Origin: Ulota crispa
Taxonomy: Eukaryota > Streptophyta > Bryopsida > Orthotrichales > Orthotrichaceae
Assembly: GCA_963920765.1 (NCBI GenBank)
Contig: OY987246.1
Location: forward strand, 17,170,868 to 17,234,867
Reading direction: 5' to 3'
Length of the DNA stretch: 64,000 nt
Part shown: positions 1 to 64,000 of the stretch, piece after piece
Numbering within the stretch: position 1 is the first letter of the stretch
How the letters are laid out: every line of letters begins with the position of its first letter
The notes under the pieces: generated by a model
The model's input: the letters and a program-made list of their open reading frames with translations, nothing else
The model's database searches: none
What the model was told of the DNA's origin: nothing
Translations under genes and position numbers: made by a program

Positions 1-860
1 TACCTATGGCTAAACTACGTTGCCTGATTTTCTGAAATTTTTATAGAAGGTGAGGAATTCAAAGATCTACGTGGGAATGTTATTTCTTCATTCCGTCATT
101 TATTGAAGAAGTTATGCATGAAAGTCTTGAAAATGTTGCTCCCTAGGCAGCTAAAAACTTCTTTAAAAATTCCATTTTTTTCAAATAAAAATCTGAAATA
201 GGTTCTTTAGACTTATATAGACGTGGGGAGCTTTGAATCATTCAATTTTGATAGATGAGATGAAAGTTATGAGGAGTTTTTGTTTGCGGGCAGTTCTAGA
301 TTCTCAACTCTAAAATAAACTTTGAAGTCCTTTATTTTACTCAATTTTTATTATTTTGGAAAAAAAAAACAATACCAAAGGATGTAGATTAATTATCACA
401 ACATTATAACCGTTGGGATTTGCATTTTAATAATTAAGTTCTTAACAATGTAGTGTTTTGACTCATTTTCTATTTCTTTTTACTTACTATTTTTTCCCAT
501 GTGTTGTATAGCTCCAATTGATTTGAAAATTCTCCCACACATACCTAACTTGGTCTCCTACATGGGAAAAATAAACCTCAACTTTGTGTAGAGTGATTTT
601 TCTGCTCTAAGAGTGGTCAAAGCGTTCTGAAATTTCTAGGCAGCAGCAATTTGTTTTTTTTCTTCAATTCAGATGTAAATATCTCACTCATTTTATCTAG
701 ATTGAGCTGATTTTTTTACCATGTGTATCTCTTGTAGTCTAATGTAAGATCTTATGGTTGGATTCTAGTAAAAGCTTTTTTTCTTACCATTGTACTTGCT
801 TCCCCAAAAGTGGCAGTTAATTGTGCTTTTCACAAAAGAAATGGCTTGGTCCTTTAGGGG
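1..860 (+). mobile_element. piggyBac-like non-autonomous element, subfamily P (left end outside window)
   Basis: The right terminus TGGTCCTTTAGGGG is followed by TTAA (861-864). The body matches the copies at 6352 and 60920. By comparison with the 931-bp copy about 70 bp is missing on the left. Confidence 0.7.
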
Positions 861-925
861 TTAATGCTAGGGTTTCATATGGTTTATGGCCTAGACAATG
901 ATACTTAATTTCTTTGCAACATTAA

Positions 926-1879
926 CCCCCAAAAGACCAAGAGTCCGTTCAATGACCACTTGCAAACTTGGGTAGGGTCATACAAAGTCAAATTTCATTG
1001 GATGTTCTCAAAATTGTCATCAAATGTAAGTATGTATCTCTAAATGGATGTGTAATTTTTTCCCCAATTGGATGCTTGATTCAAAAGTTATGCTTCCCAA
1101 AAGAAATTGGGGAGCTTGAGCAATTTGGGCATCTTTGGAGGATCTTAAGCTAAAATTCTCATCAACTTTTGAAATTTGGCACGTATGTAACCAATAAAAT
1201 GTGGTATACAATTGTCAAAAAATAAACAAAAATTGAGTTCTTAAATCACATTCTAAGAGGAGTCAAAGTTTGTTAACTATGTACATGCAGTTTCAAGAAA
1301 ATGAACATTTCCTTCTAATTTCAAGCTCTATTATTGTGCAATTTAAAAATTCAAAGCTCTTGACATTTTTTTGACTTATTTCAAATGTTTATCTCTAACT
1401 TTTCCCAATTCAAATTTGAAATAAATGACTTCTTCATTGTACAAGAAATCATGAAAAAGAAAACTAATGTAATGCTAATTCACTTAACCTCCTTGTATTA
1501 TAGGGTGATATAGAATAAGCTAAATTCTATATTTACTTTTGAAATTTTTCATGAATGAACCTGACATCATATACATATGAATGGTCAAGGACATCATTTA
1601 TGTGAAGAGCAAAAATTTTACTTTGGGAGGGCTCAAAGTCTGTTGACCTTATTTTGGAGGAATGAAAAAAAAGAAATTTTTCACACTTCCAACGTTATTT
1701 TCTTACAATCCACGCTTTGAAATGGGCTGAATTTTTTTACACACATTCATTTATTTGTATAACACACTTTTGTACAGTTGAAATTTAGGAAATAAAATTT
1801 TAATTTCAATTTTGGACAATGCCCTAAAAGTTTGCAATTTCTGAGAAATTATCTCAAAAAACACCCCTGGTCCTTTAGG
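926..1879. mobile_element. piggyBac-like element, subfamily P, degenerate
   Basis: The left end is TTAA (922-925) followed by CCCCCAAAAGACCA. The right end GGTCCTTTAGG is followed by a decayed TTAA-like site. Length about 950 bp fits the subfamily. Confidence 0.5.
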
Positions 1880-3301
1880 TAATAATATTGTTTTTAAGTC
1901 CTAATTGTTGTTAAAAAAAATCTTGCAATAATTATTGATGAAAATCATTGTAATACTCGTAAGTAGTTATATAGTGTAAATTGTTGAGAAACTAGTGTGG
2001 GGTTAACCTATTTGCAATATTTAGTGGAGATTCTTATTTTTTGATTTTGATTTATTTTGAAAAAAGTTCTTTGAGATTGTTTAAAGCTTTTTGGGTCCTT
2101 TGGAAATTAGCTTTCCAAAAAAGCTTGCATTACTCTCTTTACCCCTAAAATCCAAGGCCATATTTTTTGTCAAAAATCACTCAAAATTGCCATTTTTGTT
2201 GCACTCATCCAAGGAAACAAAGAAATCATTTTCTCAGGTTGTAGGACTTGTGCTTTGATTGTCTAAGATTATGTGAAGATACAATTTTCATCAAGTTTGA
2301 CCATACAAATGGGAAGATGATTACATTCAAAGTTAGGAGAAAAGTTTTTTGAGAGCTGCTTTGAAATTTCAGATATCTTTGACTACCATTTGTGAGAAAA
2401 AGTTCCACTACAAGTTTTGATTTTCTAATTTTATTATGGTGAGGATCATGTTAGTGGGTGATTGCGAGAAAGGCCTCACGTTTTTGTCTCAAAATGCCTC
2501 TTTTTGGGTGTAATACTAGCAGAACTACCTGTACTACAAGTACTATACAACATCTTCACAATAGAAATTTGAAATGTCCCTCCCATCCCAAATCTATTGG
2601 AAACAAGGCACGTGGCATGTCATTTAGGAAGGCCAACTATCAGTAATGGCAATTCAATGAATTGATGAAAAAAAATTCACATCCTTAGATGATGTTAGTG
2701 GTCAGTGGTTCAAAGTAGTTCTAGTTAATGGAGGGGAGTACTACACAAGCATGCGGAGCAGAAATTACCAAAATTTCTAGGCTGCCATGTTTTCAATTTT
2801 AATAATTACAAAAAAAACTCAAAAAATAAAACAAAAAATGGCCATTTTTGCTCTATTCAATACACTTGAATCGATGAAATTGCTTTCTTGGAGAAGTTTG
2901 TTTTCTTTCTCCAATGCTTGACCAAATGATGCCCACTTTGACAGCACGTGGAAGGCAAAGAATTCACAATTTCCTAGAACCCTTCTAAAAATCCATGAAA
3001 TGCTTTATTATGAACAACTTCCTTGATTTATGGCATGAGAATTGCTTTTTTGGACCCAAAATAGTACTAAAAACCCCCCAAAATGGCCAAGGTAGACACC
3101 TATTTGGGGGCTGTTCAAAAATAGTAAAATAGTTTTAAAAAATTTGAAAAAATTATTGAAGGTATGTAACTATGACATGTACCTTCCTCTGAAATTTCAG
3201 CTCAAAAGAACTTGTTGAGAAAAAGTTACAAGCCAAAAAGTACCCCCAAGAGTGCAAGGAGACACAAAATAGTACAAGTGTTTCTTGCAATCACCCTAGT
3301 A

Positions 3302-3639
3302 CAGTGGTGCTTGGTTAGCGTCAACACTTTGGGCTTGTACAAAGTGTTGACCTTATCCAAGCATTGATCATAAACAATCCCTCCATTTGTGTTACTTTCC
3401 CTAATTATAAGGGTTGTAACTTTGGAGGTGCTTTCCCACCCATGTTTTTGGTACACTAACCAAACGCCTTTCTAACTAAAGAGTCAAAATGGGAATTGAT
3501 GAAAAGAGAACGTTGACCATATGCAAGCACATGACCTTAACCAAGCTCATAATACATGATATTGAGCAAAAGGGGAGTGGGGTTGTGATCTTATCCAATT
3601 GTTACTCTTACAAAGATTGACGCTAACCAAGCACCACTG
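3302..3639. mobile_element. Tc1/mariner-like MITE, 338 bp, TA TSD
   Basis: Terminal inverted repeats CAGTGGTGCTTGGTTAGCG and its complement lie between TA dinucleotides (3300-3301, 3640-3641). It has the same length as the copy at 47259-47596. Confidence 0.8.
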
Positions 3640-4057
3640 TAATATACCAACTTTTAGATGTAACAAAGATGGGAAACACCTCTAATATAATCCTGCATTC
3701 CTAGCATGTGCTTCAAATTGAGAATACATTGGCCATTCTGATAATTATGATTCTAATTTCATGTTTTCAAAATTTTAAGATCCAAATGACCCATTAATTA
3801 ACACACACATTCTCCACAAGTCAAAAAAATAAAAATGAAAAAAAACCAATTTCTCCATTTGTAATTAAATGCAGAAGGGCCAATGTCTTCATAACATTCT
3901 TAAAACTATGGGCAACTCTAGAAAACGGAACTAGTAGTCATCTTTTGTGTTCTCAATTTCAGAATTTAAAAAAAAAACAAAATTAAACAAAACAAAAAAG
4001 CATAGATTTCTGAAAACAATTGTACTGTACTTGCAACAAACATTCAAACAAAAAATT

Positions 4058-4060
<3 letters not shown>

Positions 4061-4113
<53 letters not shown>
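4061..4113. repeat. (TA)26 microsatellite
   Basis: An uninterrupted TA run. It generates spurious Tyr/Ile ORFs on both strands. Confidence 0.98.
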
Positions 4114-4117
<4 letters not shown>

Positions 4118-4435
4118 TTTTGGTTTGATATGTTTTGATTTGGACATGTTGCCCCCACTGTGCTGCTGCAACTGAAAGTCAATTTTTTTTGGTCATGCTC
4201 TCCTTGCCCCATAAACTAAATTTTGGGGTTTTCCCACTCTAACTTTTGAACCATAAGTCAAATTAGCATAAAAATTGTGTGCGAACAAAGTTCTTTGTAT
4301 TTTGCATCTTCATAACAAGTTTCAGAAAATCCCAACAAATATTGTCAATGTATGAGCCTACCCAAAATCCATTTTGTCCTCCATAGGAACAATGCGACTT
4401 TAGGGGTTAATTAGTTGACGCTTGAGAGCATCTGT

Positions 4436-4550
4436 ACCCTTGCATGCAATTCTTAACAAGCCAAGTGTTTCCATTTGCTTTTGGAGAGCCCTCAAAATTC
4501 TTGTTCCCCACCCTTGCTCTTCAAGTGTGCTTCACAAATAGTCATTTGGC
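4436..4550 (+). mobile_element. Truncated Harbinger-like element, left part only
   Basis: GAGCATCTGTACCCTTGC resembles the left ends of the elements at 34528 and 40337. No matching right end was found; the 3' limit is approximate. Confidence 0.35.
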
Positions 4551-4620
4551 TCCACAAATACTTATTTGACAAATCATCAAGTGGAGAAGAAGATAGAGCT
4601 TATTAAACTTAGAATGAATA

Positions 4621-5030
4621 AAATAGGCACACCTATACCTGGCCATTTAAGGATTTGGGGTACCTCAAGGTCTTAGAAAACAAAATAAAATAAAACCCAT
4701 AGAAATAGACTTTCAACAAGCTATCATGGAACCTTATTTTTGTGGAAAAAAATATTGTGGATTATTTTATATTAAAGTGCAAAGTTGTAGCTCATAGGAT
4801 CTCTATTAGCAACTCTAGACTAACCTTGAAATTGCTTGGATGTGTTCCTATACCAACACTAGATGGTCCCAATCCCAATTGTCTCAAAGCAGCTTAGCAA
4901 GTGATATGTGGCAGGATTTGCTTATGCAAGTAGAGTTCACCGCTCCACTATGGGTTCAACAGTGTGTGGTGAATCCCTCAAAAGTAGGGTGCGGAATTGG
5001 GGACTGTACAGGAATGGATGCTTCTACCTT
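4621..5030. mobile_element. TA-inserting MITE, family E (AGGTAG termini)
   Basis: Left flank TA (4619-4620) and right end TTCTACCT followed by TA. The interior ('GGGGTACC...AAGGTCTTAG', 'GCTCATAGGATC') is shared with copies at 9272, 44240 and 59419. Its last base is part of the insertion site of the next element. Confidence 0.65.
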
Positions 5031-5032
5031 AG

Positions 5033-5405
5033 AGCATCGCCACCACAAACGCAAGAACAAACGCAGATGCCATTGTTGAGGGAAGGGAGACTTTTTGAGC
5101 TCCACCTCATCCACACCAAAGCCTTTCCGGATTTTTTGGGCAACTCTACAAGCTCCCGTTCACGCTACTCTCTAGGTCTTTTGAGTTCACTTTACAACTT
5201 AGTCTCACAAGAGGACTCAAATCCGTTGAGGGCCCATTCTTGCTCATTTCCTTTTTGGGTGCTAGAGAGAAGACACGACAAAGTAGAGTGAGTGTGCGGT
5301 GGAAGTGCTCTTAGAAGGGCGAAGCTGGTACGTGAAGTGGCCCACGTGGTAGCCTGCCAAATCCCTAGTCGCGTTTGGTGTTGCGGGAGAGCAATGGCGG
5401 TGCTC
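5033..5405. mobile_element. PIF/Harbinger (Tourist-like) MITE, 373 bp, TSD TTA
   Basis: Termini GAGCATCGCCAC and GGCGGTGCTC lie between TTA (5030-5032) and TTA (5406-5408). It sits exactly at the right end of the family E element. Confidence 0.7.
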
Positions 5406-5408
5406 TTA

Positions 5409-6204
5409 GTGATTTTAAGGACCATTACTTGATAGGCTGAAGTTGAGTTTCAAGAGAACATTTTGAAGATCCCTAAGCATTTATCATCCAATCATCCAAA
5501 TATTGCGTGCAAGGGGCCTTGTGCATGTGTGGATGCGGATGCTCTCATGCAGGCAGGGCATTTTTTTTTTTGTTGGTGCTTGTCGCCAAATTCCAACTGT
5601 CCAGTGCCCATTAGTTTAAAATTGGAGGGACCTGCCACAATTGGCTTAAACGCGTCAGATCTGTCGCCAGACTGGCGATTTTTCGCCAGAAAAAAATGCC
5701 CTGGATGCAGGGTGCGCCGTTGCTTCCCTGGGGTCTCGTGGCGCAAGCTTTTTCGTCAAAGATTACTGCAATCACGGCATGCTTGCCCTACGAGACGGAG
5801 ACTCAGTCCAAAGTCCAAACAGTCATGCCAGGGCCTATGCAGGCCAGAGCAGCCTGTTTGGAATGGAATATAAAGTAAAATGGTGTTGAGGACAGTTACT
5901 TGTGTTCAAGGTTCCAAATGCAGTTGTACGTGGCCGTGAAAGAAGCTTTGAGATTGATATTCAAGCCATTGGAGGGGGGGCAAACATTGGTGTTTTTCAC
6001 CCAATAAGTCTAGGCGACCTCACCCTAAATTTGATAATGTCACACGTTATCAAGTTTGATAGCTTTATTGGCACTTTGGGAGGTGTCCCATAACTCAATT
6101 GAGTTATGGCTCTTTTTTACAAAAACTTATCAGACAATTTCATAGGAGTTCCTTTCTTCCAACAAGGTGACTTAGTTCAACAATTGTTTGTTGACGTTGC
6201 GTAA
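5409..6204. other. Intergenic stretch, mostly unexplained
   Basis: No gene recognised. Around 5660-5700 there is a short palindromic motif (TCGCCAGACTGGCGA, then TCGCCAG) followed by AAAAAAATGC; a related string recurs near 9967-10010. The stretch 5690-5880 is GC-richer than its surroundings but carries only chance ORFs. Confidence 0.4.
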
Positions 6205-6323
6205 TACTAGTAAAAAAACATCTCCAAAATGATTGGTTCACAACGACTGCAAATGTCCTAAACAACTATTGTGTAGGATAATGGTTGTGAATTAGTCATT
6301 TAAGACACTTTTTTTTAGTAGTG
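6205..6323. mobile_element. CACTA-type MITE, 119 bp, TSD TAA
   Basis: Right end TTTTTAGTAGTG and left end TACTAGTAAAAAAA (first base C to T) lie between TAA (6202-6204) and TAA (6324-6326). Confidence 0.55.
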
Positions 6324-6351
6324 TAAAGAAGTGTCTCTTTGACTTGCTTAA

Positions 6352-7503
6352 CCCCTAAAGGACTGTTATCCCCTTCGGGGACAAATGGGATTTAGGACAT
6401 GTACCTATGGCTAAACTACTTTGTATGATTTTTTTGAAATTTTTGTTGAAGGTGGGGAATTTAAAAATCTATATGGGCATCTAACTTTTTCTTCATTCCA
6501 ACATTTGACAAAGAAGTTATGCAAGAGTTTATCAAACTAAGGGAGAAGGGACAATTTGGGTAGGGCCTCTTCTTTGTAAGTGGGTGTTGACTCCAAAAAG
6601 GGTTAGCTCTTACGGGCACAAGGTGTGGACACTTGTGCAAAGGGAAGTGGAGTGGAAAGAGTCCCTCTTGGAGGACTTTCAGCCCTCCATTCCTTTTGCC
6701 CTTGTAAAATCTGGTACTTTAATTTTTTGAGTGGTTTGTGTGTTTGTTTTTAAGTTCATTTTTTATCCAAGTTGTAGTGAGTCAAGATTCCTTGATTTTT
6801 ATCAATTGGATTTGTGTAATTCAAATTTCTAAATATTACATAAATCCTTCAAATTTGCTTAGTGTATTTGCAAATTTCATGACCTTCCAACATTCAAAGA
6901 TTTTTTGAAGTATGTTGTAAGATAGGTACACCCAATGGCGTGGGTGTACCCAATGCCACTGAAATGTCAAGCATGCAATCATTTCTAACACAAAATGTCA
7001 GCCATATAAAGATGGCTTACCTTCTGAAACTTGAAAGGTAAGCCATCTTTATATGACTAACATCTTTTGTCAGAAATGACTGCATGCTTGACATTTCAGT
7101 GGCATTGGGTACACCCATGCCATTGGGTGTACCTACCTTACACCTCCAGTTCATTTGAAAATCATCCCACACATATCTAACTTGGTCTTCTACATGGAAA
7201 ATAAACCTTGAATTTGTGTAAAGCTTTTTTTTTACTATAAGAGTGGTCAAAGACTTTTGAAAATTTTGGGCACAAAGGAAAAAAAATGCTTTGTCACTTC
7301 AAGTGTCAATATCTCACTCCCCTCCATCTAAAATGAGCTATTTTTTTTTTTGCAAGTACCTCCCATAGTCAAGGGCAGAATCCTACAATTAGATTTTTTT
7401 TTTTTTTTTTTTTTAAATCCTTTTTTCTTACCTTTCTACTCATTCCCCTAAAAGTGACATTTTTAGTGGTTTTTACAGGAAAAAGGGCTTGGGCCTTTAG
7501 GGG
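6352..7503 (+). mobile_element. piggyBac-like element, subfamily P
   Basis: TTAA (6348-6351) then CCCCTAAAGGAC at the left; CCTTTAGGGG then TTGA (7504-7507) at the right. The 1152 bp include a 219-bp foldback insertion (6920-7138), leaving about 930 bp like the other copies. Confidence 0.75.
6920..7138. mobile_element. Foldback MITE, 219 bp, TA TSD, nested in a piggyBac-like element
   Basis: The two arms (about 100 bp each, ends AGATAGGTACACCC and GGGTGTACCTACCT) are near-perfect complements, so the element folds into one long hairpin. TA flanks both sides (6918-6919, 7139-7140). Confidence 0.8.
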
Positions 7504-7554
7504 TTGATTGAATACCCACTGTCGTCTTGACTCTAATTTATTAACCCCTCAACA

Positions 7555-8186
7555 CCCAAGGGGCTCAAACTGCGCCCCTCTGAATTTTGTTCACAAATGC
7601 CCAAAGTTTTTTGAAGATTTTTTTTTGGTTATTATTATATCTAAATTGTTGTTGAAGTCTAGTTTCAGCATCTAGAGTGATCTTCAAAATGAATTAACAT
7701 GATTTGTCTATTCAAGATTTTGTGCAAGGGTGTCCATTGCAAATCTTCACTTTCTAGTGTTGAAGACTCTTGGAATTGAGCCTCAAGTATACTAGAACTT
7801 GGAGAAAAAATTGCATTAAAATTTAATTTAAAAAAATTGTAGAATAGATTTTGAGAAGCCGTTAATTGATTGGGGTTATGCATGTTATACTTTACATACT
7901 CATATTTTTTTGGTACCCTCAATTTTAGGTTTGAGATGCAAAAAGAGGATTGAAAGACTTCAAATCACTTTTGCAATTTTAACACCCTTGTGATCAAACA
8001 TTATAATCTTTCAATCCATAAGTAATATAGTTGCAATTTCTTTTTGTATGCAATTTACAACATATCTACTTTGAATTTGTACAGTTACATTTCAAAGAAA
8101 ATTGATAAGATTGATCAAAATGCTAGCATTTTATTCACTTTCAAGCAAATTTTGAGATACTCCAATATTTCAGGGGTGTTGAGGGG
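7555..8186. mobile_element. piggyBac-like element, subfamily Q1, 632 bp
   Basis: TTAA (7551-7554), CCCCTCAACACCC...GGGTGTTGAGGGG, TTAA (8187-8190). Perfect 13-bp termini; the interior is unrelated to subfamily P. Confidence 0.75.
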
Positions 8187-8328
8187 TTAAGTGCAATGAA
8201 AATTTGAGTACGTGCTAATTAAGGACTTTTTTAATTTTATTTCATTGGTCTAGCACAACTAACCTTGAAATGCATTCAAGCGAGAAAAAAGAATAGAATC
8301 ATCCATGTGTGTACGTTTATCCAAATGA

Positions 8329-8458
8329 CACTATAAGGAAACACTGGTCAAATCTACAAAAATTTGTCAAAGATTGAGTCCTAATCTACAATATACTGTA
8401 GATTAGGTCATAATATTTGTTAACTTTGTGTAGATTTGGCCTTAGTTTCCTTGTAGTG
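8329..8458. mobile_element. CACTA-type MITE, 130 bp
   Basis: CACTATAAGGAAACACTGG...CCTTAGTTTCCTTGTAGTG with flanks TGA and TAA (2/3 match). The central arms around ATCTACAATATACTGTAGAT are also complementary. Confidence 0.6.
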
Positions 8459-9271
8459 TAATCAATTGTTCTTGAATTCCATCCAAAACTTGGTGCACCT
8501 AATGTTTATGTAAGAAAAAGTTGGTAGCTTCATTCTTTTTTCCACTTAATAATATTAGGGTAGTCAATGTCAAAATGAGATAAATAAGAACTAAATCAAA
8601 TTGTCCATAAACTACCTACCACATGATAGCCAAAGTTGGATGAAGTGTTGAACTTGCTTTGGGCCATGCAATTAAAGAAAAATCACATCCACAATCATTA
8701 GATAAGTGTCTACAATGACTTAATTTAGTCACTATCTAGGCAATTTTCACTCATTGTAAACAAAATTTCTCTTCTAGTGATGAGGTTTGCAGCTACTCTT
8801 AGCCCAAGTTCAATCACTTGGTTTGAAGGGGAAAATATTAAACTCTATCCTCCATTAGCGGAGTCTTGTTTTAGGAGGAGTTGCTAGTACAAGGTCTAGT
8901 TATTTTTGGTTGCGGCTTGGTTGTGGCGACCACAAGTATGTATAAACAAAAAAAAGTCAGAAAAGCAAGGTAAGATTGCAATGTGAATTTGCCCAAAAGA
9001 ATTCCTTGCAAGTTGTTGTTTTGTTTGCAAAGTAAAGAGATGGAGGTCATTGGAGTTTGAGCATCTTGGATAGATCCAAAAATTGGAAAATCAATATCTA
9101 GAAAAACAACAATAACGTAATTAGCATAATCTAGCCTCTTCTTTACTGGTTTTGGACTATTGGGGAGGATGCAATGCATGAAGAGAATCTACCTCAAAAG
9201 AAGTTTGTTTAGGCACCTTACTCAAAAAGTGAGCCACAACTACAAGGTCAAAACCTCTTGTAGTGTAACCA
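8459..9271. other. Intergenic, no gene seen
   Basis: AT-rich DNA without a credible coding frame. A weak TTCTCTTCTAGTG motif near 8768 may be the end of a decayed CACTA-type element. Confidence 0.4.
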
Positions 9272-9676
9272 AGGTAGACATACCCATTCCTGAGCGTTTA
9301 AGGGTTTAGGGTACCACAAGATCTTGGAAAATACAAGAAAAAATCCAAAGGGTTAGTGTTTCAACAAGCTATCATGGAATATCATTTTTGTGGAAAAAAG
9401 TATTGTAGAATATTTTATATTAAAGGGCAAGTTACAGCTCATAGGGTCCCTAAAAGTAGCTCTAGACTAACCTTGAAACGGCTTGGATGAGTTCTTATAA
9501 TGGCACTTGACAGTCCGAGTCCCAATCCTCCCAAATCAGCTTAGCTTTTGACATGTAGCAGGATTCGCTTTTGCAAATATTGTTCACTGCTCCACTTTCG
9601 GTGCAATATTGTATGATGAAAACCTCAAATCTAGGGTGTAGAATTGAGAGCTGCTTGGGAATGGGTGTGTCTACCT
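9272..9676. mobile_element. TA-inserting MITE, family E, 405 bp
   Basis: AGGTAGACATACCCATTCC...GGAATGGGTGTGTCTACCT with TA at the right (9677-9678) and CA at the left. The interior matches the other family E copies. Confidence 0.7.
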
Positions 9677-11153
9677 TACTAACTACATTTTTTTTTGGGT
9701 AAGTGATTGGTAGTTAAAATGAAATAGAAAGCAATCATGTTCCTTGAAATAGCAAGACATGTTCTTATGCTTATAAAGAATGTAACATATGGGTGTTGAA
9801 TTACTTCCTCTCTTTTCTTTTTCCTTCATTTCTTTTCAAGTGATTTCATGGTTGATTACAAGTGATACTCACCAAGGCATATTTTTTGGAGGAATCCAAT
9901 GTCGCTAGATTCGCAATGGGCTTCTGCCATTGACCAATAAACAAAAGGAAAAGCTAAGACTAGTAAGATCTATTGCCAGTTGGCGATAAATTGCCAGAAA
10001 AAAAAATGCACTGATACTCACGCATGTACCAAAACATAGTGCTTACCAAACATTACAAACCTCCCAAAATTTCAATAGTGCCAAATCTTCAAAATAAATC
10101 CTTCAGCTTGCTTACTTATTTGATTAATTTCCAAAAGTAAAATAAAATGCACCAATATCATGAGGGAATGCATTGAGATTTTCTTATACTTTTGTTGATT
10201 ATTACGAATCCTTGGATACTTTCTTCTAAATAAGGTGCCCTAAGCCTAAAGCCAGAGCTCAAAGGTAAAGGGAACTAAATCCTAGAGAAAAGGTGTCCTA
10301 CACAATGTAAGGTCACCTCTCATAGACATTTTTGGAGGGTTTTGAACAAATAGACCTTCCGCAAACAAGCTACCCGCACAAACCAAGAGCTCCAAGGCAA
10401 GCATGTCTTACGATATGCTTTATTAAATTTTGTTTCCTTACAAAAAACACAAGCAGCTGTTTTTTTAAATAACCGACACCAGAACCTCCTTGTGGAAACA
10501 ATGTTCCCTTTCACTCCAATTCAGCATTTGGGGAGAAATTTTAGTTTCACTAGCTAAAAGTCAACGTGTCCCATTTTCAACTGGTTTTTCTTAGGCATTC
10601 AGCGTTTATTTCCTACAAATTTCCTATATTTATAATGTAATACACTATAACTAATTCTGAAAATTTTGGCCATCAACCAGCTAACAATACACTAAATGCC
10701 AGTACTTCCCAGGCCCTGCTCCAGTTACCAATCTCCATATGCAAAAGAAACCAGGACACCAAACATTCTAGAAGGTTCCGGGAGGACGTCAATTATTTTG
10801 CCATACCAGGGTTGTACGTTTATTACAAGAGAGTGAAGAGGCGGATCTCTTCAAAAGCATATCGACAGTTCCCTTCTGAGGCACCTTGTTCCCAACAAAA
10901 AAACCTTTGTTCTCCTAGAAGCATCTATAGAGACAATGCACAGCGTACCTCGTAAACCCCCCTTTCGCCTAAAACCCCTGTTCCTCGTTGCTACATATTC
11001 TCGCAGCTCCAGATCCTTGACACCTTATTGCTGTAACTTAGCTAACGCAAGGATTCACAAATGTCGGTGGCGACAAAATTGAGCAACTTTTTTTTCTTCT
11101 ACCATAGCTGTAGACCTCCTCTCCATAAGCGAACATTCAACTCTGGTAACCCT
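9677..11153. other. Intergenic region downstream of hexokinase
   Basis: Contains a dispersed repeat at about 10522-10735 (starting near TTTGGGGAGAAATTTTAG) whose halves recur at about 21950-22080 and 22555-22620, there split by unrelated DNA. The last few hundred bases probably include the hexokinase 3' UTR and terminator, but no clear signal fixes the end. Confidence 0.45.
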
Positions 11154-11329
11154 AAACCCTAAACCTTCTGCCAGCATCACATTTGTATTGTAAATCCAAA
11201 CCCTAAAATTTCCCTCAGCGTCATATTTGTAACCCTACTCCAAACCCTAAAACTTATGTCAGCGTCATATTTGTATTGTAACTCCAAACCCTAAAACTTC
11301 TGGCAGCGTCATATTTGTAATGTAATGTA
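11154..11329. repeat. 44-bp x 4 tandem repeat with telobox, 3' of hexokinase
   Basis: Four exact-length units begin at 11154, 11198, 11242 and 11286. Each starts AAACCCTAAA (plant telobox/telomere-like) and carries CAGCGTCATATTTGTA or a variant. It lies 61 bp beyond the hexokinase stop codon, so it may be transcribed in the 3' UTR. Confidence 0.9.
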
Positions 11330-11390
11330 CAGTATGTTGAGTTGAGTGATGTTTGTGTCACCTGCTAACCCTAGAATTTGCACTTTTCCA

Positions 11391-18397
<7,007 letters not shown>

Positions 18398-19090
18398 TGC
18401 GCGCACGTGCTCCAGCAACACCACCACCACCACCCCAAACTACGACCTTTGAAGCACTAGATCTGACGGCGAAGCGATTGAGGCTTCTAGATCGAGAGGT
18501 GGGCTATGTACACAACTGCCGAAATGCTCCACCCAGGCGCGATCAGTCTGGTGATGCGATGCTGGAAATGCACAAGTGCGAGAAAACAACGAAGCAAAAG
18601 GCGTGATGGTTTTGGCCGAGATTCCTTCTCTCCCTCTAGTCTCTCTCTAGTCTCTCTCTGTGTCTCTCTGAGCCTCGATGTGCTTGTTGGCAGGGGTCCA
18701 CTAAGTTACCGAATATTTCTATGAATCGAGAGATTGTGTCGTAGTAGGGGTGGAAACGCGGCGATAAGCACAAGCTTTGGTCAATCCTCCGTCTTTCAAG
18801 CTTTCTCGCTCGGACCATTTGCTTTGTTTTGTTTTGTCGCGCTTCTCTCATTTGTTGTTGGCTTGTTGGGTTGTTGCCATGCCATGGCAAGGCGAGCTTG
18901 CAAGGGATCTATTAGAGTTTCAGTCTACGAGTCTAGCTAGGACGTCGCCATCGTCATCGCCTTTTGTTTCTCCCACGCTTATCTGAAAGGAAGCTAAACT
19001 GCTTACTGAACCGCTAGTTAACTGCACTGCCAAGTAATCAATCTTACCCTATTTTATCCAAACTTGTTTAGAATATTTTACTTGTCTTTC
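18398..19090. promoter_or_regulatory. Region upstream of hexokinase (5' UTR/promoter)
   Basis: Contains a CT-rich tract (about 18630-18675; GA-rich on the gene strand) of the kind common in plant 5' UTRs and core promoters. No TATA box can be assigned with confidence. Confidence 0.4.
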
Positions 19091-19097
19091 AGTTTAA

Positions 19098-19698
19098 CCC
19101 TTAAGCGCCCAGGCCATGTTCACCAAAATGCAAACTTAGTCACACTCTATCCAACTAAGGGCGGCTTCACACTATGACCGGTTAAATTGAGAGGCCCTCA
19201 AATTGAGTGGCCAAACTTTGCCAAGAGGGCAAGACAATCTGCTGAAAATAGACAATAAATGTTGAAACTGACACCTAAAATTGATGGCTTCTCGCACATA
19301 GTTTGGGTCCAGCATTTTGCTAGACCCAAACTTCCCTTTGAGAGGCCGTCAACCTTGAATGATAAAATGTTGCCATGCAGGCAAATGGCAAATGACGGCC
19401 TTTGGAGTTTGGCCTCTAGTATGAAGGCTTGAGCGGCCGGACTCTCGATTTCATGCAATCTGATTGGTGCACACCAATAGCCTCTTGACCTTCGACCATA
19501 GGGTGAAGCCGCCCTAATTTTTCATGACAAATGAGATTAGTAAAATCCAACCGTATTGATTGGTAGGGGACATAAGCCCAGAAGTACAAGAAAAAAGGAC
19601 GCATGATTTGTCTTTATTAATGAAACAATTATAACAGTCAAACATGGAACTTTTTTAATTGTGAGAGGCAATATTTGGGTCTGTGGGGCACTTAGGGG
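19098..19698. mobile_element. piggyBac-like element, subfamily Q4, with nested Harbinger-like element
   Basis: TTAA (19094-19097), CCCTTAAGCGCCC...GGGGCACTTAGGGG, TTAA (19699-19702). Some 60% of its length is the insertion at 19159-19514. Confidence 0.7.
19159..19514. mobile_element. Harbinger-like MITE, family F, 356 bp, TSD TAA
   Basis: GGGCGGCTTCACACTATGACC-type terminus and its complement GGTGAAGCCGCCC; TAA at 19156-19158 and 19515-19517. Same family as 44270-44634. Confidence 0.78.
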
Positions 19699-19702
19699 TT
19701 AA

Positions 19703-22676
19703 TATAGGGATTTTAGTTTATTGATATAGGCACACTTAGAGTTTGTTATATGTACTCAGGGGAGAAGGGATAAATTAACTTTAGATATTTATCTTTGACA
19801 AGTTGAATTTGAAAAATTGAATCCATGTTTAGGTTTAGAGACTTTGATTTGGTCTAGACCACAAAGAAGGATACAATTGAACAATGTCTAGTGGAGAACC
19901 TTAGCTTTTTTTTGCAAGAAAGGACAAAAGTAATAATTTATTCCCTAATTACGCTTTTTCACTAGAAGTTGTTACAATTATAACCTCCTTTGTGATTTTA
20001 AACTAAATCAAGATCTCTAAGTCTAAGTCTCAATCTAAATTTTTGAAATTCAACTTGTTGATGATAAATATCTAAAATTTGCCCCCTTGTTGTTCATATA
20101 ACAAACCCCGGTGTGCCTGTACATAATTTACTTATCTTTAAGTTTGATATATTGCCACTTAGGGCCACTTTATACGACCCCCCATTATTGGTCCAATTTA
20201 CAAACCACGTAAATGAAACAACGGGATTTTGAATTGGCCCATCAATTGGGTCCTTAAGGGTTGGCCTAATTGGTCTTGTTGATGGATGACATGGCCGCTT
20301 ATGTGACGAATTAGAAGTGTCAAAAATCAGTTCCAAAACCAAAAAAATTGAAGCACTACGTATACAATGTATAAACCTAATTCAAGAACACAAACCTGAT
20401 TTTCTAATTTGAAATGGCGTCTTCAATTGGGCAAGAATGCATTATATTAGAACTTTGACCCAACTGTCCACTGGATTTTGAATTGGGCCAACTTTATGTT
20501 TGGGCATGGGGCCCTCATATATAAAGTGCCCCTAATCAATATTCCAGGGAGATGTTGAACTTTGTAGGTGAAAACCCTACATTTTTCATTTACAACTAGT
20601 TCTTTTGATGCATGCATTAGATATTGCCTACATACTTATATCATGATTAAACATTTTCCAAAAAATATATTTGATTTTTATCCAATTGATTCAAATTACA
20701 ACCTATTTTTGACATTTTATTTGGCTAACTTTCTATTTTTATTTAGATCTCCTTGCTCATAGCCCCTTATTCAAGTATTACACATGCATGTTTTTCTTAT
20801 TTTTCCTTGAGACTTGTAGATAATTGGTATATAAATGGTTGGCTTTAGTTGAAAGGTATGTGTCCTATAGTCCATGAGAGTGTAAGGAGTGAATCGCATA
20901 GGTCAAGGGGGCACCCATATCTTTTGATTAAGTGGCCTACTCTGACAATGTGTTCTCTCCAAGAAATCATTTGTGTGCCATCCTTGGTGCCCTCCCTTGA
21001 GCTGTAAAGCCAAATTTCCACTACCGTAGTGGTCCATGCTTGCATTTTCTTCACCTTCGGACATGCGTCAAACTTCTCTATTTTCTCATGAAAAATGTAT
21101 AATTTTTGGGTGAAAAAACTCTAAACTCCTTGATAAAATTTTGTTTTCCCTATGGTTTGAAACCCCATATTGTGAAGTGTTTAAATAATATCTCACAGTA
21201 GAAGAGGTTATTTACAATGTTCTCATCCATTTTGGTAAGAGTTGGATGCACCTTTTTTAAGCTAATGTTACAGCACTATAGCTTGGTAATAAGCAAAGTG
21301 AAGCGTGTCATCACGTGAAGACGGAAGTTGTAGAAACAAAAAGTAACACTTAGTAAGTTTCATTTCATTAGTTGGGCTAAAGACACCATTTTCATGGCAA
21401 AACTTAAATCTGATAGGAGATAAAAGTTATGAAGTACATCAAAATGCGTCGTTAGTTATCCATGCATTCAACATCTACTAGTGTAGAAAATTTCGTGGGA
21501 CTTCTTCCCAAATAAAAGAAAACTTTGTAAGTTTACCCAATTTCCACTCGGCCTGGCACCCACCCACCCAAATGCACTTTTTAGGTTTTGAGATGCTCAT
21601 TTGGTTCCTCCAAGTCTCACACATCTCAGTCGCCATTTTTTTCTCTCCACTGCTGCTTTAACAATATTGATTATACTCTCTTTATGGGCTTTGGAGCAAA
21701 GGCAAATGCTCCATTTACATTGAATGTTGTGAAGAAATGTAAGGAGGCCGCTACTCCAAAGGTCGGCCAAAAGAGCTACATTTTTAATAATATTCTTAGC
21801 AATTTGAATCTTAACGAGCCAACATTCCTTGTGTAAATGATGAACATGACAATTTTGAAACAAACATTGCGTCATTGTAGGTACACGTGTATTATTTAGC
21901 AATTGGGGTATTTTACATTTGTGTTATTTGTTTTTTAATGGTTGTTATCAACATTTGGGGAGAAGTTTTGATTTTATCAGCCAAAATCTAGCATGTCCCA
22001 TTTTCAAATTAATTTTCATTCATTGATTATTTCCTCCAAATTTCCTATATATTGATATGTAGCTACTATATATGCACGCGCTTTGCATGAGTTGTTTGTG
22101 CATGGATGTTGCAATATTCCAATAGATTTTTCTATTCATTTGCTTGGAAGTCAATCTAGAGTTTCAAACATTGTTTGCACAAGATTTTTATCTCATGACA
22201 AAAACACTAAAAATTATATTTGTCTTCATCACATTGATACTCTTTGGTACTTTACTAGGGGGTACTTGGCGTCCCTATACTTGCAGGCTTGGGGCACTCA
22301 CTTGAGACTTGGCGCCTAAAGCGCCCATTTCAATATTTCAATATTTTGTGGGTTTTCTTGCACATGGTTGGAGGGCACTTGGTATTTTACATCTAGAGCA
22401 TCTTTTCTTACTTTAACTTACACCAAAAATTTCTAAAAGATTCTAAAAAATAGCATAGACTAAAGGAGGGAAAAATCCTCTTGCTTAGTAGTATAAATAT
22501 ATTATGATTGTGATAATAAATTGATTGATTTTTTCTCAGGTGATTTCAAGTTTCAACCACTAATTTTGTAATTTCAACAAGTTGGCAATACATTAAATGC
22601 CAATTCTCCCCAGACCTTGCTTGACATACTTAGTTTAGATTCAACCATCTTGGCAGGTGTAGGGACATCCCCATTG
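19703..22676. other. Intergenic, no gene seen
   Basis: AT-rich DNA with only short chance ORFs. About 21950-22080 and 22555-22620 are the two halves of the dispersed repeat also found at 10522-10735, split here by about 470 bp of unidentified sequence. Confidence 0.45.
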
Positions 22677-22679
22677 TAA

Positions 22680-23070
22680 GAGCATCGCCAATGTAGCTAT
22701 AAACAAACTTGGTATAACACACACGTTTAGTTTTTAATTAATAATTGATCATAGTATGAAAATTATATTATTTGAATGGCATGAATTTTTTTGTTGTAAA
22801 AACACACTAAAACTTTGGTTTAGACATTGGTTGATTTTTAGATACATGGCATCAAGTGTTAGCTAGCTTCCAAAAAATTTAGAGGCCTTGCCAAATCAAG
22901 CCTAAAAGAGAGAACTTCAACCAAGGGCACGGTATAATGATGTGTTGTGTTTTTACAACAAGAAAAGTTATGCCATTCAAATAATATAATTTTCATACCA
23001 TGATCAATTATTAATTAAAAACTAAACATGGGTTATACCAAGCATGTTTACGGCTGCATTGGCGATGCTT
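22680..23070. mobile_element. Harbinger-like MITE with long inner hairpin, 391 bp, TSD TAA
   Basis: GAGCATCGCCAATG...CATTGGCGATGCTT between TAA (22677-22679) and TAA (23071-23073). Inner arms of about 100 bp (around TTAATTGATC-like sequence at 22735-22800 and 22960-23030) are also complementary. Confidence 0.7.
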
Positions 23071-23073
23071 TAA

Positions 23074-23301
23074 CCCTTGAAGGGCCCTTGGGCTCTGGAG
23101 CTATAGTACCAAATACAATTGCAACCAATATTCAAAAGTTTGATTCAACTGAAAACTAAACTAAGTGTTACAACCATACATATTGAAGGGTTTTTTGATG
23201 GTGGATGCATAATTTTTTTGAAAAGCCCTCAAAGCAGCTCAAATATGTCTGTACATACAATTGTACATATGGCTGCAAATGGCGTTCAGGCCCTTCAGGG
23301 G
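23074..23301. mobile_element. piggyBac-like element, subfamily Q5, 228 bp
   Basis: TTAA (23070-23073), CCCTTGAAGGGCC...GGCCCTTCAGGGG, then CTAA. Homologous to 54633-54856 in the opposite orientation. It abuts the Harbinger-like element. Confidence 0.7.
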
Positions 23302-23344
23302 CTAAATTATTTGCCACTTCCAGGGCTTTTCATAACACAACAAT

Positions 23345-23560
23345 GAACGGGGAGAACAGAAAAACAACATAAAGTCAGCCAAATGAAATGTACAAAATAC
23401 CGATTGAAAATTTAAAAAATCAGCTAGAAACTAGCTAAATTTTTGAAAAATTTCCAATTATAGTGTAGGTATATGGAGAATAGCCTGTGCATCCACTGAA
23501 AAAACCAGATGAAATTGGGAAATGTAGGCTTTTACCAGAAAGAGCTCAAAATCTCCCCGC
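23345..23560 (+). repeat. Dispersed repeat R, copy 1
   Basis: GGGGAGAACAGAAAAACAAC...GTCAGCCAAA... ATCAGCTAG...TTATAGTGTAGGTAT...GTGCATCCACTGAAAA. Related stretches lie at 28925-29150, 54860-55015 and 63865-64000. Boundaries are approximate and the class is unknown. Confidence 0.45.
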
Positions 23561-25865
23561 ACACTGGAACACAGTACACTCATCGTAGAATGGGGACTTT
23601 CGTAATTGCAGTTGCTGTTGCTCTGCAGCCTCATTTGCAATCATATTCACGGCTGTCCCCTGAGTCTCTGACCCTGCCCAAACCGGACCCCGGCCTGGCA
23701 GCAGCCTCAATCAGGTGGCTGCCCATGACTGAGACTCTGCACGGACATCTCAGCCTTCCGTTGTAGCTCCGTAGCGGTCATCAATCCTTTGACATACCCG
23801 GTACATTGGTATCACATACAGTACTGAGAACTCATTAGTTGGCAGCGCTCTGGAGTCTGGAATTGAAAGAATACAGTCAATACACTGCAATGATTAAGGT
23901 GCCTTATGTTTAGGTATTCAGCATAAAATGTCTCTTCTATCTTCATCTAATTTGATTTCCCACTTGTCGTCGTCACATTAGTTGTTACCCTGTAGAATCT
24001 TGCATGGAGAGTTCATTGGTTATGACCCAGTTGATTCTGCATGGAGATGTCATTGGTTGTTGTTCTGCACAATCCTACGAGGAAGTTTCATTGGTTATTA
24101 TCCTCACTTCCTCAGTAATAGCTCTATAAAAATTCAGTTAGTAAGAAGCAAAAATACTAAACACTCATTTTGGGCAACTTGAACGTAATACAATGCCCTT
24201 CAACAAGTTCTCTAGTTCTTTGAAACTTAGTTAGCCATCATTTCAACTTTGTCAAACAATAACAAGTCCCATAGCCCTATTAGTATTTTTTTCATTATTA
24301 TAGTTTGTAAATATATGACTTGATTCTTAAAGTTCTTTGATTATGTTTTACCAAAAAACTTTTAGAATTAGTTGTTTCGATAACAAAGGTAAAAAAAATA
24401 GAAAATGAAATTTAGGTGCAATTTATTGTAGGATCTAGTAGTAAACTATCTCATTATGTTGTTGTAAAAAGACAAAAGCTATTTGCCTCAAAGATTGTGA
24501 GTAATTGAATTTGAAGTGAGAAATGATTTTTTTGGGTGCATTCAAATTTTGGGTAGCTCTAGTACAAGGAGGCTTTTTGCACCAATTGATTTCACCTTTT
24601 TGCTTGATATTTTTCAAAATGACTTTTATGATAGAGATGTTCCTATGCTTAAAAAATTTCATAACACTTTGAATTGAGGAGCTCGCGTCTACTAAAAACT
24701 TAGAGTAGGAAACTGGCACCAAGAAAATATTATACAAAGCTGTTTTTTCAACAATTTTTGGCTTCTTAGTAAAATAATATTTTCAAAATATGAACAATAG
24801 GGGTTTAGGTTTCAGTTAGCTTTAGAGGAAGGGAAAACATTAAAGGAAATTGGTCAAAAGTTGTGATGTTGACAAGCTTGATCAACATAGGGCCATATCC
24901 ACCTAAGGTGAAGTAATGGGCAATAAGCAAAACCAATTGCCTTCATGGAGCAAGATTGGGTCAAGGTTTGACAAGGAACTAGCTTTGCCCTTCAATTTTT
25001 GGGTAGGATCCCAAAATTTAAGATGGTGTGTAAATCGTTCTAAATAATTTTGCCCATCTTGCCCTTCAAGTAAGAAAAATCACATTTTCCATCATAAGTG
25101 TTTTTTTACAAACTGAAATGATTTGAAACTTGTTGCTTTGAAAACATACTCCTTGGGTAGATATCCTCTAATTTTTTTGTGAAAATTTGTTTATTATTCT
25201 GTAAGTACTAGCTTGCCTAAAATTGTTATGTTGCTAAAAACAATGTTTGGTTTTTAGAGATTCAAATTGTTAGTATATGGCCTTGTGTTATTTTTTTAAT
25301 TTTGAAATTTTCAATAGCTATTCTCCATCAATGATTGTTGTCTAGTTGAATTTCAAAGAACTTGAGAACTTGTTGAAAGGCATTGATTTCATGAAAACAT
25401 CACATGCATTTACAAAACCAAGATAAGTGATGCTTTTGTAATCTCAAAAAATAAAATAGAAATGGTTGTGACAAATGCTAATTACATTACAATTTGTGCA
25501 AAATCATATTTATATTAAAAATTTCCACGGGCTTTGCATTAAGAGTAATCAAATCCATCATCTCCACAGTTGAATTGGACCAACCTCAAAAGACATTATA
25601 ATTGTACGTGATGTTTTTGAACATACAATAATGAAAGCCCATTGGAGTGTTAATGATGTTGTTGTAGATTAAAAGCACAACGACCTCATATTGAATCTCT
25701 TTGCAAAACATGCACACTACAGTAAGTTAGTGGTTCATGGTCTTACCTAAATAGTAGGACTATGTTACAATCATCTGTTTTTCACACGAGGGATTCAATC
25801 ATGGCAATAAAGTTGTAAAGGTTGCTGATAGAAAAACCAGTTGGCACCATTTCAATTCCATAGTA
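23561..25865. other. Intergenic, no gene seen
   Basis: The stretch 23600-23770 is GC-rich with an 85-codon open frame but no recognisable protein. Between 23990 and 24110 a TTCATTGGTTAT-type motif recurs three times. The rest is AT-rich. Confidence 0.4.
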
Positions 25866-26312
25866 AGGTAGGAGCACCTCTCACTGTTAGTGTCCCCATC
25901 CCCAATGTTTATTTGTGTCAATGATGTTAGTGATTAACAATTCAATAAAAAATTGGGTATGAGTGACAAAATGATGGTTATGAGTGACAAATGATGGTTT
26001 TGGGTGACTAATGATGGTTTTGGGTGACAAAGTGGTGGTTATGGGTGAGTGACATGACAATTTTGAGTGCCCCATCTCATTATTTAAGAACTCCTCAAGT
26101 TAGTATTATGAGCATATGAGCACACTATACATTTTCAGCAATTTAGGATTTTGAAAAATCTTTGTGAACAAATACTTGCAAATGGAACTTTCAAATTGAT
26201 GCCAATATTTTCAAGATTTCTCTTCATAACTTAACACGATTTTTTTCAAAATTCATCAATTGATTTTCCTACCTCAAAACCCTTAGTCTCACACTTATGG
26301 GTGCTCCTACCT
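25866..26312. mobile_element. TA-inserting MITE, family M, 447 bp, with internal minisatellite
   Basis: AGGTAGGAGCACC...GGGTGCTCCTACCT between TA (25864-25865) and TA (26313-26314). The interior has degenerate repeats of ATGGTTTTGGGTGACAAA at 25965-26050. Confidence 0.75.
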
Positions 26313-26496
26313 TAACGTAGCAATTAGATGCAATGCCATAGAGTAGATCCATGGCTCAAAACTAAAAGTTGAGCCCAAATTGGAAACACATAAAAAATTT
26401 ACGCTTATTATGCTCAATAGCTTAAACTTATATAAACAAGAGTTTAAAAATTCCAAAAGAAGTACCCCTTGGTCAAAGCTCAATCTATTGCATATA

Positions 26497-26812
26497 AGGT
26501 AGGAGCACCCATAAGCGTCACCATCCCCATAACTGTCACTTCTAGAATCTTGGAAAATTTGTGGAAATGAATAGATGTAATTACAAGGATGTACAACTTG
26601 TGAACATGAAATTTTGAAAGTGGTTATGGGTGCAATGGCAATTTGCTCTTTAAAAATTCACAACTTATTCTTAGAGTATCCAAATAATGTATTCAAAAGT
26701 GCAAACTTTTTTTTTTCTATTCCTAATAAGATCCAATAATTTGCTTGCTGTTTATTGATGATACTCATCATGTTCAAAACCCTTAGTTTGACGTTTATGG
26801 GTGCTCCTACCT
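26497..26812. mobile_element. TA-inserting MITE, family M, 316 bp
   Basis: AGGTAGGAGCACCCATAAGC... and ...TTTATGGGTGCTCCTACCT between TA (26495-26496) and TA (26813-26814). Closely matches 28561-28880. Confidence 0.8.
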
Positions 26813-26848
26813 TACGTCTATGTGGGGGTAAAGGTGGAAAAATCGCAA

Positions 26849-27483
26849 TATTTGTTACTTTGGGAAAAACAAGGGGCCCACTTTATTTTCCCCTCAAACC
26901 CAAAAAGTTACTTTAAAACCATATTCAAAGGTATCAGATTCAATCTGAGCCACTAAGATTTTTTCCCTCGCAAATCCCTCCTCTTAGGGGAAGGCACGTG
27001 TTGGTTTGAGGTGATCACCTCAAACTTCCTGACTCACTTCCTGAAAGTCCCAAAATGTACCATTTTTCCAAATTAACGAATATTGCGTTAAAAACTCTAA
27101 CTTTTCACCTCGGAAGAAAATGTGAAAGTTTATATATTTGTCATTAGAAAGATTGAATTTGGAAATTTTGAATTCACATTTGTTTGTAGAGACCTTTGTT
27201 TAATTTAGATATGTGATACAACTAAACATTGAACACCATATTATGTAATCTGGGAAAAAGGGTACTTTTTGGGACTTTTGAAGGTTCTAGGTGATCACCT
27301 AAAACTGAGCTCTAGTGTTATTTTTGGTACACGTGCCCTCACCTAAGAGGAGGAATTTGAGAGGGAAAAAATCTTAGTGGCTCAGACTGAATCTGATACC
27401 TTCAAATATGGTTTAAGGTAACTTTTTGGGTTTAAGGTGGAGTACAAAATGGTACCTCCCTTTTTCCCAAATTACATAATATG
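26849..27483. mobile_element. Large foldback element, family J, about 635 bp
   Basis: Outer arms of roughly 190 bp are inverted copies of each other (TTTGGGAAAAA..., GATTCAATCTGAGCCACTAA and its complement, then GGTGATCACCT). A shortened copy lies at about 57440-57695. Exact ends and TSD not resolved. Confidence 0.55.
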
Positions 27484-27745
27484 GTGTTATTGCCTAAACA
27501 GAGGGCATATTATTACTTTTTCCTTGGTTTGTAAGAATTGCTCAAATTTACCACCTTGGCCCCACATTGAAGTATGTGTAGTAGATCAATTCTTTGGTCA
27601 CTACAATAACTTTCATCAATAATTATTGCAACTGTCGCTTTTTAACAACAATAAGGACTTGACAACAACAAAAAAACTGCAAAAAAACAAACTAGCATTG
27701 TTTATGCCATAACTTGTGTGAAATCCTAAAATTTAGAAAGTTGTA

Positions 27746-28074
27746 AGGTAGGAGGCTCATAAATGGAGCATCTAAGGGCTAAAACTAAATTTTGGGTAGG
27801 TGAAACTCCTTGAAATGATCTTCTAGTAAACTTTCCTTGAAAGTCAAGAAGAACTGGCATCTAACCTAAGTTGTTTCATATTTTTGAAACTTTGTGGAAT
27901 TAATTATGAATATTTGAGGTAGAAAGGCCTTAGGGCTATATAAAATGGAACTCCTCCTCAAATGTACATGACCAGTACATTATTGAAGGGTTATGAAAAA
28001 CAACATGTACAAAAAGATTACATTTGAGCAGGTACTCCATTTTAGAACCTGCTCCAAATTAGAGCCTCCTATGT
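27746..28074. mobile_element. TA-inserting MITE, family M2, diverged
   Basis: TA (27744-27745) then AGGTAGGAGGCTCATAAA; right end GAGCCTCCTATG decayed. The interior is the inverse of 29611-29935 (shared motif around AACTTGGGTTAGATG). Confidence 0.5.
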
Positions 28075-28560
28075 TATGCACCTCCAAGTGGTCATGCAAT
28101 AACTTTCTGAAGTAAGGTAACCTAATTATTAAGGCAACCTAAATGCACTTTTGAGTGTAATGTAAAGAGGTCTTCGATTTTGGGGGGCGGGAGCTCTTCC
28201 TTACAAACTGAAGTACAAAATCAGTGGAGGATTTTGTGGCTGCAGAAGAAGCGTGTAAGCTACTGCAAATGCTGTTGGAGAAGTTGGAGAACTGGGGGAG
28301 AGGGCTGAGAGCACGTTGGTTTGCTCTTGCATTGGTATGTCCGCCTATGCTTGCTTTGGAGTTGGGGCAAGTGCTTTTGTACCGTCCTTTGGGCCTCCTT
28401 GGAATGGATACATGAGTACCCACTCCCTAGTACCCACCTGTCTTCGCGTAGATCTCAACCAGATTAATATGGAGTTGCCTTGCTGCTGTGGCTCTTGCTG
28501 CTCATGGAAGCCTTCCTCAAGTTTTCCGGACAATGCCCCCACTTTGACAACAACTCCATA
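28075..28560. other. GC-richer intergenic patch, no gene assigned
   Basis: Compositionally closer to exons than its surroundings, with several overlapping open frames of 63-94 codons, but none shows a recognisable domain or clear splice sites. Confidence 0.3.
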
Positions 28561-28880
28561 AGGTAGGAACACCCATAAGCATCAGCATCACTGTCCCTAT
28601 AACCGTCACCTCTAAAATCTTGAAAAATTTATGGAAATGAATAGATGTAATTACAAGGATACACAACATGTGAACATAAAACCTTAGTGTTAGTTATGGG
28701 TACAATGGCAGTTTACTCTTTAAAAGTTCACAACTTATTCTCACATTATCCAAATAATACATTCAAAAGTGCAAACTCATTTTTTTTTTGTTCCTAATAA
28801 GATCTTATAATTTGCTAGTTGTTTATTAATAGTCATCATGTTCAAAACCCTTTGTTTGACGTTTATGGGTGCTCCTACCT
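28561..28880. mobile_element. TA-inserting MITE, family M, 320 bp
   Basis: AGGTAGGAACACCCATAAGC... and ...TTTATGGGTGCTCCTACCT between TA (28559-28560) and TA (28881-28882). Confidence 0.8.
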
Positions 28881-28924
28881 TATAACCTCCTGTCCAACCT
28901 TCCCTTTGACCATATTGGTCTTAC

Positions 28925-29150
28925 CAATGAGCGGGAAGATCCGAAAAAACAACAGAAAGTTAGCTAAAGGAAACGTCAAATAAACTAGTTGAGATTTGAA
29001 TCAACTGGATAAAAATCGGCTAGATTTTGTGAAACTTCTCATAGTAGTATAAGTACAAAGGCAATGGTTGGTGCATACACTAAAAATGGGTTGAAAATTG
29101 AGAATAGAGGAATTTTATCAAAGGGCTCAAAATATCTGTAGACAATTGGA
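28925..29150 (+). repeat. Dispersed repeat R, copy 2
   Basis: Shares the order CGGGAAGATCCGAAAAAACA, GTTAGCTAAAGG, TTGAGATTTGAATC, ATCGGCTAGATTTTG, GGTGCATAC with copies 1 and 3. Confidence 0.45.
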
Positions 29151-29610
29151 TCTTACTACTCCAAAACATATGTGAAGACCGGAACTACTCAATTTGGATT
29201 TTCAGCACATTTAGCACTGTGATTAGCTACTAATCAAAGCTGTAAAGCACTGTAGGGATATTTGTTGTTTGTATCCAAGCGGATTTTATTTGCAAAATCA
29301 GGATTTCTTGCTAAAATTAGGGTTTCATAAGTGGTTTGCAAGTAAACTTGCGTTACAAGGGATTACAGATTCTTCATTTAGTCTTCTTGAGTTCATCCAA
29401 ATTTCTTGAGGTAATTTACACCAAGTTGTGCTTGACGAAGAAAGTGTCACGGGGAAAAATGGGCTGACGCATTGGGTTTTGCCCACCTCATTGACCCAGT
29501 TTTTTCTAAAATGCTCTCTTCATCAAGCATTACACTATACAAATTTGAAGCAATGCTCTTGACCACTTCTACAGAAATGGGTTCTGTTGAGATTTTGAAT
29601 GTGATGCATA

Positions 29611-29935
29611 AAGTAGGAGGCTCGAAAACCGTCCAAGCTCTAAAACCGCTCACCCTCTGAAATGTGCTCACTTTATACATGCTTTTTTTCATAAATTTTT
29701 AAAATGTATAATTAGTGTACATTTGAAGAGGTGAGCGGTTTTTGTGTCCTATGCCATTTCAATTTCAAAATTTCATAACTAATTCTACAAAACTCTAAGA
29801 AATATGAAACAACTTGGGTTAGATGTCAATTCTTCTTGTCTTTCAAGAAAATTTTACTGAAAAATATTTCAAGAAGTTCTACCTCCCCAAATTCAGTTTC
29901 AGCCCTTAGATGGTCGGTTTATGAGCCTCCTACCT
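29611..29935. mobile_element. TA-inserting MITE, family M2, 325 bp
   Basis: AAGTAGGAGGCTCG...GAGCCTCCTACCT between TA (29609-29610) and TA (29936-29937). Confidence 0.7.
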
Positions 29936-31557
29936 TAAGCCAAACTTGAATTTGACATTTAGAGAACATTCAAAAATTACAGTGTTACAGGAATACAAGG
30001 AGTTGAGACTTCTAAAGCACGCAACCAAAAACAAGGATTTACATATGGTTGCTTTAGTAGTTGAATGATGAAAAATGGAGGAAAATGAGTAGAAGAGCTT
30101 TGATCTTAAAAGGGTTCTCAAACAAAGTCAAGTTATAAAGCATCAATTGTTTGTTAGTCACCAAAAGATTTAAATTCATAGAGGAAGGGAGAAGAAAAGG
30201 TTTGGAAAGGGAGGGTGAAAAGTCACCATAAATTGCGAGAGATGGCGCTAGAGGATGGAGAGGCATATTAGGGTCACTCAATTGAAGAGAAGAACATTTC
30301 ACCAACTCCTAATTTATAAAGGGAATATTACAAAATTCAATGTTTAGTGATTATCAATACCTTCAGTGTTAGTTCAATGGTTTCAATGTTTTCTCAATTG
30401 ATTGATGGGTATATAATATAAATCATTATGATAATTAAAAAGTTAAATAAATTTTACATTGTAATTACATCAATTAGTACTTCAAACTCTTTAGCATATA
30501 AGCAAAAAAACTAGTAGTATTTTAGTGCAAAATCTCTATGAGTACTACATTATAAATTTTAGCGTTTATTGATACTGACGTGATTCTAGTGTTTTTTTGA
30601 TATTGATGTATTGGCTTCTTAGTTATCCATCAACAAAAACAACACTAAAGCTATCAACAATATTTCTAGTTTTTATTTAAAGAAAATTACCATAACATTA
30701 ACCAATGCGTTTGGAATGTCTTTGGTGAACAATATAGTCAAACAAGTGGAAGGTTTATGTTTTACTAAGGATTGGTAATTTTATCTTTGCAAAATAGTCT
30801 ATCCATATGGTAAAGTGGGAAAGATCTTCTCTTGCTTAACAATACCATGGGTTATGACACTTTAAAGTTCGGATTCTGAACCTTTCATTATTGCAGAACT
30901 TTCTTCAAAAAAAATTTCTTAACCTGCAGATCATGTATTTTCACTTAACTTGAGTACAACTGTCATTGATTGACAACTTGAGTTTGCATGTAACACACAA
31001 AGCCGGGAAGGCAAATTCCAAAATCACCAAGAAGATATGTGATCTTCAAAATTAGCTCAGTGGCGAAAACACTACTAAATGTGCTAAAAATTCAAATTCA
31101 ACTACATGATATTCACGTCTTTTAAGCTATAAAAGCATGCTACTAGATTTAACCACGTTTGTGAACATTGGTGTCCACCTAAGCTACCGTTCTTATAAAA
31201 CCTTGTGTCATATAAATATACAAAAAAGTCACTCAAATTATCACCATATGGACTTTTACGAGGGGATGCAACCTACATGAACCTACCCTCCGTGCTGCTC
31301 TGGCCACTTGGAGGACCATTCATGCATATCCATGCTCTGTTGAAACTAAGATTAATCTAGAGAATGACATTCCTAGCATAGCGATCACCATGCTTCGGTA
31401 AGAGCGGTAAGAACATTTCATGGAATTACAATATTTCATTGTAGTTCCTTAAATTCACTAATTAGATTTGCCGCCTACGGCGGATCAGGAATTGTCCCCC
31501 GCCAAGGGCTATAACAACCAATGAAAACCAGATCGAAGTTTCAACAATCCTCAGAAA
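29936..31557. other. Intergenic, no gene seen
   Basis: AT-rich, only short chance frames. The last 100-150 bp probably belong to the 3' UTR of the coiled-coil gene. Confidence 0.45.
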
Positions 31558-34500
31558 TCAATGAGAACCAGATCCATGTGAATCGCTGCCATACGAAGAT
31601 AGCCCTTCATCACCCTCAGGACAATTCGGAATTTCCGGAAGCATCAAGGAGCCCATACCGCTCAAAGTTTGCGAAAGCAAATGAAGGCTTCCACCATTCT
31701 TCTTGAACTCACTGACACGTTTCCCCAAAATTTGTTCAAATCTCATGTGCTCTTGTTTTTGTAGGTTCCGTAGCTCCCTTGCAATGTTTTTATGTCTCTG
31801 AAACACACCAAAACACAAGCACAGCGTCAAACCTCACCACAGTGTCGTAACAATCAATGGTAACCGCTCCCTGTTCCAGAAGGGAGAAAACATAAACGCC
31901 ACTAATGTTTAGAAATGAATTTGCCAAAACCCTGGTATTACAGCAGCACATGAACAGAAATAACCACAGAATTGGCGTTGAAAGAAAAAGTTGTGCCATT
32001 GAAACCTGCGAGCATCTGTCAAGATCCAAATTTCTGGTCTTTCGGAGTTCATCTCGGCCTTGAGCAGCACGTTGCAACAACACCTCCATCTCGTTTTGTT
32101 GCTTGGCTCGAAGAGCTTGCTCCTTGATTGCTACCTCAGCTGCATATGCTGCAAGGGTTGCTTGTAGCTCTATGTGCTCCATCCTATCTGCAATACGTTT
32201 AACTTCATCCGCCTCTAAATATTTCCCTTGCTTTCCAAGAAAAGTCTACAGGACAAAAAATCAGAGAATTGGTGATTAATCCTACTAGTAAACAATATAG
32301 GTAAGACAGAGTAATGCAATACTTAGGGACGCTTCACACTACATCCCGCGTCCCACTAAAAGCTTACAACCATATTGGTTGAGAGTCAAAAGTTGGGACT
32401 TGGCAATTCACATCACGTCCCAAGTTCTACGTCCTGGTTTTGCATTTTACCTACACCAAATAGTGCATTTAGGTTGCCCCATACTAATTTCTTGACATTT
32501 CACACTATTTAAATACTTACGGTTGCTACAGTAATTTTCATCAATAATTACTACAATAAATTCTTTTTAAAAGGCTTGGCAACTACTACAAAATTTTAGA
32601 AAGACAAACTAACAATATCCAAGTTGTAAACCAAGTGAAATTTAAATATATAAAGAGTTGCATGCACTTCCAAGTGGGCAAGTGGTGGGTCATGAGGTAA
32701 CTTTCCAAGGTAAGGCAACCTAATTGTTGAGGCAACCTAAATGCACTATTTGGTGTACATAACAACACTTTTGAAAGTTTTGGCGCCAAGAAGGTGAATT
32801 CACTCAAGGTTTGGGTCGATTATTTTGCTAAACCCAACTTTCAGCCCAAGTTCCACTAACATTTTTGCATAAAATATTCATGGCTTTCTATAGTACTTCT
32901 TTTTGCCCTCAATGACCAAGCAAAGCTCAGATTTCATGTTGAGGTGGGACTTGGAGAGATGGGACATGGGAGGTAGTGTGAACCGTCCCCTTCAGCCAAG
33001 AATGGACCGAGAGCAAAGGCCTAGAAATGGGCTCAATTTTGGTCACGTAGTTTTTAAAAGAAATTTGAAGTAAAACCTTCAAACCTCATCAAAATTTCGA
33101 AGCGCGAACAACTCTACAAATGCAATGGAGTGACATCTCTAAACTTTGGTGTTGGCAAGGATTACCTGGACTTTCCTGTGCTTCAGAAGCTCGCGAGACC
33201 ATTGAGGCTTGGTGGGTGTTTTCGCAGCCATTCGTTGCCTGAAGGCTTGTAAAACGCCGATTTGTTGACGTTTGAGTTTGGCTGCATGTTCTACAACACC
33301 TTTGTGGAACTCATGCAGTTTCTCATCCCAGAGCTGTTCAAACACAAGTTCAATTTCACAAGCTTGACTTTCAGTTTTGGCAAATGCTAAGTTAATACAA
33401 AAAAAATTGTTGCTTAAAAAACATACAAAAGTACACTGAATGAAGAGTATCGTACTTACCCGATTTCTCTCCGAGGTTTCCTGATTGTATGCTCTTTTAG
33501 ATTCGTCTCTCTCTTTGCCATGTCTTTCAAGCATGGCTCCTTTCCTCTTGTTATCCTCCAAGACCTACAAACAGACTTTCATTACATAAAATAATAGTCT
33601 CTGTAGACTGAAATGCAACTGTTGTCATATCTACCCAAATCTGCTCTATTCATGTAATTATGAACTCTGTTGGCAAAACATAAGGAAATTTTCTGATGTT
33701 GAGTTGCATAAAACTCCCAATCATTTGCATACAAAATGTGCAAAATAGCGAGAGATCCCTCGATCTTTTGCATACGAAAAATTATTTCTGAGCTATGTAT
33801 AGTCCAAAAATAGTTAAACATGTCATAACAGTAGGTTTTAGTATTCGTTCAATACAATGCATTCCACAGCAAATGCTTTCAGTGGTGAATGTGTGTATAT
33901 GCATGGCAACTTGGGAATGGATCCCAATTGTTTAGAATTTCACCTTGGTTGAATGTTCTCAGTGATAAAAGTACCTTAACGCCGTTAAGACGTTGAGCAG
34001 CAGCTCGCGCCTCCATGTAATTACCGTCGTTTTCAGCTTTCTTCTTATGTTCTTCGAGAGCCCTGATAACCTCGAGCACCTTCATCCAAAAAAAGTCGGC
34101 AAAGCACAAAGTGAGAATCGTCACAAGTTCTTAAATACTGGCACGTGAATCACATGTTTCCAAAGACATAACATACTGAAGATATCGTACTTGTGGGGAG
34201 AGGGCAGGATAAGTGATCTCCATGGAAGTCCTTCGACTGGGACTTCTTTGCAGCGTTTTGAAACTCCCAGTGTTGGTAGTCCCCGTCATACTCACGCTAT
34301 TCCTGCAGTCACCTCATATCAGTCATTCATTCATCAGCAATATATAAACGTAAAACTAACAGGACAAATTATTGTGGTTAACAAAGTGAAGAATAGCTTA
34401 AAATCCTGTACCGAGATCCCAGAAACGAAGGGTAGCGAGATTCCTTTCTCTCAAGATGCGCTGCTAGCTGCACCAGCATAGCCATTGCATCAGAACAGAT

Positions 34501-35381
34501 CAGTAGCAATTCAGTACAAGCACCTAAGAGCATCCGCTGTCCGCACCCTTGCACGCAACCTGGAGCACTAAAAAGTAGACTAAAAAGTAGGTGTCCAAGG
34601 TGTATCCACAATCACGGCTTGTTCATATCTCCAATGCCTCACCCTTGCCCTCAAGCAGGTTCAACAAGCAAGCCCTGAGAGCGTATCACGGAAGACAAGT
34701 GTCATGCTTCAATTGTGGGCCTCTTTTGTCAACCAATCAACCAGTTTCAATTGTCCTGGATTTGAGCATGCTAACATTCATCAAACCCTAAACATTTTAG
34801 TGTTTGAGATACAATTGAGCACAAACCCTGGCTTGCATATGGCATTGGCACGTCTGCGGTGAGGCACGCCAGAGCAACCACGCCAAGTGCTTTTGAGGGC
34901 CTGTTTTGCATACAAGAGTGCAGATGCTCTAAAAACTTTCATTAGACCTTTCAGTGGCACATACCAGAGAGACGGGAATGCCACTCTTTTGACCAGTGGT
35001 CTCTTTGAAAGCGTAGTACGTCATCTTGAGCGAGGAGACGTTGTCCAGCTTGCCATTGGGAGTGGTGGCGTCGCCATCCCAGTCTCGGCCTGTTTCGGAC
35101 GCAGACAACAAATTCTTGGAATACTTGTCGCCACCCTCAGCGTCCGTGTGCTTAGGCAATCTGGTGGTGAACATGAACTCCTCTCTGCCCTCATGATCAT
35201 CCAAGTCTTTGACAAACCGCGTGATCTCCTTCTCCACGTCGATGTGCTGGTTAATCTCTGGAAACGACATCTGAAACAAGGGGGAATCATCGCTGTTCGG
35301 TGTCCTCGGAGATCGGTTTGAGGGAGACTGCACCCGAGACAGAGAGGGTGGCAAGCTGCTATGGCTGTCGGAGCTCGACAT
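31558..35381 (-). CDS. Conserved coiled-coil protein, 8 exons, function unknown
   Basis: Exons on the minus strand: 35381-34965, 34467-34412, 34302-34191, 34079-33975, 33564-33460, 33333-33166, 32245-32006, 31797-31558. They join in frame through GT-AG introns to 480 aa ending in TGA. Residues 1-195 are low-complexity, Ser/Pro-rich and charged, probably disordered. From about 196 to 440 the protein is almost continuous charged helix (EEHKKKAENDGNYMEARAAA, ELLKHRKVQ, GKQGKYLEADEVK, LRKTRNLDLDR), that is, a long coiled coil. The tail is Gly/Ser-rich. The arrangement 'KHRKVQ..L.KQ.KY.EA..VK..AD..E' resembles coiled-coil proteins I recall from flagellated protists; that is memory of a pattern, not a search. 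No catalytic motif is seen. Introns 1 and 6 carry transposon insertions. The gene is divergent from TRAPPC2 across 1.7 kb. The gene model is firm; the function is not known to me. Confidence 0.88.
32336..32990. mobile_element. Harbinger-like MITE, family G, in intron 6 of the coiled-coil gene
   Basis: GGGACGCTTCACACTACATCC and its complement ...TAGTGTGAACCGTCCC; left flank TTA, right flank TTC. A second inverted-repeat element is nested at about 32450-32759 (TACACCAAATAGTGCATTTA and complement). Confidence 0.65.
34528..34929. mobile_element. Harbinger-like MITE, 402 bp, in intron 1 of the coiled-coil gene, TSD TAA
   Basis: GAGCATCCGCTGTCC... and ...GTGCAGATGCTC between TAA (34525-34527) and TAA (34930-34932). 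The insertion lies 35 bp from the exon 1 donor. Confidence 0.8.
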
Positions 35382-37098
35382 TGCTTTGAAACCTGTCTTT
35401 TCTCTAGTGTAATTCAAGCTAAAAGTCTTCAAGCTCCTCTAGCTTGAAATTTGAATTACCGATGTGCGACGAGGGGGACACAATTTCTACCCTATGTCCA
35501 TACCAATCCACATTGTTCACGCCGAGAATGTTGCCGTTCTTTCAATAAAATGACGTAAGCCTATTCCACCTGTGGAAATCATTGATCCGACACGCACTCT
35601 TCTTCTGTGAAAGGATTTGAAAGTACGCCTCGTGATTTGATATGAGGTTTTCGTGTCCATTTGTGCAACAATCAGAGGTGGAACACACTGTGAAAACATC
35701 CTAAGTTAAAGACCTCCATTCCAGCCACGAAGCATCGCTAAATCAACATTTAAATCCTCGAGAGCCAGATCGTAATGCTCGCTTCCTTGAGCAACTTGAT
35801 ATTGAACAGAGTAGATTCATCTTTGGGAAATTATGCCACCGATGCACAGTCTTCTTCTTTGCAAGGATTTGAAAGTACGCCTCGTGATTTGATATGAGGT
35901 TTCCGTGTCCATTTGTGCAACAACCAGGGGCATTCTAATTTAAAGACCTCCATTGCAGCCACGAAACATTGCTAAATCAACGTTTAAAATCCTCGAGGAA
36001 CTGGAGCCAGATCGTAATGCTCGCTTTCTTGAACAACTTAACATTGAACAGAGTAAAGTAATCTTTAGGGAATTATGCCACTGATGCACAGTCTTCTTCT
36101 TTGCAAGGATTTGAAAGTATGGCTAGAGATCTGACACGAGATTTGCGTGTCCACTTGCGCAACAACAACAAGGATAGAACACATTTAAACTAAAAAGCTC
36201 CATTCCGGTTCAAATCTTTGGCATAAACACGATGCTGGAATCGGCATTTTCATACCGTGAGTCCTGAGGCAACTGGAGCCGCATCCCAAGATTTTCTTCG
36301 CATGAGCATCCCTTAACCTGACAAAACAATCTTTTGAAGCCATAATCGGATCAAAATAACCGCAACAAAGAAGAGAAAAAGTGTCGCGGCCAAAAGGTGT
36401 ACACATTTTAAGGATCCAGGACTTGGAGGCTCTGTGATTCTTCTACAAAAGCCCTAGCACTACAGACAGAGCTTCCGGCAGCTACCACTTTCGAAACGAA
36501 TTGGGAGGGAGATGACCTCGGGCGGCGGTTGGGCATTCAATTGTCACGATCTGAAGCGCCCAAGTCGTCCACCTAGGTCACAAAAACTCCATCCAGTCAG
36601 AAAGTTACCGGTATCCTCCAACCGTTGCTCTCCACGTCAGCACATTTTCGGGTTCCCTTTCGTACTCATCCCTCGCCCTTTTCAGCGGAGTCTGCAGGCT
36701 TCATTTTCTACGAGATGGCTCGGATGCCGCGGTTTCTTTTTCTATTACGATTCAGGAGATTTGTAGATCTGTGGCGAGCCGTTAAGTATTGTTCGCGCCT
36801 TTTCGAAGAGTCGGTGCTCAAAATATTAGTGAATGTTTTCAAGTAGTCTAAAGAAACAGAGGAAACGAAACCCTAACTTGCCTCGATCTCCATTTTTTTG
36901 TAGTCCCGAAACTTTGCTTTCGAAGTTTATAATTCCGCATTGTGATTCGCCTTTTCTGACCTAGGTTTTGTTATTTCGGTACAGATTTGTGGTTCAAACG
37001 ACGTCCTTGAGTTCCATGAACGTGACGGGGAGTGCGGATCGAACATCCAGGCGGTGATTTTGCGGATTAACGAGTGGTGATTGCGCATCTGGAGAAAG
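35382..37098. promoter_or_regulatory. Shared upstream region of the divergent coiled-coil gene and TRAPPC2
   Basis: Both start codons face away from this 1.7-kb interval, so it must hold both promoters and 5' UTRs. It includes the tandem repeats at 35590-36230. No core promoter element can be fixed by eye. Confidence 0.55.
35590..36230. repeat. Tandem triplication (periods about 262 and 232 bp)
   Basis: Three copies of a block containing CTTCTTCT(TT)GCAAGGATTTGAAAG, TTGATATGAGGTTT..GTGTCC, CTCCATT.CAGCCACGAA and GCCAGATCGTAATGCTCGC; the AAGGATTTG anchors are at 35611, 35873 and 36105. The third copy is partial and more diverged. Confidence 0.85.
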
Positions 37099-39388
37099 AT
37101 GTCGAGCACGGCCTGCTTCGTTATTGTGTCGCGCAATGACAGTCCGATTTATGAAAGTGAAGTTGGAACTGCTCCCAAGGTATTGCTCGCTACTCGCCAT
37201 TGTTGAGACAGTCCTTCGTAATTTTTGTTGCGAGTCATTCCACGGTGAATCCTTCTAATGGTGAATGCTTGTGAAAAACTGGCAACTTAGGAGTGGATAG
37301 TAGAAGTCTTTAACCTTCAACCTTTTTTTTGCACCTCTCGCTAGTGGCATCGTCCTGAATAGAACTTTTCTAGGTTTAACGGAGGCAAATGCAGTGGATT
37401 TCTTGTCAAGATCATAATATAATATGTATGCTTGTAATGGCCTTCGTTGCCTTTGAAAATGCAGAAAGACGAAGCAGCACATCTGCATCAATTTATTCTG
37501 CATGCTTCCCTTGACATTGTCCAAGATGTTGTTTGGAACACCAACAACATGTAAGCTTTACTTGCCACAAGCATCTCTGCAAAAATCTGCTAAGATTGTT
37601 GAATTTTTTTGTGCAGTTTCCCTCTCTCTACTTGCATGATCTCATTACAGAATATTTGAGCGCAGCTGTTCAATAAGACTAGACCTATTCAGAAACTTCT
37701 AAAAATTATAGCATGTGATTCTGAGGAATTGTCCCCGTGAAGACCTTCTCAGAATCACACGAAAGGTTCTCTAACAATTGTTGAAACAGTGAAGCTTTTT
37801 ATTTGAAATTGCTGCTCTGTTCCTATCAGTTGAAAGTAATATACTCCCTTTGTCTCTCTAAAAACGTCCAAAAAGCTTCCTTGCAAAGGATTAACTGTGT
37901 TTTTAGTCTGTGCGCTAGTGACATGCGTTCTAGAATCAATATATCAATTACCAAATGTATGCAAAATCTCCAGCTTTGATGTTGCCGTTTGAGCACCAAA
38001 TTCCATGCAAAAAGTACCATATTTGTGTATGCTCCTCATTATTGATGATTTAAAGATTAGTAGCAACAATGATACCTCATATGGGCAAGGCCAAGCTTGG
38101 TAGGAGAGGAATGCTCTCTAATCGCTTAACTTGCCCCATGAGATCATTGAACATGGCAAACGCTTTCTCAGCGCTTGAAATCAGCAGAAGGGAGCTGTTT
38201 AGGGGTACAAGAAATGTGTCTGATTCGGAGCTTTTTAGAGGGACAGAGGGAGTATTTTTTATTATCACCGCAAGTCATTGGAACGATACTACTCCCTTGA
38301 AATCTTTTGTATGATTATGATTGTTTCGGGTTTTCAGGTTTTTGAAGTTGGTGGATAAGTTCAATGATTTGCTGGTCTCTGTGTACGTGACCGCGGGCCA
38401 CACTCGGCTGATGCTACTGCACGACTCTCGAAATGAGGACGGCATCAAAAATTTCTTTCAAGAAGTCCATGAGCTCTATATTAAGGTGAATTTCTGCAGC
38501 CCTTCCTCCCATAATGTCAGGTCAAGTTTCTAGGTATATGTATTACTCTCGTTAGCTACTCATAAGAGGGTTAGAGTTCATAACTCTTCTCCTCTTTGTG
38601 ATCCCTTCAATCAACGAGAAGTACCAATGTGAATGTTGAAAAATTGACATCATATCCCATAACTTGCTAGTTTTTTAGAACTTAAGTATTGAGGCTCATG
38701 ATTTTGCCACTTTCTCAAAACAGGTTTAACGGAACATTGAACTCGTAAAGCATGCCCTTTTCTAATATTAGGAAATTTCATCAATTATTTGCAGTACCGG
38801 CTCTGCCGACGAGCATTGGTTTCTATGCTGTTAATTTTAGGGAAAATTTCATGGATTCCCCTAAAGTTTGCAATGTTTGCATGGATACCCCTACTTTTTC
38901 AGAAATTGCACAAATACCCTTGGATCAAATTTTCAGACATTTGTTTTGTTGTGCATGCCACTTCTCTTCTTACTTTGTGCGAACGTTGCTTCTTTTTTGG
39001 TTCATTTCATTCTCTTCTTAAACATTGGTCATGAAGGAAGTACGAGCACAACAAATAAATCCTGAAATCATGGTCCAAGGGTATTTGTGTAATTTCTGAT
39101 AAAGCAGGTGTGTCTATGTAAATATTGCAATCTTCAGGGGTGTCCATGAAAACTTTCCTTAATTTTGTTACATTGTAAAACAGGGGACGCAGAAGGGGAA
39201 ACTCAATGTACTAAACGGTTTTTGTCTTCTGAGTCTGGTGCTTTGAATTCCTCTAAGACTGCCTCAGTGACTGATGTAAGCTTCGTTAGCCGCAGATGTT
39301 GTTGAACCCTCTGTATGTGCCCGGCTCTCGCATCACCTCGCCGTTTTTTGATACAAGGGTCCGTGCTCTTGCAAGAAAGTATCTGTGA
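37099..39388 (+). CDS. TRAPPC2: Trafficking protein particle complex subunit 2 (sedlin), 4 exons
   Basis: Small longin-fold subunit of the TRAPP tethering complex, acting at ER-to-Golgi and Golgi membranes. Exons: 37099-37179, 37465-37550, 38338-38485, 39296-39388, all with GT-AG introns. They join to 135 aa, the family's usual length. Landmarks: N-terminus [19 protein letters not shown], then [47 protein letters not shown], and the C-terminal [15 protein letters not shown] followed by [12 protein letters not shown], all diagnostic of sedlin. The last exon starts right after a CGCAG acceptor with Met (ATG TTG TTG AAC) where I recall Ile in other species. Intron 2 contains a Stowaway-like element (37844-38252) and intron 3 a Mutator-like element (38840-39158). 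No break is seen, so the gene looks functional. Confidence 0.95.
37844..38252. mobile_element. Stowaway-like MITE, 409 bp, in TRAPPC2 intron 2
   Basis: CTCCCTTTGTCTCTCTAAAA... and ...TTTTTAGAGGGACAGAGGGAG between TA (37842-37843) and TA (38253-38254); the CTCCCT-TA ends are the Stowaway hallmark. A second copy lies at 51875-52323. Confidence 0.85.
38840..39158. mobile_element. Mutator-like MITE, 319 bp, in TRAPPC2 intron 3
   Basis: Same family as 16283-16600. Flanks TTAATTTTA and TTAATTTTG match at 8 of 9 bases. Confidence 0.82.
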
Positions 39389-39993
39389 GGTCCAGCTAGT
39401 AAACAAGGACAAGTATGGAAGAGGTAGAAGATATCCACAAATGAGGATACTTAGTCAGTATTCTGCATTCGCCCCGATTAACGATGCTCTGAACGACAAT
39501 TGCAAAACTACCTTAGATTGCTGAGGTTCCAATTGATGCAGAAAGTATTGCAGGTATTTGAGATGAAAATTTCCCTGGTAGGCTTAGATACTAGAGACGC
39601 TTTGCAGGGTGCAGCTAAGTGCGAGTTATGGAGTTTGACTGAAACACATTGATCCTCGTAGGGTATAATGGACGTAGGGAGTTGTTCTTCGCTGGTTTGC
39701 CAGCTTCGTGATGCTCCCGAGCGCCTATGCTGGTCTTTCCTGCCTCGAATTTGTTGTTTTTGGAGCATTGTATTCCACCTGTGCACTCCCATATAAACTT
39801 CGCAGGACTCTTAGAGGATCAATGTACTCCGTTGTATTGATTGACTTTCTCTGATAGGTTCACACCAGGTTTCTATACACGTCGCTTTCATGAGGTTTGT
39901 GAGCTGTTAAGCCTGGGTTTAACTTGTAAGATGCAGTTATCGTTGTACTGCATAGTTGTGTGCTTGAATTCATGAGATCGCTTCAGAAGTGCA

Positions 39994-40602
39994 ATGGGTT
40001 TGACATGTGAGTTCAACAAGTTGAAAACAGCTTTGATTATGAAGGGTTGCGTTTATGGCTTTGTAATAAAGACCAAGAGGAAATTGAGCTTGCTAAAGAT
40101 AGAAACGAAAGGGTGGTTGTGGACAAAATCTGGGGCAGGAGGCCTCATCCAGCTAAACTTGCCTAATGGTCGAAAATTTGAGTCATGGCTGGATGAATTT
40201 GTGAAGGGAGATTGGATTATAAACAATCGAAATGCCCTCATTGTTTGTAAAGAACATTCTTTCCTAGATAATTTGGTTTTCATCAATATAAGGAAAGCTT
40301 TCTACAATTGGTATACAAATTTGGTAAAGAATGTTAGAGCATCTGCACCTTTTGCACGCAACTTAGAGCACTCAAAAGTAGGTGTTCAAGGTGCACTCAC
40401 GCCCATGGGCTTGCTCAAATCTCTAATGTCCCACCCTTGCCCTCAAGCAAGTACTGATAGTGTCTCATGGAGGATAAGTGTTGAGCTTCAATTGTGGGCC
40501 TCTTATGTCAACCATTCAACAAGTTTCAATTATCCTAAATTTGGGCACCCTAACAATTCATCAATCCCTAGACGTTCTAGTGTTCAAGCTACAATTGAGT
40601 GA
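39994..40602 (+). CDS. Hypothetical ORF, 202 codons, interrupted by a transposon; probably not a gene now
   Basis: An open frame downstream of TRAPPC2. The first 114 residues come from unique DNA (LNLPNGRKFESWLDEFVKGD is the most protein-like part) and the rest reads through the Harbinger-like element that begins at 40337. I recognise no domain. It may be a chance ORF, a remnant of an older gene, or part of a longer spliced gene. No upstream exon is obvious. Confidence 0.2.
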   Translation: MGLTCEFNKLKTALIMKGCVYGFVIKTKRKLSLLKIETKGWLWTKSGAGGLIQLNLPNGRKFESWLDEFVKGDWIINNRNALIVCKEHSFLDNLVFINIRKAFYNWYTNLVKNVRASAPFARNLEHSKVGVQGALTPMGLLKSLMSHPCPQASTDSVSWRISVELQLWASYVNHSTSFNYPKFGHPNNSSIPRRSSVQATIE

Positions 40603-40703
40603 GCAGACAAGGCGTTGACACGTTTGCGATGAGGCACGTCACTCAAAGTGGCCACACAAAGTGCCCTCACGAGGCTATTGAGCGTGTGTGAATGCAAATG
40701 CTC
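40337..40703. mobile_element. Harbinger-like MITE, 367 bp, TSD TTA
   Basis: GAGCATCTGCACC...AATGCAAATGCTC between TTA (40334-40336) and TTA (40704-40706). Closest to the copy at 34528. Confidence 0.8.
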
Positions 40704-41000
40704 TTAGTCACACAATGAAACTAGAGTTTATAATGAAAAAAATCATGGGTACAACATTTCATGCTGAAGGACAAGATTTGCGAGTGTTTCCATTGGACCA
40801 CTCAGTTCACTAATCAGCAGTAGCTCCCTTCTTAGAAGAAAACCGAAAAATAAAAAAGGCTAAAAGAGGTGAACAATGCACCAAAACACATGGCTATGGC
40901 GATGGCATCTCCAAACCTTGAAGGATTCCAACTAGTTGTCCACGTACTGCTACGTTAAAAGGCAATATTTGGTCCACCTGGTAGAATCTTTGCAAATGGT

Positions 41001-41321
41001 GGGGGCGGTTCATACTATGTCTCACGTCCCATGTGACAAAGCCCACAGGAGTGCAAAATCCCATCTTTGTGAGCAAGAAAAGATGGGACTTGGGCTCAAA
41101 GATGGGTCTAGCATTTTGGTTGACTCAAACTTTGAGTGAAATTCCACTATTTTTTGGCGTCAAAACTTCCAAAAGTTTTGTCATGTAGACACCATATAAG
41201 CAAGTGCAATGTGCAACTTGAGGCATAGTGTGAAACACCAAGTTCAACCTTTTGCTTCTCTACCAATCAGATTCTCAGATTTCAGTGGGACTTGGGACGT
41301 GGGGCACAGTCTGAACCGACC
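41001..41321. mobile_element. Harbinger-like MITE, family G, overlapping the 3' end of the BAHD gene
   Basis: GGGGCGGTTCATACTATGTC and the inverted CACAGTCTGAACCGACC are its ends; inner blocks (CACGTCCCA, GACTTGGGACGTGGGG) match 32336-32990. The BAHD stop codon (41282-41284) and the preceding codons lie inside the right terminus. Exact TSD unclear. Confidence 0.65.
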
Positions 41322-43628
41322 GAGTCGCGCAAGAGTTCTCGAACTCTGACCATGGACGCCTTGCTCGGCATGGCGAGCAGGACGTTAACGCTGCGCCGAT
41401 CCTTGCCACACGACGTCAAGAGAACGACCTCGCGGTCCGGCAAGCAAGCAGGGCTGGTGCAAACGGGCTGGCCCCAGCCAAAGTCCACAGTATGAAACGG
41501 CAAGCGCATCCACGTCGTTACCAAAAGTGTCGCCACAAGCGCGGGGCGGGCACGTGTCACTTCGAAGAAATCCAAAGCAGAGCGCATGTAGTCGTCCGTG
41601 ATCATGGCGATGGCGTCCTTGACGAGCTTCACCGCGAACGAGATCGGCCCTGCCAACTCGCCCGCGGTCGCGATGGCGGTGGTGAGCACGACCCCGTTCC
41701 CGAAGAAGTGCTCCGGCAGCGGCGGGCTGAATTTGCTGCGTCCGTCCACGGCGAACAGCAAGCGCGACTTCTGCTCCGGCGGCATGTCCAGTGCTTCCGT
41801 TCGCGCTCGCCACGTCAGCGCCGTGAGCGCCTCGAACGTCGACACCTTGGTCACGGCGGCGGCCCCGTCGTCGTCCTCGAGGAGGATCCTCTTCTTCAGC
41901 GTCTCGATCTCGTCCGGGGTGAGTACGATGCTCTCATACAGTAACGTCTCCCCGTCCATGAGCAAGTTTCGCTCCGGTGACAGGTCCTCGATTTCGTCGA
42001 ACTCGTGGTGCGGGAACTCGATCCGGGGTGGGTCTCGTGATTGTAGAACGGTTCGGTCCAAGTACGGCGCGTTGGTGATGTCCACGCCGCGCGCGAGCTC
42101 GCCCCACGCGAGTAGAAACGAGTTCGCGGCCACTCCGTCCATCATGCAGTGGTTGTTGTGCAAGCCGAGTACAAAACCCCCGCACTTGAATGTCGTCACC
42201 TGCATTGAAACCATCACAGACTGCGTCTCAGATTTTGCTCTCGAGTCGCTAAGAGCATCTCCTGCAACCCGCTAAATGAGCCCGTAATGGCTTCTTTGTT
42301 TCAAGTCTCCAAGAACACTGTACAGTGTGCAGGCGTAGGGCCTCTCACAGCAAATTCCAGCATTGTACTAGATCCCTTCAAGGCCTGAAGCCCACAAGTT
42401 TGATTTCCAACTTTCACGCTAGAGTGCAAGGGACCTCACGCCGTGTTATAGGAGAATTTTTTGCCTTCCCTCGCTACTTCCACTTCCTGTCCCTCGAAAC
42501 CTCGTTTCCAGGGGGTGGGCTTCTCCAAGCGGGTGGCAGGAGATGCTCTAACCACACATTCACAATCACTCCGAGAATCTCTCCAAAAACCCAAGTGCAT
42601 ATTCTCGTTCTAGGTTTCACACTCTTGACCTCAATAAGGTCAAACATCTGAAATCGAACACTCTTCCTCAGAAGTGCAGCAAACTACAGTGAACCCAGAA
42701 ATGCGAAACCTACGTGACTGAACCTCAGAAACATCTCCCTTAGCCACAAGGCCATGCAACAAATGTGCAACCAGCAATAGTCAGTTTACCAAAGTGCCAT
42801 TACGAGACATAAAGTGCACTCGAAATGCGAAACATACGTGACTGAACCTCAGAAACGTCTCGCTTAGCCACAAGGCCATGCAGCAAATGTGCAGCCAGCA
42901 ACAGTCAGTTTACTAAAGTGCCATTACGAGACATAAAGTAGCCAGGTTAGAACTGTCCACACCCAAACTTCTAAAACGCCATACTTGCTCAAGCAAGATG
43001 CAACCAGCAATAGTCAGTTTAATAAAGTGCCATTATTAGATATAAATTAGCAAGGCAAGAACTGTCCATACCCAAATTTCCAAGTGCTACACATCCCCAT
43101 TCAGCATGCAACGCTTTCATTACAGAATGCATCGAACCCTGAAACCTAAATCCAAGCGCCATCGCCATCGCCAGACACTCATACCTGGACAATAGTTGGC
43201 GGCATTTCGAGGATGTTTTTGGCGTTGGGGACGTCGTAAACGAGCTGCCGCATGAAAGGCGCAGGGCTGGAGAGTTCTCCGAGCTCGGCGATGCAGTTGT
43301 CCGCCGTGGCTGATACAAACAACACCCCCTGGCTCTCGCACTCCACCTGCAGCTTGCCGTCCTGGCTGATGCCCAACCTGCCCGCCATGGGGTAGAACCG
43401 CACCAGCAACTTGCTCAGCGCGTCCTTGAGCACCGCCACCGCGTCGTCGTGCTTCTTGTGCTCCTGGGCGTTGAAGAAGTACACAGTGCGCATGCACACA
43501 GCAATGTTCTGGTCCAAGTTGGTCAGGAAGTAGATGTGCTTCGGCGTCTCCTCCGCCGGGAACACCAGTGTCGGCTCCGTCAACTTCATCTCCAGTTTCT
43601 CCAGCGGCATCTCATCTCCTCCCGGCAT
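41282..43628 (-). CDS. BAHD acyltransferase, omega-hydroxy fatty acid / fatty alcohol feruloyl transferase-like
   Basis: Exons on the minus strand: 43628-43185 and 42199-41282, one GT-AG intron, 453 aa. The acyl-transfer motif HCMMD (165-169) and the structural DFGWG (387-391) are intact. Segments LDQNIAVCMRTVYFF, VYDVPNAKNILEMPP, FKCGGFVLGLHNNHC, LLFAVDGRSKF, FFGNGVVLT, YMRSALDFFEVTRARP and RRSVNVLLAMP match the HHT/ASFT/FHT group, which moves feruloyl or caffeoyl groups from CoA to omega-hydroxy fatty acids or fatty alcohols for suberin and cutin; the exact substrate is inference. Cytosolic, no signal peptide. The ATG at 43628 is used; two residues upstream would need GTG. The last 12 codons (VGSDCAPRPKSH) and the stop fall within a transposon terminus (41001-41321). 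Exons are markedly GC-rich. The intron holds a Harbinger-like element and tandem repeats. Confidence 0.93.
42253..42548. mobile_element. Harbinger-like MITE, 296 bp, in BAHD intron, TSD TAA
   Basis: GAGCATCTCCTGCAACCCGC... and its complement ...GGCAGGAGATGCTC between TAA (42250-42252) and TAA (42549-42551). Confidence 0.82.
42700..43085. repeat. Tandem repeats in BAHD intron (two 124-bp units plus a partial third)
   Basis: ATGCGAAAC(C/A)TACGTGACTG starts units at 42701 and 42825; the AACCAGCAATAGTCAGTTTA block returns a third time at about 43003. Confidence 0.85.
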
Positions 43629-43639
43629 TGTCACAAACT

Positions 43640-43790
43640 AAGCTTCGTCTCTCTCTCAGTCTCTGTCTGTCTCTCTGTCTGTGTCTGTCTCTCTCTCGCT
43701 CGATCCTCTGTTGCTACTCTTACGATTCAAGCGTCTCTGTCTCTCTCTCTAGCTCAATCCTCTGTTGCTACTCTTACGATTCAAGCCTTT
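43640..43790. promoter_or_regulatory. CT-rich 5' region of the BAHD gene with a 54-bp duplication
   Basis: Just upstream of the start codon. A block with CTCAATCCTCTGTTGCTACT and TTACGATTCAAGC occurs twice (about 43700-43735 and 43754-43789) amid (CT)n; GA-rich on the gene strand, as in many plant 5' UTRs. Confidence 0.6.
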
Positions 43791-44239
43791 TCTGGTGCTG
43801 TTGTTTTACATTGCATTGATCAACTACCAGCTACTGACATTTCGTCTTTGTCAGGGGTTCAGCTACTCGAGCTCCATGCAGACTAATGCTTACAATTTTT
43901 GCTTGTAATGTTGCTCGTGATGTGCAGCTGAGGGTGTGGTTGTGTGAAAGTGAAGTGATGACTGATGAGGAGAGTGAGGTAGTTGGTGAAGCGAGGGGCC
44001 GTGTTGGTAAATGAGCTGTGCAGGAAGCTTGATGCGCCATGAATGCGGGATGCAGAGGCAGCAGAGGCAGCTCAATCTGTATTGATTGCGTTGGGGTGCA
44101 TTTTCCATGGCCGCTGTACTGCCCTGACTTCGGACGGTTTGCAATCCTTGCTGTCATGGGACACCCGTATTTCAACATGTGGCCATGTTTTGCAAAGTCT
44201 TCTGCACTAAATATTGCATGTAGGTTACATTGACAATTA
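43791..44239. other. Upstream of BAHD gene, no gene assigned
   Basis: A 144-codon frame on the minus strand (43831-44265) has no recognisable domain and runs into the MITE at 44240. Most likely promoter DNA. Confidence 0.35.
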
Positions 44240-45051
44240 AGGTAGGTATACCCATACCCAAGCATTTAAGGGTGGCTTCACACTATGACCGGCCAAGTTG
44301 AGAGGCTATCATATTGAGTGGCCAAACTTTGCTGAGAGGTCAAGGAAATTTGCTAAAAATAGACAATATTTGTTGAAATTGACAGCAATAAATGTTGAAA
44401 TTGATGGTCTCTTGCTCATAGTTTGGGTCTCCATTTTTGTTGAATCCAAATTTTCCTTTGAGAGTTTGTCAATCTTGGATGATAAAGTGTTGCCATGTAG
44501 GCAAATGGGGGATGACAGCCTTTGGAGTTTGGCCTCTAGTGTGAAGGCTTGAGCAGCCGGACTCTTGGTTTTGTGCAATCTGATTGGTGTAGACCAATGG
44601 CCTCTCAACCTTTGGCCATAGTGCAAAGCCACCCTAAGGGTTTGGGTTGGGGTACCTTGAGGTCTAGGAGAAAATAGGAAAAAAATCTATAGGGGTTAGT
44701 CATTCAACAAGTTATCATGGAATGCCATTTTTGTGGAAAAAAATATCGTGAAATATTTTATATCAAAGGGCAAAGTTAGTGCTCATAGGATCCCAAAAGC
44801 AATTGTAGACAAGTAGTGAATTTGCTTGAGTGTGTTCTTATGATTGAAGATGTTCTTGCTGTAACGTTCACTTCATGGACCATGGACCTAATCCCAACAC
44901 TCCCAAATCAACTTAGCAAATGACTTGTGGCAAGACTTGCTTGTGCAAGTTGCGTTCACAACACCTCTTTTGGTTCACACCATGTGTGTGATGAACACCT
45001 CAAACATAATTTGGAAAATTGGGAGCCGCTCGGGAATAGGTAGGGTTACCT
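44240..45051. mobile_element. TA-inserting MITE, family E, split by a Harbinger-like insertion
   Basis: AGGTAGGTATACCCATACCC... and ...GGTAGGGTTACCT between TA (44238-44239) and TA (45052-45053). Removing 44270-44637 restores the uninterrupted family E sequence seen at 59419. Confidence 0.75.
44270..44634. mobile_element. Harbinger-like MITE, family F, 365 bp, TSD TAA
   Basis: GGGTGGCTTCACACTATGACC-type terminus and complement ...GCAAAGCCACCC; TAA at 44267-44269 and 44635-44637. Inserted in the family E element. Confidence 0.85.
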
Positions 45052-45338
45052 TAGGTTGCCTTACCTTGGGAAGTAACTTCATGACTCATTACTTGGCCAC
45101 TTGGAGGTGCATGCAAATCTTTAAAAATTTGGATTTCACATGATTTGTAACTTGGACGTTGCTAGTTTACTTTTTTGTAGCTTTTTTGTTGTTGTCAAGC
45201 CCTTTAAAATTTGTTAATTGTAGTAATTAATGATGAAATTTATCGTAGCAGTAGTTTATATTTATATAGTGTAAAATGTAAAAAAATTAGTGTGGGGCAA
45301 CCTAAACGCAATATTCAATGTACTAATTTATTTTTTTT

Positions 45339-45651
45339 GGGAAAATTTGATGATTACCCTTGAAGTTTATGATATTTGTACAAATGTTTCTAGTTTTTCA
45401 GAAATTGCGCAAGTACACTTGGACCATAATTTTCAAGCGTTTGTTTTGTTGTGCATGTCATTTTTTCTCTCTCTTCATACGCACACTACTTCTTTCTTAT
45501 ATTTTTGTGCGCACAAAAGAAGAAGAACGTGGTGTACATAACAAAACTAACACTTGAAGATTATGCTCCAAAGATATTTATGCAATTTCTGAAAAACTAA
45601 GGACGTTTATACAAATATTGCAAACTACAAGGATACCCATAAAATTTTCCC
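45339..45651. mobile_element. Mutator-like MITE, 313 bp
   Basis: GGGAAAATTTGATGATTACCC...ATACCCATAAAATTTTCCC. Flanked by eight T residues on each side, so the TSD is not informative. Confidence 0.7.
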
Positions 45652-46012
45652 TTTTTTTTCCATAGCTACCAAAAAAAACATGAACATCACAAAATTTGCA
45701 AGTCTCACCTTTAGAGATCCCAGTTTTGTTGGGTCAAAAGCACAAAAAGGAGTACTAATCATGAACACGTCTACAAAATATCAGCCGGAGTTGAATTGAA
45801 AGCTTGTTTAAGCAACAGGTTGATCCAAACAAGTCCCCCTCCTAAGCGCCAAAATTTTCAAAAAATGTTGCAAAACGTAGCGAACCAAGACCTAAATTTT
45901 AAGTCCAGTGTGAATTGCCAAGTCCCAACCTATGGCTCTCAACCAATCAAATTTTGGGATTTCAATATGGGCCATGGAAACTGGGACTTAATGTCAACCA
46001 CCTCTAAGTTAA

Positions 46013-46947
46013 CCCTTTAGTGCCCGGTTGACCACTTTTGGGTTGATTTTGGTACTCCGTGGTTTTTGTCATCCTTGTTCTATTTAGTTTGCAAAAACAC
46101 AGAACGTAACGGAGTTGGGGGTTTAGTTTGTGCTCCTACTGGAATAAACTTCAAAGCAAGGCATAAAGAAACATGGTAGCTATGTGTGTTTTACATATGA
46201 AGCTAGGAATCTCATACGGGTGTAACAAACGAAATACTAATTTAGTGCAACCACAACGTGGCCCCAAAGCCCACATATTGCACCCAAAGTATCCAATGCT
46301 AACTCTCTAGCAATTGTGCAGAAGATGCATGCTTTATTTACAAGTTCTATGTATAGCAAATTTTAGCTACAACATTATGTATTCTATGATTCCTTAGGCT
46401 ATGAAGGTTTGCGATGCTAAATATGGGACCTTGTACCTCAAATGACACCCAATGTAGATGATATTAACCAATTGGATTTTGTGGAAACATGTTCCATGCA
46501 TGTTGTATTCAACCGTACATGTGTGGCCATGTTCGTATTCTTCCAATGCTCAATTTCACAAATCATGTCGTGAAATGCACAGATTGACTTGAATTTTGAA
46601 TTTTTTTTTGGGAATGCAGTAACCTAAAATGGGGCAATAGCCTCTACAAATCCCACCACTATCAAAAGTTTCAATTGCACGATTGACACTAACTAGTTAG
46701 AATGTCTCACGTTTTTGTACAACAAGTTTTTTTGGATCATCAAGCTTCTTTCAATCCTCATGTGGAATTGTTCCAATAAATCAAACTTTTTTTTATATTC
46801 ATGTTGCCAAAGTTTATAGCTTTGATATGTCTGGTCCGATCTGATTTTAAAATTACAGATTTTGTCCTTAAATGTATTTTGTAGACAGTATAGTGAAAAT
46901 ATAGTGAAAATTTGAGGTGCCCCCAATGGTTGACGGGCACTAAAGGA
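46013..46947. mobile_element. piggyBac-like element, subfamily Q2, 935 bp
   Basis: TTAA (46009-46012), CCCTTTAGTGCCCG...CGGGCACTAAAGGA, TTAA (46948-46951). Confidence 0.75.
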
Positions 46948-47258
46948 TTAAACAACAACATCGCCTTCCCAAAGAGCATTGTTCACATATGTGGCTAAGG
47001 GCATCGTTGTTCTAAGGCACAAAATTAAGGTCAGCAAGTAAGGAATTCCTGCGTCTTTTCTTGTCAAATTAATGTCAAGTGCCCAATTGTAAATTGATTT
47101 GGCCCTATCCTGACACAATTTCACGTTCCTCTTTTGAAGAAATTTTTTCCCTCTCATATGAATTTTGCTTGTGAAAGCCATTGTCGCATTTGAGCATTTG
47201 CTACAAACTTGCTATAGGGGGAGCCCCAAGGCATTGGAAAACAAGTAAAATTACAATA

Positions 47259-47596
47259 TAGTGGTGCTTGGTTAGCATCAACACTTTGGGCTTGTAGAAA
47301 GTATTGACCTTATCCAAGCATTGATCATAAACAAACCCTCTATTTGTGTTACTTTCCCTAATTTTAGGGGTTGCATCTTTGGAGGTGTTTTCCCATCCAT
47401 GTGTTTGGGACACTAACCAAACGCCTTTCTAACTAATGAGTCAAAATGGGAATTGATGAAAAGAAAAAGTTGACCATATGCAAGCACTTGACCTTAACCA
47501 AGCTCATAATACATGCTATTGAGCAAAAGGGGAGTGGGGTTGTGATCTTATCCAATTGTTGCTCTTACAAAGGTTGACGCTAACCAAGCACCACTG
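47259..47596. mobile_element. Tc1/mariner-like MITE, 338 bp, TA TSD
   Basis: Same family and same length as 3302-3639; first base C to T. TA at 47257-47258 and 47597-47598. Confidence 0.8.
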
Positions 47597-47793
47597 TACA
47601 AGAACATTGTTTTGAGAGGGCCTTATTGTGATTTCACATTGCCATGGTACCATTCGAGCCCCAAAAGTACCTTCAACACCCAAAAATTTGACAAGCAAAA
47701 GTGCCATTAATGTCTCATCAACTATCTAAATATATACCTTTTTTTAATGTGACAAATAATGTGAACAACATAGTTTTGAATCGGAATTTTTAA

Positions 47794-48719
47794 CCCCTAA
47801 AGGACCATGGCCTTTATTTTGTCAAAAGACACTCAAAACTGCCACCTCTATGGCAAAGAGTAAAAAAGTTTGAAAATCAATATTTTTGCATGTTTGACCG
47901 TAGGATCTTGTACTATACTACTATAAGAATGTGTTATACAAAACTCAAGAACTTTGACCTTATAGGTTGGAAGATATTTGCATTTAACAAGTAAAAAACA
48001 GCTTTTTTTGCACCTTGCAAGACTAGATTATTTAACTTTGAACTTTTTTAACTTAAATTTTTTGCACCACAGAGTTTGGAATTCTATTTTTTCATGGTGG
48101 GAAGTTGAGTTGGTAATCTTGGGAAAAACAAAAAAACAAAAAATAATTAATTTTCATTTTAAAAAAAAAAACATTAGGCAGAAGAAGGTGTGAGATTGGA
48201 AAAAAACTTAAATTGCTAATAACCTTGCAATGGAATTGAAATGCAATGATCCCAATGGTGAGATTGTTCTAGAAAGCAAACTTCACCCTCTCCAACAATT
48301 TTTTTTGAAAAAATATTAAAATTGCATTCAAAAATAAAGTTTATAAGTTATTTTTTCAAGAAGATGCTTGAGTTGCCCAAAAAACAAGATTGGCCATAAC
48401 TTTCTCATAACTAGTCCAAATGGAATGAATCAAAGCTTCAGATGTAGACAAAGATATAATCTATAAGAAAAAAAAATTAAATTTTTTTGTCAGGTTTTTA
48501 TAAGAATTTTTTTTGCTGCCCGAAGTCCTGAAATTTGTGCTTATTTGGGCATAACTTTTGCTCCATGGCATCAATTGGAATAAAAATTAGATGCCCACGC
48601 ATAGTTTTGAATTCCCCATCTTCAATAAAAGTTTCAAGAAGTCATGCAAAGTAGTTTAGCCATAGGTACATGCCCAAAATCCCATTTGTCCATTGAACAA
48701 ATAGTTGGTCGTTTAGGGG
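47794..48719 (-). mobile_element. piggyBac-like element, subfamily P, 926 bp
   Basis: TTAA (47790-47793), CCCCTAAAGGACCATGGCC...TGGTCGTTTAGGGG, TTAA (48720-48723). Confidence 0.85.
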
Positions 48720-49139
48720 TTAAACCTTATTTACCAGTGTTTATAAGCACTTGAGCCAATTATTAGTATTATATTTGGGATCACTGCAGGAGGGTACCTC
48801 CAAAGCATTGAGTGAGTTTCCTGGGAGAGAGCCCTCTTCGGTAATTGTGAACCAGTAATTCCAACCGGGGATTAATCCATAAGTGACCACAGTAGCTAGT
48901 AAACACTGCTAAACGTGCTAATCATTCAAATTTAACTCTGTGATGTTGTGTTTTTTTCTGCTAAAACTTTTTTATAAAATTTTACTAAAAAGATCGTAAG
49001 AGCCTTGGTAAATTTTGGCCACATTTGTGAACAGCTCCATAGACATGGTTGTGGATCATCTGGTAACGTTACTATTAATATTGATTTTTGTGAGGTCAGT
49101 GCTTCGTGATCATTTGTTGTAACTTGTAAGGCATCCTCA

Positions 49140-49631
49140 GTCCACCCCGGCATAAAGGACGCTCTATCAATCCTGATCTATTAGTAACAGGTAGTTAATC
49201 ACACAAAATTTATTTGGTATGAAGGGTATGAAAATTTCCATTCTAAAAACGTAATAATATTTTGGTTTGGACATTGCATGATTTAGATATATCACATCAA
49301 ATATTAGTTAACTTTCAAAAATTTAAAGGCCTCTCCAAATCAAGCCTAAATAAGGAAAATTTAGTAAAGTGGAGAGCAAATGTACCAACCCCTTTACTAA
49401 AATTTCCTTATTTAGGCTTGATTTGAAGAGGCCTCTAAATTTTTGGAAGTTAGCTAATATTTGATGTGATATATCTAAATCATGCAATGTCCAAACCAAA
49501 TTTTTTTGCACTTTCAGAATGGAAATTTTCATGCTCTTCAAATCATATAATTTTTGTGCAATTAACTATATGCTATTAATAAATCAAGATTGATATAGCG
49601 GCCTTCATGCTGGGGTGGACTGAGGATGCTC
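49140..49631. mobile_element. Harbinger-like MITE with long inner hairpin, 492 bp, TSD TAA
   Basis: GGCATCCTCAGTCCACCCC... and ...GGGGTGGACTGAGGATGCTC between TAA (49137-49139) and TAA (49632-49634). Inner arms (about 49240-49385 and 49390-49555) are near-complete inverted copies. Confidence 0.8.
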
Positions 49632-49634
49632 TAA

Positions 49635-50032
49635 CCTGTACAATCTTCAAATCCTCCTATTTTTTTCCTATTTTTATTCATTTATTTAGACACAATTGAA
49701 AATGCTTCATTACAAAGGTAAAATGTAATTTTCTAGTCAAAAATAGCCTAGAGAACACACATAGAATACAAGACAAAAGGGGAAATGCTATATTGTAAGC
49801 AGGGATTTGTGAGCCATGAGCCACGAGCTTAGATTTTTTGTCAAAATACTCAATTTCACTTATAATCGTATACATAGGACCTTATAATTGTGCATTTTAA
49901 ACTTTTATCTTTTGAAAAAATTATTTTTTTGATAGTTTTTCCATTGATTTTGAGCTCAAATTTGATTCTTGCTCACCAAATCTTGGCTCACCGCTCACAT
50001 GCTCACTATTTTACGCTCCCAAAATAGTGTCG
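49635..50032. other. Intergenic, nothing recognised
   Basis: AT-rich DNA between two transposons; no repeat or gene seen. Confidence 0.4.
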
Positions 50033-50036
50033 TTCA

Positions 50037-50962
50037 TCCCTAAAGCCCCAGGGCCTTTATTTTGTCAAAAGGCACTCAAAACTACCATATATATTGCAAA
50101 GAGTAAAAAAGTTTGAAAATTGGTCTTCTTGCATATCTAACCATAGGATCTTGTACTAGACTAGTATAGAAATTTGGAAAAAAATCCAAAAACTTTAACC
50201 CCACATATTGCATCATATTTGCATTTAAAGTGTAGAAAACAAACTTTTTTGCATCTTGCATGATTAGATTATTTGACTTTGAATTTTTTTAACTTAAAAC
50301 TTTTACACCTCAAAATTTTGAGGTTTATTTTTTTGTAGTGGAAAATTGAGTTGAGAATTTTTGGAAAAAAATTAGAACAAAAAATACTTGGTTTTTATTC
50401 TTAAAAACAATTTAGGTAGAACAGGGTATGAGATTGAACAAAAACTTGAATTGTTAATAACCTTAAAATGGAATTGAAATGCAATAATCCCAATGGTGAG
50501 ATTGTTCTAGAAAAAAAACTTTCACCCTTTTTGACAATTTTTTTGAAAAAAAAGTTAAACTTGCATTCAAAAATGAAGTTCATGTGTTTTTTTTTCAAGA
50601 AGATGCTTGAATTGCCCAAAAACCAATCAAGATTGGCCATAACTTTCTCATAACTAGTCCAGATGGAATGAATCAAAGCTTTAAATGTAGAAAAATCTAT
50701 AACTCATGAGAAGAAAAATCCAAAAAAAAATCAAGTTTTTGTTAAAAAAATTTGCTGCCCAATTAATCTCCATAAATTTTTGCTTATCTATGCATAACTT
50801 TTGCTTTTGGGCATAGATTGGAATAAAAATTGTATTCCCCAAAAGCTGATGTGTCTTTGCAATCTTCAAAAAAGTTTCAAAAAATCAAGTCAAAAATTGA
50901 GGCCGTAAGTACCTACCCAAAATCCTATTTGTTCCCCCAAGGAGACAACATGGCTTTAGGGG
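50037..50962 (-). mobile_element. piggyBac-like element, subfamily P, 926 bp
   Basis: TTCA (50033-50036), TCCCTAAAGCCCCAGGGCC...GGCTTTAGGGG, TTAA (50963-50966). Same length as 47794-48719 and colinear throughout. Confidence 0.75.
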
Positions 50963-51263
50963 TTAAACATATTTGTGGAGTTGGTAAATGGGTTGTGGTA
51001 TAATTGACATTTGCTACTTACAAGAAGTTTTAATTTGGGATCTCAAATAGCTCACTATAATAGTAGTGATTTATATTCCAACTTCTTTGTTAATCTCAAA
51101 TGCAGTGAAGGTGTGAATCCATTCCAAATACAAGAAAAAATCTTGTGTTGTATTGACTACAAAGGGTCTTTCAAACATTTAGGATTTAGTGTAATGTAGC
51201 AAAAGTGTAGTATTTTATATGTAGTATGAGAAGATTGGTTGACCATAGTTGCCCATTAACTTA

Positions 51264-51778
51264 GAGCATCTGCAATGCACCTACCAAGCAGGCCAGCTGG
51301 TATATTATATGTGGTTTTTTAATAGACAATAAATTTTAGCATACTTTTTTTAGGATTTGAAGGGATTTGAAAATATCATTATAAAAATGCAATGAAATTT
51401 GGATTTGGATATTAACTAATTTAGATACATCTCATCAAATGTTAACTAGCTTCAAAAAAAATTAGAGAGCTCTCCAAATCAAGCCTAAAAAGAGAAAGTC
51501 AACCAAGGAGATAGTGTTGGGACGTCATTATATCATTCCATTGGTTGAATTTCTCCTTTTTAGACTTAATTTGAAAAGCCCCTAAATTTTTTGGAAGCTA
51601 ACTAACATTTGATAAGGTATATCTAAATTAGTCAGTGTCCAAATCCAAATTTTATTACAATTTCACAATAGTATTTTAATGCCCTTCAAATCCTTAAAAA
51701 ACTATATTATATTTACTATCTATTAAAAAACCACATATGATATACCAGGCATGTTTACCCGTTGCATTGAGGATGCCC
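51264..51778. mobile_element. Harbinger-like MITE with long inner hairpin, 515 bp, TSD TTA
   Basis: GAGCATCTGCAATGC...GCATTGAGGATGCCC between TTA (51261-51263) and TTA (51779-51781). Inner arms (about 51300-51485 and 51550-51735) are inverted copies. Confidence 0.75.
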
Positions 51779-51874
51779 TTACTTATAGAAAAGGATCAAT
51801 TCAATGCAAGGGCTTTTAGTACTAACCATTAAATGATTAATTGATAGGACTCAGTAATAGTGGAATAGCTATTA

Positions 51875-52323
51875 CTCCCTCTGTTCCTCTAAAAATGTCC
51901 AAAGCAGTAATATTTCTTGTAAGGTAGGTACACCCAATGGCGTGGGTGTACCTACCTTACCACTAAAAGCTCCCTTTTGCTAGTTTCAAATGCTAAGAAG
52001 GCCTTTGTTTCAATGGTCTCATGGGGTAGGTTAAGCAACTAGAGAGCATTCCTCTCCTAAGAAGTTTGACTTTGCCCATATGAGATACCATTTTTGTTAC
52101 TAATCTTTAAACTATCAATAATGAGGAGTTGACAACATGCATAAATATGATATTTTTTGCATGGAATTTAGGTGCCCAAATAACATCAAAGTTGAAGATT
52201 TTGCATACTTTTGATAAATGGTATATTGATTCTAAAATGCATATGTCACTAGCACAGAGGCTAAAATTACAGTTAATCCTTTGCAAGGAAGCTTTCTGGA
52301 CGTTTTTAGAAGGACCGAGGGAG
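51875..52323. mobile_element. Stowaway-like MITE, 449 bp, TA TSD
   Basis: CTCCCTCTGTTCCTCTAAAA... and ...TTTTTAGAAGGACCGAGGGAG between TA (51873-51874) and TA (52324-52325). Hosts the 36-bp mini-element. Confidence 0.85.
51922..51957. mobile_element. 36-bp mini-MITE, TA TSD, nested in a Stowaway-like element
   Basis: Two 14-nt arms (AGGTAGGTACACCC and its complement) around AATGGCGT, between TA (51920-51921) and TA (51958-51959). Identical to the left end of the 219-bp foldback element at 6920 save one base. Confidence 0.75.
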
Positions 52324-53950
52324 TAATTTGCAACCCCTACCGCCATCCCCGTGCCCATAGGCCACAGCCAGTTCAAATTATATCTCACTCGGATTCACCT
52401 GCTTTTCAAGACATTGATGGGTTCTTGTCCTTTGTATTCTTACTTAATTGGGAAACTACTGTAATGAACATTTGCGGACCCTAATAGGAAGTTATCTAAA
52501 TTGATAAAATTTCTACATTGATCTTTTTCTCTTGTAGTAAGGTTGATTAGTATTACTTAATTAAGAAAGAAGTGTTTGATTTTGTGTCCAAAATGCTACT
52601 AAAATGGAGTTCCATCCAAAAAGGATCATTTTATAGTGAACAATGTGGAGTGCACCACTCAAAGTTTATCATTTAAATGTTGGACTCTCTAACTCAACTG
52701 TTCAAATGATCTTCTTATCACCATCACAAATGTGTCCAAGTGGTCTATTATAGATGTGGGTGCTACAAGATAGTTGGAATCTCAAGTGTTGATGAAGGTT
52801 GACTTAGTAGAAAAAGTGTTATGTGCTACTGTACCAAATAACAATATTATTGCTTTGTAATTTGGGTGACATACTATTCAACTAGATTTCTTATGCACTA
52901 CAGTTAAGTTAGGAGGCTTGAAAATAGTTTGGGCTCTTAAAAGTACCCTCTAGCATAAATGCGCACATTGGATTCTTCAATGTATTGGCAACAAACATTT
53001 CAAGGCAAGGACTATTTTAGATTCTTATATCATTCCACTTCAAAAAACTATAATTGATTCCGCAAGGTTCAAAAAATGATTTAGATATAGCCTCCATTTT
53101 CATTTTCAAAGTGAATTTATTGAAAGATGTACGGAGGTGTTCAAGCTTTCCAATTAGCTGGATCACAACTTGAAGGGAAACTTTTAGCATGCCCTACCTT
53201 TGTTAACCAAATTGGAGATGAAGCAAGTGTATGTGTCCAATGGGCTTTTTTTTTTTGCATTGTCCATGAACAGTAAACTACAACCCCCCCTCACAAGGGG
53301 AGAATTTCTAGAGGGACTACCGTGCATAGGTCAGTAGCAAATTTGGAAAGTTGGAATCTGGCATTACAAAGCCAAAAAAAAAGCCATGGTGTCCATATAT
53401 CCCCCATGTTTTGTGGCTACTCATTCCCATGGCAATGTCATTTACTAATGCATGTAGAAACTAGAAAGTACACATGCACATATTTTCATACTCACCATAT
53501 TGTATAAGGTTTATGACTAGTGATTGAAAGTCAAAGAGAATTGGATTCTCAATATATATGTTATCTCCAAATATATGCAAATATATCACAATTTTTTCTT
53601 TGTTTGATTGATTTCTCTTTCCTTTTTGTGACTTTGTGGCCCATAGATGAGCTTGGCTTTCATATACCAATAGGAATTGAGCTACAGCTTTATGGGCTCA
53701 AACAGCTACGCCAATGCTCAATTTCCATCAGCTATCCCTTGGAGTCATGGTTGTCATATTGGGGAAATTCCTATTAATCAAACGTCCCATGGTGTACATG
53801 AGACATATATTCATTGATAATTGGACTCATTTATGTTTTAAATGTGTATTTCTTGTACATCATAGGATGTTTGACAAACAAGAAATTTGTCCAATACACC
53901 AATCAATACAACAACCATGCTAGGTTGAAGGCAATTTGGTTCAACTCCTA
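52324..53950. other. Intergenic, possible decayed retroelement trace
   Basis: Around 52738-52771 the plus strand reads KWSIIDVGATR, reminiscent of the WIIDSGA site of copia-type proteases, but the frame is broken by stops and no other domain follows. The rest holds nothing recognised. Confidence 0.25.
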
Positions 53951-54377
53951 AGGTAGCAACACTCCTCTCTATAGTGAGATTAAAAAAATTGGTTATGGGT
54001 GACAAAGTGATGTTATGGGTGACAAAGTGATGTTATGGGTGACAAAGTGATGATTTTGGGTGATTGGCATGACAATTTTGAGTGCCCCATCTCACTATTT
54101 AAGAACTCCTCAAGTTAGTATTATGAGCATATGAGCACACTAAAGATTTCAATAAACGTCTTTTTTTTAACATCTCCTACACACAACTATACATTTTTAA
54201 CAATTTTGAACTTTGAAAGATCTTTGTGAACAAATGATTGCAATTGAAATTTTGAAATTGATGTCAATATTTTTGATTTCCTCTTCCTATCTTGACAATA
54301 ATTTTTTCAAAGTTCATCAATTGATTTTCCTACTTACTCCAAAATCCTTAGTTTCACTTTTATGGGTGTTGCTACCT
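53951..54377. mobile_element. TA-inserting MITE, family M, 427 bp, with minisatellite
   Basis: AGGTAGCAACACTCC...GGGTGTTGCTACCT between TA (53949-53950) and TA (54378-54379). The interior carries about three copies of GTTATGGGTGACAAAGTGAT (53990-54060) and is homologous to 25866-26312. Confidence 0.75.
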
Positions 54378-54632
54378 TATACCCTTTAATTCTGAAATGA
54401 CAACCTTCATTTGTGCCATAAATAGAATTGAACAGTATGAATAAGAACATGATCAATTCTAGTGGTGATTGAATAAGTGACGTGCAATTGTGCAACCACT
54501 TGTTTAGTTGTTGATCCTGAAGTTGTCATCAAGATGCTGTTGAAATGTCTTTGTTAACCAGTAAGGTTCTTACAGCCCCTCTTGATCTGTGGAGAAGGGT
54601 TCAGTGCAGGATTGGGGGGAACCGTCGTTTAA

Positions 54633-54856
54633 CCCCTGAAGGGCCTAACCGCCCTTTGCGGCTGTATGTATGACCGTATGTATAGACGTATTTGAGTTGT
54701 TGTGAGGGCTTTTCAATTTTTTTTATGTACCCGTCATCATACAACCCTTCAATATGTATGGTTGTAACACTTAATTTCTAACTGATTCAAATTTTTGGAT
54801 ATTGGTTGCAATTGTATTTGGTACCGTAACTCCAGAGCTCAAGGGCCCTTCAAGGG
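54633..54856. mobile_element. piggyBac-like element, subfamily Q5, 224 bp
   Basis: TTAA (54629-54632), CCCCTGAAGGGCC...GGGCCCTTCAAGGG, TTAA (54857-54860). Confidence 0.78.
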
Positions 54857-55018
54857 TTAAGCTTAGTGTATTGCACAAAAAATTGGTTGAATGGATCAAA
54901 ATTGGTTAAACTTTTTCAAAAAAGCCTTATAGTTACAATATGATTACAAAAATATTGTAGGAAATCATTGGAGCATGCCGGTAAAAAACCAATTGAAAGT
55001 GAGAAATGCTAGACCTTA

Positions 55019-55437
55019 GGGCATCCCCAATCTAGCCGGGATTTGAGTTGGGCAAACTGTGTCAAACCGTGGCTGACACCGCTTGTGTTGCAGAGCAAGG
55101 GCATTTCCAAGTCAAGCAGTCTCCAATGCAAACAAGCTTTGACACCCACTAAACATGAGTTTTTAATAGTTTATATCTTTTTTAAGTACTTATGTGTGGC
55201 TTATTCATGTAAGAAGTATATGGAATTTCCTAAATTTGCATCAAAGTTAGAGTTGGAGTGGTATGCAAGACTCTCCAAATAGTGAAAATTTGCAGGGAAG
55301 GGGCTCTTATATGGGGAGCCTTAAAAAATGTAGTATGATTTAACTGCTGCATTGGAACCCATGTTTTTGCTCAAGTCCGATTTAAACCACTGCACAAGCT
55401 CTTGCCTGCCTCTCTTACGACTGCATTGGGGATGCCC
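55019..55437. mobile_element. Harbinger-like MITE, 419 bp, TSD TTA
   Basis: GGGCATCCCCAATC...CATTGGGGATGCCC between TTA (55016-55018) and TTA (55438-55440). Confidence 0.78.
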
Positions 55438-55905
55438 TTAACTGGTGAATCTAAAATTTCCCCTCTGACGCTGGGGTGTACAAATTGTATGTACAACACA
55501 TCCCTTTCTTGGACCTTTTCACACACTGAGAATATCAATTTCCTTACATAGCTGTGCTTCCAAGCGCCAATTTTGAGACAATTAAATGCACCGAGCTATA
55601 AAAGCTCAAAAAACTAAGATTAATACTAGTGATATGCATTTAGAGTTTAACCGTGATCTCAAACATAATTTCTGAAGTTAGTTCTAAGTAAAAGTACATG
55701 TTTGCTAAAAATTCAAATTTAGTTCAAATATGCATGCATTTAATTTGGTAGTCATTACATATATTTTGAAAAAGTTTTGTTAAATTTAGCCATATTTGTG
55801 AACGTTTGGTTTCAAATTGCAAGATTCGTGGGTGACAAGACTAGAACTTCTTTAGAATATAAAACTCTTGGATGACACAAGTGTAATACCTAGAATGAAA
55901 ATCAA

Positions 55906-56036
55906 CACTACAAGAAAACGTTATCAATTTGGTATTTTTTTTGTAGATTTGGACGTGTCAATCTAGAAGTTTTTGTCAATTTGGACAAGTCTAGTTAACT
56001 CAAACATGTCAATTTGGACACAATTTTCTTGTAGTG
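55906..56036. mobile_element. CACTA-type MITE, 131 bp, TSD CAA
   Basis: CACTACAAGAAAACG...ATTTTCTTGTAGTG with an exact CAA TSD (55903-55905, 56037-56039). Confidence 0.75.
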
Positions 56037-56092
56037 CAAAAAATAAATTCAATGCATCCATTATGGATACATGCAAGTTTGTTTTTTAATGA

Positions 56093-56363
56093 GGGTTGCT
56101 TCACACTATGGCCAACCAAGTCAAGAGGCCATAGGATTGAGTGGATGAACTTTCTTGAGAGGCCAAAGAAATGGGTTGAAAAAAGGCAATAATGTGTTGT
56201 TTTTGAAACCTTTGGATGACTTGAGTGTGAAGCCTCCAAATGCCAAGTTCAAAATTCAAACTCTCAATAGTGAACTTTCATAGCCAAAGTGTGAAACTTG
56301 CAAAGGCCAAGCCTAAAATTCAAGCTCAAGTTATCTCAACCTTTGGCCATAGTGTGAAGTGAC
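56093..56363. mobile_element. Harbinger-like MITE, family F, about 271 bp
   Basis: GGGTTGCTTCACACTATGGCC-type terminus and complement ...CATAGTGTGAAGTGACC. It directly abuts the TTAA of the next element; TSD not clear. Confidence 0.55.
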
Positions 56364-56368
56364 CTTAA

Positions 56369-57029
56369 CCCTTGAGCACCCACGCCATATTCAGGTTTTT
56401 GGAGACCGATAACTTTGATGCATCATATCTCATTCAATGATCCACAAAAAGTGACCATTGAAAATAATGGAATACCTACTTAGAAAATGGCTTGCAAAGT
56501 TTGGGAACAACTCACTACACAAGATGGGAGATTATAATATTTGATCAAACAGCTTGTAATTACAAAATCTCATTTTTTGGTAGGTAGTTGCTATTTGATG
56601 ATTTTTACAAAATTCTACAAGCCCATGATTCATCTTAAATTTTGTGAGTAGCAAGATTAAATGTGAATGCACACACTTGTAAATTATTGAAGATTGCACT
56701 TCTTTTTATGTCAAGTTTTAGGGCTTCAAATGGCTATAGCACATAACACAATGACCGGCACAGTCGGTGATGGTTGCCATAATTTTTGTTTTCTACATAC
56801 AAACAATACCACAAACAACAACAAACAATTGCAACAACCAAGTAATCAAACCTTATAATCTTTGCATTTGTATGATAGATTTTCACAAAAATTACAAATT
56901 TACACTTGTCAAAAAATTACTAACAAATATCTACAATAAATTTTTCAATTATGACTTATACTCCAAATTATTTTCAGAACTCTCTCCCACACTTGTCTGG
57001 ACCCCTGTTTTGATTGTGACGCTTAGGGG
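56369..57029. mobile_element. piggyBac-like element, subfamily Q3, 661 bp
   Basis: TTAA (56365-56368), CCCTTGAGCACCC...GTGACGCTTAGGGG, TTAA (57030-57033). Termini are imperfect. Confidence 0.65.
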
Positions 57030-57342
57030 TTAACTTAGTGCTGCTGTGAGCATCAGGATGTGACGTTCCCCACCAGCAGCAGCTCAGTCACAAACGTTGT
57101 CAAAGTGAGCTCTGTACGTTGTTGGTAAGCGATGGAGCGTCACTTGTGAAAGTCTACAGTATATTCCATGCCCGTGCTGCTTTGAATTATCCATCATGAA
57201 TTTTCAATGCTTTTGTTCCCACTTCACATGTGCAACATGAAAAAAAAAACTCCAGAAAATTCACTTTCACACCAATCAGGGTTCACTCCTCTCCAGTATT
57301 TCTCCACTTTGACGGTATCGTCACAGTGCACAGTTCCACATA

Positions 57343-57770
57343 CAGTGGTGTTTGGATAAGGTCAACCTTTGTTAGAGGAATATGGGGATAGCGTCGAGGT
57401 TTTCATTTTTGTGTGTGTTTTAGGTTAGGTGAATAAAGAGTTATTTATTAAATTGGGAAAAACGGAGGTATCATTTTGTACTCCACCTTAAACCCAAAAT
57501 GCTACCTTATACCAAATTCAAAAGTATCAAATTCAGTATGAGCCATTAAGATTTTTTCCCTTGCAAAATCCTCCTCTCAGGTGAGGATGCGTGTACCAAA
57601 AAAAGCGCTGGAGCTCGGTTTAAAATGATCACTTTAAACTTTCATAATTCCCAAAACGTACTCTTTTTCCCAATTTAACAAATAACAAGTTGAATGCCGT
57701 ATTTCTTTAAAATCAATGTTTGGATATGATCAACAAAAATTTCTCTCCCAAACCATTGACCTTGTCCAAG
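57343..57770. mobile_element. Tc1/mariner-like MITE interrupted by a family J element
   Basis: TA (57341-57342) then CAGTGGTGTTTGGATAAGG; right end CTTGTCCAAGCACCATG decayed. A shortened family J copy occupies about 57440-57695. Confidence 0.55.
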
Positions 57771-58412
57771 CACCATGACCGCACTAGGCTTCAATGCAAC
57801 TTTGCCTATTGTACACATTGGAGTAAGCCACGGCTCCAGAACTGCGCATCTAGAGAAGCAATCATATTCAAAGCTGTGAAGTTTTTGTCATTTTGATAGC
57901 TCTAAGGAGTATTGCCCTTTGATAACTTTGATAACTCCCTCCCAAAGAGTCACTTCACACTACAGCTAAAGGTAGAGAGGTTGCCAATTTCCACCTATCA
58001 TATTGTAAGGAACCAAGACTTTGGTCACTTGAACCTTCACATTAGAGGCCAGAATCTAAAGTTTATCCTCCTTCAAACTACCTACATGACATCACTTTTT
58101 CAACCAAAGTAACAGTCTCTCAAAAGATATTTGGATCAAACAAACATGGAAACTCAAACTATGATTCAATAGGAGGCATAAATAATCAACAAGTGGCAAG
58201 ATCTTTGCTATTAGATTTGAAAGATTGGAATTTTGGGCTTGGCATTTGGAGACTTCACACTATGGCTGGTCAAATCAAGAGGTTGTGGAAAACTTATTGC
58301 TAAGAGATTGGATTATGAACTTGACATTGAGAAGCTTCATATTGAGTCCATTCCAAAGTTCAAATGTTTAAAAACAATACTTTATTACACATTTTTGGAA
58401 TATTTCCTTTAA

Positions 58413-59358
58413 CCCCTAAAAGACCAAGCCCTTTTTAATGTGAAAATCACTAAAAAATTGCCACTTTTGGGGAAATGAGTAAAAAGGTAGCAAATAAAGT
58501 TTTTTTTGAAAATCCAACTGTAATGTCTTGCCCTAGACTATGGGAGGTACTTGTGGGAAAAATTTCAGCTCATTTTAGAAGTAGAGGAGTGAGATATTGA
58601 CATTTGAAGTGGAAAAAAAAAGTTTTTTTCCCTGCTGCCCAAAAATTTCAAAAGCCTTTGATGGCTCCTATATCAAAAAAATTGCTCAACGCAAAATTGA
58701 GGTTTATTTTTTCCATATAGAAGACTAAGTTAGGTATGTGTGGGAGAATTTTCAAATGAATTGGAGGTGTGGATCATACTTTGTAAAATCTTGCAATATC
58801 GTAAGGCCATGAAATTTGCATATACATTAGGCAAAATTGGAGAATTTATGTAAAATTCAGAAATGTTAACTACTTTGATCCAAATGGTGAAAAAAAAGGA
58901 ACCTTAGTCTACTACAACTTAGAAAAAAAAGTAAAAAAAAAACATAAAGAGCTCACAAAAGGAAGGCAAATTTTTTTACAAGAGGCAGAAAGAATGGAGG
59001 TTTGCAAGTCCCATACCTACCTGCAAACTAAAACTTCTCATAACTTTCATCTCATCAATCAAAACTGAATGATTTAAAGACTCCCAAATTTGTATAAATC
59101 TAAAGAACCAGTTTCAAATTTAAAAATAAATAAATGCAATTTTGATTTTTTTTGGGGCTGCTTGCCCTCGTCCTTTTCTAGAAATTCATGCATAACTTCT
59201 TCAATAAATGTTGGAATGAAGAAAAATTTAGATGCTCATGTAGATCTTTGAATTCCCCATCTTCAATTAAAGTTTCAAAAATCACAAAAACTAGATTAGC
59301 TATAGGTACATGCCCGAAATCCATTTGTCCCCCAAAGGGACAATTGGTCCTTTAGGGG
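58413..59358 (-). mobile_element. piggyBac-like element, subfamily P, 946 bp
   Basis: TTAA (58409-58412), CCCCTAAAAGACCAAGCCC...TTGGTCCTTTAGGGG, TTAA (59359-59362). Family F-like fragments flank both sides, so it may have landed in an older element. Confidence 0.85.
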
Positions 59359-59418
59359 TTAACCTCTCAACAAAGTTTGGCCACTCAATCCCAAAACCTC
59401 TTGATTTGGTTGGCTATA

Positions 59419-59830
59419 AGGTAGGTATACCCATACTTGACCATTTAAGGGTTTGGGGTACCACGAGGTCTCGGAAAAGCCAGGAAACAAATAAGAAGGA
59501 TTAGCTTTCAACAAGCTATCATGGAATGTCATTTTTGTGGAAAAAGGTATTCTAGAAGATTTTATATTAAAGCACAAAGTTATAGCTCATAGGATCTCTA
59601 AAAGAAACTGTATACTACCCTTGAAACTGCTTGGACGTGTTCCTATAATGGCACTTGCTGGTCCCAATCCCAACCTTCCCAAACAAGTTTAGCAACCAAC
59701 ATGTAGCAAGATCTACTTGTACAAGTAGTGTTCACTGCTTCACTTTGAGTTCATACTTCATAGTGAATGATGAACACCTCAAATGTAGAGTGTGACATTA
59801 GGGAACGGTCGGGAAAAGGTATGTCTACCT
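59419..59830. mobile_element. TA-inserting MITE, family E, 412 bp
   Basis: AGGTAGGTATACCC...GGTATGTCTACCT between TA (59417-59418) and TA (59831-59832). The uninterrupted reference copy of the family. Confidence 0.8.
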
Positions 59831-59832
59831 TA

Positions 59833-60915
59833 GCGGGATTTTGGTTATCTATAGTGTAATGATGCGGTGGTAGTCGTGTGGCGGTAGTGGCAGGTGTTTC
59901 ACTTATTAAAGTTTCAAGTTGAGCAAATGTAGTAAAAAATTCAGTGGAAGTGGAAAAGAGTTACTCAAGATTTTGTCCCAAAGATGGAGAGATATAGTTT
60001 AATATTTCAAATAAACTTATTTTACTCGTGCATTTAATCACCCTCAATGGAAATGCTCTTGGTGTTGTCTCATTTTCTTTGAAATTTTTGTGACAAAGAG
60101 TATGACAAGTGTTGCTTGCTTTTCTTATTCAATGAGCACCTCAGATTTAGCATAATGTTGTGTTTGCGAATGTGAGTTATCCGTATTGTCTGTGGCATGT
60201 ATTGCCTAACTTGGAATATATAGTTCTTAGCTTAACATAGTAAATGCATAATTTTTTGATCTTCTGGCTAAAATCAAGTGCAGTATTTGTTCTTATTAGT
60301 TTAATGTTTGATACGGGAATTATTAATCTCTATGTTATTAGTCTAATTTTTCTCAAGAGGGAGGCTATTTGGCAGCTTGCTACCAGGCCTTGTGCGCATT
60401 GCCTTGGTTTTGCATTCTTTCCTTGATTAACGCAACCCTCACTTCCTTGCCAGAGGTACCCAAATCAAAACCCTAAATTGGAGATAAGAAAATTATAAAA
60501 TGTAATTAGTTGATTTCATGTGAACTTTATGTATGACATGTTTTCTTCAAAAATGATACGATCTTCTTCTGTAAATAGAGGACCACCGTGTAGCGTATTT
60601 TAAGTTTTGAGGATCTGTTTACAAAAACTTAGTGTGAGCCATTAAAATGATGTGTTTTTGAGTTTGAGCATAACTAGCAATATAGTGTTTACTGTATGAC
60701 GTATGTCTGTATCTAGTTCCTTCTATACGTTGAGTTTTTGAAAAAAATTAAGTTTTAAATTATTTATTATTGTCACAAGTTGAATACACATTAACATGGG
60801 ATGGTTACTTTTTCTAATTGTACTAATATGGTAAGAAAAATTCCACCGTGATGATCTTCATTGTGATTTACATTCATGATAAGAGAAGTGGCGTAATTGA
60901 ACAAATTTTGTTTAC
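59833..60915. other. Intergenic, nothing recognised
   Basis: AT-rich; only short open frames with no protein character. Confidence 0.4.
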
Positions 60916-60919
60916 TTAA

Positions 60920-61850
60920 CCCCTAAAGGACCAACTGTCCCTTCGGGGGACAAATGGATTTTGGGCATGTACCTACAGCTAATCTACTTTTTGTGATTTT
61001 TTGAAACTTTTATTGAAGATGGGGAATTCAAAGATCTGCGTGGGCATCTAGTTTTTCCTTCATTCCGACAATTATTGAAGAAGTTATGCATGAATTTTTG
61101 AAAACATGTGAGATTGGGCAGCCAAAAACTTTTTTTTAATAATCTTTTTTCAAAATATAAATCTGAAATTGGTTCTTTAGATTTATATATATGTGGGGAG
61201 TTTTGAATCATTCAATTTGGATTTATGAGTGAAAAGTTTTAGTTTGCAGGCAAGTACGGGACTCCCATAATTCCTTTCTTTTGCCTTCGGTACTTAACTT
61301 TTTTGTGCTCTTTGTGAATTTGTTTTTTGACTTCTTTTTTTTTCAAGTTGTAGTAGACTAAGGTTCCTTGTTTTTCACCATTTGGATCAACGTTGTTCAT
61401 ATTTCTCAATTTTACATAAATCCTCCGATTTTGCCTAGTGTATTTGCAAATTTCATGGCCTTACGGAATTGCAAGATTTTACAAAGTATGATTCACACCT
61501 CCAATTCATTTGAAAATTCTCCCACACTTACCTAACTTGGTCTTCTACATGGAAAAAATAAACCTCAACTTTGCGTAAAGCAATGTTTTTGATTTAGGGG
61601 CAATCAAAGGCTTCTAAAATTTTTGGGCAGCAAGGAAAAAAACTTTTTTTTTCATTTCAAATGTCAATATCTCACTCCTCTACATCTAGAATGAGTTGAT
61701 TTTTTTCCCACAAGTACCTCCCATAGTTTAGGGCAACATCTTACAATTGGATTTCCAAAAATAATTGTTTTTCCTACCTTTCTACTCATTCCCTCAAATG
61801 TGGCAGTTTTTAGTGATTTTCATAAAAAAAATGGCTTGGTTCTTTAGGGG
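60920..61850 (+). mobile_element. piggyBac-like element, subfamily P, 931 bp
   Basis: TTAA (60916-60919), CCCCTAAAGGACCAACTG...TTGGTTCTTTAGGGG, TTAA (61851-61854). The best full-length plus-oriented copy. Confidence 0.85.
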
Positions 61851-61854
61851 TTAA

Positions 61855-62757
61855 TGATATGAATTTTTTTAGCATTCATTTCAAAAACTCACAATAATTT
61901 TAAATTTTCACCAAAATCCATGGATTTTTTTTTGACATGTAGTATGCACATACCTTCTTCTACTAAAACTATATTGTTGAATTGTAATATTACTCACAAT
62001 GCGAAAATGGATCCTTGAAGGTGATAGTAACTCCATACAAAGACTAGTAGGAGGCTAGTCCTTTAAGGTTTAAACGTACTCATCTCCAAATTCCCTATGC
62101 ACATGGTTGTTACTTTGGGCAAGATTTGGCTGTTGGACAGCACAAGCGGATGCACAAAAAACACAGTATGATTGGACATGTCTAACCTCTCTTGTATTTA
62201 TAGAACTTTTGACCTAAAATATGGAGAACCAAACTGTTACTTTTCATTTTTAATACTTTATATGACCAACATGTACAAAATATGTTTTTTTTGTCAATTT
62301 TTATCATTTTTTGAAGTCAACTATGAGTTGACTACATTAGACAAACCATGAGCTCGATCGAGCACTACGAGCATATAAGCAAGCAAATGGATAAGCAGTC
62401 CAATGTGAAAATCATGCCTACGGTGCAAGACACCATAAACCAACAAATATTTAACCATAAAATGTCAAACACTTTGGATGCTATCAACGTATTTTTGGCA
62501 AACAATAATTTAAATCTTTTTTTGTAGCTTTTTTCCTAACATCTCATTACTTACAATTACAAAGAATTTCAACTTATTAAAGGGTGTTATGCGAAACATA
62601 CGTTGATAGCCCAAAATCGACCACTTTTTGGCATTTTTTGGCAAAATGTTTGTTAGTTTATGGGGTCCTGCACTATAGTACGCGTGAGCATTATCTGGAT
62701 GTAGACGACCTCGTTCATTGATACCTTTCATCATCCATCGACAAGCCAGAGACCGTC
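61855..62757. other. Intergenic, nothing recognised
   Basis: AT-rich up to about 62.6 kb, then less so toward the putative exon. No gene could be built. Confidence 0.35.
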
Positions 62758-62886
62758 ATGTCGTACGTCAGCATTTGGAACCATCTGGAATACCAAGACT
62801 CTTACCGCCTCAATTCAAAATTCTCAATTGTTGCTCGAGAGTGCACTTGGCCTCCTCGATCCTACAGTTTGCAAAGGTTTTCACCC
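62758..62886 (+). pseudogene. Possible remnant related to a single-finger C2H2 (SUPERMAN-type) protein
   Basis: A frame from ATG at 62758 reads MSYVSIWNHLEYQDSYRLNS and continues to CTWPPRSYSLQ. The string WPPRSY is the signature just before the zinc finger in SUPERMAN-type plant proteins. The expected finger (CxxC...QALGGH) is absent and the frame stops soon after. It is either a decayed remnant or coincidence. Confidence 0.15.
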
Positions 62887-63357
62887 TAAAACATCCTTCT
62901 GCGCCAGAGTGCGACATTCTTGCTCATTTTTTGGTTTTCATTTACGCGCTTTCAACTGTATATGTGAAGGTCCTGCTATTATACGCAGCTTGCAAGTTTT
63001 CTTTGAGAAAATATGTTTTGGAATTTCTTTCTAAATCATTCTACTGAAGGCTCGGTTTCAATTGCAGCCAGATCGTCACCATTTTGTCACCATTTTGAGT
63101 GACAACTCAGAATATTAACGCACTCGTGCAGCAAGTGTAGTTATAATTTCAAAAGTATGTGGACATTCGAGTGTTAAGTTTCAAAAATTAGCCGAATGAG
63201 CTGATAGTCGCTTACTTTGATGAATTGCAATGTCTCAGCTGATTTTCTCGAGGAGAATATTGTGACCTCCTCCTTCTGATTAATCTTGAGTTTTCAGGTC
63301 GTCATTTTTCCAGTTTCTTAGCGTAATTTCTCATGTTTATGCTCCTTCACATCGCAG

Positions 63358-63407
63358 ATTATAAAGTACGTGAAGTTTCTTGGTGAGTTACCTAGGGTTG
63401 ATGCAAG
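63358..63407 (+). CDS. Possible internal exon of an unidentified gene running off the window
   Basis: A 50-bp open stretch lies between a good acceptor (ATCGCAG) and donor (AAG|GTACGC). It reads IIKYVKFLGELPRVDAR, a protein-like string with codon use unlike the AT-rich surroundings. I do not recognise the family. Flanking DNA from about 62.7 to 63.8 kb is less AT-rich than the transposon fields, in keeping with a gene here, but I could not find neighbouring exons. Confidence 0.25.
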
Positions 63408-63864
63408 GTACGCTACACTTTCTTGATTCTCTGTGAAGTTTCATGGCCTGTCATAGCTCTGTGATAAACATGTGCACTCTTATTGAGAACTACAGCAAGA
63501 TTTCTATGTCCCTCGTGAAAAGTCAAGTAAGCTTACTGTGAAAATGCTTCGTGATGATAATATGTTTCTCGTAGACTAGCTTGGTGCTACAAAAGATAAA
63601 CTACCTCCTTTAGTATTTAATTTGATCGAGTGCATTTTTCAACAAGTTTGTCTTTCATTTGACAAGGTCTCTTTTCTTATTAACCTCAAACGTATTAGCA
63701 GGGATCTAAGTTTTTCTGTACGAACTGTTGGTTTGACAACAGTTTTAGCGTCCTTTGAAGCAGCACGTTAATAAATCATTTGCATCTGCAAAGTAAGTGA
63801 TATTCTCTCACGTTTTTCGGAATCTCCAGTAGGTGTTGGATTTGAAGTCAAAGTGAATGTGTGA

Positions 63865-64000
63865 AGGGAGAATCGGCTACCGTTACAAAGTCAGCCGGTT
63901 GAAAACCGGTTGAGATTTGAAACCTCCGGACAAGAACCGGCCAGATTCTATTTAATAGTCTAATTATAGCATATATCAATATGGTGCATGCTTGTGAAAA
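63865..64000 (+). repeat. Dispersed repeat R, copy 3 (runs off window)
   Basis: GGGAGAATCGGCTACC, GTCAGCCGGTTGAAAACC, TTGAGATTTGAAACC, ACCGGCCAGATTCTATT, TAATTATAGCATA match the order in copies at 23345 and 28925. Confidence 0.45.

What the first reader, a model, noticed from the sequence alone, without database searches (positions are those of the whole stretch)
1..61850. A TTAA-inserting, CCCY...RGGG transposon class (piggyBac-like) is abundant in a plant genome
At least 14 elements in several unrelated-interior subfamilies (P, Q1-Q5) share termini starting CCCYT and sit in TTAA, usually intact on both sides (for example 7551/8187, 47790/48720, 54629/54857, 58409/59359, 60916/61851). TTAA TSD plus CCY ends is the diagnostic pair for piggyBac. 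This superfamily is well known in animals but rarely described in land plants, so a set of non-autonomous lineages driven by a transposase outside the window would be notable.
Basis: partly seen in the sequence, partly recalled or inferred. Interest (0 to 1): 0.82.

Follow-up and report, generated by a model that had tools for sequence, protein, structure and literature searches.

The report
piggyBac transposons abundant in a plant
This plant genome carries thousands of short jumping-gene relics that insert at the letters TTAA, together with many genes for the matching piggyBac-type enzyme, a transposon group best known from animals.

Summary
The window has about 14 TTAA-flanked elements with 13-15 bp YCCYT inverted ends: 8 of family P and 6 others, one of which may be two fragments. 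Seven have certain intact TTAA on both sides; 7551 should read 7541. The window's own genome (274.8 Mb) has 120 matches to the piggyBac transposase domain, best E 1.3e-73. Five of 20 transposase loci fetched have clean TTAA/CCYT-type ends (random centres in the window give 6-8% pairs); two of the five are copies of one 5.2-5.3 kb element whose likeness stops at TTAA. P's terminus CCCCTAAAGGACC occurs 9,597 times, 8,154 directly after TTAA. Element P4 interrupts another repeat; 20 of 20 uninterrupted relatives fetched have four bases there (TTGG/TTGA/TTAG) where P4's copy has TTAA. Kolobok, the other TTAA superfamily, has RR..YY ends. Not shown: which transposase moved the window's families. 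The genome encodes dynein heavy chains, so the plant probably has swimming sperm. PiggyBac was listed for land plants before: a new member of a known kind, notable for scale.

The parts
1..864 (-). P-family copy (P0), cut by the window edge; right TTAA 861-864 intact, left end in the genome decayed
   Evidence: self-alignment, end scan, genome stretch upstream
922..1888 (-). P-family copy (P8), left TTAA intact, other end decayed; inserted in another repeat family
   Evidence: joined flanks match 27602-27733, 32451-32640, 45131-45406, junction itself not resolved
2138..4410 (+). P-family copy (P6/P7) whose two ends (2138-2471 and 4175-4410) are separated by extra sequence; right TTAA intact, left reads TTTA
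   Evidence: that both ends belong to one copy is inference
6348..7507 (-). P-family copy (P1), left TTAA intact, right mutated; nested palindromic insert 6915-7142
7541..8190 (.). TTAA element, TIR CCCCTCAACACCC (13/13)
   Evidence: 40 scored genome copies, nearly all over the full 650 bases
19094..19702 (.). TTAA element, ends CCCTTAAGCGCCC / CCCCTAAGTGCCC, with a nested TAA-flanked Harbinger-like MITE at about 19158-19520
23070..23305 (.). TTAA element, second copy of the 54629 family in reverse (78% identical); one side reads TTAG
46009..46951 (.). TTAA element, ends CCCTTTAGTGCCCG / TCCTTTAGTGCCCG
   Evidence: 40 scored genome copies, most over the full 943 bases
47790..48723 (+). P-family element (P2), TTAA both sides
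50033..50966 (+). P-family element (P3), left TTAA mutated to TTCA, right intact
54629..54860 (.). short TTAA element, ends CCCCTGAAGGGCC / CCCTTGAAGGGCC
56365..56783 (.). left part (TTAACCCTTGAGCACCC...) of a repeat family; left TTAA intact, right end not defined
   Evidence: genome copies match within its bases 1-419
56833..57033 (.). right part of another repeat family ending ...CGCTTAGGGGTTAA; hybrid with, or neighbour of, 56365-56783
   Evidence: genome copies mostly end at 57033; left limit shows no TTAA
58409..59362 (+). P-family element (P4), TTAA both sides, inserted in another MITE family (empty-site example)
60916..61854 (-). P-family element (P5), TTAA both sides; query for the genome copies
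56107..56321 (-). uninterrupted relative of the P4 insertion target (empty site) inside the window
44284..44360 (-). second uninterrupted relative of the P4 target in the window

Best explanation
These are non-autonomous DNA transposons (MITEs and internally deleted elements) of the piggyBac superfamily in a plant. Shown: discrete elements with 13-15 bp YCCYT inverted ends, strict TTAA targets, a 4-bp target duplication, thousands of termini genome-wide, and a host genome with many piggyBac transposase domains, some inside 5-6 kb elements with the same kind of ends. Inferred: a piggyBac transposase binds the short inverted ends, cuts at the C, joins the element to a TTAA site, and so moved and multiplied these elements; several lineages did so at different times; most transposase copies listed in this assembly now carry stops.
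For: TTAA at element ends and mixed bases outside; genome copies of P5: 25 of 30 fetched loci (one is P5 itself) with TTAA on both sides, flanks unrelated; 8,154 of 9,597 P termini preceded by TTAA; a related end class TTAACCCYTWARYGCCC at 5,223 places, reversed control 0. Target duplication: uninterrupted relatives of the P4 site, 20 of 20 fetched (of 38 rows that span the site), have as aligned four bases TTGG 14, TTGA 4, TTAG 2 where P4 has TTAA; keeping one TTAA gives the best join for the two better of three in-window relatives. Transposase: 120 PF13843 matches, all over the curated cut-off, a few of them two pieces of one locus; a stop-free frame scores 8e-60; its 369-aa domain matches piggyBac 6x67 (1.9e-19) and piggyBat 9c0f (6.1e-16) in sequence. 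Transposase loci: 7 of 20 stretches had a TTAA-flanked CCYT-type pair with at least 11 of 14 TIR matches, 0 of 20 for each of 12 other 4-mers. Random centres in the window, which is full of such ends, give 13 of 232 or 17 of 224 by flank length; Fisher p for 7, 6 or 5 of 20 lies between 0.0003 and 0.023; at 13 or more of 14: 2 of 20 against 0 of 456. Five are clean (L018, L021+L062, L024+L063, L026+L065, L027). L018 and the L021 element are 88.8% identical over 5.4 kb while their flanks are no more alike than shuffled sequence (p 0.44 right, 0.96 left). A 649-bp MITE at C1:571414-572062 resembles the transposase-bearing L026 element at the corresponding ends: 73 bp at 75% (E 2e-8) on one side, 28 bp at 86% (E 0.022, little beyond the TIR) on the other.
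Against: No window family was tied to its own transposase: of 16 subterminal comparisons with 7 elements the best p were 0.010 and 0.013, and P's best was 0.08. P-like ends near transposases in L012 and L025 turned out to be separate P copies, so one of the seven pairs (L012x) is false and L020x is uncertain; because TTAA-CCYT ends are common here, some pairs may be chance. Eight of ten unextended and five of ten extended stretches gave no pair at that threshold. The best stop-free domain (L009) has N at the place of the first Asp of the third catalytic motif (GGVNVGDQ), though L005 has GGVDVADQ. The TTAA duplication can formally be written as a TA duplication with A..T element ends. Element 56365/57033 is not a clean two-ended element.
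Confidence: 0.95

Rival explanations
1. Kolobok superfamily elements, which also duplicate TTAA.
For: Same 4-bp TTAA duplication; Kolobok is reported in chlorophytes and red algae (PMC9587614, passage).
Against: Kolobok termini are 5'-RR..YY-3'; here they are YCCYT, and CCCCTTAA/TTAAGGGG do not occur in the window. piggyBac domains lie inside elements with these ends. A Kolobok transposase was not searched for.
Confidence: 0.02
2. Tc1/mariner (Stowaway-like) MITEs with a TA duplication and ends ACCCCT..AGGGGT that happen to sit in TTAA.
For: The sequence T-TA-ACCCC...GGGGT-TA-A is the same string as TTAA-CCCC...GGGG-TTAA, so duplication length alone cannot separate them.
Against: A TA target leaves the outer T and A free; here -4 is T in 24 of 24 and -3 is T in 23 of 24 window ends, and -4 is T in 58 of 60 ends of 30 genome loci. 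Elements with the same class of ends carry piggyBac transposase domains. A mariner transposase was not searched for.
Confidence: 0.02
3. PIF/Harbinger (Tourist-like) MITEs with a 3-bp TWA duplication.
For: MITEs of that look are present in the same window, for example at 19158-19520 and 44267-44637, with TAA on both sides and GGG..CCC ends (read).
Against: For the TTAA elements a 3-bp reading gives TAA on the left and TTA on the right, which is no direct repeat; ends start with C, not G; the transposases found inside such elements are piggyBac type. A Harbinger transposase was not searched for.
Confidence: 0.01

Closest known systems
piggyBac superfamily (T. ni piggyBac, piggyBat)
   Same: TTAA duplication, C-starting short TIRs, DDE_Tnp_1_7 transposase with detectable sequence similarity to 6x67 and 9c0f.
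   Different: Host is a plant. The five clean transposase-bearing elements are 5.2-6.0 kb; a passage of PMC10813416 calls about 2,472 bp typical but reports 1.23-9.51 kb in animals, so this is within range. Open frames upstream of the transposase domain (354 aa in L009; 539 aa in L027, whose last 64 aa already resemble the L009 transposase frame) share 34% over 204 aa and have no Pfam match.
CMITEs of Acropora corals (piggyBac MITEs)
   Same: 13-14 bp TIRs such as CCCCTCAGTGTCCG and CCCTTTAAGCCCTA, TTAA duplication, several families in one genome with piggyBac elements (PMC2872659, passages).
   Different: CMITEs are about 100 bp; those here are about 0.23-0.95 kb and in a plant.
PiggyBac entries in plant repeat annotations
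   Same: Ceratopteris richardii partial genome lists 1,230 PiggyBac copies, Dracaena cambodiana 38.
   Different: In the passages I saw these are table rows of repeat annotation, without ends, targets or transposases; here about 4,000 elements or more are implied by the intact P termini alone (8,154 termini, two per element, inference).

Membership tests
piggyBac | 4-bp TTAA target duplication | tested here: met
   formal TA reading noted
piggyBac | TIRs of about 12-19 bp with a CC[C/T]T terminal motif (PMC2872659 passage) | tested here: met
   13-15 bp TIRs, YCCYT starts; 56365/57033 excepted
piggyBac | transposase with DDE_Tnp_1_7 domain in elements with such ends | tested here: met
   (120 matches); five clean elements of 20 loci, above the background; two copies of one element with unlike flanks
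piggyBac | catalytic Asp residues conserved | tested here: inconclusive
   TVDE and TCDN in L009, third motif GGVNVGDQ there, GGVDVADQ in L005; motif search in L001-L008 found few others, several frames broken
piggyBac | the window's own families are moved by such a transposase | tested here: inconclusive
   no firm subterminal match to 7 elements; a link only for another MITE
Kolobok | termini 5'-RR..YY-3' | tested here: not met
   ends are YCCYT
Tc1/mariner | TA target without strict constraint on the next bases (recalled) | tested here: not met
   outer T and A near-invariant
PIF/Harbinger | 3-bp TWA duplication (PMC12595863 passage gives TWA for Tourist) | tested here: not met
   flanks read TAA / TTA, not a direct 3-bp repeat

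The most novel reading that the evidence does not exclude
A land-plant lineage with swimming sperm in which piggyBac, not Mutator, Harbinger or mariner, is a leading source of MITEs: several long-lived piggyBac lineages with 5-6 kb elements that may carry a further, unassigned open frame upstream of the transposase, and well over 5,000 non-autonomous copies, overlooked because plant MITE classifications leave out the TTAA class.
Probability: 0.45. Interest if true: 0.65.

Novelty: new member of a known kind. Interest (0 to 1): 0.55.

Why it matters
The 207-genome plant MITE survey sorts elements mainly into Tc1/mariner, Harbinger, Mutator, CACTA and hAT; in its main text and in that of a 2025 review the words piggyBac and TTAA do not occur (supplements not seen). 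Here one TTAA family alone has 8,154 exact TTAA-joined termini in 275 Mb, so a whole class may be filed as 'unknown' elsewhere. A plant-resident piggyBac is also of practical interest, since the studied piggyBac excises without a footprint (PMC7351741 passages), and its history (vertical or acquired) is testable.

Tried and rejected
Generic TIR scan with any 4-mer as duplication: TTAA not enriched (11 pairs against 0-17), so the case rests on CCYT ends plus TTAA. Transposase remains inside the window: 10 open frames in or beside the elements and 20 others gave no transposase in Pfam, only matches below the curated scores (best E 0.0047, DUF6047, for 58805-59065); not all of the 131 frames of 75 aa or more were scanned. 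Empty sites for P8 and P2 by joined flanks: matches exist, but the best join is not at the ends, and random joins in this repeat-rich window give such matches in 58 of 2,600 cases with arms of 50 bp or more, against 3 of 13 elements, so only P4 is used. For P4 the third, weakest in-window relative prefers a join 6 and 4 bases off. First I counted 56365-57033 as an intact two-ended element; searches do not bear that out and it was taken off the list of certain ones. L012 and L025 as partner of P: rejected, the P-like ends are separate P copies. Subterminal link of window families to 7 transposase elements (two of them with uncertain ends): nothing firm. One search used wrong coordinates for minus-strand frames of L018 and L026; repeated correctly for L018, not for L026. 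One search read L045 in the wrong orientation; corrected. Papers were searched, and in their listings I saw no detailed account of piggyBac elements in a land plant; the library holds only open-licence papers, and the main piggyBac evolution paper (PMC5381638) is not held. Of all papers cited I saw passages only.
Full report
What was claimed.

Checking the observation. Reading the named places shows TTAACCCCT...(A)GGGGTTAA or a close variant at four of the five; the fifth start (7551) should be 7541. Self-comparison and end scans give 14 elements: eight P-family copies and six others, about 10.1 kb or 15.7% of the window with nested inserts left out. One of the six, 56365-57033, is doubtful: the 39 other scored genome copies match only within its bases 1-419, its right 200 bases match other copies most of which end at the same TTAA, and no TTAA marks the left limit of that part; it is a hybrid or two neighbours. 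Seven elements have certain intact TTAA on both sides. The P copies differ much (49-83% pairwise in a global alignment), so the family is old or mixed. The inverted ends are 13-15 bp long and the two ends of one element differ beyond that. No open frame scanned in or beside the elements resembles a transposase (10 frames).

Is it more than chance? A profile made from the element interior alone finds 22 places, 17 of them directly after TTAA (binomial P 1.5e-34, with the caveat that the profile came from this window). At 24 element ends the four outside bases are T 24, T 23, A 23 and A 23 of 24, and positions -5 to -14 are mixed, so homology stops at TTAA and the constraint covers four bases, not two. 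A plain count of TIR pairs with any 4-mer as duplication does not single out TTAA; the combination with CCYT does.

Whole genome. The window lies at C5:17170868-17234867 of an assembly of 274.8 Mb in 157 contigs. P5 has 40 scored candidates out of 10,024, most of them full length; of the 30 loci fetched (one is P5 itself), 25 have TTAA on both sides and the flanks are unrelated. The terminus CCCCTAAAGGACC occurs 9,597 times (reversed control 3) and TTAACCCCTAAAGGACC 8,154 times (control 0): 85% of the termini follow TTAA. At two ends per element this implies about 4,000 P elements or more (inference). A related end class, TTAACCCYTWARYGCCC, occurs 5,223 times (control 0). Element 7541-8190 gave 40 scored copies of 4,166 candidates, nearly all over its full 650 bases at 90-92%; 46009-46951 gave 40 of 210, most over the full 943 bases.

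Target duplication. P4 (58409-59362) sits inside a copy of another MITE family. In the window, relatives at 56107-56321 and 44284-44360 run across the site without interruption; of seven joins tested, keeping one TTAA scores best for both (77 and 40), and both copies or none score lower. For the third, weaker relative at 19184-19259 a join with TT only scores 28 against 27, and the best of 625 shifts is 6 and 4 bases off. In the genome, where the best 40 of 641 candidates were scored, 38 places span the joined site; the 20 fetched all have, as aligned, exactly four bases there: TTGG 14, TTGA 4, TTAG 2. P4 thus lies in a copy that reads TTAA where its relatives read TTGG or similar, and its insertion added one extra 4-mer. 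This is what a TTAA-specific 4-bp duplication predicts. The string can formally also be written as a TA duplication with A..T element ends; the near-invariant outer T and A speak against it.

Transposase. PF13843 (DDE_Tnp_1_7) has 120 matches in the genome, all above the curated cut-off, best E 1.3e-73; a few are two pieces of one locus, and 10 of the 120 rows have no stop inside. The tool's 14 control genomes gave none; their kind is not stated. A stop-free frame in L009 scores 8e-60, and its 369-aa domain matches the solved piggyBac (6x67, 1.9e-19) and piggyBat (9c0f, 6.1e-16) transposases by sequence. TVDE and TCDN are kept; the third motif reads GGVNVGDQ there and GGVDVADQ in L005, so L009 itself may be inactive. 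Which Asp residues are catalytic is recalled, not tested.

Do the transposases sit in elements with these ends? I fetched 20 transposase stretches of 5.5-6.5 kb and extended ten of them by 2-2.5 kb. Seven of 20 have a TTAA-flanked pair with CCYT-type starts (at least four of five positions) and at least 11 of 14 TIR matches; each of 12 other 4-mers gives 0 of 20. Since TTAA-CCYT ends are common here, I also took random centres in the window: 13 of 232 and 17 of 224 give such a pair, by flank length; Fisher p for 7, 6 or 5 of 20 lies between 0.0003 and 0.023, the centres being overlapping and not independent. At 13 or more of 14 matches it is 2 of 20 (L018, L026) against 0 of 456. Five are clean: L026+L065 (5,746 bp, 14/14), L018 (5,230 bp, 13/14), L021+L062 (5,308 bp, 12/14), L024+L063 (6,010 bp, 11/14) and L027 (5,586 bp, 11/14). 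L012+L064 is a false pairing with a neighbouring P copy and L020+L068 has two possible left ends. The firmest case is L018 and the L021 element: 88.8% identical over 5.4 kb, while outside TTAA their flanks are no more alike than shuffled sequence (p 0.44 and 0.96); the BLAST alignment itself ran about 70 bp past the right end.

Link between MITEs and transposase elements. A 649-bp element at C1:571414-572062, itself joined to a P copy through a shared TTAA, resembles the L026 element at the corresponding ends: 73 bp at 75% (E 2e-8), and 28 bp at 86% (E 0.022), the latter little more than the TIR. For the window's own families the evidence is weak: L024 resembles 19094 at both ends (51 bp at 76%, E 2.5e-6; 27 bp at 85%, E 0.007) and L027 resembles 46009 at one (48 bp at 75%, E 7.5e-5), but with the TIR left out the best of 16 comparisons reach only p 0.010 and 0.013. 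The partner of P is unknown; only 7 of well over 100 transposase places were compared.

Host. BAHD hydroxycinnamoyltransferase-like and hexokinase exons mark a plant. Dynein heavy-chain stalk domains (PF12777) give 20 matches in the genome; since flowering plants and conifers lack dynein heavy chains (recalled), the host is probably a bryophyte, lycophyte or fern, with the small genome favouring the first two (inference). The species is not established.

Mechanism (inferred from studied piggyBac; PMC7351741 passages): the transposase frees the 3' end of the element, forms a hairpin over the flanking four bases, opens it to leave a TTAA overhang, and joins to an unpaired TTAA target; repair gives TTAA on both sides, and excision can restore the site. 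Non-autonomous copies need only the ends.

Known or new. Kolobok, the other TTAA superfamily, has RR..YY ends (PMC9587614 passage). piggyBac hallmarks quoted from PMC2872659 are met. PiggyBac is listed for all taxonomic groups including land plants in PMC4438587 (Table 2 passage) and appears as table rows for Ceratopteris and Dracaena, while the main texts of two plant MITE works contain neither 'piggybac' nor 'TTAA'. So the kind is known; the number of copies, the complete elements with transposase and the empty sites in such a host are what this adds.

Noticed in passing
44267-44637, 19158-19520, 56092-56330, parts of 58200-58409/59363-59430: MITE family with ends GGGYGGCTTCACACTATG and TAA on both sides (Harbinger/Tourist type by its ends); one copy nested in a TTAA element and one interrupted by P4.
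   Followed up: partly
6915-7142, 26250-26814, 27744-28080, 4618-5032, 9221-9678, 44614-45054, 59416-59833: Several repeat families end in ..TACCTTA or start TAAGGTAGG; one is inserted in P copy 6348-7507, where the relative at 61490-61495 is uninterrupted. Class not worked out.
   Followed up: no
60248-60440: U2 spliceosomal RNA match (108.8 bits) just left of P5.
   Followed up: no
22676-23074, 49117-49643, 51257-51785: Long near-palindromic MITE family starting AGCATCGCCAATG; at 23070 it abuts TTAA element 23070-23305.
   Followed up: no
31561-35438, minus strand: Several open frames that may be exons of one gene; four of them gave no Pfam match.
   Followed up: no
11149-11320: 44-bp tandem repeat containing AAACCCTA-like words close to the hexokinase gene.
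   Followed up: no
L009:529-1590, L027:794-2410: Upstream open frames (354 and 539 aa) of two transposase-bearing loci share 34% identity over 204 aa and match no Pfam family.
   Followed up: partly
C2:36765124 and 36779670; C7:18203169 and 18223004: Pairs of transposase matches with identical scores in opposite orientation 14-20 kb apart, pointing to local inverted duplications.
   Followed up: no
C1:7929887-7930539 with C1:7930536-7930969; C1:570482-571417 with C1:571414-572062: Elements of different TTAA families lie head to tail sharing one TTAA, as if the duplicated TTAA of one served as target for the next.
   Followed up: no
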